64,000 bases of DNA from Xestospongia bergquistia. Its lineage: Eukaryota > Porifera > Demospongiae > Haplosclerida > Petrosiidae. Made by a program: the position numbers and the translations under genes. Below the pieces are notes generated by a model. It was not told the origin of the DNA. It saw only the letters and a list, made by a program, of their open reading frames with translations, and did not search any database. Location of the stretch: the NCBI GenBank assembly GCA_963965975.1, contig OZ014424.1:2976001-3040000 (forward strand), given 5' to 3'. This document shows positions 1 to 64,000 of this stretch, piece after piece (position 1 is the stretch's first letter; every line of letters begins with the position of its first letter).

Positions 1-1540
1 AAACAAACTTACTAAACTGTTAATAGCAGTTTATTTAGTTAGTTTCATAGAGTCCTTTAGACTGAGCTTTTTACTTTATAAACTTCACTCAATAGTCTAA
101 ATCTTCTAAACTCTTTAATTTAAAGACATTAGAGTGTTAATGCAAAGAAACTTACTAAACTGTTAACAGCAGTTTATTTAGTTAGTCCCATAGAGTCCTT
201 TAGAATGAGGAGTTTACTTTATAAAATTTTCTCAATAGTCTAAACCTTCTAAAGTCTTTAAATTAAAGACTTTAGAGTGTTAATGCAAACCAACTTACTA
301 AACTGTTAATAGCAGTTTATTTAGTTAATTTCATAGAGTCCTTTAGACTGAGCTGTTCACTTTATAAACTTCACTCAATAGTCTTAACTTTCTAAAGTCT
401 TTAATTTAAAGACTTTAGAGTGTTAATGCAAACCAACTTACTAAACTGTTAACAGCAGTTTATTTAGTTAGTCCCATAGAGTCCTTTAGAATGAGTAGTT
501 TACTTTATAAAATTTAATCAATAGTCTAAACGTTCTAAAGTCTTTAAATTAAAGACTTTATAGTGTTAATGCAAACAAACCTACTAAACTGTTAATAGCA
601 GTTTATTTAGATAGTTTCATAGAGCCCTTTAGAATGAGCCGTTTACTTTATAAACTTCACTCAATCGTCTAAACCTTCTAAACTCTTTAATTTAAAGACT
701 TTAGAGTGTTAATGCAAACAAACTTACTAAACTGTTAATAGCAGTTTATATAGTTTATCCCATAGAGACCTTTAGAATGAGCAGTTTACTTTATAAAATT
801 TACTCAATAGTCTAAATCTTCTAAACTCTTTAATTTAAAGACATTAGAGTGTTAATGCAAACCAAGTTACTAAACTGTTAACAGCAGTTTATTTAGTTAG
901 TTTCATAGAGTCCTTTAGACTGAGCTGTTTACGTTATAAACTTCACTCAATAGTCTAAGTCTTCTAAACTCTTTAATTTAAAGACATTAGAGTGTTAATG
1001 CAAACCAACTTACTAAACTGTTAACAGCAGTTTATTTAGTTAGTCCCATAGAGTCCTTTAGAATTAGTAGTTTACTTTATAAAATTTACTCAATAGTCTA
1101 AACTTTCTAAAGTCTTTAATTTAAAGTCATTAGAGTGTTAATGCAAACCAACTTACTAAACTGTTAACAGCAGTTTATTTTGTTAGTCCCATAGAGTCCT
1201 TTAGAATGAGTAGTTTACTTTATAAAATTTACTCAATAGTCTACACCTTCTAAAGTCTTTAAATTAAAGACTTTAGAGTGTTAATGCAAACCAACTTACT
1301 AAACTGTTAAGAGCAGTTTATTTAGTTAGTTTCATAGAGTCCTTTAGACTGAGCTGTTTACTTTATAAACTTCACTCAATAGTCTAAATCTTCTAAACTC
1401 TTTAATTTAAAGACATTAGAGTGTTAATGCAAACCAACTTACTAAACTGTTAACAGCAGTTTATTTAGTTAGTCCCATAGAGTCCTTTAGAATGAGTAGT
1501 TTACTTTATAAAATTTACTGAATAGTCTAAACCTTCTAAA
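1..1540 (+). repeat. displaced duplication, copy 1 (44-monomer offset)
   Basis: This segment recurs at 6,292 with an offset of 6,291 bp, one base less than 44 monomers. Private variants are shared, such as CAATCGTCTAAACC (663 and 6,954), TAATCAATAGTCTAAACG and TTTACGTTATAAAC. Only isolated differences were seen, for example GAGACC against GAGTCC near 765. Similarity falls to the ordinary inter-monomer level after about 1,540. Confidence 0.85.
248..276. repeat. 29-bp perfect palindrome in the monomer (example)
   Basis: Arms TCTAAAGTCTTTAA and TTAAAGACTTTAGA flank a single central A. The same element, often interrupted at its outer bases, recurs once per monomer. The central base is A or T according to monomer and orientation. 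Such a dyad could extrude as a hairpin or cruciform or bind a dimeric protein. Neither is shown here. Confidence 0.8.
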
Positions 1541-4536
1541 GTCTTTAAATTAAAGACTTTAGAGTGTTAATGCAAACCAACTTACTAAACTGTTAATAGC
1601 AGTTTATTTAGTTAGTTTCATAGAGTCCTTTAGACTGAGCTGTTTACTTTATAAACTTCACTCAATAGTCTAAATCTTCTAAACTCTTTAATTTAAAGAC
1701 ATTAGAGTGTTAATGCAAACAAACTTACTAAACTGTTAACAGCAGTTTATTTAGTTAGTCCCATAGAGTCCTTTAGAATGAGGAGTTTACTTTATAAAAT
1801 TTACTCAATAGTCTAAACCTTCTAAAGTCTTTAAATTAAAGACTTTAGAGTGTTAATGCAAACCAACTTACTAAACTGTTAATAGCAGTTTATTTAGTTA
1901 TTTTCATAGAGTCCTTTAGACTGAGCTGTTTACTTTATAAACTTCACTCAATAGTCTTAACTTTCTAAAGTCTTTAATTTAAAGACTTTAGAGTGTTAAT
2001 GCAAACCAACTTACTAAACTGTTAATAGCAGTTTATTTAGTTAGTTTCATAGAGTCCTTTAGACTGAGGTGTTTACTTTATAAACTTCACTCAATAGTCT
2101 AAATCTTCTAAACTCTTTAATTTAAAGACATTAGAGTGTTAATGCAAACAAACTTACTAAACTGTTAACAGCAGTTTATTTAGTTAGTCCCATAGAGTCC
2201 TTTAGAATGAGGAGTTTACTTTATAAAATTTACTCAATAGTCTAAACCTTCTAAAGTCTTTAAATTAAAGATTTTAGAGTGTTAATGCAAACCAACTTAC
2301 TAAACTGTTAATAGCAGTTTATTTAGTTATTTTCATAGAGTCCTTTAGACTGAGGTGTTTACTTTATAAACTTAACTCAATAGTCTAAACCTTCGAAACT
2401 CTTTAATTTAAAGACTTTAGAGTGTTAATGCAAACCAACTTACTAAACTGTTAATAGCAGTTTATTTAGTTAGTTTCATAGAGTCCTTTACACTGAGCTG
2501 TTTACTTTATAAACTTCACTGAATAGTCTAAACCTTCTAAAGTCATTAATTTAAAGAGTTTAGAGTGTTAATGCCAACCAACTTACTAAGCTGTTAACAG
2601 CAGTTTATATAGTTTATCCCATAGAGTCCTTTAGACTGAGCTGTTTACTTTATAAAATTTACTCAATAGTCTAAACCTTCTAAAGTCTTTAAATTAAAGA
2701 GTTTAGAGTGTTAATGCAAAGCAAGTTACTAAACTGTTAATAGCAGTTTATTTAGTTAGTTTCATAAAGTCCTTTAGACTGAGCTGTTTACTTTATAAAC
2801 TTCAGTCAATAGTCTAAACTTTCTAAAGTCTTCAATTTAAAGACTTTAGAGTGTTAATGCAAATGAACTTACTAAACTGTTAATAGCAGTTTATTTAGTT
2901 AGTTTCTTAGAGTCCATTAGACTGAGCTGTTTACTTTATAAACTTCACTCAATAGTCTAAACCTTCTAAACTCTTTAATTCAAAGACTTTAGAGTGTTAA
3001 TGCAAACCAACTTACTAAACTGTTAATAGCAGTTTATTTACTTAGTCCTATAGAGTCCTTTAGACTGAGCTTTTTACTTTATAAACTTCACTCAATAGTT
3101 AAACCTTCTAAACTCTTTAATTTAAAGACTTTAGAGTGTTAATGCAAACCAACTTACTAAACTGATAATAGCAGTTTGCTTAGTTAGTTTCATAAAGTCC
3201 TTTAGACTGAGGTTTTTACTTTATAAACTTCACTCAATAGTCTAAACCTTCTAAAGTCATTAATTTAAAGACTTTCGAGTGTTAATGCAAACCAACTTAC
3301 TAAACTGTTAATAGCAGTTTATTTAGTTAGTCCCATAGAGTCCTTTAGACTGAGCTTTTTACTTTATAAACTTCACTCAATAGTCTAAATCTTCTAAACT
3401 CTTTAATTTAAAGACATTAGAGTGTTAATGCAAACCAACTTACTAAACTGTTAACAGCAGTTTATTTAGTTAGTCTCATAGAGTCCTTTAGAATGAGTAG
3501 TTTACTTTATAAAATTTACTAAATAGTCTAAACCTTCTAAAGTCTTTAAATTAAAGACTTTAGAGTGTTAATGCAAACCAACTTACTAAACTGTTAATAG
3601 CAGTTTATTTATTTAGTTTCATAGAGTCCTTTAGACTGAGCTGTTTACTTTATAAACTTCACTCAATAGTCTAAATCTTATAAACTCTTTAATTTAAAGA
3701 CATTAGAGTGTTAATGCAAACAAACTTACTAAACTGTTAACAGCAGTTTATTTAGTTAGTCCCATAGAGTCCTTTAGAATGAGGAGTTTACTTTATAAAA
3801 TTTACTCAATAGTCTAAACCTTCTAAAGTCTTTAAATTAAAGACTTTAGAGTGTTAATGCAAACCAACTTACTAAACTGTTAATAGCAGTTTATTTAGTT
3901 ATTTTCATAGAGTCCTTTAGACTGAGCTGTTTACTTTATAAACTTCACTCAATAGTCTTAACTTTCTAAAGTCTTTAATTTAAAGACTTTAGAGTGTTAA
4001 TGCAAACCAACTTACTAAACTGTTAATAGCAGTTTATTTAGTTAGTTTCATAGAGTCCTTTAGACTGAGGTGTTTACTTTATAAACTTCACTCAATAGTC
4101 TAAATCTTCTAAACTCTTTAATTTAAAGACATTAGAGTGTTAATGCAAACAAACTTACTAAACTGTTAACAGCAGTTTATTTAGTTAGTCCCATAGAGTC
4201 CTTTAGAATGAGGAGTTTACTTTATAAAATTTACTCAATAGTCTAAACCTTCTAAAGTCTTTAAATTAAAGACTTTAGAGTGTTAATGCAAACCAACTTA
4301 CTAAACTGTTAATAGCAGTTTATTTAGTTATTTTCATAGAGTCCTTTAGACTGAGGTGTTTACTTTATAAACTTAACTCAATAGTCTAAACCTTCTAAAC
4401 TCTTTAATTTAAAGACTTTAGAGTGTTAATGCAAACCAACTTACTAAACTGTTAATAGCAGTTTATTTAGTTAGTTTCATAGAGTCCTTTACACTGAGCT
4501 GTTTACTTTATAAACGTCACTGAATAGTCTAAATCT
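1350..4536 (+). repeat. 14-monomer (2,001 bp) displaced duplication, about 1,350-2,535 and 3,351-4,536
   Basis: Two runs of about 1.19 kb match at an offset of 2,001 bp, one base less than 14 monomers. Shared markers include GAATGAGGAGTTTAC, CAATAGTCTTAACTTTC, GAGGTGTTTAC followed by CTTAACTCAATAG, and TTTACACTGAGCTG. Boundaries are judged by eye and may be off by tens of bases. Confidence 0.75.
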
Positions 4537-6148
4537 TCTAAACTCTTTAATTTAAAGACATTAGAGTGTTAATGCAAACCAACTTACTAAACTGTTAACA
4601 GCAGTTTATTTAGTTAGTCCCATAGAGTCCTTTAGAATGAGTAGTTTACTTTATAAAATTGTCTCAATAGTCTAAACCTTCTAAAGTCTTTAAATTAAAG
4701 ACTTTAGAGTGTTAATGCAAACCAACTTACTAAACTGTTAATAGCAGTTTATTTAGTTATTTTCATAGAGTCCTTTAGACTGAGGTGTTTACTTTATAAA
4801 CTTAACTCAATAGTCTAAACCTTCTAAAGTCATTAATTTAAAGACTTTAGAGTGTTAATGCAAACCAACTTACTAAACTGTTAATAGCAGTTTATTTATT
4901 TAGTTTCATAGAGTCCTTTACACTGAGCTGTTTACTTTATAAACTTCACTCAATAGTCTAAACCTTCTAAAGTCATTAATTTAAAGACTTTAGAGTGTTA
5001 ATGCAAACCAACTTACTAAACTGTTAATAGCAGTTTATTTAGTTAGTCCCATAGAGTCCTTTAGACTGAGGTGTTTACTTTATAAACTTCACTCAATAGT
5101 CTAAATCTTCTAAACTCTTTAATTTAAAGACATTAGAGTGTTAATGCAAACAAACTTACTAAACTGTTAACAGCAGTTTATTTAGTTAGTCCCATAGAGT
5201 CCTTTAGAATGAGGAGTTTACTTTATAAAATTTACTCAATAGTCTAAACCTTCTAAAGTCTTTAAATTAAAGACTTTAGAGTGTTAATGCAAACCAACTT
5301 ACTAAACTGTTAATAGCAGTTTATTTAGTTATTTTCATAGAGTCCTTTAGACTGAGGTGTTTACTTTATAAACTTAACTCAATAGTCTAAACCTTCTAAA
5401 GTCATTAATTTAAAGACTTTAGAGTGTTAATGCAAACCAACTTACTAAACTGTTAATAGCAGTTTATTTAGTTAGTTTCATAGAGTCCTTTACACTGAGC
5501 TGTTTACTTTATAAACTTCACTGAATAGTCTAAATCTTCTAAACTCTTTAATTTAAAGACATTAGAGTGTTAATGCAAACCAACTTACTAAACTGTTAAC
5601 AGCAGTTTATTTAGTTAGTCCCATAGAGTCCTTTAGAATGAGTAGTTTACTTTATAAAATTGTCTCAATAGTCTAAACCTTCTAAAGTCTTTAAATTAAA
5701 GACTTTAGAGTGTTAATGCAAACCAACTTACTAAACTGTTAATAGCAGTTTATTTAGTTATTTTCATAGAGTCCTTTAGACTGAGGTGTTTACTTTATAA
5801 ACTTAACTCAATAGTCTAAACCTTCTAAAGTCATTAATTTAAAGACTTTAGAGTGTTAATGCAAACCAACTTACTAAACTGTTAATAGCAGTTTATTTAG
5901 TTAGTTTCATAGAGTCCTTTACACTGAGCTGTTTACTTTATAAACTTCACTCAATAGTCTAAACCTTCTAAAGTCATTAATTGAAAGACTTTAGAGTGTT
6001 AATGCAAACCAACTTACTAAACTGTTAATAGCAGTTTATTTAGTTTGTCCCATAGAGTCCTTTAGACTGAGGTGTTTATTTTATAAACTTCACTCAATAG
6101 TCTAAATCTTCTAAACTCCTTAATTTAAAGACATTAGAGTGTTAATGC
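4147..6148 (+). repeat. 7-monomer higher-order repeat, two tandem copies of 1,001 bp
   Basis: 4,147-5,147 and 5,148-6,148 are adjacent copies of a seven-monomer block (7 x 143 = 1,001). The rare variant ATTGTCTCAATAG occurs at 4,659 and 5,660, and the order of GAGGAG, GAGGTG, ACACTGAGCTG and GAGTAG monomers is the same in both. Differences are few. Confidence 0.85.
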
Positions 6149-6291
6149 AAACCAACTTACTAAACTGTTAACAGCAGTTTATTTAGTTAGTCCCATAGAG
6201 TCCTTTTGAATGAGTAGTTTACTTTATAAAATTTACTAAATAGTCTAAACCTTCTAAAGTCTTTAAATTAAAGACTTTAGAGTGTTAATGC

Positions 6292-7831
6292 AAACAAACT
6301 TACTAAACTGTTAATAGCAGTTTATTTAGTTAGTTTCATAGAGTCCTTTAGACTGAGCTTTTTACTTTATAAACTTCACTCAATAGTCTAAATCTTCTAA
6401 ACTCTTTAATTTAAAGACATTAGAGTGTTAATGCAAACAAACTTACTAAACTGTTAACAGCAGTTTATTTAGTTAGTCCCATAGAGTCCTTTAGAATGAG
6501 GAGTTTACTTTATAAAATTTACTCAATAGTCTAAACCTTCTAAAGTCTTTAAATTAAAGACTTTAGAGTGTTAATGCAAACCAACTTACTAAACTGTTAA
6601 TAGCAGTTTATTCAGTTAATTTCATAGAGTCCTTTAGACTGAGCTGTTCACTTTATAAACTTCACTCAATAGTCTTAACTTTCTAAAGTCTTTAATTTAA
6701 AGACTTTAGAGTGTTAATGCAAACCAACTTACTAAACTGTTAACAGCAGTTTATTTAGTTAGTCCCATAGAGTCCTTTAGAATGAGTAGTTTACTTTATA
6801 AAATTTAATCAATAGTCTAAACGTTCTAAAGTCTTTAAATTAAAGACTTTATAGTGTTAATGCAAACAAACCTACTAAACTGTTAATAGCAGTTTATTTA
6901 GATAGTTTCATAGAGCCCTTTAGAATGAGCCGTTTACTTTATAAACTTCACTCAATCGTCTAAACCTTCTAAACTCTTTAATTTAAAGACTTTAGAGTGT
7001 TAATGCAAACAAACTTACTAAACTGTTAATAGCAGTTTATATAGTTTATCCCATAGAGTCCTTTAGAATGAGCAGTTTACTTTATAAAATTTACTCAATA
7101 GTCTAAATCTTCTAAACTCTTTAATTTAAAGACATTAGAGTGTTAATGCAAACCAAGTTACTAAACTGTTAACAGCAGTTTATTTAGTTAGTTTCATAGA
7201 GTCCTTTAGACTGAGCTGTTTACGTTATAAACTTCACTCAATAGTCTAAGTCTTCTAAACTCTTTAATTTAAAGACATTAGAGTGTTAATGCAAACCAAC
7301 TTACTAAACTGTTAACAGCAGTTTATTTAGTTAGTCCCATAGAGTCCTTTAGAATTAGTAGTTTACTTTATAAAATTTACTCAATAGTCTAAACTTTCTA
7401 AAGTCTTTAATTTAAAGTCATTAGAGTGTTAATGCAAACCAACTTACTAAACTGTTAACAGCAGTTTATTTTGTTAGTCCCATAGAGTCCTTTAGAATGA
7501 GTAGTTTACTTTATAAAATTTACTCAATAGTCTACACCTTCTAAAGTCTTTAAATTAAAGACTTTAGAGTGTTAATGCAAACCAACTTACTAAACTGTTA
7601 AGAGCAGTTTATTTAGTTAGTTTCATAGAGTCCTTTAGACTGAGCTGTTTACTTTATAAACTTCACTCAATAGTCTAAATCTTCTAAACTCTTTAATTTA
7701 AAGACATTAGAGTGTTAATGCAAACCAACTTACTAAACTGTTAACAGCAGTTTATTTAGTTAGTCCCATAGAGTCCTTTAGAATGAGTAGTTTACTTTAT
7801 AAAATTTACTCAATAGTCTAAACCTTCTAAA
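6292..7831 (+). repeat. displaced duplication, copy 2 (44-monomer offset)
   Basis: Partner of 1-1,540. It shares the same order of variant monomers and the same private substitutions. The join into unrelated monomers lies near 7,831, where this copy reads TGAAAGAGTT in place of TTAAAGACTTT. Confidence 0.85.
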
Positions 7832-10800
7832 GTCTTTAAATGAAAGAGTTTAGAGTGTTAATGCAAACCAAGTTACTAAACTGTTAATAGCAGTTTATTT
7901 AGTTAGTTTCGTAGAGTCCTTTAGACTGAGCTCTTTACATTATAAACTTCACTCAATAGCCTAAACTTTCTAGAGTCCTTAATTTAAAGACTTTAGAGTG
8001 TTAATGCAAACCAACTTACTAAACTGTTAATAGCAGTTTGTTTAGTTAGTTTCATAGAGTCCTTTAGACTGAGCTGTTTACTTTGTAAAGTTCACTCAAT
8101 AGTCTAAATCTTCTAAACTCTTTAATTTAAAGACATTAGAGTGTTAATGCAAACCAACTTACTAAACTTTTAACACCAGTTTATTTAGTTAGTACTATAG
8201 AGTCCTTTAGAATGAGTAGTTTACTTTATAAAATTTACTCAATAGTCTAAACCTTCTAAAGTCTTTAAATTAAAGACTTTAGAGTGTTAACGCAAACCAA
8301 CTTACTAAACTGTTAACAGCAGTTTATTTAGTTAGTTTCATAGAGTCCTTTAGACTGAGCTGTTTACTTTATAAACTTCACTCAATAGTCTAAACCTTCT
8401 AAACTCTTTAATTTAAAGACTTTAGAGTGTTAATGCAACCCAACTTACTAAACTGTTTATAGCAGTTTATATGGTTTATCCAATAGAGTCCTTAAGAATG
8501 AGCAGTTTACTTTATAAAATTTACTCAATAGTCTAAACCTTCTAAAGTCTTTAAATTAAAGACTTTAGAGTGTTAATGCAAACCAACTTACCAAACTGTT
8601 AATAGCAGTTTATTTAGTTAGTTTCATAGAGTCCTTTAGACTGAGCTGTTTACTTTATAAACTTCACTCAATAGTCTAAACCTTCTAAAGTCATTAATTT
8701 AAAGACTTTAGAGTGTTAATGCAAACCAACTTACTAAGCCGTTAATAGCAGTTTATTTAGTTAGTCCCATAGAGTCCTTTAGACTGAGCTGTTTACTTTA
8801 TAAACTTCACTCAATAGTCTAAATCTTCTAAACTCTTTATTTTAAAGACATTAGAGTTGTAATGCAAACCAACTTACTAAACTGTTAACAGCAGTTTAGT
8901 TAGTTAGTCCCATAGAGTCCTTTAGAATGAGTAGTTTACTTTATAAAATTTACTCAATAGTCTAAACCTTCTAAAGTCTTTAAATTAAAGACTTTAGAGT
9001 GTTAATGCAAACCAACTTACTAAACTGTTAATAGAAGTTTATTTAGTTAGTTTCATAGAGTTCTTTAGACTGAGCTGTTTACTTTATAAACTTCACTCAA
9101 TAGTCTAAATCTTCTAAACTCTTTAATTTAAAGACATTAGAGTGTTAATGCAAACCAACTTACTAATCTGTTAACAGCAGTTTATTTAGTTAGTCCCATA
9201 GAGTCCTTTAGAATGAGTAGTTTACTTTATAACATTTACTCAATAGTCTAAACCTTCTAAAGTCATTAAATTAAAGACTTTAGAGTGTTAATGCAAACCA
9301 ACTTACTAAACTGTTAATAGCAGTTTATTTAGCTAGTTCCATAGAGGCCTTTAGAGTGAGCTGTTTACTTTATAAACTTCACTCAATAGTCTATACTTTC
9401 TAAACTCATTAATTTAAAGACTTTAGAGTGTTAATGCAAACCAACTTACTAAACTGTTAATAGCAATTTGATTAGTTAGTTTCATAGAGTACTTCAGACT
9501 GAGCTGTTTACTTTACAAACTTCACACAATAGTCTAAAATTTCTAAAGTCATAAATTAAAGACTTTAGAGTGTTAATGGAAACCAACTTACTAAACTGTT
9601 AATAGCAGTTTATTTAGTTAGTTTCTTAGAGTCCGTTAGACTGAGCTGTTTACTTTACAAACTTCACTCAATAGTCTAAACCTTCTAAACTCTTTAATTT
9701 AAAGACTTTAGAGTGTTAATGCAAACCAACTTACTAAACTGTTAATAGCAGTTTATTTAGTTAGTCCTATAGAGTCCTTTAGACTGAGCTGTTTACTTTA
9801 TTAACTTCACTCAACAGTCTAAACCTTCTAAACTCTTTAATTTAAAGACTTTAGAGTGTTAATGCAAACCAACTTACTAAACTGTTAATAGCAGTTTATA
9901 TAGTTAGTCCCATAGAGTCCTTTAGAATGAGCAGTTTACTTTATAAACATCACTCAATAGTCTAAATCTTCTAAAGTCTTTAAATTAAAGACTTTAGGTG
10001 TTAATGCAAACCAACTTACTAAACTGTTAATAGAAGTTTATTTAGTTAGTTTCATACAGTCCTTTAGACTGAGCTGTTTACTTTATAAACTTCACTCAAT
10101 AGTCTAAACTTTCTAAAGTCTTTAATTTAAAGACTTTAGAGTGTTAATGCAAACCAACTTACAAAACTGTTAATAGCAGTTTGTTTAGTTAGTTTCATAG
10201 AGTCCTTTAGACTGAGGTGTTTACTTTATAAACTTCACTCAATAGTCTAAACCTTCTAAAGTCTTTAATTTAAAGACATTAGAGTGTTAATGCAAACCAA
10301 CTTACTAAATTGTTAACAGCAGTTTATTTAGTTAGTCCCATAGAGTCCTTTAGAATGAGTAGTTTACTTTATAAAATTTACTCAATAGTCTAAACCTTCT
10401 AAAGTCTTTAAATTAAAGACTTTAGAGTGTTAATGCAGACCAACTTACCAAGCATTTAATAGCAGTTTATTTAGTTTGTTTCATAGAATCCTTTAGAGTG
10501 AGCTGTTTTCTTTATAAACTTCACTCAATAGTCTAAACTTTCTAACGTCTTTAATTTAAAGACTTTAGAGTGTTAATGCAAACAAACTTACTAAACTGTT
10601 AATAGCAGTTTGTTTAGTTTGTTTCATAGAGTCCTTTAGACTGAGTTGTTTACTTTATAAACTTCACTCAATAGTCTAACCCTTCTAAAGTCATTAATTT
10701 AAAGACTTTAGAGTGTTAATGCAAACCAACTTACTAAACTGTTAATACCAGTTTATTTAGTTAGTCCCATAGAGTCCTTTAGAATGAGTAGTTTACTTTA

Positions 10801-11918
10801 TAAAATTTACTCAATAGTCTAAACCTTCTAAAGTCTTTAAATTAAAGATATTGGAGTGTTAATGCAAACAAACTTACTAAACTGTTAATAGCAGTTTATT
10901 TAGTTAGTTTCTTAGAGTCCTTTAGACTGAGCTGTTTACTTTATAAACTTCACTCAATAGCCTAAACCTTCTAAATTCTTTAATTTAAAGACTTTAGAGT
11001 GTTAATGCAAACCAACTTACTAAACTGTTAATAGCAGTTTACTTAGTTAGTCCTATAGAGTCCTTTAGACTGAGCTGTTTACTTTATAAACTTCACTCAA
11101 TAGTCTAGACCTTCTAAACTTTTAATTTAAAGACTTTAGAGTGTTAATGCAAACCAACTTACTAAACTGTTAATAGCAGTTTATTTAGTTAGTCCTATAG
11201 AGTCCTTTAGACTGAGCTGTTTACTTTATAAACTTCACTCAATAGTCTAAACCTTCTAAACTCTTTAAATTAAAGACTTTAGTGTGTTAATGCGAACCAA
11301 CTTACTAAACTGTTTATAGCAGTTTATTTAGTTAGCTTCATAGAGTCCTTTAGACTGAGCTGTTTACTTTATAAACTTCACTCAATAGTGTAAACTTTCT
11401 AAAGTCTTTAATTTAAAGACTTTAGAGTGTTAATGCAAACCAACTTACTAAACTGTTAATAGCAGTTTGTTTAGTTAGTTTCAATGAGTCCTTTAGACTG
11501 AGCTGTTTACTTTATAAACTTCACTCAATAGTCTAAACCTTCTAAAGTCATTAATTTAAAGACTTTAGAGAGTTAATGCTAACAAACTTACTAAACTGTT
11601 AATAGCAGTTTTTTTAGTTAGTCCCATAGAGTCCTTTAGAATGAGGAGTTTACTTTATAAAATTTACTCAATAGTCTAAACCTTCTAAACTCTTTAAACT
11701 AAAGACTTTAGAGTGTTAATGCAAACCACTTACTAAACTGTTAATAGCAGTTTATTTAGTTAGTTATATAGAGTCCTTTAGACTGAGCTGTTTATTTTAT
11801 AAACTTCACTCAATAGTCTAAACTTTCTAAAGTCTTTAATTTAAAGACTTTAGAGTGTTAATGCAAACCAACTTACTAAACTGTTAATAGCAGTTTGTTT
11901 AGTTAGTTTCATAGAGTC

Positions 11919-14900
11919 TAAACTCCTATTAACAGTTTAGTAAGTTGGTTTGCATTAACAGTCTAAAGTCTTTAAATTAAAGAGTTTAGAAGGTTTAGAG
12001 TATTGAGTGAATGTTATAAAGTAAAGAGCTTAGTCTAAAGGACTCTATGGGACTAACTAAGTAAACTGTTATTAACAGTTTAGTAAGTTGTTTTGCATTA
12101 ATACTGTAAAGTCTTTAAATTAAAGAGTTTAGAAGTTTTAGACTATTGAGTGAAGTTTATATAGTAAAGAGCTCAGTAAAAAGGACACTGTGGGACTAAC
12201 TAAATAAACTGTTATTAACCGTTTAGTAAGTTTGTTTGCATTAACACTCTAAAGTCTTTAATTTAAATACTTTAGAAGGTTTAGACTATTGATTGAACTT
12301 TATAAAGTAAACAGCTCAGTCTAAAGTACTCTATGGGATTAACGAAATAAAATGTTATTAACAGTTTAGTAAGTTGGTTTGCATTAACACTCTAAAGTCT
12401 TTAATTTAAAGACTTTAGAAGGTTTAGACTATTAAATAAATTTTATTATGTAAACTGCTCATTCTAAAGGACTCTATGGGACTAACTAAATAAACTCCTA
12501 TTAACAGTTTAGTAAGATGGTTTGCATTAACTCTCTAAAGTCTTTAAATTAAAGAGTTTAGAACGTTTAGAGTATTGAACGAATTTATAAAGTAAACAGC
12601 TCAGTCTAAAGGACTCTATGGGACTATCTAAGTAAAATGTTATTAACAGTTTAGTAAGTTGGTTTGCATTAACACTTAAAGTCTTTAAATTAAAGACGTT
12701 AGAAGGTTTAGACTACTGAGTGAAGTTTATATAGTAAAGAGCTCTATATAAAGGACTCTACGGGACTAATTAAATAAACTGTTATTAACAGTTTAGTAAG
12801 TTGGTTTGCATTAACACTCTAAAGTCTTCAATTTAAAGACTTTGGAAGGTTTAGACTATTGAGTGAACTTTATAAAGTAAACAGGTCAGACTAAAGGACT
12901 TTATGAAACTAACTAAATAAACTCCTATTAATAGTTTAGTAATTTGGTTCGCATTAACACTATAAAGCCTTTAATTTAAAGAGTTTAGAAGGTTTAGAGT
13001 ATTGAGCGAAGTTTATAAAGTAAACAGCTCAGTCTAAAGGACTCTATGGGAATAACTAAGTAAACTGTTACTAACAGTTTAGTAAGTTTGTTTGCGTTAA
13101 CACTGTAAAGTCTTTAAATTAAAAAGTTTAGAAGGTTTAGACTATTGAGTGAAGTTTATATAGTAAATAGCTCAGTATAAAGGACTCTATTGGACTAACT
13201 AACTAAATTGTTCTTAACAGTTTAGTAAGTTGGTTTGCATTAACACTCTAAAGTCTTTAATTTAAAGACTTTAGAAGGTTTAGACTATTTAGTAAATTTT
13301 ATAAAGTAAACTGCTCATTCTAAAGGACACTATGGGACTAACTAAATAAACTGATATTAACGGTTTAGTAAGTTTGTTTGCATTAACACTCTAAAGTCTT
13401 TAAATTAAAGAGTTTAGAAGGTTTAGACTATTGAGTGAAGTTTATAAAGTAAACAGCTAAGTCTAAAGGACTCTATGAAACTAACAAAATAAACTGCTAT
13501 TAACAGTTTAGTAAGTTGGCTTGCATTAACACTCTAAAGTCTTTAATTTAAAGACTTTAGAATGTTTAGACTATTAAGTAAATTTTATAAAGTAAACTGC
13601 TTATTCTAAAGGACTCTATGGGACTAACGAAATAAACTGCTATTAACAGTTTAGTAAGTTGGTTTGCATTAACACTCTAAAGTCTTTAAATTAAAGAGTT
13701 TAGAAGGTTTAGACTATTGAGTGAAGTTTATAAAGTAAACAGTTCAGTCTAAAGGATTCTATGAAACTAACTAAATAAACTCCTATTAACAGTTTAGTAA
13801 GTTGGTTTGCATTAACACTCTAAAGTCTTTAAATTAAAGAATTTAGAAGGTTTAGACTATTGAGTGAAGTTTATAAAGTAAACAGCTCAGTCTAAAGGAC
13901 TCTATGAAACTAACTAAACAAACTGCTATTAACAGTTTAGTAAGTTGGTTTGCATTAACAGTCTAAAGTCTTTAAATTAAAGACTTGAGAATGTTTAGAC
14001 TATTGAGTGAATTTTATATAGTAAAGAACTCAGTCTAAAGGACCCTACGGGACTAACTAAATAAACTGCTAGTAACAGTTTAGTAACTTGGCTTGCATTA
14101 ACACACTAAAGTCTTTAATTTAAAGACTTTAGAAGGTTTAGACTATTGAGTGAAGTTTATAAAGTGAACAGCTCAGTCTAAAGGACTCTATGAAACTAAC
14201 TAAATAAACTCCTATTAACAGTTTAGTAAGTTTGTTTGCATTAACACTCTCAAGTCTTTAAACTAAAGACTTTAGAAGGTTTGGACTATTGATTGAAATT
14301 TATAAAGTAAAGAGCTCAGTCTAAAGGACTCTATGAAACTAACTAAATGAACTGCTATTAACAGTTTAGTAAGTTGGTTTGAATAAACACTCTAAAGTCT
14401 TTAAATTAAAGACTTTAGAAGGTCTAGACTATTGAGTCAATTTTATAAAGTAAACTGGTCAGTCTAAAGGACTCTATGGGCCTAACTAAATAAACTGCTA
14501 TTAACAGTTTAGTAAGATGGTTTGCATTAACACTCTAAAGTCTTTAAATTAAAGAGTTTAGAGTGTTTAGAGTATTCAGCGAAGTTTATAAAGTAAACAG
14601 CACAGTCTAAAGGACTCTATGGGACTAACTAAGTAAAATGTTATTACCAGTTTAGTAAGTTGGTTTGCATTAACACTGTAAAGTCTTTAAATTAAAGGCT
14701 TTAGAAGGTTTAGACTATTGAGTGAATTAAATATAGTAAATAGCTTAATATAAAGGACTCTACGGGACTAACTAAATAAACTGTTATTAACAGTTTAGTC
14801 AGTTGGTTTGCATTCACACTCTAAAGTCTTTAATTTAAATACTTTAGAAGGTTTGGACTATTGAGTGAAGTTTATAAAGTAAAGAGCTCAGTCTAAAGGA

Positions 14901-17900
14901 CTCTATGGAACTAACTAAATAAACTCCTATTAACAGTTTAGTAATTTGGTTCGGATTAACACTATAAAGTCTTTAATTTAAAGACTTTAGAAGGTTTAGA
15001 CTTTTGAGTAAATTTTATAAAGTAAACTGCTCATTCTAAAGGACTCTATGGGACTAACTAAATAAACTGCTATTAACAGTTTAGTAAGTTGGCTTGCATT
15101 AACACTCTAAAGTCTTTAAATTAAAGACATTAGAAGGTTTAGACTATTGAATGAAGTTTATAAAGTAAAGAACTCAGTCTAAAGGACCCTATGGGACTAA
15201 CTAAATAAACTGTTTTTAACAGTTTAGTAAGTTGGCTTGCATTAACACTCTAAAGTCTTTAATTTAATGTCTTTAGAAGGTTTAGACTATTGAGTGAAGT
15301 TTATAAAGTGAACAGCTCAGTCTAAAGGACTCTATGAAACTAACGAAATAAACTCCTATTAACAGTTTAGTAAGTTGGTTTGCATTAACACTCTAAAGTC
15401 TTTAAATTAATGACTTAAAAAGGTTTGGACTATCGAGTCAATTTTATAAAGTAAACTGCTCAGTCTAAAGAACTCTATAGGCCTAACTAAATAAACTGCT
15501 ATTAACAGTTTAATAAGTTTGTTTGCGTTAACACTCTAAAGTCTTTAAATTAAAGACTTTAGTAAGTGTAGACTATTGAGTGAAGTTTATAAAGTAAAGA
15601 GCTCAATCTAAAGGACTCTATGAAACTAACTAAATAAATTGCTATTAACAGTTAAGTAAGTTGGTTTGCATTAACACTCTAAAGTCTTTAATTTAAAGAC
15701 TTTAGAATGATTAAACTATCGAGTCAAGTTTATAAAGTAAACAGCTCAGTCTAAAGGATTTTATGAATCTAACTAAATAAACTCCTATTAACAGTTTAGT
15801 AAGTTGGTTTGCATTAACACTCTAAAGTCTTTAAATTAAAGAGTTTAGAAGGATTAGAGTATTGAGTGAAGGTTATAAAGTAAAGAGCTTCGTCTAAAGG
15901 ACTCTACGGGACTAACTAAGTAAACTGTTATTAACAGTTTAGTAAGTTGTTTTGCATTAACACTGTAAAGTCTTTAAATTAAAGAGTTTAGAAGGTTTAG
16001 ACTATTGAGTGAAGTTTATATAGTAGAGAGCTCAGTATAAAGGACTGTGTGGGACTAACTAAATAAACTGTTATTAACAGTTTAGTAAGTTTGTTTGCAT
16101 TAACTCTCTAAAGTCTTTAATTTAAAGACTTTAGAAGGTTTAGACTATTGAGTCAAGTTAATATAGTAAAGAGCTCAGTATAAAGGACTCTACAAGACTA
16201 GATAAATAAACTGTTATTAACATTTTAGTAAGTTGGTTTGCATTAACACTCTAAAGTCTTTAATTTAAAGACTTTTGAAGGTTTAGACTATTGAGTGAAG
16301 TTTATAAAGTAAACAGCTCAGACTAAAGGACTCTATGAAACTAACTAAATAAACTCCTATTAATAGTTTAGTAATTTGGTTCGCATTAACACTATAAAGT
16401 CTTTAATTGAAAGAGATTAGAAGGTTTAGTGTATTGAGCGAAGTTTATAAAGTAAACAGCTCAGTCTTAAGGACTCTATGGGAATAACTAAGTAAACTGT
16501 TATTAACAGTTTAGTAAGTTTGTTAGCATTAACACTATAAAGCTTTAAATTAAAGAGTTTAGATAGTTTAGACTGTTGAGTGAAGATTATATAGTAAATA
16601 GCTCAGTATAAAGGACTCTATGGGACTAACTAAATAAATTGTTCTTAACAGTTTAGTAAGTTTGTTTGCATTAACACTTTAAGGTCTTTAATTTAACGAC
16701 TTTAGAAGGTTTAGACTATTTAGTAAATTTTATAAAGTAAACTGCTCATTCTAAAGGACTCTATGGGACTAACTAAATAAACTGCTATTAAAAGTTTAGT
16801 AAGTTGGTTTGCATTAACACTCTAAAGTCTTTAAATTAAAGAGTTTAGAAGGTTTAGACTATAGAGTGAAGTTTTTAAAGTAAACAGCTCAGTCTAAAGG
16901 ACTCTATGAAACTAACTAAATATACTGTATTAACAGTGTAGTAAGTTGGTTTGCATTAACACTCTAAAGTCTTTAAATTAAAGAGTTTAGAAGGTTTAGA
17001 CTATTGCGTGAAGTTTATAAAGTAAACAGCTCAGTCTAAAGGACTCTATGAAACTAACTAAATAAACTGCTATTAACAGTTTAGTAAGTTTGTTTGCATT
17101 AACACTCGAAAGTCTTTAATTTAAAGACTTTAGAAGGTTTAGACTATTGAGTAAATTTTATTATGTAAACTGCTCAGTCTAAAGGACTCTATGGGACTAA
17201 CTAAATAAACTCCTGTTAACAGTTTAGTAAGATGGTTTGCATTAACACTCTAAAGTCTTTAAATTAAAGAGTTTAGAACCTTTAGAGTATTCAGAGAAGT
17301 TTATAAAGTAAACAGCACATTCTAAAGAACTCTATGGGACTAACTAAGAAAAATGTTATTAACAGTTTAGTAAGTTGGTTTGCATTAACACTGTAAAGTC
17401 TTTAAATTAAAGACTTTAGAAGGTTTGGACTATTGAGTGAAATTTATAAAGTAAAGCGCTCAGTCTAAAGGACCCTATTGGACTAACTAAATAAACTGCT
17501 ATTAACAGTTTAGTAAGTTGTTTTGAATAAACAGTCTAAAGTCTTTAATTTAAAGACTTTAGTTTGTCTAGACTGTTGAGTCAATTTTATAAAGTAAACT
17601 GCTCAGTCTAAAGGACTCTATGGGCCTAACTAAATAAACTGCTATTAACAGTTTATTAAGTTTGCTTACGTTAACACTCTAAAGTCTTTAAATTAAAGAC
17701 TTTAGAAAGTGTAGACTATTGAGTGAAGTTTATAAAGTAAAGAGCTCAGTCTAAAGGACTCTATGAATTAACTAAATAAAATGCTATTAACAGTTAAGTA
17801 AGTTGGTTTGCATTAACTCTCTAATGTCTTTAATTTAAAGACTTTAGAAGGTTTAGACTATCGAGTCAAGTTTATAAAGTAAACAGCCCAGTCTAAAGGA

Positions 17901-20900
17901 CTCTATGAAACTAACTAAATAAATTCCAATTAACAGTTTAGTAAATTGGTTTGCATTAACACTCTAGACTCTTTAAATTAAAGAGTTTAGAAGGTTTAGA
18001 GTATTGAGTGAAGCTTATAAAGTAAAGAGCTTAGTCTAAAGGTCTCTATGGGACTAACTAAGTAAACTGTTATTAACAGTTTAGTAAGTTGTTTTGCATT
18101 AACTCTGTAAAGTCCTTAAATTAAAGAGTTTAGAAGGTTTAGACTATTGAGTGAAATTTATATAGTAAAGAGCTCAGCTTAAAGGACTCTATGAAACTAA
18201 ATAAATAAACTGTTATTAACAGATTAGTAAGTTGGTTTGCATTAACACTCTAAAGTCTTTAATTTAAATACTTTAGAAGGTTTAGACTATTGATTGAAGT
18301 TTATAAAGTAAACAGCTCAATCTAAAGTACTCTATGGGAATAACGAAATAAAATGTTATTAACAGTTTAGTAAGTTTGTTTGCATTAAAACTCTAAAGTG
18401 TTTAATTTAAAGACTTTAGATGGTTTAGACTATTGAGTAAATTTTATTATATAAACTGCTCAGTCTAAAGGACTCTATGGGACTAATTAAATAAACTCCT
18501 ATTAACAGTTTAGTAAGATCATTTGCATTAACACTTTAAAGTCTTTAAATTAAAGAGTTTATAACGTTTAGAGTATTGAGCGAAGTTTATAAAGTAAACA
18601 GCTCAGTCTAGAGGACTCTCTGAGACTAACTAAGTAAAGTGTTACTAACAGTTTAGTAAGTTGGTTTGCATTAACACTCTAAAGTCTTTAACTTAAAGAC
18701 TTTTGAAGGTTTAGACTATTGAGTGAAGTTTATATAGTAAACAGCTCAGTCTAAAGGACTCTATGAAACTAACTAAATAAACTGCTATTAACAGTTTAGT
18801 AAGTTGGTTTGTATTACCACTCTAAAGTCTTTAATTTAAAGACTTTAGAAGGTTTAGACTATTGAGTAAATTTTATAAAGTAAACTGCTCATTATAAAGG
18901 ACTCTATGGGACTAACTAAATAAACTGCTATTAACCGGTTAGTAAGTTGGTTTCCTTTAACACTCTAAAGTCTTTAAATTAAAGACTTTAGAAAGTTTAG
19001 ACTATTGAGTGAAGTTTATAAAGTAAAGAACTCATCCTAAAGGACCCTATGGGACTAACTAAATAAACTGTTAGTAACAGTTTAGTAAGTTGGTTTGCAT
19101 TAACACTCTAAAGTCTTTAATTTAAAGAGTTTAGAAGGTTTAGAATATTGATTGAAGTTTATAAAGTGAACAGCTCAGTCTAAAGGACTCTATGAAACTA
19201 AATAAATAAACTCCTATTAACAGTTTAGTAAGTTGGTTTGCATTAACACTGTAAAGTCTTTAAATTAAAGACTTTAGAAGGTTTGGACTATTGAGTGAAG
19301 TTTATAAAGTAAAGAGCTCAGTCTAAAGGACTCTATGAAACTAACTAAATAAACTGCTATTAACAGTTTATTAAGTTGGTTTGAATAAACACTCTAAAGT
19401 CTTTAATTTAAAGACTTTAGAAGGTCTAGACTATTGAGTCAATTTCATAAAGTAAACTGCTCAGTCTAAAGAACTCTATGGGCCTAACTAAATAAACTGC
19501 TATTACAGTTTAGTAAGTTTGTTTGCATTAACACTCTAAAGTCTTTAAATTAAAGACTTTAGGAAGTGTAGACTATTGAGTGAAGTTTATAAAGTAAAGA
19601 GCTCAGTCTAAAGGACTCTATGAAACTAACTAAATAAATGGCTATTAACAGTTAAGTAAGTTGGTTTGCATTAACACTCTAAAGTCTTTAATTTAAAGAC
19701 TTTAGAAGGTTTAGACTATCGAGTCAATTTTATAAAGTAAACAGCTCAGTCTAAAGGATTCTATGAAACTAACTAAATAAACTCCCATTAACAGTTTAGT
19801 AAGTTGGTTTGCATCAACACTCTAAAGTCTTTAAATTAAAGAGTTTAGAAGGTTTAGAGTATTGAGTGAAGGTTATAATGTAAAGAGGTTAGTCTAAAGG
19901 ACTTTATGGGACTAACTAAGTAAACTGTTATTAACAGTTTAGTAAGTTGTTTTGCATTAACACTGTAAAGTCTTTAAATTAAAGAGTTTAGAAGGGTTAG
20001 ACTATTGAGTGAAGTTTATATAGTAAAGAGCTCAGTATAAAGGACTCTGTGGGACTAACTAAATAAACTGTTATTAACAGTTTAGTAAGTTTGTTTGCAT
20101 TAACACTCTAAAGTCTTTAATTTAAAGACTTTAGAAGGTTTAGACTATTGATTGAAGTTTATAAAGTAAACAGCTCAATCTAAAGTACTTTATGGGAATA
20201 ACGAAATAAAGTGGTATTAACAGTTTAGTAAGTTTGTTTGCATTAACACTCTAAAGTCTTTAATTTAAAGACTTTAGAAGGTTTGGACTATTGACTGAAG
20301 TTTATAAAGTAAAGAGCTCAGTCTAAAGGACTCTATGAAACTAAATAAATAAACTGCTATTAACAGTTTAGTAAGTTGGTTTGAATAAACACTCTAAAGT
20401 CTTTAATTTAAAGACTTTAGAAGGTCTAGACTATCGAGTCAATTTTATAAAGTAAACTGCTCAGTCTAAAGAACTCTATGGGCCTAACTAAATAAACTGC
20501 TATTACAGTTTAGTAAGTTTGTTAGCATTAACACTCTAAAGTCTTTAAATTAAAGACTTTAGAAAGTGTATACTGTTGAGTGAAGTTTATAAAGTAAAGA
20601 GTTCAGTCTAAAGGACTCTATGAAACTAACTAAATAAATTGCTATTAACAGTTAAGTAAGATGGTTTGCATTAAGACTCTAAAGTCTTTAATTTAAAGAC
20701 TTTAGAAGGTTTAGACTATCGAGTTAAGTTTACAAAGTAAACAGCTCAGTCTAAAGAATTCTATGAAAATTACTAAATAAACTCCTATTAACAGTTTAGT
20801 AAGTTGTTCTGCATTAACACATTAAAGTCTTTAAATTAAAGAGTTTAGAATGTTTAGACTATTGAGTGATGTTTATATATTAAAGAGCTCAGTATAAAGG

Positions 20901-23900
20901 ACTCTGTGGGACTAACTAAATAAAATGTTATTAACAGTTTAGTAAGTTTATTTGCATTAACTCTCTAAAGACTTTAATTTAAAGACTTTAGAAGGTTTAG
21001 ACTATTGAGTGAAGTTTATATAGTAAATAGCTCAGTATAAAGGACTCTACGGGACTAACTAAATAAACTGTTATTAACAGTTTAGTAAGTTGGTTTGCAT
21101 TAACACTGTAAAGTCTTTAATTTAAAGACTTTAGAAGGTTTAGATTATTGAGTGAAGTTTATAAAGTAAACAGCTCAGACTAAAGGACTCTATGAAACTA
21201 ACTAAATAAACTCCTATTAATAGTTTAGTAATTTCGTTCGCATTAACAATCTAAAGTCTTTAATTTAAACACTTTACAAGGTTTAGACTATTGAGCGAAG
21301 TTTATAAAGTAAACAGCTCAGTCTAAAGGACTCTATGGGAATAACTAAGTAAACTGTTCTTAACAGATTAGTAAGTTTGTTTGCATTAACACTATAAAGT
21401 CTTTAAATTAAAGAGTTTAGAGGGTTTAGACTCTTGAGTGAAGTTTACATAGTAAATAGCTCAGTATAACGGATTCTATGGGACTAACTAAATAAATTGT
21501 TCTTAACAGTTTAGTAAGTTTGTTTGCATTAACACTTTAAAGTCTTTAATTTAACGACTTTAGAAGGTTTAGACTATTTAGTAAATTTTATAAAGTGAAC
21601 TGCTCATTCTAAAGGACTCTATGGGACTAACTAAATAAACTGCTATTAACGGTTTAGTAAGTTTGTTTGCGTTAACACTCTAAAGTCTTTAAATTAAAGA
21701 GTTTAGAAGGTTTAGACTATTGAGTGAAGTTTATAATATAAACAGCTCAGTCTAAAGGACTCTATGAATCTAACAAAATAAACTGCTATTAACAGTTTAG
21801 TAAGTTGGTTTGCATTAACACTCTAAAGTCTTTAATTAAAGACTTTAGAAGGTTTAGACTATTGAGTAAAATTTATAAAGTAAACTGCTCATTCTAAAGG
21901 TATCTATGGGACTAACTAAATAAACTGCTATTAACAGTTTAGTAAGTTGGTTTGCATTAACACTCTAAAGTCTTTAAATTAAAATGTTTAGAAGGTTTAG
22001 ACTATTGAGTGAAGTTTATAAAGTAAAGAGCTCAGTCTGAAGGACTCTATGAAACAAACTAAATAAACTGCTATTAACAGTTTAGTAAGTTGGTTTGCAT
22101 TAACACTCTAAAGTCTTTAAATTAAAGAGTTTAGAAGGTTTAGACTATTGAGTGAAGTTTATAAAGTAAACAGCTCAGTCTAAAGGACTCTATGAAACTA
22201 ACTAAATAAACTGCTAGTAACAGTTTGAAAAGTTTGTTTGCATTAACACTCTAAAGTCTTTAATTTAAAGACTTTAGAAGGTTTAGACTATTGAGTAAAT
22301 TTTATTATGTAAACTGCTCAGTCTAAAGGACTCTATGGGACTAACTAAATAAACTCGTATTGACAGTTTAGTAAGATGGCTTGCATTAACACTCTAAAGT
22401 CTTTAAATTAAAGACTTTAGAAGGTTTAGACTATTGAGTGAAGTTTATAAAGTAAACAGCTCATTCTAAAGGACTCTATGAAAATAACTAAATAAACTCC
22501 TATTAATAGTTTAGTAATTTCGTTCGCATTAACACTATAAACTCTTTAATTTAAAGATTTTAGAAAGTTTAGAGTATTGAGCGAAGTTTATAAAGTAAAC
22601 AGCTCAGTCTAAAGGACTCCATGGGAATAACTAAGTAAAATGTTATTAACAGTTTAGTAAGTTTGTTTGCATTAACACTGTAAAGTCTTTAAATTAAAGA
22701 GTTTAGAGCGTTTAGACTATTGAGTGAAGTTTATATAGTAAATAGCTCAGTATAACGGACTCTATGGGACTAACTAAATAAATTGTTCTTAACAGTTTAG
22801 TAAGTTGGTTTGCATTAACACTCTAAAGTCTTTAATTTAACGACTTTAGAAGTTTTAGACTATTGAGTAAAATTTCTAAAGTAACCTACTCATTGTAAAG
22901 GACTCTATGGGACTAACTAAATGAACTACTATTAACGGTTTAGTAAGTTGGTTTGCATTAACACTCTAAAGTCTTTAAATTAAAGAGTTTAGAAGGTTTA
23001 GACTATTGAGTGAAGTTTATAAAGAAAACAGCTCAGTCTAAAGGACTCTATAGGACTAACTAAACAAACTGCTATTAACAGTTTAGTAAGTTTGTTTGCA
23101 TTAACACTCTAAAGTCTTTAGATTAAAGACTTTATAAAGTTTAGACTATTGAGTGAAGTTTATAAAGTAAACAGCTCAGTCTAAAGGACTCTAAGAAACT
23201 AACTAAATAAACTGCTATTAACAGTTTAGTAAGTTTGTTTGCATTAACACTCTAAAGTCTTTAATTTAAAGACTTTAGAAGGTTTAGACTATTGAGTAAA
23301 TTTTATAAAGTAAACTACTCATTCTAAAGGACTCTATGGGACTAACTAAATAAACTGCTGTTAACAGTTTAGTGAGTTGGTTTGCATTAACTCTCTAAAG
23401 TCTTTAAATTAATGACTTTAGAAGGTTTAGACTATTGACTGAAGTTTATAAAGTAAACACCTCAGTCAAAAGGACTCTATGAAACTAACTAAACAAACTG
23501 CTATTAACAGTTTAGTAAGTTGGTTTGCATTAACACTCTAAAGTCTTTAAATTAAAGACTTTAGAAAGTTTAGACTATTGAGTGAAGTTTATAAAGTAAA
23601 CAGCTCACTCTAAAGGACTCTATGAAACTAACTAAATAAACTGCTATTAACAGTTTAGTAAGTTGGTTTGCATTAAGACTCTAAAGTCTTTAATTTAAAG
23701 ACTTTAGAAGGTTTAGACTATTGATTAAATTTTATAAAGTAAACTACTCATTCTAAAGGACTCTATGGGACTAACTAAATAATCTGCAGTTAACAGTTTA
23801 GTAAGTTGGTTTGCATTAACACTCTAATGTCTTTAAATTAAAGTCTTTAGAAGGCTTAGACTATTGAGTGAAGTTTATAAAGTAAACAGCTCATTCTAAA

Positions 23901-24851
23901 GGACTCTATGGGACTAACTAAATAAACTGCTATTAACAGTTTAGTAAGTTGGTTAGCATTAACACTCTTAAGTCTTTCAATTAATGACTTTAGAATGTTT
24001 AGACTATTGAGTGAAGTTTATAAAGTAAACACCTCAGTCTAAAGGACTCTATGAAACTAACTATACAAACTGCTATTAACAGTTTAGTCAGTTGGTTTGC
24101 ATTAACACTCTAAAGTCTTTAAATTAAAGATATTAGAAAGTTTAGACTATTGAGTGAAGTTTATAAAGTAAACAGCTCAGTCTAAAGGACTCTATGATAC
24201 TAACTAAATAAACTGCTATTAACAGTTTAGTAAGTTGGTTTGCATTAACACTCTAAAGTCTTTAAGTCAAAGAGTTTAGAAGGTTTAGGCTATTGAGTGA
24301 TGTTTATAAGTAAACAGCTCAGTCTAAAGGACTCTATAGGACTAACTAAATAAACTGCTATTAACAGTTTAGTAAGTTGGTTTTATTAACACTCTAAAGT
24401 CTTTATATTAAAAGTTTAGAAGGCTTAGACTATTGAGTGAAGTTTATAAAGTAAACAGCTCAGTCTAAAGGACTCTATGGGACTAACTAAATAAGCTGCT
24501 GTGAACAGTTTAGTAAGTTGGTTTGCATTAACACTCTAAAGTCTTTAATTAATGACTTTAGAAGGTTTAGACTATTGAGTGAAGTTTATAAAGTAAACAC
24601 CTCAGTCTAAAGGACTCTATGAAACTAACTAAACAAACTGCTACAAACAGTTTAGTAAGTTGGTTTGCATTAACACTCCAAAGTCTTTAAATTAAAGACT
24701 TTAGAAAGTTTAGACTGTTGAGTGAAGTTTATAAAGTAAACAGCTCAGTCTAAAGGACTCTATGAAACTAACTAAATAAACTGCTATTAACAGTTTAGTA
24801 AGTTGGTTTGCATTAACACTCTAAAGTCTTTAATTTAAAGACTTTAAAACG
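11919..24851 (-). repeat. left arm of giant satellite palindrome (12.9 kb)
   Basis: Read in reverse complement, this arm reproduces 25,508-38,725 of block 3. Anchor pairs I checked, all giving x + y = 50,644, are 11,920 with 38,724; 14,581 with 36,063; 20,041 with 30,603; 21,471 with 29,173; 22,351 with 28,293; and 22,781 with 27,863. Nearer the centre, 23,101 pairs with 27,257 and 24,421 with 25,938 (sum 50,358-50,359). Private variants are shared throughout, for example CTCATCCTAAAGGACCC, GAGGACTCTCTGAGAC and AACTCGTATTGACAG. No substitution was found at the anchors, but I did not align every base. Confidence 0.92.
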
Positions 24852-25507
24852 TTTAGACTATTGAGTAAATTTAATAAAGTAAACTACTCATTCTAAAGGA
24901 CTCTATGCGACTAACTATATAAAGTGCTATTAACAGTTTAGTACGTTGGTTTGCATTAACACTCTAAAGTCTTTAAATTAAAGAGTTTAGAAGGTTTAGA
25001 CTATTGAGTGAAGTTTATAAAGTAAACACCTCAGTCTAAAGGACTCTATAGGACTAACTAAATAAACTGCTATTAACAGTTTAGTAAGTTGGTTTGCATT
25101 AAGACTCTATAGTCTTTAAATTAAAGAGTTTAGAAGGTTTAGACTATTGAGTGAAGTTTATAAAGTAAACAGCTCAGTCTAAAGGACTCTATAGGACTAA
25201 CAAAATAAACTGCTATTAACAGTTTAGTAAGTTGGTTTGCATTAAGACTCTAAAGTCTTTAATTTAAAGACTTTAGAAGGTTTAGACTATTGATTAAATT
25301 TTATAAAGTAAACTAGTCATTCTAAAGGACTCTATGGGACTAACTAAATAATCTGCAGTTAACAGTTTAGTAAGTTGGTTTGCATTAACACTCTAATGTC
25401 TTTAAATTAAAGTCTTTAGAAGGCTTAGACTATTGAGTGAAGTTTATAAAGTAAACAGCTCATTCTAAAGGACTCTATGGGACTAACTAAATAAACTGCT
25501 ATTAACA
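24852..25507 (-). repeat. spacer between palindrome arms (656 bp)
   Basis: Reverse-sense monomers with no mirror partner at the expected place. The last 300 bp (about 25,210-25,507) copy 23,641-23,940 at an offset of 1,569 bp (11 monomers less 4 bases), sharing CATTAAGACTC, TTGATTAAATTTT and AATCTGCAGTTAACAG. The spacer therefore arose from the same neighbourhood and is not foreign DNA. Confidence 0.8.
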
Positions 25508-28500
25508 GTTTTAAAGTCTTTAAATTAAAGACTTTAGAGTGTTAATGCAAACCAACTTACTAAACTGTTAATAGCAGTTTATTTAGTTAGTTTCATAGAG
25601 TCCTTTAGACTGAGCTGTTTACTTTATAAACTTCACTCAACAGTCTAAACTTTCTAAAGTCTTTAATTTAAAGACTTTGGAGTGTTAATGCAAACCAACT
25701 TACTAAACTGTTTGTAGCAGTTTGTTTAGTTAGTTTCATAGAGTCCTTTAGACTGAGGTGTTTACTTTATAAACTTCACTCAATAGTCTAAACCTTCTAA
25801 AGTCATTAATTAAAGACTTTAGAGTGTTAATGCAAACCAACTTACTAAACTGTTCACAGCAGCTTATTTAGTTAGTCCCATAGAGTCCTTTAGACTGAGC
25901 TGTTTACTTTATAAACTTCACTCAATAGTCTAAGCCTTCTAAACTTTTAATATAAAGACTTTAGAGTGTTAATAAAACCAACTTACTAAACTGTTAATAG
26001 CAGTTTATTTAGTTAGTCCTATAGAGTCCTTTAGACTGAGCTGTTTACTTATAAACATCACTCAATAGCCTAAACCTTCTAAACTCTTTGACTTAAAGAC
26101 TTTAGAGTGTTAATGCAAACCAACTTACTAAACTGTTAATAGCAGTTTATTTAGTTAGTATCATAGAGTCCTTTAGACTGAGCTATTTACTTTATAAACT
26201 TCACTCAATAGTCTAAACTTTCTAATATCTTTAATTTAAAGACTTTAGAGTGTTAATGCAAACCAACTGACTAAACTGTTAATAGCAGTTTGTATAGTTA
26301 GTTTCATAGAGTCCTTTAGACTGAGGTGTTTACTTTATAAACTTCACTCAATAGTCTAAACATTCTAAAGTCATTAATTGAAAGACTTAAGAGTGTTAAT
26401 GCTAACCAACTTACTAAACTGTTAATAGCAGTTTATTTAGTTAGTCCCATAGAGTCCTTTAGAATGAGCTGTTTACTTTATAAACTTCACTCAATAGTCT
26501 AAGCCTTCTAAAGACTTTAATTTAAAGACATTAGAGTGTTAATGCAAACCAACTTACTAAACTGTTAACTGCAGATTATTTAGTTAGTCCCATAGAGTCC
26601 TTTAGAATGAGTAGTTTACTTTATAAAATTTAATCAATAGTCTAAACCTTCTAAAGTCTTTAAATTAAAGACTTTAGAGTCTTAATGCAAACCAACTTAC
26701 TAAACTGTTAATAGCAGTTTATTTAGTTAGTTTCATAGAGTCCTTTAGAGTGAGCTGTTTACTTTATAAACTTCACTCAATAGTCTAAACTTTCTAAAGT
26801 CTTTAATTTAAAGACTTTAGAGTGTTAATGCAAACCAACTTACTAAACTGTTAATAGCAGTTTGTTTAGTTAGTTTCATAGAGTCCTTTTGACTGAGGTG
26901 TTTACTTTATAAACTTCAGTCAATAGTCTAAACCTTCTAAAGTCATTAATTTAAAGACTTTAGAGAGTTAATGCAAACCAACTCACTAAACTGTTAACAG
27001 TAGTTTATTTAGTTAGTCCCATAGAGTCCTTTAGAATGAGTAGTTTACTTTATAAAATTTACTCAATAGTCTAAACCTTCTAAAGTCTTTAAATTAAAGA
27101 CTTTAGAGTGTTAATGCAAACAAACTTACTAAACTGTTAATAGCAGTTTATTTAGTTAGTTTCTTAGAGTCCTTTAGACTGAGCTGTTTACTTTATAAAC
27201 TTCACTCAATAGTCTAAACTTTATAAAGTCTTTAATCTAAAGACTTTAGAGTGTTAATGCAAACAAACTTACTAAACTGTTAATAGCAGTTTGTTTAGTT
27301 AGTCCTATAGAGTCCTTTAGACTGAGCTGTTTTCTTTATAAACTTCACTCAATAGTCTAAACCTTCTAAACTCTTTAATTTAAAGACTTTAGAGTGTTAA
27401 TGCAAACCAACTTACTTAACTGTTAATAGCAGTTTATAAAGTTAGTCCCATAGAGTCCTTTAGAATGAGCAGTTTACTTTACAAAATTTACTCAATAGTC
27501 TAAACCTTCTAAAGTCTTTAAATTAAAGACTTTAGAGTGTTAATGCAAACCAACTTACTAAACTCTTAATAGCAGTTTATTTTGTAAGTTTCATAGAGTC
27601 CTTTAGACTGAGCTGTTTACTTTATAAACTGCACTCAATAGTCTAAACCTTCTAAACTCTTTAATTTAAAGACTTTAGAGTGTTAATGCAAACCAACTTA
27701 CTAAACCGTTAATAGTAGTTCATTTAGTTAGTCCCATAGAGTCCTTTACAATGAGTAGGTTACTTTAGAAATTTTACTCAATAGTCTAAAACTTCTAAAG
27801 TCGTTAAATTAAAGACTTTAGAGTGTTAATGCAAACCAACTTACTAAACTGTTAAGAACAATTTATTTAGTTAGTCCCATAGAGTCCGTTATACTGAGCT
27901 ATTTACTATATAAACTTCACTCAATAGTCTAAACGCTCTAAACTCTTTAATTTAAAGACTTTACAGTGTTAATGCAAACAAACTTACTAAACTGTTAATA
28001 ACATTTTACTTAGTTATTCCCATGGAGTCCTTTAGACTGAGCTGTTTACTTTATAAACTTCGCTCAATACTCTAAACTTTCTAAAATCTTTAAATTAAAG
28101 AGTTTATAGTGTTAATGCGAACGAAATTACTAAACTATTAATAGGAGTTTATTTAGTTATTTTCATAGAGTCCTTTAGAATGAGCTGTTTACTTTATAAA
28201 CTTCACTCAATAGTCTAAACCTTCTAAAGTCTTTAATTTAAAGACTTTAGAGTGTTAATGCAAGCCATCTTACTAAACTGTCAATACGAGTTTATTTAGT
28301 TAGTCCCATAGAGTCCTTTAGACTGAGCAGTTTACATAATAAAATTTACTCAATAGTCTAAACCTTCTAAAGTCTTTAAATTAAAGACTTTAGAGTGTTA
28401 ATGCAAACAAACTTTCTAAACTGTTACTAGCAGTTTATTTAGTTAGTTTCATAGAGTCCTTTAGACTGAGCTGTTTACTTTATAAACTTCACTCAATAGT

Positions 28501-29560
28501 CTAAACCTTCTAAACTCTTTAATTTAAAGACTTTAGAGTGTTAATGCAAACCAACTTACTAAACTGTTAATAGCAGTTTATTTAGTTTGTTTCATAGAGT
28601 CCTTCAGACTGAGCTCTTTACTTTATAAACTTCACTCAATAGTCTAAACCTTCTAAACATTTTAATTTAAAGACTTTAGAGTGTTAATGCAAACCAACTT
28701 ACTAAACTGTTAATAGCAGTTTATTTAGTTAGTCCCATAGATACCTTTAGAATGAGCAGTTTACTTTATAAATTTTACTCAATAGTCTAAACCTTCTAAA
28801 GTCTTTAATTAAAGACTTTAGAGTGTTAATGCAAACCAACTTACTAAACTGTTAATAGCAGTTTATTTTGTTAGATTCATAGAGTCCTTTAGACTGAGCT
28901 GTTTATATTATAAACTTCACTCAATAGTCTAAACCTTCTAAACTCTTTAATTTAAAGACTTTAGAGTGTTAACGCAAACAAACTTACTAAACCGTTAATA
29001 GCAGTTTATTTAGTTAGTCCCATAGAGTCCTTTAGAATGAGCAGTTCACTTTATAAAATTTACTAAATAGTCTAAACCTTCTAAAGTCGTTAAATTAAAG
29101 ACTTTAAAGTGTTAATGCAAACAAACTTACTAAACTGTTAAGAACAATTTATTTAGTTAGTCCCATAGAATCCGTTATACTGAGCTATTTACTATGTAAA
29201 CTTCACTCAAGAGTCTAAACCCTCTAAACTCTTTAATTTAAAGACTTTATAGTGTTAATGCAAACAAACTTACTAATCTGTTAAGAACAGTTTACTTAGT
29301 TATTCCCATAGAGTCCTTTAGACTGAGCTGTTTACTTTATAAACTTCGCTCAATAGTCTAAACCTTGTAAAGTGTTTAAATTAAAGACTTTAGATTGTTA
29401 ATGCGAACGAAATTACTAAACTATTAATAGGAGTTTATTTAGTTAGTTTCATAGAGTCCTTTAGTCTGAGCTGTTTACTTTATAAACTTCACTCAATAAT
29501 CTAAACCTTCTAAAGTCTTTAAATTAAAGACTTTACAGTGTTAATGCAAACCAACTTACT

Positions 29561-29579
29561 AAACTGTTAATAACAGTTT
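29561..29579. repeat. second monomer dyad, 19-bp palindrome (example)
   Basis: AAACTGTTA, a central A, and TAACAGTTT form a perfect palindrome in the monomers that read AATAACAG. Most monomers read AATAGCAG and keep a shorter stem, AAACTG with CAGTTT around a 7-base loop. The dyad lies about 60-70 bp from the 29 bp palindrome. Confidence 0.75.
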
Positions 29580-30099
29580 ATTTAGTTAGTCCCGTAGAGT
29601 CCTTTATACTGAGCTATTTACTATATAAACTTCACTCAATAGTCTAAACCTTCTAAAGTCTTTAAATTAAAGTCTTTAGAGAGTTAATGCAAATAAACTT
29701 ACTAAACTGTTAATAACATTTTATTTAGTTAGTCCCACAGAGTCCTTTATACTGAGCTCTTTAATATATAAACATCACTCAATAGTCTAAACATTCTAAA
29801 CTCTTTAATTTAAAGACTTTAATGTGTTAATGCAGAACAACTTACTAAACTGTTAATAGGAGTTTATTTAGTAATTTTCATAGAATTCTTTAGACTGAGC
29901 TGTTTACTTTGTAAACTTAACTCGATAGTCTAAACCTTCTAAAGTCTTTAAATTAAAGACTTTAGAGTCTTAATGCAAACCATCTTACTTAACTGTTAAT
30001 AGCAATTTATTTAGTTAGTTTCATAGAGTCCTTTAGACTGAACTCTTTACTTTATAAACTTCACTCAACAGTATACACTTTCTAAAGTCTTTAATTTAA

Positions 30100-32000
30100 A
30101 GACTTTAGAGTGTTAATGCTAACAAACTTACTAAACTGTAATAGCAGTTTATTTAGTTAGGCCCATAGAGTTCTTTAGACTGAGCAGTTTACTTTATAAA
30201 ATTGACTCGATAGTCTAGACCTTCTAAAGTCTTTAAATTAAAGACTTTAGAGTGTTTATTCAAACCAACTTACTAAACTGTTAATAGCAGTTTATTTATT
30301 TAGTTTCATAGAGTCCTTTAGACTGAGCTCTTTACTTTATAAACTTCAGTCAATAGTCCAAACCTTCTAAAGTCTTTAAATTAAAGACTTTAGAGTGTTA
30401 ATGCAAACAAACTTACTAAACTGTTAATACCACTTTATTTCGTTATTCCCATAAAGTACTTTAGATTGAGCTGTTTACTTTATAAACTTCAATCAATAGT
30501 CTAAACCTTCTAAAGTCTTTAAATTAAAGACTTTAGAGTGTTAATGCAAACAAACTTACTAAACTGTTAATAACAGTTTATTTAGTTAGTCCCACAGAGT
30601 CCTTTATACTGAGCTCTTTACTATATAAACTTCACTCAATAGTCTAACCCTTCTAAACTCTTTAATTTAAAGACTTTACAGTGTTAATGCAAAACAACTT
30701 ACTAAACTGTTAATAACAGTTTACTTAGTTAGTCCCATAAAGTCCTTTAGACTAACCTCTTTACATTATAACCTTCACTCAATACTCTAAACCTTCTAAA
30801 CTCTTTAATTTAAAGACTTTAGAGTGTTGATGCAAACCAACTTACTAAACTGTTAATGGGAGTTTATTTAGTTAGTTTCATAGAATCCTTTAGACTGAGC
30901 TGTTTACTTTATAAAATTGACTCGATAGTCTAAACCTTCTAAAGTCTTTAAATTAAAGACTTTAGAGTGTTAATGCAAACCAACTTACTTAACTGTTAAT
31001 AGCCATTTATTTAGTTAGTTTCATAGAGTCCTTTAGACTGAGCTCTTTACTTTATAAACTTCACTCAATAGTCTACACTTCCTAAAGTCTTTAATTTAAA
31101 GACTTTAGAGTGTTAATGCAAACAAACTTACTAAACTGTAATAGCAGTTTATTTAGTTAGGCCCATAGAGTTCTTTAGACTGAGCAGTTTACTTTATGAA
31201 ATTGACTCAATAGTCTAGACCTTCTAAAGTCTTTAAATTAAAGACTTTAGAGTGTTTATTCAAACCAACTTAATAAACTGTTAATAGCAGTTTATTTAGT
31301 TAGTTTCATAGAGTCCTTTAGACTGAGCTCTTTACTTTATAAACTTCACTCAATAGTCCAAACCTTCTAAAGTCTTTAATTTAAAGACTTTACAGTGTTA
31401 ATGCAAACCAACTTACTAAACTGTTAATAGGAGTTTATTTATTTAGTTTCATAGAGTCCTTTAGACTGAGCTGTTCACTTTATAAACTTCAATCAATATT
31501 CTAAACCTTCTAAACTCTTTAAATTAAAGACTTTAGAGTGTTAATGCAAACCAACTTACTAAACTGTTACTAACAGTTTATTTAGTTAGTCCCATAGGGT
31601 CCTTTAGGATGAGTTCTTTACTTTATAAACTTCACTCAATAGTCTAAACTTTCTAAAGTCTTTAATTTAAAGACTTTAGAGTGTTAAAGGAAACCAACTT
31701 ACTAACCGGTTAATAGCAGTTTATTTAGTTAGTCCCATAGAGTCCTTTATAATGAGCAGTTTACTTTATAAAATTTACTCAATAGTCTAAACCTTCTAAA
31801 GTCTTTAAATTAAAGACTTTAGAGTGGTAATACAAACCAACTTACTAAACTGTTAATAGCAGTTTATTTAGTTAGTTTCATAGAGTCCTTTAGACTGAGC
31901 TGTTTACTATATAAACTTCACTCAATAGTCTAAACCTTCAAAAGTCTTTAAGTTAAAGACTTTAGAGTGTTAATGCAAACCAACTTACTAAACTGTTAGT
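30100..32000 (+). repeat. 7-monomer repeat at 1,000 bp, mirrored at about 18.6-20.5 kb
   Basis: The block with AGGCCCATAGAGTTC and the short GTAATAGCAG monomer occurs at 30,141 and again at 31,141. Its mirror image is in the left palindrome arm (TATTACAGTTTAG at 19,501 and 20,501), as expected if the repeat predates the palindrome. Boundaries are approximate. Confidence 0.7.
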
Positions 32001-35000
32001 AACACTTTACTTAGTTAGTCTCAGAGAGTCCTCTAGACTGAGCTGTTTACTTTATAAACTTCGCTCAATACTCTAAACGTTATAAACTCTTTAATTTAAA
32101 GACTTTAAAGTGTTAATGCAAATGATCTTACTAAACTGTTAATAGGAGTTTATTTAATTAGTCCCATAGAGTCCTTTAGACTGAGCAGTTTATATAATAA
32201 AATTTACTCAATAGTCTAAACCATCTAAAGTCTTTAAATTAAACACTTTAGAGTTTTAATGCAAACAAACTTACTAAACTGTTAATAACATTTTATTTCG
32301 TTATTCCCATAGAGTACTTTAGATTGAGCTGTTTACTTTATAAACTTCAATCAATAGTCTAAACCTTCTAAAGTATTTAAATTAAAGACTTTAGAGTGTT
32401 AATGCAAACCAACTTACTAATCTGTTAATAACAGTTTATTTATTTAGTTTCATAGAGTCCTTTAAGCTGAGCTCTTTACTATATAAATTTCACTCAATAG
32501 TCTAAACCTTCTAAACTCTTTAATTTAAGGACTTTACAGAGTTAATGCAAAACAACTTACTAAACTGTTAATAACAGTTTACTTAGTTAGTCCCATAGAG
32601 ACCTTTAGACTAAGCTCTTTACTTTATAAGCTTCACTCAATACTCTAAACCTTCTAAACTCTTTAATTTAAAGAGTCTAGAGTGTTAATGCAAACCAATT
32701 TACTAAACTGTTAATTGGAATTTATTTAGTTAGTTTCATAGAGTCCTTTAGACTGGGCTGTTTACTTTATAAACTTGACTCGATAGTCTAAACCTTCTAA
32801 AGTCTTTAAATTAAAGACATTAGAGAGTTAATGCAAACCAACTTACTTAACTGTTAATAGCATTTTATTTAGTTAATTCATAGAGTCCTTTAGACTGAGC
32901 TCTTTACTTTATAAACTTCACTCAATAGTCTACACTTTCTAAAGTCTTTAATTTAAAGACTTTAGAGTGTTAACGTAAGCAAACTTAATAAACTGTTAAT
33001 AGCAGTTTATTTAGTTAGGCCCATAGAGTCCTTTAGACTGAGCAGTTTACTTTATAAAATTGACTCAACAGTCTAGACAAACTAAAGTCTTTAAATTAAA
33101 GACTTTAGACTGTTTATTCAAAACAACTTACTAAACTGTTAATAGCAGTTTATTTAGTTAGTCCAATAGGGTCCTTTAGACTGAGCGCTTTACTTTATAA
33201 ATTTCACTCAATAGTCCAAACCTTCTAAAGTCTTTAATTTAAAGACTTTACAGTGTTAATGCAAACCAACTTACTAAACTGTTAATAACATTTTTCTTAG
33301 TTAGTCCCATAGAGTTCTTTAGAATGTGCTGTTTACTTTATAAACTTCTCTGAATACTCTAAAGGTTCTAAACTCTTTAATTTAAAGACTTTAGAGTGTT
33401 AATGCAAACCATCTTACTAAACTGTTAACAGGAGTTTATTTAGTTAGTCCCATAGAGTCCTTTAGACTGAGCAGTTTACATAATAAAGTTTACTCAATAG
33501 TCTAAACCTTCTAAAGTCTTTAAATTAAAGACTTTCGAGTGTTAATGCAAACAAACTTACTAAACTGTTAATAGCAGTTTATTTAGTTAGTTTCATAGAG
33601 TCCTTTAGACTGAGCTGTTTACTTTATAAACTTCACGCAATAGTCTAAACCTTCTAAACTCTTTAATTTAAAGACTTTAGAGTGTTAATGCAAACCAACT
33701 TACTACACTGTTAATACAGTATATTTAGTTAGTTTCATAGAGTCCTTTAGACTGAGCTGTTTACTTTAAAAACTTCACTCTATAGTCTAAACCTTCTAAA
33801 CTCTTTAATTTAAAGACTTTAGAGTGTTAATGCAAACCAACTTACTAAACTTTTAATAGCAGTTTATTTAGTTAGTCCCATAGAGTCCTTTAGAATGAGC
33901 AGTTTACTTTATAAAATTTACTAAATAGTCTAAACCTTCTAAAGTCGTTAAATTAAAGACCTTAAAGTGTTAATGCAAACAAACTTACTAAACTGTTAAG
34001 AACAATTTATTTAGTTAGTCCCATAGAGTCCTTTATACTGAGCTATTTACTATATAATCTTCACTCAACAGTCTAAACTATCTAAACTCTTTAATTTAAA
34101 GCTTTATAGTGTTAATGCTAACAAACTTACTAAACTGTTAATAACAGTTTACTTAGTTATTCCCATAGAGTCCTTTAGACTGAGCTGTTTACTTTATAAA
34201 CTTCGCTCAATACACTAAACCTTCTAATCTCTTTCAATTAAAGACTTTATAGTGTTAATGCGAACCAAATTACTAAACTATTAATAGGAGTTTATTTAGT
34301 TAGTTTCATAGAGTCCTTTAGTCTGAGCTGTTTACTTTATAAACTTCACTCAATAGTCTAAACCTTCAAAAGTCTTTAAATTAAAGACTTTAGAGTGTTA
34401 ATGCAAACCAACTTACTAAAATGTTAATAACAGTTTATTTATCTAGTCTTGTAGAGTCCTTTATACTGAGCTCTTTACTATATTAACTTGACTCAATAGT
34501 CTAAACCTTCTAAAGTCTTTAAATTAAAGACTTTAGAGAGTTAATGCAAACAAACTTACTAAACTGTTAATAACAGTTTATTTAGTTAGTCCCACACAGT
34601 CCTTTATACTGAGCTCTCTACTATATAAACTTCACTCAATAGTCTAAACCTTCTAAACTCTTTAATTTAAAGACTTTACAGTGTTAATGCAAAACAACTT
34701 ACTAAACTGTTAATAACAGTTTACTTAGTTAGTCCCGTAGAGTCCTTTAGACGAAGCTCTTTACTTTATAACCTTCACTCAATACTCTAATCCTTCTAAA
34801 CTCTTTAATTTAAAGACTTTAGAGTGTTAATGCAAACCAACTTACTAAACTGTTAATAGGAGTTTATTTAGTTAGATTCATAAAATCCTTTAGACTGAGC
34901 TGTTTACTTTATAAACTTGACTCGATAGTTTAATCATTCTAAAGTCTTTAAATTAAAGACTTTAGAGTGTTAATGCAAACCAACTTACTTAACTGTTAAT

Positions 35001-35939
35001 AGCAATTTATTTAGTTAGTTTCATAGAGTCCTTTAGATTGAGCTCTTTACTTTATAAACTTCACTCAATAGTCTACACTTACTAAAGTCTTTAATTTAAA
35101 GACTTTAGAGTGTTAACGCAAACAAACTTATTAAACTGTTAATAGCAGTTTATTTAGTTAGGCCTATAGAGTTCTTTAGACTGAGCAGTTTACTTTATAA
35201 AATTGACTCGATAGTCCAAACCTTTTTAAGTCATTAATTTAAAGACTTTAGAGTGTTAATGCAAACCAACTTACTAAACTGTTAATAGGAGTTTATTTCG
35301 TTAGTTTCATAGAGTCCTTTAGACTGAGCTGTTCACTTTATAAACTTCACTCAATAGTCTAAACCTTCTAAAGACATTAAATTAAAGACTTTAGAGTGTT
35401 AATGCAAGCCAACTTACTAAACTGTTAAAAACAGTTTATTTAGTTAGTCCCATAGGGTCCTTTAGACTGAGTTCTTTACTTTATAAACTTCATTCAATAG
35501 TCTAAACCTTCTAATGTCTTTAATTTAAAGACTTTAGAGTGTTAATGCAAGCCAACTTACTAAACTGTTAATAGCAGTTTATTTAGTTAGTCCCATAGAG
35601 TCCTTTAGAATGAGCAGTTTACTTTATAAAATTTACTCAAAAGTCTAAACCTTCTAAAGTCTTTAAATTAAAGACTTTATAGTGTTAATCCGAACCAAAT
35701 TACTAAACTGTTAATAGGAGTTTATTTAGTTAGTTCCATAGAGTCCTTTAGACTGAGCTCTTTACTTTATAAACTTCACTCAATAGTCCAAACCTTCTAA
35801 AGTATTTAAATTAAAGACTTTAGAGTGTGAATGCAAACCAACTTACTAAACTGTTAATAACAGTTTATTTAGTTAGTCCCGTAGAGTCCTTTATATTAAG
35901 CTATTTACTATATTTAATTCACTCAATAGTCTAAACCTT

Positions 35940-38900
35940 CTAAAGCCTTTAATTTAAAGACTTTACAGTGTTAATGCAAACCAACTTACTAAACTGGTAA
36001 TAACATTTTACTTAGTTAGTCCCATAGAGTCCTTTAGACTGTGCTGTTTACTTTATAAACTTCGCTGAATACTCTAAACACTCTAAACTCTTTAATTTAA
36101 AGACTTTAGAGTGTTAATGCAAACCATCTTACTAAACTGTTAATAGCAGTTTATTTAGTTAGGCCCATAGACTCCTTTAGACTGACCAGTTTACTTTATA
36201 AAATTGACTCAATAGTCTAGAGCTTCTAAAGTCTTTAATTTAAAGACTTTAGAGTGTTTATTCAAACCAACTTACTAAACTGTTAATAGCAGTTCATTTA
36301 GTTAGTTTCATAGAGTCCTTTAGACTGAGCTCTTTACTTTATAAATTTCAATCAATAGTCCAAACCTTCTAAAGTCTTTAGTTTAAAGACTTGAGAGTGT
36401 TAATGCAAACAAACTTACTAAACTGTTAATAGGAGTTTATTTAGTTAGTTTCATAGAGTCCTTTAGACTGAGCTGTTCACTTTATAAACTTCACTCAATA
36501 GTCTAAACCTTCTAAAGTCTTTAAATTAAAGACTTTAGTGTGTTAATGCAAGCCAAGTTACTAAACTGTTACTAGCAGTTTATTTAGTTAGTCCCGTAGG
36601 GTCCTTTAGACTGAGTTCTTTACTATATAAAATTCACTCAATAGTCTAAACATTCTCAAGTCTTTAATTTAAAGACTTTAGACTGTTAATGCAAACCAAC
36701 TTACTAAACTGTTAATAGCAGTTTGTTTAGTTAGTTTCATAGAGTCCTTTAGACTGAGCTGTTTACTTTATAAACTTCACTCAATAGTCTAAACCTTCTA
36801 AATTCTTTAATTTAAAGACTTTAGAGTGTTAATGCAAACCAACTTACTAAACTGTTAATAGGAGTTTATTTAGTTAGTTTCATAGAATCCTTTAGACTGA
36901 ACTGTTTACTTTATAAACTTCACTCAATAGTCTAAACCTTCTAAACTCTTTAATTTAAAGACTTTAGAGTGTTAATGCAAACCAACTTACTAAACTGTTA
37001 ATAGCAGTTTATTTCGTTAGTCCCATAGAGTCCTTTAGAATAAGCAGTTTACTTTATAAAATTTACTTAATAGTCTAAACATTCTAAAGTCTTTAAATTA
37101 AAGACTTTAGAGTGTTAATGCAAGCCAACTTACTAAACTGTTAATAGCAGTTTATTTTGTTAGTTTCATAGAGTCCTTTAGACTTAGCTGTTTACTTTAT
37201 AAACTTCACTCAATAGTCTAAACCTTCTAAACTCTTTAATTTAAAGACTTTAGAGTGTTAATGCAAACAAACTTACTAAACCGTTAATATCAGTTTATTT
37301 AGTTAGTCCCATAGTGTCCTTTAGAATGAGCAGTTTACTTTATAAAATTTACTAAATAGTCTAAACCTTCTAAAGTCTTTAAATTAAAGACTTTAGAGTG
37401 TTAATGCAAACCAACTTACTAAACTGTTAAGAACAATTTAGTTAGTTAGTCCAATAGAGTCCTTTATACTGAGCTATTTACTATATAAACTTCACTCAAT
37501 AGTCTAAACCTTCTAAACTTTTTAATTTAAAGACTTTACAGTGTTAACGCAAACAAACTTACTAAACTGTTAGTAACAGTTTACTTAGTTATTCCCATAG
37601 AGTCCTTTAGACTGAGCTGTTTACTTTATAAACTTCGCTCAATACTCTAAACCTTCTAAACTCTTTAAATTAAAGGCTTTATAGTGTTAATGCGAACCAA
37701 ATTACTAAACTATTAATAGGAGTTTATTTATTTAGTTTCATAAAGTCCTTTAGTCTGACCTGTTTACTTTATAAAGTTCACTCAATAGTCTAAACCTTCC
37801 AAAGTCTTTAAATTGAAGACTTTAGAGTGTTAATGCAAACCAACTTACTAAACTGTTAATAACAGTTTATTTAATTAGTCCCGTAGAGTCCTTTATATAG
37901 AGCTCTTTACTATATAAACTTCACTCAGTAGTCTAAACCTTCTAACGTCTTTAATTTAAAGACTTTAAGTGTTAATGCAAACCAACTTACTAAACTGTTA
38001 ATAACATTTTACTTAGATAGTCCCATAGAGTCCTTTAGACTGAGCTGTTTACTTTATAAATTCGTTCAATACTCTAAACGTTCTAAACTCTTTAATTTAA
38101 AGACTTTAGAGAGTTAATGCAAACCATCTTACTAAACTGTTAATAGGAGTTTATTTAGTTAGTCCCATAGAGTCCTTTAGAATGAGCAGTTTACATAATA
38201 AAATTTATTTAATAGTCTAAACCTTCTAAAGTCTTTAAATTAAAGACTTTAGAGTGTTAATGCAAACCAACTTACTAAACTGTTAATAACATTTTATTTC
38301 GTTAATCCCATAGAGTACTTTAGACTGAGCTGTTTACTTTATAAAGTTCAATCAATAGTCTAAACCTTCTAAAGTATTTAAATTAAAGACTTTAGAGTGT
38401 TAATGCAAACAAACTTACTAAACGGTTAATAACAGTTTATTTAGTTAGTCCCACAGTGTCCTTTTTACTGAGCTCTTTACTATATAAACTTCACTCAATA
38501 GTCTAAAACTTCTAAACTCTTTAATTTAAAGACTTTACAGTATTAATGCAAAACAACTTACTAAACTGTTAATAACAGTTTACTTAGTTAGTCCCATAGA
38601 GTCCTTTAGACTAAGCTCTTTACTTTATAACATTCACTCAATACTCTAAACCTTCTAAACTCTTTAATTTAAAGACTTTAGACTGTTAATGCAAACCAAC
38701 TTACTAAACTGTTAATAGGAGTTTATTTAGTTAGTTTCATAGAGTCCCTTAGACTAAGCTGTTTACTTTATAAACTTGACTCGATAGTCTAAACTTTCTA
38801 AAGTGTTTAAATTAAAGACTTTAGAGTGTTAATGCAAACCAACTTACTTAACTGTTAATAGCATTTTACTTAGTTAGTTTCATAGAGTCCTTTAGACTGA

Positions 38901-39369
38901 GCTGTTTACTTTATAAACATGAATCAATAGTCTACACTTTCTAAAGTCTTTAATTTAAAGACTTTAGAGTGTTAATGCAAACCAACTTACTAAACTGTTA
39001 ATAGCAGTTTATTTAGTTAGTTTCATGGAGTCCTTTAGACTGAGCTCTTTACTTTATAAACATCACTCAATAGTCCAAACCTTCTAAAGTCTATAATTTA
39101 AAGACTTTAGAGTGTTGATGCAAACCAACTTACTAAACTGTTAATAGGAGTTTATTTAGTTAGTTTCATTGAGTCCTTTAGACTGAGCTGTTTACTTTCT
39201 AAACTTCACTAAGTAGTCTAAACCTTCTAAAGTCTTTAAATTAAACACTTTAGAGTGTTAATGCAAACCAAGTTACTAAACTGTTACTAACAGTTTATTT
39301 AGTCAGTCCCATAGGGTCCTTTAGACTGAGTTCTTTACTTTATAAACTTCACTCAATAGTCTAAACTTT
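35940..39369 (+). repeat. 24-monomer tandem duplication, copy 1 (3,430 bp)
   Basis: Matches 39,370-42,799 at an offset of 3,430 bp, two bases less than 24 monomers. Markers include TAAAGCCTTTAATTT, AAACTGGTAATAAC, GGCCCATAGACTCC, GAACAATTTAGTTAG and GTTGATGCAAACC. It differs from copy 2 at several sites, for example CTAAACATTC against CTAAAACTTC near 37,078 and 40,508. Confidence 0.88.
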
Positions 39370-42300
39370 CTAAAGCCTTTAATTTAAAGACTTTACAGTG
39401 TTAATGCAAACCAACTTACTAAACTGGTAATAACATTTTACTTAGTTAGTCCCATAGAGTCCTTTAGACTGTGCTGTTTACTTTATAAACTTCGCTGAAT
39501 ACTCTAAACTCTCTAAACTCTTTAATTTAAAGACTTTAGAGTGTTAATGCAAACCATCTTACTAAACTGTTAATAGCAGTTTATTTAGTTAGGCCCACAG
39601 AGTCCTTTAGACTGACCAGTTTACTTTATAAAATTGACTCAATAGTCTAGACCTTCTAAAGTCTTTAATTTAAAGACTTTAGAGTGTTTATTCAAACCAA
39701 CTTACTAAACTGTTAATAGCAGTTCATTTAGTTAGTTTCATAGAGTCCTTTAGACTGAGCTCTTTACTTTATAAACTTCAATCAATAGTCCAAACCTTCT
39801 AAAGTCTTTAGTTTAAAGACTTGAGAGTGTTAATGCAAACAAACTTACTAAACTGTTAATAGGAGTTTATTTAGTTAGTTTCATAGAGTCCTTTAGACTG
39901 AGCTGTTCACTTTATAAACTTCACTCAATAGTCTCAACCTTCTAAAGTCTTTAAATTAAAGACTTTAGTGTGTTAATGCAAGCCAAGTTACTAAACTGTT
40001 ACTAGCAGTTTATTTAGTTAGTCCCGTAGGGTCCTTTAGACTGAGTTGTTTACTATATAAAATTCACTCAATAGTCTAAACATTCTCAAGTCTTTAATTT
40101 AAAGACTTTAGACTGTTAATGCAAACCAACTTACTAAACTGTTAATAGCAGTTTGTTTAGTTAGTTTCATAGAGTCCTTTAGACTGAGCTGTTTACTTTA
40201 TAAACTTCACTCAATAGTCTAAACCTTCTAAATTCTTTAATTTAAAGACTTTAGAGTGTTAATGCAAACCAACTTACTAAACTGTTAATAGGAGTTTATT
40301 TAGTTAGTTTCATAGAATCCTTTAGACTGAGCTGTTTACTTTATAAACTTCACTCAATAGTCTAAACCTTCTAAACTCTTTAATTTAAAGACTTTAGAGT
40401 GTTAATGCAAACCAACTTACTAAACTGTTAATAGCAGTTTATTTCGTTAGTCCCATAGAGTCCTTTAGAATAAGCAGTTTACTTTATAAAATTTACTTAA
40501 TAGTCTAAAACTTCTAAAGTCTTTAAATTAAAGACTTTAGAGTGTTAATGCAAGCCAACTTACTAAACTGTTAATAGCAGTTTATTTTGTTAGTTTCATA
40601 GAGTCCTTTAGACTTAGCTGTTTACTTTATAAACTTCACTCAATAGTCTAAACCTTCTAAACTCTTTAATTTAAAGACTTTAGAGTGTTAATGCAAACAA
40701 ACTTACTAAACCGTTAATATCAGTTTATTTAGTTAGTCCCATAGTGTCCTTTAGAATGAGCAGTTTACTTTATAAAATTTACTAAATAGTCTAAACCTTC
40801 TAAAGTCTTTAAATTAAAGACTTTAGAGTGTTAATGCAAACCAACTTACTAAACTGTTAAGAACAATTTAGTTAGTTAGTCCAATAGAGTCCTTTATACT
40901 GAGCTATTTACTATATAAACTTCACTCAATAGTCTAAACCTTCTAAACTTTTTAATTTAAAGACTTTACAGTGTTAACGCAAACAAACTTACTAAACTGT
41001 TAGTAACAGTTTACTTAGTTATTCCCATAGAGTCCTTTAGACTGAGCTGTTTACTTTATAAACTTCGCTCAATACTCTAAACCTTCTAAACTCTTTAAAT
41101 TAAAGGCTTTATAGTGTTAATGCGAACCAAATTACTAAACTATTAATAGGAGTTTATTTAGTTAGTTTCATAAAGTCCTTTAGTCTGACCTGTTTACTTT
41201 AAAAAGTTCACTCAACAGTCTAAACCTTCCAAAGTCTTTAAATTGAAGACTTTAGAGTGTTAATGCAAACCAACTTACTAAACTGTTAATAACAGTTTAT
41301 TTAGTTAGTCCCGTAGAGTCCTTTATATAGAGCTCTTTACTATATAAACTTCACTCTGTAGTCTAAACCTTCTAACGTCTTTAATTTAAAGACTTTAAGT
41401 GTTAATGCAAACCAACTTACTAAACTGTTAATAACATTTTACTTAGATAGTCCCATAGAGTCCTTTAGACTGAGCTGTTTACTTTATAAATTCGTTCAAT
41501 ACTCTAAACGTTCTAAACTCTTTAATTTAAAGACTTTAGAGAGTTAATGCAAACCATCTTACTAAACTGTTAATAGGAGTTTATTTAGTTAGTCCCATAG
41601 AGTCCTTTAGAATGAGCAGTTTACATAATAAAATTTATTTAATAGTCTAAATCTTCTAAAGTCTTTAAATTAAAGACTTTAGAGTGTTAATGCAAACCAA
41701 CTTACTAAACTGTTAATAACATTTTATTTCGTTATTCCCATAGAGTACTTTAGACTGAGCTGTTTACTTTATAAAGTTCAATCAATAGTCTAAACCTTCT
41801 AAAGTATTTAAATTAAAGACTTTAGAGTGTTAATGCAAACAAACTTACTAAACGGTTAATAACAGTTTATTTAGTTAGTCCCACAGTGTCCTTTTTACTG
41901 AGCTCTTTACTATATAAACTTCACTCAATAGTCTAAAACTTCTAAACTCTTTAATTTAAAGACTTTACAGTATTAATGCAAAACAACTTACTAAACTGTT
42001 AATAACAGTTTACTTAGTTAGTCCCATAGAGTCCTTTAGACTAAGCTCTTTACTTTATAACATTCACTCAATACTCTAAACCTTCTAAACTCTTTAATTT
42101 AAAGACTTTAGACTGTTAATGCAAACCAACTTACTAAACTGTTAATAGGAGTTTATTTAGTTAGTTTCATAGAGTCCCTTAGACTAAGCTGTTTACTTTA
42201 TAAACTTGACTCGATAGTCTAAACTTTCTAAAGTGTTTAAATTAAAGACTTTAGAGTGTTAATGCAAACCAACTTACTTAACTGTTAATAGCATTTTACT

Positions 42301-42799
42301 TAGTTAGTTTCAGAGAGTCCTTTAGACTGAGCTGTTTACTTTATAAACATGAATCAATAGTCTACACTTTCTAAAGTCTTTAATTTAAAGACTTTAGAGT
42401 GTTAATGCAAACCAACTTACTAAACTGTTAATAGCAGTTTATTTAGTTAGTTTCATGGAGTCCTTTAGACTGAGCTCTTTACTTTATAAACATCACTCAA
42501 TAGTCCAAACCTTCTAAAGTCTATAATTTAAAGACTTTAGAGTGTTGATGCAAACCAACTTACTAAACTGTTAATAGGAGTTTATTTAGTTAGTTTCATT
42601 GAGTCCTTTAGACTGAGCTGTTTACTTTCTAAACTTCACTCAGTAGTCTAAACCTTCTAAAGTCTTTAAATTAAACACTTTAGAGTGTTAATGCAAACCA
42701 AGTTACTAAACTGTTACTAACAGTTTATTTAGTCAGTCCCATAGGGTCCTTTAGACTGAGGTCTTTACTTTATAAAATTCACTCAATAGTCTAAACTTT
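39370..42799 (+). repeat. 24-monomer tandem duplication, copy 2 (3,430 bp)
   Basis: Second tandem copy of 35,940-39,369. Most of it (from 40,131) is duplicated again at 45,701. It matches that third copy better than it matches copy 1: both have AAAAAGTTCACTCAACAG and CAGAGAGTCC where copy 1 has ATAAAGTTCACTCAATAG and CATAGAGTCC. Confidence 0.88.
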
Positions 42800-45700
42800 C
42801 TAAAGACTTTAATTTAAAGATTTTAGAGTGTTAATGCAAACCAACTTTCTAAACTGTTAATAGCAGTTTGTTTAGTTACTTTCATAGAGTCCTTTAGACT
42901 GAGCTGCTTACTTTATAAACTTCACTCAATAGTCTAAACCTTCTAAACTCTTTATTTTAAAGACTTTAGAGTGTTAATGCAAACCAACTTACTAAACTGT
43001 TAATAGCAGTCTATTTAGTTAGTTTCATAGAGTCCTTTAGACTGAGCTGTTTACTTTATAAACTTCACTCAATAGTCTGAACTTTCTAAAGTCTTTAATT
43101 AACGACTTTAGAGTGTTAATGCAAAAAAACTTACTACACTGTTACTAACAGTTTATTTAGTTAGTCCCATAGGGTCCATTTGACTGAGTTCTTTACTTTA
43201 TAAACTTCACTCAATAGTCTAAACTTTCTAATGTCTTTAATTTAAAGACTTTAGAGTGTTAATGCAAACCAACTTACTAAACTGTTAATAGCAGTTTGTT
43301 TAGTTAGTTTCATAGAGTCCTTTAGACTGAGCTGTTTACTTTATAAACTTCACTCAATAGTCTAAACCTTCTAAACTCTTTAATTTAAAGACTTTAGAGT
43401 ATCAATGCAAACCAACTTACTTAACAGTTAATAGCAGTTTATTTAGTTAGTCCCATAGAGTCCTTTAGACTGAGCTGTTTACTTTATAAACTTCACTCAA
43501 TAATCTAAACCTTCTAAACTCTTTCATTTAAAGACTTTAGAGTGTTAATGCAAACCAACTTACTAATCTGTTAGTAGCAATTTATCACGTTAGTCCTATA
43601 GAGTCCTATAGAATGAGCAGTTTACTTTATAAAATTTACTCAATAGTCTAAACCTTCTAAAGTCTTTAAATTAAAGACTTTAGAGTGTTAATGCAAACGA
43701 ACTTACTAAACTGTTAATAGCAGTTTATTTAGTTAGTTTCATAGAGTCCTTTAGACTGAGCTGTTTACTTTATAAACTTCACTAAATACTCTAAACCTTG
43801 TAAACTCTTTAATTTAAAGACTTTAGAGTGTTAATGCAAACCAACTTACCGAACCGTTAATAGCAGTTTATTTAGTTAGTCCCATAGAGTCCTTTCGAAT
43901 GAGCAGTTTACTTTATGAAATTTACTCAATAGTATAAACCTTCTAAAGTCGTTAAATTATAGACTTTAGAGTGTTAATGCAAACCAACTTAGTAAACTGT
44001 TAATAACAGTTTATTTAGTTACTCCCATAGAGTCCGTTATACTGAGCTATTTACTATATAAACTTAAGTCAATAGTCTAAACCTTCTAAACTCTTTAATT
44101 TAAAGACTTTAGAGTGTTAATGCAAACAAGCTTACTAAACTGTTAATAGCAGTTTATTTAGTTAGTTTCATAGAGTCCTTTAGACTGAGCTCTTTACTTT
44201 ATAAACTTCACTCAATAGTCTAAACCTTCTAAACTCTTTAATTTAGAGACTTTACAGTGTTAATGCAAACAAACCTACTAAACCGTTCATAGCAGTTTAT
44301 TTAGTTAGTCCCATAGAGTCCTTTAGAATGAGCAGTTTACTTTATAAAATTTACTAAATAGTCTAAACCTTCTAAAGTCGTTATATTAAAGACTTTAGAG
44401 TGTTAATGCAAAACAACTTACTAAACCGTTAATAACAGTTTATTTAGTTAGTCCCTTAGAGTCCTTTATACTGAGCTATTTACTATATATACTTACCTCA
44501 ATAGTCTAAACCTTCTAAACTCTTTAATTTAAAGACTTTACAGTGTTAATGCAAACAAACTTACTAAACTGTTAATAACAGTTTACTTAGTTAGTCCCAT
44601 AGAGTCCTTTAGATTGAGCTGTTTACTTTATAAACTTCGCTCAGTACTCTAAACCTTCTAAACTCTTTAAATTAAAACTTTAGAGTGTTAATGCAAACCA
44701 ACTTACTAAACTGTCAATAACAGTTTATTTAGTTAGTCCCATAGAGTCCTTTAGACTGAGCTGTTTACTTTATAAACTTCGCTCAGTACTCTAAACCTTC
44801 TAAAGTCTTTAATTTAAAAACTTTAGAGTGTTAATGCAAGCCAACTTACTAAACTGTTAATATGAGTTAATATAGTTAGTTTCATAGAGTCCTTTAGACT
44901 GAGCTGTTTACTTTATAAACATCACTCAATAGTCTAAACCTTCTAAAGCCTATAAATTAAAGACTTTAGAGTTTTAATGGAAACCAACTTACTAAACTGT
45001 TAGTAACAGTTTATTTAGTTAGACCCATAGAGTCCTTTAGACTGAGCTCTTTACTTTATGAACTTCACTCAAAAGTTTAACTTTCTAAAGTCTTTAATTT
45101 AAAGACTTTACTGTTAATGCAAACCAGCTTACTAAACTGTTAATAACAGTTTATTTAGTTAGTCCAATAAAGTCCTTTAGAATGAGCAGCTTACTTTAAA
45201 AAATTTACTCAATAGTCTAAACTTTTTAAAGTCTTTAAATTAAAGACTTTATAGTGTTAATGCAAACCAACTTACTAAACTGTTAATAACAGTTTATTTA
45301 GTTAGTCCCATAGAGTCCTTTATACTGAGCTCTTTACTATATAAACTTCACTCAATAGTCTGAACATTCTAAACTCTTTAATTTAAAGACTTTAGAGTGT
45401 TAATGCAAACCAATTTACTAAAGTGTTAATAACAGTTTACTTAGTTAGTCCCATAGAGTCCTTTAGACTGAGCTGTTTACTTTATAAACTTCATTCAATA
45501 CTCTAAACCTTCTAAAGTCTTTAATTTAAAGACTTTAGAGTGTTAATGCAAACCAACTTACTAAACTGTTAATAGGAGTTTATTTAGTTAGTCCTATAGA
45601 GTCCTTTAGACTGAGCAGTTTATATAATAAAATTTACTCAATAGTCTAAACCTTCTAAAGTCTTTAAATTAAAGACTTTAGAGTGTTAATGCAAACCAAC
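40131..45700 (+). repeat. 39-monomer tandem duplication, copy 1 (5,570 bp)
   Basis: This segment is followed directly by a second copy from 45,701. Paired positions 40,151 with 45,721 and 43,151 with 48,721 give an offset of 5,570 bp (39 monomers less 7 bases). Every line I compared was identical or nearly so, including rare variants such as AATTGAAGACTTT, TCACTCTGTAGTC and CCTTTTTACTGAGC. Confidence 0.9.
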
Positions 45701-48700
45701 TTACTAAACTGTTAATAGCAGTTTGTTTAGTTAGTTTCATAGAGTCCTTTAGACTGAGCTGTTTACTTTATAAACTTCACTCAATAGTCTAAACCTTCTA
45801 AATTCTTTAATTTAAAGACTTTAGAGTGTTAATGCAAACCAACTTACTAAACTGTTAATAGGAGTTTATTTAGTTAGTTTCATAGAATCCTTTAGACTGA
45901 GCTGTTTACTTTATAAACTTCACTCAATAGTCTAAACCTTCTAAACTCTTTAATTTAAAGACTTTAGAGTGTTAATGCAAACCAACTTACTAAACTGTTA
46001 ATAGCAGTTTATTTCGTTAGTCCCATAGAGTCCTTTAGAATAAGCAGTTTACTTTATAAAATTTACTTAATAGTCTAAAACTTCTAAAGTCTTTAAATTA
46101 AAGACTTTAGAGTGTTAATGCAAGCCAACTTACTAAACTGTTAATAGCAGTTTATTTTGTTAGTTTCATAGAGTCCTTTAGACTTAGCTGTTTACTTTAT
46201 AAACTTCACTCAATAGTCTAAACCTTCTAAACTCTTTAATTTAAAGACTTTAGAGTGTTAATGCAAACAAACTTACTAAACCGTTAATATCAGTTTATTT
46301 AGTTAGTCCCATAGTGTCCTTTAGAATGAGCAGTTTACTTTATAAAATTTACTAAATAGTCTAAACCTTCTAAAGTCTTTAAATTAAAGACTTTAGAGTG
46401 TTAATGCAAACCAACTTACTAAACTGTTAAGAACAATTTAGTTAGTTAGTCCAATAGAGTCCTTTATACTGAGCTATTTACTATATAAACTTCACTCAAT
46501 AGTCTAAACCTTCTAAACTTTTTAATTTAAAGACTTTACAGTGTTAACGCAAACAAACTTACTAAACTGTTAGTAACAGTTTACTTAGTTATTCCCATAG
46601 AGTCCTTTAGACTGAGCTGTTTACTTTATAAACTTCGCTCAATACTCTAAACCTTCTAAACTCTTTAAATTAAAGGCTTTATAGTGTTAATGCGAACCAA
46701 ATTACTAAACTATTAATAGGAGTTTATTTAGTTAGTTTCATAAAGTCCTTTAGTCTGACCTGTTTACTTTAAAAAGTTCACTCAACAGTCTAAACCTTCC
46801 AAAGTCTTTAAATTGAAGACTTTAGAGTGTTAATGCAAACCAACTTACTAAACTGTTAATAACAGTTTATTTAGTTAGTCCCGTAGAGTCCTTTATATAG
46901 AGCTCTTTACTATATAAACTTCACTCTGTAGTCTAAACCTTCTAACGTCTTTAATTTAAAGACTTTAAGTGTTAATGCAAACCAACTTACTAAACTGTTA
47001 ATAACATTTTACTTAGATAGTCCCATAGAGTCCTTTAGACTGAGCTGTTTACTTTATAAATTCGTTCAATACTCTAAACGTTCTAAACTCTTTAATTTAA
47101 AGACTTTAGAGAGTTAATGCAAACCATCTTACTAAACTGTTAATAGGAGTTTATTTAGTTAGTCCCATAGAGTCCTTTAGAATGAGCAGTTTACATAATA
47201 AAATTTATTTAATAGTCTAAATCTTCTAAAGTCTTTAAATTAAAGACTTTAGAGTGTTAATGCAAACCAACTTACTAAACTGTTAATAACATTTTATTTC
47301 GTTATTCCCATAGAGTACTTTAGACTGAGCTGTTTACTTTATAAAGTTCAATCAATAGTCTAAACCTTCTAAAGTATTTAAATTAAAGACTTTAGAGTGT
47401 TAATGCAAACAAACTTACTAAACGGTTAATAACAGTTTATTTAGTTAGTCCCACAGTGTCCTTTTTACTGAGCTCTTTACTATATAAACTTCACTCAATA
47501 GTCTAAAACTTCTAAACTCTTTAATTTAAAGACTTTACAGTATTAATGCAAAACAACTTACTAAACTGTTAATAACAGTTTACTTAGTTAGTCCCATAGA
47601 GTCCTTTAGACTAAGCTCTTTACTTTATAACATTCACTCAATACTCTAAACCTTCTAAACTCTTTAATTTAAAGACTTTAGACTGTTAATGCAAACCAAC
47701 TTACTAAACTGTTAATAGGAGTTTATTTAGTTAGTTTCATAGAGTCCCTTAGACTAAGCTGTTTACTTTATAAACTTGACTCGATAGTCTAAACTTTCTA
47801 AAGTGTTTAAATTAAAGACTTTAGAGTGTTAATGCAAACCAACTTACTTAACTGTTAATAGCATTTTACTTAGTTAGTTTCAGAGAGTCCTTTAGACTGA
47901 GCTGTTTACTTTATAAACATGAATCAATAGTCTACACTTTCTAAAGTCTTTAATTTAAAGACTTTAGAGTGTTAATGCAAACCAACTTACTAAACTGTTA
48001 ATAGCAGTTTATTTAGTTAGTTTCATGGAGTCCTTTAGACTGAGCTCTTTACTTTATAAACATCACTCAATAGTCCAAACCTTCTAAAGTCTATAATTTA
48101 AAGACTTTAGAGTGTTGATGCAAACCAACTTACTAAACTGTTAATAGGAGTTTATTTAGTTAGTTTCATTGAGTCCTTTAGACTGAGCTGTTTACTTTCT
48201 AAACTTCACTCAGTAGTCTAAACCTTCTAAAGTCTTTAAATTAAACACTTTAGAGTGTTAATGCAAACCAAGTTACTAAACTGTTACTAACAGTTTATTT
48301 AGTCAGTCCCATAGGGTCCTTTAGACTGAGGTCTTTACTTTATAAAATTCACTCAATAGTCTAAACTTTCTAAAGACTTTAATTTAAAGATTTTAGAGTG
48401 TTAATGCAAACCAACTTTCTAAACTGTTAATAGCAGTTTGTTTAGTTACTTTCATAGAGTCCTTTAGACTGAGCTGCTTACTTTATAAACTTCACTCAAT
48501 AGTCTAAACCTTCTAAACTCTTTATTTTAAAGACTTTAGAGTGTTAATGCAAACCAACTTACTAAACTGTTAATAGCAGTCTATTTAGTTAGTTTCATAG
48601 AGTCCTTTAGACTGAGCTGTTTACTTTATAAACTTCACTCAATAGTCTGAACTTTCTAAAGTCTTTAATTAACGACTTTAGAGTGTTAATGCAAAAAAAC

Positions 48701-50350
48701 TTACTACACTGTTACTAACAGTTTATTTAGTTAGTCCCATAGGGTCCATTTGACTGAGTTCTTTACTTAATGCAAACAAGCTTACTAAACTGTTAATAGC
48801 AGTTTATTTAGTTAGTTTCATAGAGTCCTTTAGACTGAGCTCTTTACTTTATAAACTTCACTCAATAGTCTAAACCTTCTAAACTCTTTAATTTAGAGAC
48901 TTTACAGTGTTAATGCAAACAAACCTACTAAACCGTTCATAGCAGTTTATTTAGTTAGTCCCATAGAGTCCTTTAGAATGAGCAGTTTACTTTATAAAAT
49001 TTACTAAATAGTCTAAACCTTCTAAAGTCGTTATATTAAAGACTTTAGAGTGTTAATGCAAAACAACTTACTAAACCGTTAATAACAGTTTATTTAGTTA
49101 GTCCCTTAGAGTCCTTTATACTGAGCTATTTACTATATATACTTACCTCAATAGTCTAAACCTTCTAAACTCTTTAATTTAAAGACTTTACAGTGTTAAT
49201 GCAAACAAACTTACTAAACTGTTAATAACAGTTTACTTAGTTAGTCCCATAGAGTCCTTTAGATTGAGCTGTTTACTTTATAAACTTCGCTCAGTACTCT
49301 AAACCTTCTAAACTCTTTAAATTAAAACTTTAGAGTGTTAATGCAAACCAACTTACTAAACTGTCAATAACAGTTTATTTAGTTAGTCCCATAGAGTCCT
49401 TTAGACTGAGCTGTTTACTTTATAAACTTCGCTCAGTACTCTAAACCTTCTAAAGTCTTTAATTTAAAAACTTTAGAGTGTTAATGCAAGCCAACTTACT
49501 AAACTGTTAATATGAGTTAATATAGTTAGTTTCATAGAGTCCTTTAGACTGAGCTGTTTACTTTATAAACATCACTCAATAGTCTAAACCTTCTAAAGCC
49601 TATAAATTAAAGACTTTAGAGTTTTAATGGAAACCAACTTACTAAACTGTTAGTAACAGTTTATTTAGTTAGACCCATAGAGTCCTTTAGACTGAGCTCT
49701 TTACTTTATGAACTTCACTCAAAAGTTTAACTTTCTAAAGTCTTTAATTTAAAGACTTTACTGTTAATGCAAACCAGCTTACTAAACTGTTAATAACAGT
49801 TTATTTAGTTAGTCCAATAAAGTCCTTTAGAATGAGCAGCTTACTTTAAAAAATTTACTCAATAGTCTAAACTTTTTAAAGTCTTTAAATTAAAGACTTT
49901 ATAGTGTTAATGCAAACCAACTTACTAAACTGTTAATAACAGTTTATTTAGTTAGTCCCATAGAGTCCTTTATACTGAGCTCTTTACTATATAAACTTCA
50001 CTCAATAGTCTGAACATTCTAAACTCTTTAATTTAAAGACTTTAGAGTGTTAATGCAAACCAATTTACTAAAGTGTTAATAACAGTTTACTTAGTTAGTC
50101 CCATAGAGTCCTTTAGACTGAGCTGTTTACTTTATAAACTTCATTCAATACTCTAAACCTTCTAAAGTCTTTAATTTAAAGACTTTAGAGTGTTAATGCA
50201 AACCAACTTACTAAACTGTTAATAGGAGTTTATTTAGTTAGTCCTATAGAGTCCTTTAGACTGAGCAGTTTATATAATAAAATTTACTCAATAGTCTAAA
50301 CCTTCTAAAGTCTTTAAATTAAAGACTTTAGAGTGTTAATGCAAACCAAC
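45701..50350 (+). repeat. 39-monomer tandem duplication, copy 2, deleted to 4,650 bp
   Basis: Copy of 40,131-45,700 lacking the equivalent of 43,199-44,118 (920 bp). Up to 48,768 it follows the first copy at offset 5,570. From 48,769 it follows at offset 4,650, for example TGCAAACAAG at 44,121 and 48,771. After 50,350 the match continues for about 100 bp into what would be the start of a further copy and then breaks near 50,453. Confidence 0.9.
48761..48776 (+). other. out-of-register deletion junction in satellite
   Basis: The sequence runs CTTTACTT directly into AATGCAAAC, joining the middle of one monomer to the end of another. Compared with the intact copy, 920 bp (6.43 monomers) are missing. 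The two sides share only TT at the break. Non-integral loss with tiny homology points to end joining and not to homologous unequal exchange. Confidence 0.85.
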
Positions 50351-51769
50351 TTACTAAACTGTTAATAGCAGTTTGTTTAGTTAGTTTCATAGAGTCCTTT
50401 AGACTGAGCTGTTTACTTTATAAACTTCACTCAATAGTCTAAACCTTCTAAAGTCTTTAAATTAAAGACTTTAAAGTGTTAATGCAAACCAAATTACTAA
50501 ACTGTTACCAACAGTTTATTTAGTTAGTCCCATTGAGTCCTTTAGACTGAGCTGTTTACTTTATAAACTTTACTCAATAGTCTAGACCTTCTAATGTCTT
50601 TAATTTAAAGACTTTAGAGTGTTAATGCCAACCAACTTACTAAATTGTTAATAGGAGTTTATTTAGTTAGTCCAATAGAGACCTTTAGACTGAGCAGTTT
50701 ACATAATAAATGTCACTCAATAGTCTAAACCTTCTAAAGTCTTTAAATTAAAGACTTTAGAGTGTTAATGCAAACCAACTTACTAAACTGTTAATAGCAG
50801 TTTATTTAGTTAGTTTCATAGAGTCCTTTAGACTGAGCTCTTTACTTTATAAACTTCACTCAATAGTCCAAACCTTCTAAAGTCTTTAATTTAAAGACTT
50901 TAGTGTGTTAATGCAAACAATCTTACTTAACTGTTAATAGCAGTTTATTTAGTTAGTCCCATAGAGTCCTTTAGAATGAGCAGTTTACTTTATAAAATTT
51001 ACTCAATAGTCTAAACCTTCTAAAGTCTTCAATTAAAGACTTTAGAGTGTTAATGCAAACCAACTTACTAAACTGTTAATAGCAGTTTATTTAGTTAGTT
51101 TCAGAGAGTCCTTTAGACTGATCTCTTTACTTTATAAACTTCACTCAATAGTCCCAAATCTTCTAAAGTCTTTAATTTAAAGACTCTAGTGTGTTAATGC
51201 AAACCATCTTACTAACTGTTAATAGCAGTTTATTTAGTTATTCCCATAGAGTCCTTTAGAATGAGCAGTTTACTTTATAAAATTTACTCAATAGTCTAAA
51301 CCTTCTAAAGTCTTTAAATTAAAGACTTTAGAGTGTTAATGCAAACAAACTTACTAAACTGTTAATAACAGTTTACTTAGTTAGTCCCATAGAGTCCTTT
51401 AGACTGAGCTGTTTACTTTATAAAATTCATCAATACTCTAAAACTTCTGATCTCTTTAATTTAAAGACTTTAGAGTGTTAATGCAAACAAACTTACTAAT
51501 CTGTTAATAGGAGTTTTTTTAGTTATTTTCATAGAATCTTTAGACTGAGCTGTTTACTTTATAAACTTCACTCAATAGTCTAAACCTTCTAAAGTCTTTA
51601 AATTAAAGACTTTAGAGTGTTAATGCAAACCAACTTACTAAACTGTTAATAACTGTTTATTTAGTTAGTCCCGTAGAGTCCTTTATACTGAGCTCTTTAC
51701 TATATAAACATAACTCAATAGTCTAAACCTTCTAAACTCTTTAATTTAAAGACTTTACAGTGTTAATGC

Positions 51770-53640
51770 ACACCAACTTAATGAACTGTTAACTGGAGTA
51801 TATTTAGTTAGTCCCATAGAGTCCTTTAGACTGAGCAGTTGACATAATAAAATTTACTCAATAGTCTAAACCTTCTAAAGTCTTTAAATTAAAGACTTCA
51901 GAGTGTTAATGCAAAAAAACTTACTAAACTGTAATAGCAGTTTATTTAGTTAGTCCCATAGAGTCCTTTAGAATGAGCAGTTTACTTTATAAAATTTACT
52001 CAATAGTCTAAACCTTCTAAAGTCATTAAATTAAAGACTTTAGAGTGTTAATGCAAACCAACTTACTAAACTGTTAATAACAGTTTATTTAGTTAGTCCC
52101 ATAGAGTCCTTTATACTGAGCTCTTTACTATATAAACTTCACTCAATAGTCTAAACATTCTAAACTCTTTAATTTAAAGACTTTAGAGTGTTAATGCAAA
52201 CCAATTTACTAAAGTGTTAATAACAGTTTACTTAGTTAGTCCCATAGAGTCCTTTAGTCTGAGCTGTTTACTTTACAAACTTCGCTCAATACTCTAAACC
52301 TTCTAAAGTCTTTAATTTAAAGACTTTAGAGTGTTAATGCAAACAAACTTACTAAACTGTTAATAGGTGTTTATTTAGTTAGTTTCATAGAGTCCTTTAG
52401 ACTGAGCTGTTTACTTTATAAACTTCACTCAATAGTCTAAACCTTCTAAAGTCTTTAAATTAAAGTCTTTAGAGTGTTACTGCAAACCAACTTAATGAAC
52501 TATTAATAGCATTTTATTTAGTTAGTTTCATAGAGTCCTTTAGACTGAGCTGTTTACTTTATAAAGTTCACTAAATAGTCTAAACCGTCTAAAGTCTTTA
52601 AATTAAAGACTTTAGAGTGTTAATGCAAACTAACATAGTAAACTGTTAATAACAGTTTATTTAGTTAGTCCCATAGAGTCCTTAAGACTGAGCTCTTTAC
52701 TTTATAAACTTGACTCAATAGTCTAAACATTCTAAAGTCTTCAATTTAAAGACTTTAGAGTTTTAATGCAAACCAACTTACTAAACTGTGAACAGGAGTA
52801 TATTTAGTTAGTCCCATAGAGTCCTTTAGACTGAGCAGTTGACATAATAAAATTTACTCAATAGACTAAACCTTCTAAAGTCTTTAAATTAAAGACATCA
52901 GAGTGTTAATGCCAACAAACTTACTAAACTGTAATAGCAGTTTATTTAGTTAGTCCCATAGAGTCCTTTAGAATTAGCAGTTTACTTTATAAAATTTACT
53001 CAATAGTCTAAACCTTCTAAAGTCATTAAATTAAAGACTTTAGAGTGTTAATGCAAACCAACTTACTAAACTGTTAATAACAGTTTACTTAGTTAGTCCC
53101 ATAGAGTCCTTTATACTGAGCTCTTTACTATATAAACTTCACTCAATAGTCTAAACCTTCTAAATTCTTTAATTTAAAGACTTTAGAGTGTTAATGCAAA
53201 CCAACTTACTAAACTGTTAATAACAGTTTATTTAGTTAGTCCCATAGAGTCCTTTAGACTGAGCTGTTTACTTTACAAACTTCGCTCAATACTCTAAACC
53301 TTCTAAAGTCTTTAATTTAAAGACTTTAGATTGTTAATGCAAACCAACTTACTAAACTGTTAATAGGTGTTTATTTAGTTAGTTTCATAGAGTCCTTTAG
53401 ACTGAGCTGTTTACTTTATAAACTTCACTAAATAGTCTAAACCTTCTAAAGTCTCTAAATTAAAGACTTTAGAGTGTTCATGCAAACCAACTTAATGAAC
53501 TATTAATAGCATTTTATTTAGTTAGTTTCATAGAGTCGTTTAGACTGAGCTGTTTACTTTATAAAGTTCACTCAATAGTCTAAACCTTCTAAAGTCTTTA
53601 AATTAAAGACTTTAGAGCATTAATGTAAACCAACTTGTTA
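51770..53640 (+). repeat. 7-monomer higher-order repeat, two copies at 1,000 bp
   Basis: Markers recur at exactly 1,000 bp: GTAATAGCAG with one TTA missing (51,931 and 52,931), TAATAGGTGT (52,361 and 53,361) and TATTAATAGCATTTTATTTA (52,501 and 53,501). Both copies also carry CAGTTGACATAATAAAA. This is the same period as the repeat at 4.1-6.1 kb, one base short of 7 x 143, but it is built from different monomer variants. Confidence 0.82.
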
Positions 53641-56600
53641 TACTGTTAAAGCCATTTCATTTAGTTGGTGCCATTAAGTCCTTTAGACTGAGCAATATAC
53701 TTTAAAAATTTCACTTAGTACTCTAAGGTTTCTAAGGTCTTTAAATTAAAGAGTTTAGACCGTTAATGCATACCAACATACTAAACTGTTAATAGCAGTT
53801 TGTTTAGTTAGTCCCATAAGTCCTTTAGACTGAGCAGTTTACTTTATAAATTTACTCAATAGTCTAAACCTTCTAAAGTCTTTAAATTAAAGACTTTAGA
53901 TGTTAATGCAAACCAACTTACTAAACTGTTAATAGGATTTTTTTTAGTTAGTTTCATAGAGTCCTTTAGACTGTTCTTTTTACTTTATAAACTTCACTCA
54001 ATAGTCTAAACCTTCTAAAGTCTTTAATTTAAAGACTTTAGAGTGTTAATGCAAACCAACTTACTAAACTGTTAATAGCAGTTTATTTAGTTAGTCCCAT
54101 AGTGTCGTTTAAAATGAGCAGTTTACTTTATAAAATTTACTCAATAGTCTAAACCTTCTAAAGTCTTTAAATTAAAGACTTTAGAGTGTTAATGCAAACA
54201 AACTTACTAAACTGTTAATAGTAGTTTATTTAGTTAGTTTCATAGAGTCATTTAGACTGTTTCTTTACTTTATAAACTTCACACAACAGTCTAAACCTTC
54301 TAAAATCTTTAATTTAAAGACTTTATAGTGTTAATGCAAAAGAACTTACTAAGCTGTTAATAGCAGTTTATTTAGTTAGTTTCATAGAGTCCTTTAGACT
54401 CTTTCTTTACTTTATAAACCTCACTCAATAGTCTAAACCTTCTCAAATCTTTAATTTAAGACTTTAGAGTGTTAATTCAAACCAACTTACTAAACAGTTA
54501 ATAGCAGTTTATTTAGTTAGTCCCATAGAGTCCTTTAGAATGAGAAGTTTACTTTATAAATTTTACTCAATAGTCTAAACCTTCTAAAGATTTTAAATTA
54601 AAGACTTTAGAGTGTTAATGCAAACCAACTTACTAAACTGTTAATGACAGTTTATTTAGTTAGTCCCATAGAGTCCTTTAGACTGAGCAGTTTACATTAT
54701 AAAATTTACTCAATAGTCTAAACCTTCTAATGTCTTTAAATTAAAGACTTTAGAGTGTTAATGCAAACCAACTTATTGAACAATTAATAGCAGTTTATTT
54801 AGTTAGTTTCTTAGAGTCCTTTAGACTGAGCTGTTTACTTTATAATCTAGAGTCCTTTAGACTGAGCAGTTTACTTTATAAAATTCACTCAATAGTCTTA
54901 ACCATCTAAAGTCTTTAAATTAAAGACTTTAGAGTGTTAATGCAAACCAACTTACTAAACTGTTAATAGCAGTTTATTTAATTAGTCCCATTAAGTCCTT
55001 TAGTCTGAGCAGATTACTTTATAAACTTCACTCAATAGTCTAAACGTTCTAAAGTCTTTATATTAAAGACTTTATAGCGTTAATGCAAACCACCTTATTA
55101 TACTCTTAATACCATTTTGTGTAGTTAGTGCCATGAAGTCCTTTAGACTGAGCAGTTTACTTTACAAATTTCAGTTATTAGTCTAAGGCTTTTAAAGTCT
55201 TTAAATTAAAGACTTTAGTGCGTTAATGCAAACCAACATACTAAACTGTTAATAGCAGTTTATTTAGTTAGTCCCATTAAGTACTTTAGACAGAGCAGTT
55301 TACTATATAAAATTTACTCTATAGTCTAAACCTTCTAAAGTCTTTAAAATAAAGACTTTAGAGCGTTAATGCAAAACAACTTAATAAACTGTTAATAGCA
55401 ATTTATTTAGCTGGTGCCATTAAGTCCTTTAGTCTGAGCAGTTTACTTTATAAACTTCACTTAAGAGTCTAAGGCATCTAAAGTTTTTAAGTTAAAGACT
55501 TTACACCTTTAATGCTAACCAACATACTAAACTGTTAGTAGCAGTTCATTTAGTTAGTCCCATTAAGTCCTTTAGTCTAAGCAGTTTACTTTATTAACTT
55601 TACTCAATAGTCTGAACCTTCTAAAGTCTTTAAATTAAAGACTTTAGAGCGTTAATGCAAACAAACTTATTATACTGTTAATGCCATTTTATTTAGCTGG
55701 TGCCATTAAGTCCTTTAGACTGAGCAATTTACTTTACAAATTTCTCTTATTAGTCTAAGGCTTCTAAAGTCTTTAAATTAAAGACTTTAGACCGTTAATG
55801 CAAACCAACATACTAAACTGTTAATAGAAGTTTATTTAGTTAGTCCCATAAGTCCTTTAGATTGAGCAGTTTACTTTATAAACTTTACTCAACAGTCTAA
55901 ACCTTCTAAGTCTTTAAATTAAAGACTTTAGAGAGTTAATGCAAACCAACTTACTAAACTGTTAATAGCAGTTTATTTAGTTAGTCCCATAGGGTCCTTT
56001 AGACTGAGCACTTTACACTACAAACTTCACTCAAAAGACTAAACCTTCTAAAGTCTTTAAATTAAAGACTTTAGAGCGTTAATGCAAACCATCTCAATAA
56101 ACTGTTAATAGCAGTTTATTTAGTTAGTCCCATAGAGTCCTTTAGACTGAACAGTTTACATTATAAACTTCACTCAATAGTATAAACCTTCTAAAGTCTT
56201 TAAATTAAAGACTTTAGAGCGTTAATGCAAACCAACTCAATAACCTGGTAATAGCAGTTTATTTAGTTAATCCGATAAAGTCCTTTAGACTTAGTTGTTT
56301 ACTTTATAAACTTCACTCAATAGTCTAAAGCTTCTAAAGTCTTTAAATTAAAGACTTTAGAGCATTAATGCAAACTAACTTATTATACTGTTAATAGTAT
56401 TTTATTTAGTTAGTGTCATTAAGTCCTTTAGACTGAGCTGTTTACTTTATAAATTTCACTCAAAGTTCTAAAACTTCTAAAGTCTTTAAATTAAAGACTT
56501 TAGAGTTTTAATGCAAACCAACTTACTAAACTGTTAATAGCAGTTTATTTAGTTAGTCGCATAGAGTCCGTTAGACTGAGCAGTTTCCTTTATAAACATC

Positions 56601-56784
56601 ACTCAATAGTCTAAACCTTCTAATCTCTTTAAATTAAAGACCTTATGGCGTTAATTCAAGCCAACTTACTAAACTGTTAATAGCAGTTTATTTAGTTAGT
56701 CCCATTAAGTCCTTTAGTCTGAGCAGTTTACTTTATTAACTTCACTCAATAGTCTAAACCTTCTAAAGTCTTTAAATTAAAGAC
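53620..56784 (+). repeat. diverged distal edge of the array
   Basis: Monomers here are the most degenerate of block 3. They carry edge-specific forms: CCATTAAGTCC for CCATAGAGTCC, GAGCGTTAATGC for GAGTGTTAATGC, and TGGTGCCATTAAG. Several have 1-3 bp indels. At 54,845 a monomer breaks off after TTTATAA and restarts at TCTAGAGTCC, so that two GAGTCCTTTAGACTGAG segments lie only 36 bp apart. Divergence towards a satellite edge is commonly seen where exchange with the homogenised core is rare. Confidence 0.85.
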
Positions 56785-57512
56785 TAAATAAACTGCTATT
56801 AACAGTTTAGTAAGTTGGTTTGCATTAACGCTCTAAAGTCTTTAATTTATAGACTTTTGAAGGTTTAGACTATTGAGTGAATTTTATAAAGTAAACTGCT
56901 CAGTCTAAAGTTCTTAATGGGACTAACTGAAGAAGCTGCTACTAACAGTTTAGTAAGTTGGTTTCCATCAACGCACCAAAGTCCTAAGTTTAAAGAGTTT
57001 AGAAGGTTTAGACAGTTGAGTGAAGTTTATAAAGTAAACTGCTCAGTCTAAAGGACTTAGTGGCACTAACTAAATAAATTTCTCTTAACAGTTTAGTAAG
57101 TTGGTTTGCATTAACGCTCTAAAGTCTTTAACTTAAAAACTTTAGAAGGTTTAGACTATTGAGTGAATTTTATAAAGTAAACTGCTCAGTCTAAAGGACT
57201 TAATCGGACTAACTAAAGAAGATGCTACTAACAGTTTAGTAAGTTGGTTTGCATTAACGCACTAAAGTCTTTAACTTAATGACTTAAGATGGTTTAGACT
57301 ATTGAGTGAAGTTTATAAAGTAAACTGCTCAGTCTAAAGGACTTAATGGGACTAACTAAATAAACTGCAATTAACTGTTTAGTTAGTTTGTTTGCAATAA
57401 TGCTCAAATGTCTTTAATTTAAAGACTTTCGAAGGTGTAGATTGTTGAGTGAAGTTTATAAAGTAAACTGCTCAATCTAAAGGATTTAATGGGACTAAAT
57501 AAATAAACTGCT
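56785..57512 (-). repeat. satellite orientation block 4 (reverse, terminal)
   Basis: About five diverged reverse monomers close the array. They carry the same edge-type markers as the end of block 3: GGACTTAATGGGACTAAC (the reverse of CCCATTAAGTCC) and GCATTAACGCTC (the reverse of GAGCGTTAATGC). The block is therefore best read as a local inversion of edge monomers. The last recognisable satellite bases are AAATAAACTGCT, ending at about 57,512. Confidence 0.9.
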
Positions 57513-57516
57513 TGTT

Positions 57517-57582
57517 TTCCTCTATTGTTTATTATACAATGTACATACAATAGGTAAAACAGGTCTTAAAATTACTCATAAT
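57517..57582 (+). repeat. 66-bp direct repeat, copy 1, abutting the satellite edge
   Basis: Begins within 5 bases of the last satellite base and matches 58,976-59,041 at 65 of 66 positions (the difference is at 57,531). It contains TTATACAATGTACATACAAT and GGTAAAACAGGTC. ATTGT and ACAAT near one end form a small inverted repeat. It is probably a fragment of a dispersed element. I do not recognise the family. Confidence 0.85.
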
Positions 57583-57624
57583 TGTTAGTATAAGATGAAT
57601 TGCTCTCTTTTTTTTCTGTCATAG

Positions 57625-57767
57625 GAGAGCCCATCCTTTCAACTCGTTTATAACCCATATCATCTCATGTACAAGGATGTTCTGGAAGGTTTGCAAATTG
57701 TACTTTCAACCAAGAACAAATCAACTTTGTGTTTGATGCTCAAGATTGTATGCATCAAATTCTATTG
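57625..57767 (+). CDS. exon candidate, protein not recognised
   Basis: An open frame follows the tract TTTTTTTTCTGTCATAG (acceptor AG at 57,623-57,624) and ends before GTTAGT (57,768). Reading from GAG gives 47 codons plus two bases, so the exit phase is 2. The peptide starts ESPSFQLVYNPYHLM and continues with KDVLEGLQIVLS and LCLMLKIVCIKFY, an amphipathic, helix-like composition. Its length of 143 bp equals the satellite period by coincidence, since the sequence is unrelated. It is the first coding candidate beyond the array, 112 bp from the last satellite base. The reverse strand has stops here. It has no start or stop codon, so it would be an internal exon. Family unknown. Confidence 0.4.
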
Positions 57768-57788
57768 GTTAGTTCGATATTATCCTTG

Positions 57789-57870
57789 TCATTTATTCAT
57801 CCATCCATTCATTCATCTATTCATCCATCCGTTCATTCATTTGCCATTTATCCATTCATCCATCCATTAC
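57789..57870 (+). repeat. degenerate (CATC/CATT)n tetranucleotide repeat
   Basis: About 80 bp of imperfect TTCATCCATCCATTCATTCAT type. Similar tracts recur at 59,731-59,775 (opposite strand sense) and 63,127-63,227, and shorter ones near 58,921 and 60,540. Confidence 0.9.
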
Positions 57871-58053
57871 AGCACTTATAAAAAGCAATGATTATTACCA
57901 TGCTACAACATCAACAAACAAATAATGGTTACTTCTACCTCACACTGTCCGGCTCTTTGCCACTTAATTCAGTTTCCCTTTTGACCTCTCTTTAATAAAG
58001 ACACTCAACAGGATCCTGTAGCTCACCCTTTTCTCCTCCTCCATTCCTCTTAC

Positions 58054-58162
58054 CAAAGAAGCGTAAACAAAAAAGAAGTATCTCCTTGTCAAAAACATCA
58101 AGATCCTCACTCTTAGTCCCATAATGTAGCAACATGAGGAGCGCGAGCAATAGTACTGGCAG
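58054..58162 (-). CDS. exon candidate on the minus strand, protein not recognised
   Basis: On the minus strand an open frame begins after CTATCAG (acceptor complement at 58,163-58,164) and ends at a strong donor, GTAAGA (58,048-58,053). It has 36 codons plus one base. The peptide includes LPVLLLALLMLLHYG and then KSEDLDVFDKEILLF, typical of packed helices in a helical-repeat protein. The opposite strand is also open over part of this span and would encode a PKKRK-type basic cluster, so strand choice is not certain. I prefer the minus strand because both splice signals are present and the composition is more protein-like. Family unknown. Confidence 0.4.
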
Positions 58163-58300
58163 CTGATAGTAACTATGACACTCTTTGAAGTAACACAAGT
58201 AGTAGTTTTACTTTCTCTATTCCTGTTATACCAAGTTTAATGGAGGATTTCTTTTGGTTGATTATAAGAGTGCTGCCTCTTCGTGTGGAGGTCTACTTAC

Positions 58301-58396
58301 ATAGCAGGTTTGTCCTCACATATACTATGAATATTTGACTCTTTCTTTCTCTTTAGATGTTCTAGTATTATTACAATGAATGATTGTCTACTATTG
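58301..58396 (-). CDS. exon candidate on the minus strand, upstream of the 58.1 kb exon
   Basis: The minus-strand frame ends at the consensus donor GTAAGT (58,295-58,300). The nearest acceptor is CAAAG at 58,397-58,398, preceded by a pyrimidine-rich stretch with CTATTAATGAC as a possible branch site. This gives 96 bp with entry phase 2 and exit phase 2. The peptide contains RQSFIVIILEHLKRKKES and ends CEDKPA. The open frame runs on upstream to about 58,536 with a leucine-rich stretch, so a longer exon is possible. Together with 58,054-58,162 it suggests a minus-strand gene, but the phases of the two exons do not agree in the preferred frames. Confidence 0.35.
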
Positions 58397-58667
58397 CTTT
58401 GTAATAATGTCATTAATAGTAATAGGAGAAGTATGTCAAAGAACAAACCAGGTATATTTAATGAATAGATGGATAAAGGAGTGTAACAATAGATAACAAA
58501 TGAATGACAGAGTAATGGACATATCATTGAAGTCAATGGACGGATGAGTAGATAGACTAATGTAAAGACAGGTGAACATATGGATTCACAAACAGATAAA
58601 TAGATTTACTAATGAATGTTTTATTAATGAGTGCTTTGTTAATGATTGTTCTGTTCTCTTTTTATAG

Positions 58668-58829
58668 TGGTTTTTGTTAAATGATCTACTTGATACTCAT
58701 GTGTGTAGTCCTTTGTTGCTCCCTGAGTCTTGTTCTGATAAGTGGGTAGAGGGAGTTATGGGAAATCAATGTGAAAATATTCAAACTGGGAGCGATTTGT
58801 TCCCCAAAAATAGAATGTCCATCAAACTG
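58668..58829 (+). CDS. exon candidate, 54 codons, protein not recognised
   Basis: Preceded by CTCTTTTTATAG and followed by GTAAAA. The exon is exactly 54 codons in phase 0. The peptide begins WFLLNDLLDTHVCSPLLL and ends KNRMSIKL. It contains several cysteines and a short acidic/polar middle. The two splice signals agree in phase, which raises confidence, but this exon does not follow in phase from the candidate at 57,625 (exit phase 2), so an exon between them would be needed. The reverse strand also has an open frame here, a common effect of real coding on the other strand. Family unknown. Confidence 0.42.
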
Positions 58830-58975
58830 GTAAAAATATATCACACCACAACATTGAAAACTAAGAAATATGAAAAGTAATTATTATATTTGTGCATGTT
58901 CTTAAAAATTTTCTACCTGTCCATCAATCCATCCATTTATTATTTACTTCCTCCTTTAGTCTTTCTGTCTTAGTC

Positions 58976-59041
58976 TTCCTCTATTGTTTGTTATACAATG
59001 TACATACAATAGGTAAAACAGGTCTTAAAATTACTCATAAT
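58976..59041 (+). repeat. 66-bp direct repeat, copy 2
   Basis: Second copy, 1,459 bp downstream of the first, lying in a non-coding stretch between exon candidates. Immediate flanks differ from those of copy 1, so the 66 bp may be the whole conserved unit. Confidence 0.85.
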
Positions 59042-59322
59042 GCTTAAGATGTGTTTGCCATTAATAGCTGTATGGATGTTTATGTAAGACATGATGCACA
59101 TTAGATGGAGGTGAATCTCAAGCATGACCCAAACTGGACGGACCAGTTGTTAATACTTGTATTACAGGATGTTTGAGTTACTATGTCAAGTTGAAGGAGG
59201 ATTTAATGTACATGGCAATGATTAACATTCATAACATTCATAACAATATGTATTACTCTATTAATCTGTACGTTCACTCTAGTGATCAATCCATTCATAG
59301 GTATGGTACTCATATCTGCCAG

Positions 59323-59488
59323 TCTTTTTTTTCACCCATGGAGACTGTCCTTTCTCCTTTACCCATTCTTCTCCCTCCTCCAATTCTCTCTGATTCCCCA
59401 ACCTTTGAAGTATCAATACTAGTCACCATACCAGCTTGTCTATCAGCTATGAATGATGCTGGGTCTCCTACTATTTTCATCACAACTG
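59323..59488 (+). CDS. exon candidate, proline-rich start, protein not recognised
   Basis: After CTGCCAG the frame reads on through METVLSPLPILLPPP and then FEVSILVTIPACLS to FITTG, 55 codons plus one base. The frame meets TAA at 59,503 if read through. The nearest donor is ACTG|GTCCCC, which is weak. Splicing from there to TTTAACAG (59,564) restores the frame exactly into the next candidate, with a 76 bp intron. The start is uncertain, since several upstream AGs are possible. Confidence 0.35.
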
Positions 59489-59564
59489 GTCCCCCTACCT
59501 GCTAACTACAAACTCATGTGTTCTCTCTATCACGCTCTCTTTTCTCTTAAATCTACTTTAACAG

Positions 59565-59649
59565 AAATGAAATTAGTATCTTCAAGAAACAAACATCTAT
59601 TTTTTTTACCTGCTGCTCATCTGGAACTACTGACAACACCTCTCATGCT
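59565..59649 (+). CDS. exon candidate, probable partner of 59,323-59,488
   Basis: Entry after CTACTTTAACAG, exit at GTAAAA (59,650). Two leading bases complete the codon left by the preceding candidate, then follow 27 codons and two trailing bases. The peptide includes MKLVSSRNKHLFFLPAAHL. The same frame is also open upstream to 59,453, so the alternative is one exon with a one-base frame change in the C5 run at 59,491-59,495. The spliced model needs no sequence error and is preferred. Confidence 0.35.
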
Positions 59650-59730
59650 GTAAAATACTGTAATCCTTTAGAGAATGCTTCCATTTTAATAAATGAGAGT
59701 GCTCCTGCATCAAATAATGTAATGATGAGG

Positions 59731-59775
59731 AAGATGAATTGAATGGATGGATGGGTCAATCAATGGATGGATAGA
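59731..59775 (+). repeat. degenerate (GGAT)n repeat
   Basis: GAATGGATGGATGGGTCAATC and following bases are the reverse-sense relative of the CATC tracts elsewhere in the flank. Confidence 0.8.
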
Positions 59776-59792
59776 CTTTTCTTGTATTTTAC

Positions 59793-59925
59793 TTGTATTA
59801 GTTGAAATCATCTCATCCTTTGCTACAATAACCTTGTCAACCTGAGTTGGAATCTTTCTACAATAGCCTCTCTCCTCCATCTCCCAAATCACCTGATCCA
59901 ATTGTACGTCAACAGTTTCAAGAAA
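59793..59925 (-). CDS. exon candidate on the minus strand, charged helical peptide
   Basis: The minus-strand frame contains FLETVDVQLDQVIWEMEER, then KIPTQVDKVIVAKDEM, and reaches a donor GTAAAA at 59,787-59,792. The peptide is rich in alternating charge and looks like a coiled or helical segment. No clear acceptor is visible upstream: the frame runs back into the GA/CT microsatellite at 59,938. A read-through exon, an exon start that I cannot place, or a non-coding open frame are all possible. Family unknown. Confidence 0.3.
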
Positions 59926-59937
59926 TGTTAATAAATC

Positions 59938-59961
59938 AGAGAGAGAGAGAGAGAGAGAGAG
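59938..59961 (+). repeat. (AG)12 microsatellite
   Basis: A perfect AG dinucleotide run of 24 bp. Confidence 0.97.
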
Positions 59962-60000
59962 TTATGTATTAATCTTTAAATGATTACTATTTCATGTGGA

Positions 60001-60012
60001 TCTCTGTCTTTC

Positions 60013-60055
<43 letters not shown>

Positions 60056-60058
60056 ATG
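60001..60058 (+). repeat. (TCTG)n/(TC)n microsatellite
   Basis: TCTCTGTCTT passes into about seven TCTG units and then a TC run. It is 40 bp from the AG run, so this is a compound microsatellite region. Confidence 0.95.
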
Positions 60059-60066
60059 TCATAGAG

Positions 60067-60232
60067 TCATTGAGTCATAGCAAAAACACAAAATTGATGA
60101 CTTAGAACCAATAAATTCTTAAACTCTATCAATACTAAAGAGAACATATTGATTATTTCATGACCGTTTATCACTTCTGCTACTACCTGACTTAAATTAT
60201 TAACACTAAAGATCAAGTGAGCTATTAGTCTC
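60067..60232 (-). CDS. terminal exon candidate on the minus strand
   Basis: The minus-strand frame enters after TGCTGCTACAG (acceptor complement at 60,233-60,234) with one leading base and runs 55 codons to TGA at 60,067-60,069. The peptide contains LIAHLIFSVNNLSQVVAEV and LVLIEFKNLLVLSHQF, a strongly helical, leucine-rich composition with the look of HEAT or ARM-like repeats, which is only an impression. No good donor lies before the stop, so it would be a last exon. No clear polyadenylation signal follows. Family unknown. Confidence 0.35.
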
Positions 60233-60252
60233 CTGTAGCAGCAATAATGCAA

Positions 60253-60640
60253 ACTATTTGTAATATAGACATAGCCAGTACCACATCTATTGCAAACTAG
60301 GGATTAGGTCAAATAAGTTAACAATCTCGTGCATGCTAGCCACCACCTCCTAGTATATTAGTCATATATGTGTAGTAGTGACTGTTAGAAAGCAAACCTA
60401 ATCATAAAATGTATGAAAAGATTTCCTTTAACTTGTGTAGTCATTGTTTAGAAAGCAGATCTAATCATAATAAATATCATAGTGAATTATCTTATTGCAT
60501 ACATTCACTGATTAGTTTACTATGACAATCACAGACTATCCATCCATTGTCCTTTATCATTTATCCATTCATATTATTATCTTATTCATATTATCTATTA
60601 TCATATTATTATCATATTATTACATTATTATCTGTCCATT
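60253..60640. other. non-coding stretch with a 65-bp-spaced duplication and an ATT-rich tract
   Basis: No convincing exon is seen. GTGTAGTAGTGACTG with AGAAAGCAAACCTAATCATAA at 60,370 recurs imperfectly at 60,435 (GTGTAGTCATTG, AGAAAGCAGATCTAATCATAA). From about 60,576 to 60,632 there is a degenerate ATT/ATC tract. Confidence 0.7.
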
Positions 60641-60643
60641 TAG

Positions 60644-60759
60644 ATCTCAGAAGATGTGATATGGCAAAGTATAATTTGTGACAACATCCTCATTAGTTAC
60701 CTTGAATACTAGAAAATCCTTCTATTGAATGCTCAAGACTACCTCTTCCTAGTTATGAG
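60644..60759 (+). CDS. possible exon with an in-frame stop
   Basis: CTGTCCATTTAG precedes and the strong donor GAG|GTAGGT follows at 60,760. The first frame reads ISEDVIWQSIICDNILI and then meets TAG at 60,710-60,712. After the stop two other frames look coding up to the donor (one gives KILLLNAQDYLFLVM). Either this exon is broken by a small indel, or a splice site inside it has been missed, or it is not an exon. Strand support is moderate and function unknown. Confidence 0.22.
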
Positions 60760-60769
60760 GTAGGTGGAG

Positions 60770-61350
60770 TCATATAATATTGCATGTATGTTGTCTTTAT
60801 TAATTCATTAATTAAAAAGGTATACTAATTACAAATAATAATAAAAGAGTGAACATACTACATATGTTTTTGTTTGTTATAAATATTTACATTGTACTAT
60901 ACAAATTGAAATAATTGTCACATTACAATACAAGTTTCAACACTCCTTTACTTTACATTTGTATATATATTTATATATCATTTAAACTGATATCTGTCAT
61001 AGTTGTTAAATTATCTTATCATTAGGTATCTAATCTTTTTTCCAGGAGTGTTATTGTACATGTCCACTGATTTACATATATTTTCATATCAGAATGGTTT
61101 TGAATATTATATGAGGGAGGACAAAACTTCATGGAAATCTAAACCTGTTTGACTTGTTAGACAGTTTTGGCAACATTATAAACATCCTCCTAATCTATAA
61201 GAAATGGAATTTGTAAATGTATTTTAGATGAATGCATGACAAATAAAAGGACAGACAGACAACAAACAAACAAACAGATATCAATCTCTTTTCATTTACA
61301 GATGTCTCTTTATCAGTGAGAATGTAGTCATTTTATAAACACATACTAAC
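60770..61350. other. AT-rich non-coding stretch
   Basis: Long A/T runs, TATATATATTTATATATC near 60,961, and an ACAG/ACAA tract at 61,250-61,276. A minute open frame after TTTCATTTACAG at 61,303 is too short to call. No gene seen. Confidence 0.6.
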
Positions 61351-61375
61351 ACATTGTAATTTGTATGAAATGTTA

Positions 61376-61693
61376 GAACTTGTCCAGTCCAACAAAGATA
61401 GGAGTGACTTATCTCCCACATTATGGGACATTAATCTCATGATTGACCTAGCACAGTCTGTAATTGAACCAATGACCATACCGAAACTCTCTCGTATAAT
61501 TTGCATGATACAAGAGAACTATCATGTCATTATTATTTTAGCTATTCCCATTGTACCAGGAGAAGATGACTACACCCACAAATCAATCTCTTTCACCCTT
61601 TATATGCTGCTAGTCAATAAAAATGAACTTTTCCCATGTCTCACTATCGACTTTCCTATCTCATCATATGGGCACATCAAGATCAGACAAGGG
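61376..61693 (+). CDS. exon candidate of about 105 codons, protein not recognised
   Basis: This is the longest open frame of the flank. It can be entered after GAAATGTTAG (61,375), with two leading bases. The peptide includes LVQSNKDRSDLSPTLWD, LSRIICMIQENYHVI and FTLYMLLVNKNELFP. The hydrophobic spacing suggests helices. It stops at TAG 61,694-61,696. A weak donor (CAAGG|GTAGAC) lies just before the stop, so it may be either internal or terminal. The minus strand is closed here, which favours the plus strand. A small single-exon gene starting at an ATG near 61,370 is an alternative. No family recognised. Confidence 0.4.
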
Positions 61694-61699
61694 TAGACT

Positions 61700-62350
61700 A
61701 GATAGTGAGACAATGTCACAGATTCAACTAGATGTGTCTGTCAGAAATCATCAAAGAAAACTAGGATATGATAGTTTAAATTCACCATCATCAGTATAGG
61801 AAGTAGCTATTAATCCCAGTGTAATGGCTGAAGAATGGATGGAGTAAAGGTACATATCATTTTAATATTAATCTTAGTAAATTAGATAACAATGTTAGTA
61901 GATATGATATCAGTGTTGATAGGTCAGATATCAGCATTTCTATATCAGATATCAAGATGAGTAAATCAGATGTCAGTATCAGTGTACGATCAGATATCAT
62001 AGTTAAAAATCATGTTGATGCCTGTTTGTAGTAGGTCTGATATCACCATTTCTAAATCAGATAAAGTCAACTCCATCCTATATTTACTTCATAATGCTAC
62101 ACATTTAAGAAGTGTTTACCTTTTCTAACATCTAAATAATGGTCTTAATAGTGCCAATACCTTCTGTAGGCTATACTTTAAATGTAATGAAGATTTAGTG
62201 ACAGCAAACAGTTGTATTGATGATTGTTGAATGATATATTGAAGGTATATTACCAAGAATACAGCTACAGTACAATAAAAAAATGTTTGTGAATGTTAAT
62301 GTTACATTGATCAAGAGATTAAAGTAAATAGTTTATGAATTTTGGTTCTG
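61700..62350. other. non-coding stretch containing a TCAGATATCA motif cluster
   Basis: No exon seen. Between about 61,903 and 62,062 a core of TCAGATATCA or a close variant occurs about seven times (near 61,903, 61,924, 61,945, 61,966, 61,990, 62,036 and 62,057). The first four are about 21 bp apart. This is a decayed minisatellite with a self-complementary TGATATCA core. Confidence 0.6.
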
Positions 62351-62353
62351 TAG

Positions 62354-62485
62354 GAAAGAGGATTGCATACTTCAAGGTCATCATCATATAACATAATTTC
62401 CAAAACAGTGGAAATAATAGAAAACAAAGGATGCTCCTTGTAAGACTTGCCATCTGACATTAGCCCATCTGCCCTTTGATTGCTA
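62354..62485 (+). CDS. possible exon, frame broken near its 3' third
   Basis: TTTGGTTCTGTAG precedes and the very strong donor GTAAGTAT follows (62,486). From GAA the frame reads ERGLHTSRSSSYNIISKTV and reaches TAA at 62,441-62,443. The frame one base over is then open and cysteine-rich (CKTCHLTLAHLPFDC) up to the donor. A one-base indel would explain this. So could a 24 nt GT-AG intron at 62,440-62,463 (GTAAGA to TTAG, with CTGAC), although the frame after it soon stops. It may also be a decayed exon. Confidence 0.25.
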
Positions 62486-62489
62486 GTAA

Positions 62490-62750
62490 GTATCTAATTG
62501 GTGTGCATGCTACTAAATTCATATGTAAATGTATTATTGTTCTAACCTCAGTATAAATCTTAAGGACAAAAGAGATTCCAGAAATGGATTATCATAGACA
62601 CATTTTTTGTGAAATTTCAGAAGCCATTTTCCTTTATTCCTTTTACGAATAAGCTTTTCTCCAATCATTCTCTTATGTCTCCTAAAATGAACAATAAGAA
62701 AATACATATATGTGTGTATTCATGTATACATGTATCCTACTCTGGTCATT
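62490..62750. other. non-coding stretch, probable intron
   Basis: AT-rich, with stops in all frames and no repeat of note. It ends in CTCTGGTCATTTAG, an acceptor for the next candidate. Confidence 0.5.
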
Positions 62751-62753
62751 TAG

Positions 62754-62981
62754 ACAATCAGCTTGGAAACAACAAATAGGGGGTGTGGTTTGTTTGGATC
62801 TTTCATACGAGGATCCCTTTGTTCCTCAGACACAAATCATCTATCATGGAAGTACTGTCAAAGCTTCACTTTTATGGTCTATAGTACTGCTTCATTCATC
62901 TATCCACTCATCCGTTGATAGTGTAATAGGATGTTGTATTCAAGATGGGTTCTTTATAAAGTCTACTATGAAAAGACTAGA
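62754..62981 (+). CDS. exon candidate, protein not recognised
   Basis: Entered after GGTCATTTAG with one leading base and left at a perfect donor GTAAGT (62,982), 75 codons plus two bases. The peptide includes IGGVVCLDLSYEDPFVPQ, then HGSTVKASLLWSIVLLHS and DGFFIKSTMKR. It is hydrophobic and beta-rich, possibly part of an extracellular or trafficking protein, but I cannot assign it. A second frame is also open from about 62,931 and runs without a splice into the next candidate, so the 3' end is ambiguous. Confidence 0.4.
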
Positions 62982-63018
62982 GTAAGTCTCTCACATAAAA
63001 TATATATCAATTTGACAG

Positions 63019-63101
63019 TCCTTTGTCTAGATTCTGAAATTGAAGTGGTTATGATGTATCTAATGCAATCAAATGTTACTATTGAATGCAATATTCCACC
63101 T
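63019..63101 (+). CDS. exon candidate following 62,754-62,981
   Basis: Entered after TTTGACAG with two leading bases and left at CCT|GTGAGT. The peptide is VLCLDSEIEVVMMYLMQS followed by NVTIECNIP, with an N-linked glycosylation type sequon (NVT) and a beta-strand-like pattern. With the preceding donor the intron would be 37 nt and the phases differ by one. Without a splice the frame runs back unbroken to 62,931. One of the two junctions is therefore wrong or the copy carries an indel. Confidence 0.35.
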
Positions 63102-63126
63102 GTGAGTGTTTAATGCCCATTCTATG

Positions 63127-63227
63127 AATCTATCCATCCATTTTCTGTTTCATGTATCCATTCATCAGTCTATTGATCCATTCATCCACCCATTTATTCA
63201 TTCATTCAATCAATGCATTCATTCATT
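63127..63227 (+). repeat. degenerate (CATC/CATT)n repeat
   Basis: About 100 bp of ATCCATCCATT, ATCCATTCATC and ATTCATTCATTC units inside the probable intron before 63,243. Confidence 0.9.
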
Positions 63228-63242
63228 CTTTTATAGCCCTAG

Positions 63243-63428
63243 CCTCTTATTGACTTTAGCTGTTCACTGGTGGTGACATTCTCATTTGAAGCTTCTTATC
63301 CATTTGTTAGAGACTTCCAAAATGAAAAAGACATCCAACATTTTCAGGGCCTCAATCAGTCTACTGTTACTATCACAACAGATGTCACATTATTATTAAT
63401 TTTATATCGCAGAACTGCTCTGAAATGA
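63243..63428 (+). CDS. exon candidate, beta-rich peptide, protein not recognised
   Basis: Entered in phase 0 after ATAGCCCTAG, matching the phase 0 exit of the preceding candidate. The frame reads PLIDFSCSLVVTFSFEASY and then LNQSTVTITTDVTLLL before TGA at about 63,427. Alternating hydrophobic residues and an NQS sequon resemble an immunoglobulin-like or other beta-sandwich segment, which is an impression only. The donor is not clear, and it could also be a terminal exon, but further coding-like DNA follows. A stronger-looking acceptor six bases upstream (TTTTATAG) gives a closed frame. Confidence 0.35.
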   Translation, partial: PLIDFSCSLVVTFSFEASYPFVRDFQNEKDIQHFQGLNQSTVTITTDVTLLLILYRRTALK

Positions 63429-63585
63429 CTCAATAATAATAATAATATTAAAGGTATTTGTTACCTAGCAACCATTAACACACACTAATTTATTTTTGCT
63501 ATTTGTCCATTCAAAATTTGAATCAAAAAATTATGCATCTATTTTAGCATAGATTGGTCTGATATTGTGGGTGGAGCCACAATGA

Positions 63586-63655
63586 TCAGACTGTTCTTGC
63601 TGCATCTGGTCTTCAATATCTTGTTGGAGAAAAAGTGTTGGACATTCCTTATAAG
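63586..63655 (+). CDS. exon candidate ending at a clean phase-0 donor
   Basis: The frame containing DQTVLAASGLQYLVGEKV ends KVLDIPYK at AAG|GTAAAC (63,656). The start is uncertain. An upstream TGA and a poor pyrimidine tract leave the AGs at about 63,575 or 63,589 as entry points. Phase 0 at the exit matches the next candidate exactly, so the two together are the best supported exon pair of the flank. Confidence 0.42.
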
Positions 63656-63771
63656 GTAAACTAGCAACTCCTCCACCTCTTGTGTCCATCCATCCTTCCA
63701 GCATCTATTCACCTCTTCAATACATTAACAGACTATTCGTTTATTTAACCATTTTTTCTCTTTTTGTGTAG

Positions 63772-63882
63772 ATCCATTCTGACGATATTGAGGTCCTAAC
63801 AAGTTTTCTAGAGCAATATTCTGCTGGTTCAATACCTACTCTACTTCCTTCTCTATCTTTCTTGACCTTTGGACTACAAACT
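63772..63882 (+). CDS. exon candidate, 37 codons, helix-like
   Basis: Entered after the excellent acceptor TTTTTTCTCTTTTTGTGTAG, left at ACT|GTAAAT, exactly 37 codons in phase 0. The peptide is IHSDDIEVLTSFLEQYSAG and then TLLPSLSFLTFGL. It follows in phase from the exon ending at 63,655 across a 116 bp intron. The composition suggests a helical-repeat protein. I recognise no family. Confidence 0.5.
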
Positions 63883-63905
63883 GTAAATACAACTATTTTT
63901 AACAG

Positions 63906-64000
63906 CTGATAACAGGGAAACTAATCCAGTTTAAACTCTCATCACTTTACTCCAAGTCTCAAGTTACAGCATACACTTTCTCAGCATTTATAGAAGGTGA
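63906..64000 (+). CDS. exon candidate, truncated by the window end
   Basis: After TTTTTAACAG the frame reads LITGKLIQFKLSSLYSKSQ and then TAYTFSAFIEG to the end of the window. It continues the style and phase 0 of the preceding candidate, but the gap between them is only 23 nt (63,883-63,905), beginning GTAAAT and ending TTTTTAACAG. Either this is an extremely short intron or one of the exon ends is misplaced. Confidence 0.4.
   Translation, partial: MITGKLIQFKLSSLYSKSQVTAYTFSAFIEG

Follow-up and report, generated by a model that had tools for sequence, protein, structure and literature searches.

The sequence of a satellite array in the sponge Xestospongia bergquistia supports an inverted duplication of about 13 kb whose arms match specifically and colinearly, as opposed to satellite DNA that independently came to lie in the opposite orientation. 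The array occupies positions 1-57512 of the 64,000-nucleotide stretch that we analysed (the window), and the left and right arms of the palindrome lie at 11919-24850 (reverse strand, 12,932 bp) and 25508-38725 (forward strand, 13,218 bp). Their best two-register alignment spans 12,932 columns and contains 10 substitutions (99.92% identity), no small indels and one 286-bp gap; the small number of differences supports a recent date. An initial annotation of the same DNA had described the reverse block starting at 11,919 as the specific mirror of 25,508-38,725, predicting near-total identity apart from one two-monomer gap, and the alignment bears out both statements.

The mirror relation follows two antidiagonals whose sums had already been read from scattered anchors: x+y=50644, with 99.84% identity over 11,202 bp (11919-23120 against 27524-38725), and x+y=50358, with 99.9% over 1,909 bp (22942-24850 against 25508-27416). 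Taken without gaps, they carry 18 and 2 mismatches; past the register switch, 10 of the 18 vanish once the 286-bp gap is placed, which brings the total down to 10. Two of the remaining substitutions are adjacent (22227/22228) and may represent one event. Sites at which the arms carry different alleles include 12913/37731, 14422/36222, 14472/36172 and 14800/35844. Comparison with tandem copies shows three of the ten differences to be private to the right arm, and the majority of matching sequence contexts in the window suggests that three more arose in the right arm (one of them from only 6 contexts) and two in the left, while leaving the adjacent pair undecided. The gap corresponds to two monomers of the right arm that the left arm lacks, and its position is ambiguous within 22941-23012 of the left arm (reverse strand) and 27346-27702 of the right (forward strand). 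The difference in arm length had been given as two monomers or 285 bp: the monomer count stands, and the length is 286 bp. These extra monomers are only 90-91% like their neighbours and are therefore not a fresh tandem copy.

The array consists of one family of 143-bp monomers that switches orientation three times, with no second satellite family intermingled over positions 1-57512 of the window. Its first section, block A (1-11918, forward strand), is a more homogeneous subtype: the monomers differ by a mean of 11.7 edits among themselves, versus 15.3-15.6 from those of the other blocks. Monomer starts were located with a 40-base anchor, which matches the opposite strand too because the monomer is partly self-complementary; hits on that strand were ignored. 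Dyads able to form hairpins abound in the consensus monomer, whose predicted DNA fold has an energy of -22.6 kcal/mol, versus -9.6 +/- 2.4 for shuffled sequences, none of which (0/300) was as low; two further rotations gave -19.9 and -19.7. We had considered the placement of breakpoints within dyads as a clue to mechanism and dropped it: the dyads span most of the monomer, so proximity to them is uninformative and carries no weight here.

Identity between the arms lies well above that of the array in general. We compared twelve 1-kb pieces of the left arm (11919-23918; the innermost 932 bp were left out) with the array, using alignments of at least 850 bp. The mirror partner scored 99.5-100% for these pieces, and the best register that was neither mirror nor tandem reached 91.4-95.3%, which upholds the earlier claim that the mirror match exceeds the array background. 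The three outermost pieces also match tandem copies of the outer right arm, at 99.4, 99.7 and 96.9%. At the level of single monomers, the mirror partner was the best or tied-best match for 88 of the 90 in the left arm and the unique best for 81, the best non-mirror distance having a median of 5 edits. One of the two misses, the monomer at 14530-14388, faces two private substitutions of the right arm, leaving a tandem copy nearer; the other is a 98-bp fragment left where the script cut the end of the block. Once the arms and the tandem copies of the outer right arm are set aside, all inverted pairs of at least 700 bp in the window stay below 96%.

Between the arms lies a spacer of 657 bp (24851-25507, reverse strand) that runs on from the left arm and is present in single copy between the arms, its best other match in the window being 96.0%. 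The reverse block thus ends at 25507 with the spacer included, correcting both the end at 24,851 and the spacer length of 656 bp in the initial annotation. At the inner orientation junction (25507-25511, AACA[GTTT]TAAAG), reverse monomer position 25, a phase derived from the last true reverse monomer start, meets forward position 110 with 4 bp of microhomology, GTTT. For this score the adjacent monomer, one period back, stood in for the original continuation; in 20,000 simulated random joins within the array, at least 4 bp were shared in 3.8%. The outer junction (11918/11919) passes from position 61 forward to position 40 reverse, breaking phase as well as orientation with 0 bp of microhomology; the two junctions may thus differ in mechanism or in age. 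A third junction near the array edge (56784/56785) leads from position 134 forward to 44 reverse, with 2 bp of microhomology by script, into a short reverse block (56785-57512) whose best other match is 87.8%. The three junctions in the window have three phase pairs (61/40, 25/110 and 134/44) and share no recurrent inversion-site sequence. The arms had been described as flush to the orientation junctions, which holds for one end of each (the left arm's outer end at 11918/9 and the right arm's inner end at 25507/8) and not for the other ends.

Tandem duplications beside the right arm bear on the order of events. The first copy of a 3430-bp duplication (35938-39367) straddles the outer end of the right arm, and the second (T2, 39368-42805) is 99.4% identical to it; a further segment, T3 (45684-48768), repeats 40114-43198 at a distance of 5570 bp with 100% identity over 3,085 bp, all on the forward strand. 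Across the 2,788 bp common to the arms and T2, left and right differ at 3 positions, right and T2 at 17, and left and T2 at 14. From these numbers (3 versus 17) we infer that the 3430-bp duplication came first and the mirror copy after it. Where four copies are available (2,042 bp), 9 of 10 variable sites unite the two arms against T2 and T3 and one is private to the right arm; the order nevertheless depends on a clock, because this pattern would also fit a left arm that split off early and changed slowly. Arm-to-arm identity (99.92%) exceeds that between arms and tandem copies (about 99.4-99.5%), which is consistent with either youth or gene conversion. Conversion between the arms could make an old palindrome look young, and polishing could have homogenised the arms and understated their divergence.

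The reading we prefer, with a probability of about one half and judged from sequence, is that the 143-bp array recently underwent a single inverted duplication of about 13.6 kb by a U-turn, either through template switching or in the repair of a break. It would have begun at present-day 25508 in the forward array, where a DNA end, or a nascent strand that had stalled, annealed by GTTT to the opposite strand 657 bp upstream; reverse copying or joining of 13.6 kb of array would have followed, as far as the counterpart of 38725, and the far end of the reverse copy would have been joined to forward block A at 11918. Copy and junctions may have formed in one event, by template switching with two switches or by sister-chromatid fusion or fragment capture, and hairpins in the monomer may have promoted it. 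The left block would presumably be the copy: the right arm's outer end at 38725/38726 is seamless and its continuity recurs at 42155/6 and 47725/6 in T2 and T3 (99.4% over 642 bp), while 11918/11919 breaks phase and orientation. Simple fold-back geometry speaks against this direction, since it would make the left arm, which carries the 657-bp spacer, the native one. With the spacer on the left and the seamless arm on the right, the left block is either an inserted copy, made by two switches or joins, or the remnant of a longer palindrome later trimmed on its left. The initial annotation's single recent foldback duplication accordingly stands as a specific, recent inverted copy of about 13 kb, and its fold-back element only in part. 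This account needs no selected function.

The trimmed version corresponds to a textbook fold-back, in which the resected end of the left block loops at GTTT and primes copying from left to right, and the longer palindrome so formed later loses part of its left arm by a break at 11919, where block A becomes attached. Inverted duplications of the human fold-back type, with a disomic spacer (PMC3907307), resemble this locus in having an inverted duplication, a single-copy spacer and a few bp of inverted microhomology at the inner junction, and the spacer on the left arm together with the 4-bp microhomology matches their geometry. In that paper 13 of 21 sequenced junctions had 2-8 bp of microhomology and spacers measured 766-70,466 bp, placing our 657 bp just below the range. 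The seamless arm is on the opposite side in the human cases, many of which lie beside terminal deletions, with megabase-sized duplications among the tabulated cases, whereas the block here is internal to the array. As the right arm is the seamless one, with the repeated array continuing from it and not from the left arm, a textbook fold-back is tenable only when a longer palindrome is assumed to have been shortened afterwards; it would require at least one additional step, trimming at 11919, and probably a second that brought in the flank on the right, and we hold it rather unlikely. Foldback priming near inverted repeats at yeast breaks (PMC10622511) and the palindromic junctions of inverted copies in the ODIRA model (PMC10766186) are also similar, with the difference that no second mirrored copy is seen left of 11919, where the 1-kb tail of block A is at most 94.6% similar to other DNA of the window. 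A false inverted repeat, from a fold-back chimeric read, a whole-genome-amplification palindrome or two haplotypes of one locus joined head to head, also seems rather unlikely. Nearly identical arms, the difficulty of assembling satellite arrays and the documented occurrence of fold-back reads, which make up about 0.55-0.6% of ONT genomic reads and recur at the same places (PMC12870357), would fit it, but 10 substitutions and a 286-bp indel are unlike one molecule read twice, and each of two separate phase-breaking junctions, with 4 and 0 bp of homology, would need to be spurious. The difference in arm length and the off-centre position of the spacer, offered earlier against read-through of one molecule, do weaken the artefact reading without settling the matter, as an example artefact read has about 2 kb between its segments (PMC12870357). 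The same paper found PacBio HiFi data virtually free of fold-backs in three PacBio samples, which bears on this locus only if HiFi was used.

An ordinary direct duplication, one copy of which was then turned round by a balanced inversion, would be in keeping with the large duplications of 3430 and 5570 bp nearby, but we regard it as very improbable: the inversion breaks must coincide with the duplication ends, and re-inverting the block joins monomer position 61 to 25 and 40 to 110, out of phase at both ends. It also seems improbable that the locus is a selected or maintained macro-dyad structure as in the (peri)centromeric satellites of Tribolium, with arms, as we would add, kept alike by gene conversion. 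The nearest known pattern that we found, and one with the same overall architecture, is that of PMC13081366, where TmSat1 and TmSat2 of Tribolium madens form multi-kb direct and inverted subarrays (maxima 75 kb and 26 kb) with short dyads; here too multi-kb direct and inverted subarrays of one satellite face each other, with three orientation switches in 57.5 kb of array and a dyad-rich consensus monomer. In T. madens, however, two satellites are intermingled and specific conserved inversion sites occur thousands of times (PMC13081366), whereas here there is a single family, each of the three junctions differs, and other inverted pairs in the window remain under the 96% noted above. Monomer-by-monomer mirror identity of the arms is seen here and is not reported for T. 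madens in the available part of that paper.

Satellite orientation switching is hard to study because arrays resist assembly and analyses may filter out inversions that consist mainly of satellite DNA, as the methods of one mouse T2T study state (PMC12597820). The macro-dyad pattern is described as documented only in Tribolium (PMC13081366). We suggest, tentatively, that satellite macro-dyad symmetry may extend beyond this genus and begin when microhomology primes one U-turn duplication inside an array rich in hairpins; if so, this locus would be the birth stage of a macro-dyad, with amplification and conservation of the inversion site still to come. With an inverted duplication resolved to the base, junctions included, and tandem copies for comparison, event order and junction chemistry become testable inside a satellite, and if reads support the locus, it would point to a possible route by which large palindromes begin in centromere-like DNA.

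Beyond the array, the flank (57513-64000) is non-satellite, with about 31-35% GC and exon-like stretches. Short introns and tetranucleotide repeats hinted at a sponge or other marine invertebrate, a hint on which we base no claim. None of the 20 flank ORFs tested, of 110 listed, exceeded a Pfam family cut-off; weak hits include Htt_N-HEAT_1 (E=0.027, 15.3 bits versus a cut-off of 31.2). A 27-base core of the monomer had no exact match in collections of genome contigs and viral contigs, and searches for Rfam families at gathering score and for tRNAs returned no matches. A literature search on satellites of this monomer length listed one paper, which concerns a rotifer. Tenebrionid beetles have satellites near 142 bp, close to the 143 bp found here, a likeness in length alone that serves as a lead.

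The left arm of the palindrome (11919-24850, reverse strand) and the right arm (25508-38725, forward strand) are near-identical mirror copies: the best alignment of the reverse complement of the former with the latter has 12,932 columns, with 10 mismatches and no small indels, and its single gap, of 286 bp, has no unique placement within about 72 bp. The alignment falls into two registers, x + y = 50644 in the outer part and 50358 in the inner, thereby recovering those of the initial annotation, which had also foreseen near-total identity and a single gap but sized the latter at 285 bp and ended the reverse block at 24,851; reverse orientation goes on to 25507 and includes the spacer between the arms (24851-25507). 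The mismatches comprise five transitions and five transversions, and one adjacent pair may represent a single event. Because the left arm contains only 6 homopolymer runs of at least 5 bases, the lack of small indels is a poor guide to sequencing error. The 286 bp that the left arm lacks are 90-91% alike to the neighbouring 286 bp in the right arm and are therefore no fresh tandem copy; more likely, the left arm lost them between similar monomers.

Both arms lie within a tandem array of 143-bp monomers (GC 28-30%) that takes up positions 1-57512. Its orientation changes three times: 1-11918 is forward, 11919-25507 (left arm and spacer) reverse, 25508-56784 forward and 56785-57512 reverse; non-satellite flank follows from 57513. 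Searches of two sequence collections with a 27-base core of the monomer returned no exact matches. The first forward block is a satellite subtype of greater homogeneity with duplications of its own, such as 1-1619 and 6292-7910 (99.5%). Monomer spacing is irregular at 48686-48849 (81 bp) and 54669-55024 (179 bp), probably reflecting out-of-phase joins of copies.

The arms are more alike than other monomers of the array, as had been claimed from the sequence. Twelve 1-kb pieces spanning 11919-23918 of the left arm are 99.5-100% identical to their mirror partners, compared with 91.4-95.3% in the best register once the mirror and its tandem copies are set aside; the three outermost pieces match tandem copies at 99.4, 99.7 and 96.9%. 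We also cut 94 monomers from the reverse block, 90 of them within the left arm: the mirror partner was the best or tied-best match for 88 of the 90 and the sole best for 81, with a median of 0 edits to the mirror and 5 to the best non-mirror monomer. One of the two exceptions is a fragment of 98 bp produced by the script's cut at the end of the block; the other is nearer to a tandem copy, with two private substitutions in the right arm.

The palindrome is known here from assembled sequence, in which polishing could have made the arms alike, and fold-back reads occur and recur. We nevertheless consider an artefact of sequencing or assembly unlikely: the arms are separated by substitutions and a two-monomer indel, and the two junctions are unlike each other. 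The off-centre axis, previously also held against an artefact, is no proof by itself, because one published fold-back read (PMC12870357) has ~2 kb between its segments. At the inner junction (25507/25508), reverse monomer position 25 (the last true reverse start, 25388, plus one period) meets forward position 110 with GTTT in common, as scored against the adjacent monomer one period back; at least 4 bp are in common at 3.8% of random joins within the array (20,000 draws). The outer junction (11918/11919) joins forward position 61 to reverse position 40 with no bases in common, and a further junction at 56784/56785 joins position 134 to position 44 with 2.

In the simplest history the forward array is the source, and an inverted copy of it was inserted as the reverse block, arm and spacer together, which created two new junctions. 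Such a block would be yielded by two template switches during replication, or sister ends broken 657 bp apart could fuse head-to-head, followed by a second join. We rank second a classical fold-back, in which the left arm is native and the palindrome was formerly longer, the left arm being trimmed at 11919 afterwards. In a classical fold-back the spacer stays on the native arm (PMC3907307), and the spacer here is on the reverse strand, unbroken with the left arm. Continuity over 38725/38726 is common to all three forward copies (next 642 bp at 99.4%); the left arm, by contrast, stops at a junction that breaks both phase and orientation. As single-stranded DNA, the consensus monomer is predicted to form three hairpins at -22.6 kcal/mol (300 shuffles: -9.6 +/- 2.4 kcal/mol, none as low), and other rotations fold at -19.9 and -19.7 kcal/mol. 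Such folding would render U-turns plausible, short of proving a role for hairpins.

A 3430-bp tandem duplication (35938-39375 to 39368-42805) takes in the outer part of the right arm and is partly re-copied 5570 bp further on. Where four copies exist (2,042 bp), 9 of the 10 variable sites set the two arms apart from the other copies, and at the tenth the right arm alone differs. Next to this lies a 746-bp stretch with three copies, where the arms agree with each other against the second tandem copy (39368-42805) at 5 of 7 variable sites and the remaining 2 are right-arm private. The left arm has no private bases in these 2,788 bp, over which left and right arms differ at 3 sites, right arm and second copy at 17, and left arm and second copy at 14. 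By a clock, 3 differences against 17 would therefore make the mirror copy the younger and the tandem duplication the older event. This order is not proved by the site pattern in itself, because an early-split, little-changed left arm fits too, and arm-to-arm gene conversion could have reset the difference count. The block 40114-43198 is repeated at 45684-48768 (3,085 bp, 5570 bp apart, 100% identity), and 44117-45978 is copied again at 48767-50628 (99.1%), which implies a loss of ~0.9 kb at 48768.

Macro-dyad symmetries reaching 75 kb, with inversion sites that are highly conserved, occur in satellites of Tribolium madens; the authors verified this organisation on HiFi reads and describe the pattern as documented only in Tribolium (PMC13081366). 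In titles and abstract openings, a narrow coverage with few subscription papers, we recognised no other large satellite-DNA palindrome; others may be in print. The present locus has this architecture in common with Tribolium madens. Unlike the latter, it has no conserved inversion site or paired satellites within the window, and looks like a single young event.

In the non-satellite flank, two plausible exons (63563-63664 and 63772-63909) lie either side of a short intron of ~110 bp and match no Pfam family. A weak match to the Pfam Huntingtin N-terminal HEAT model at 61336-61518 (reverse strand, E = 0.027, below cut-off) is probably due to chance. A 74-nt direct repeat (57514-57587 and 58973-59046, 95%), whose first copy begins where the satellite array ends, is possibly a mobile-element remnant or a mark of array insertion.
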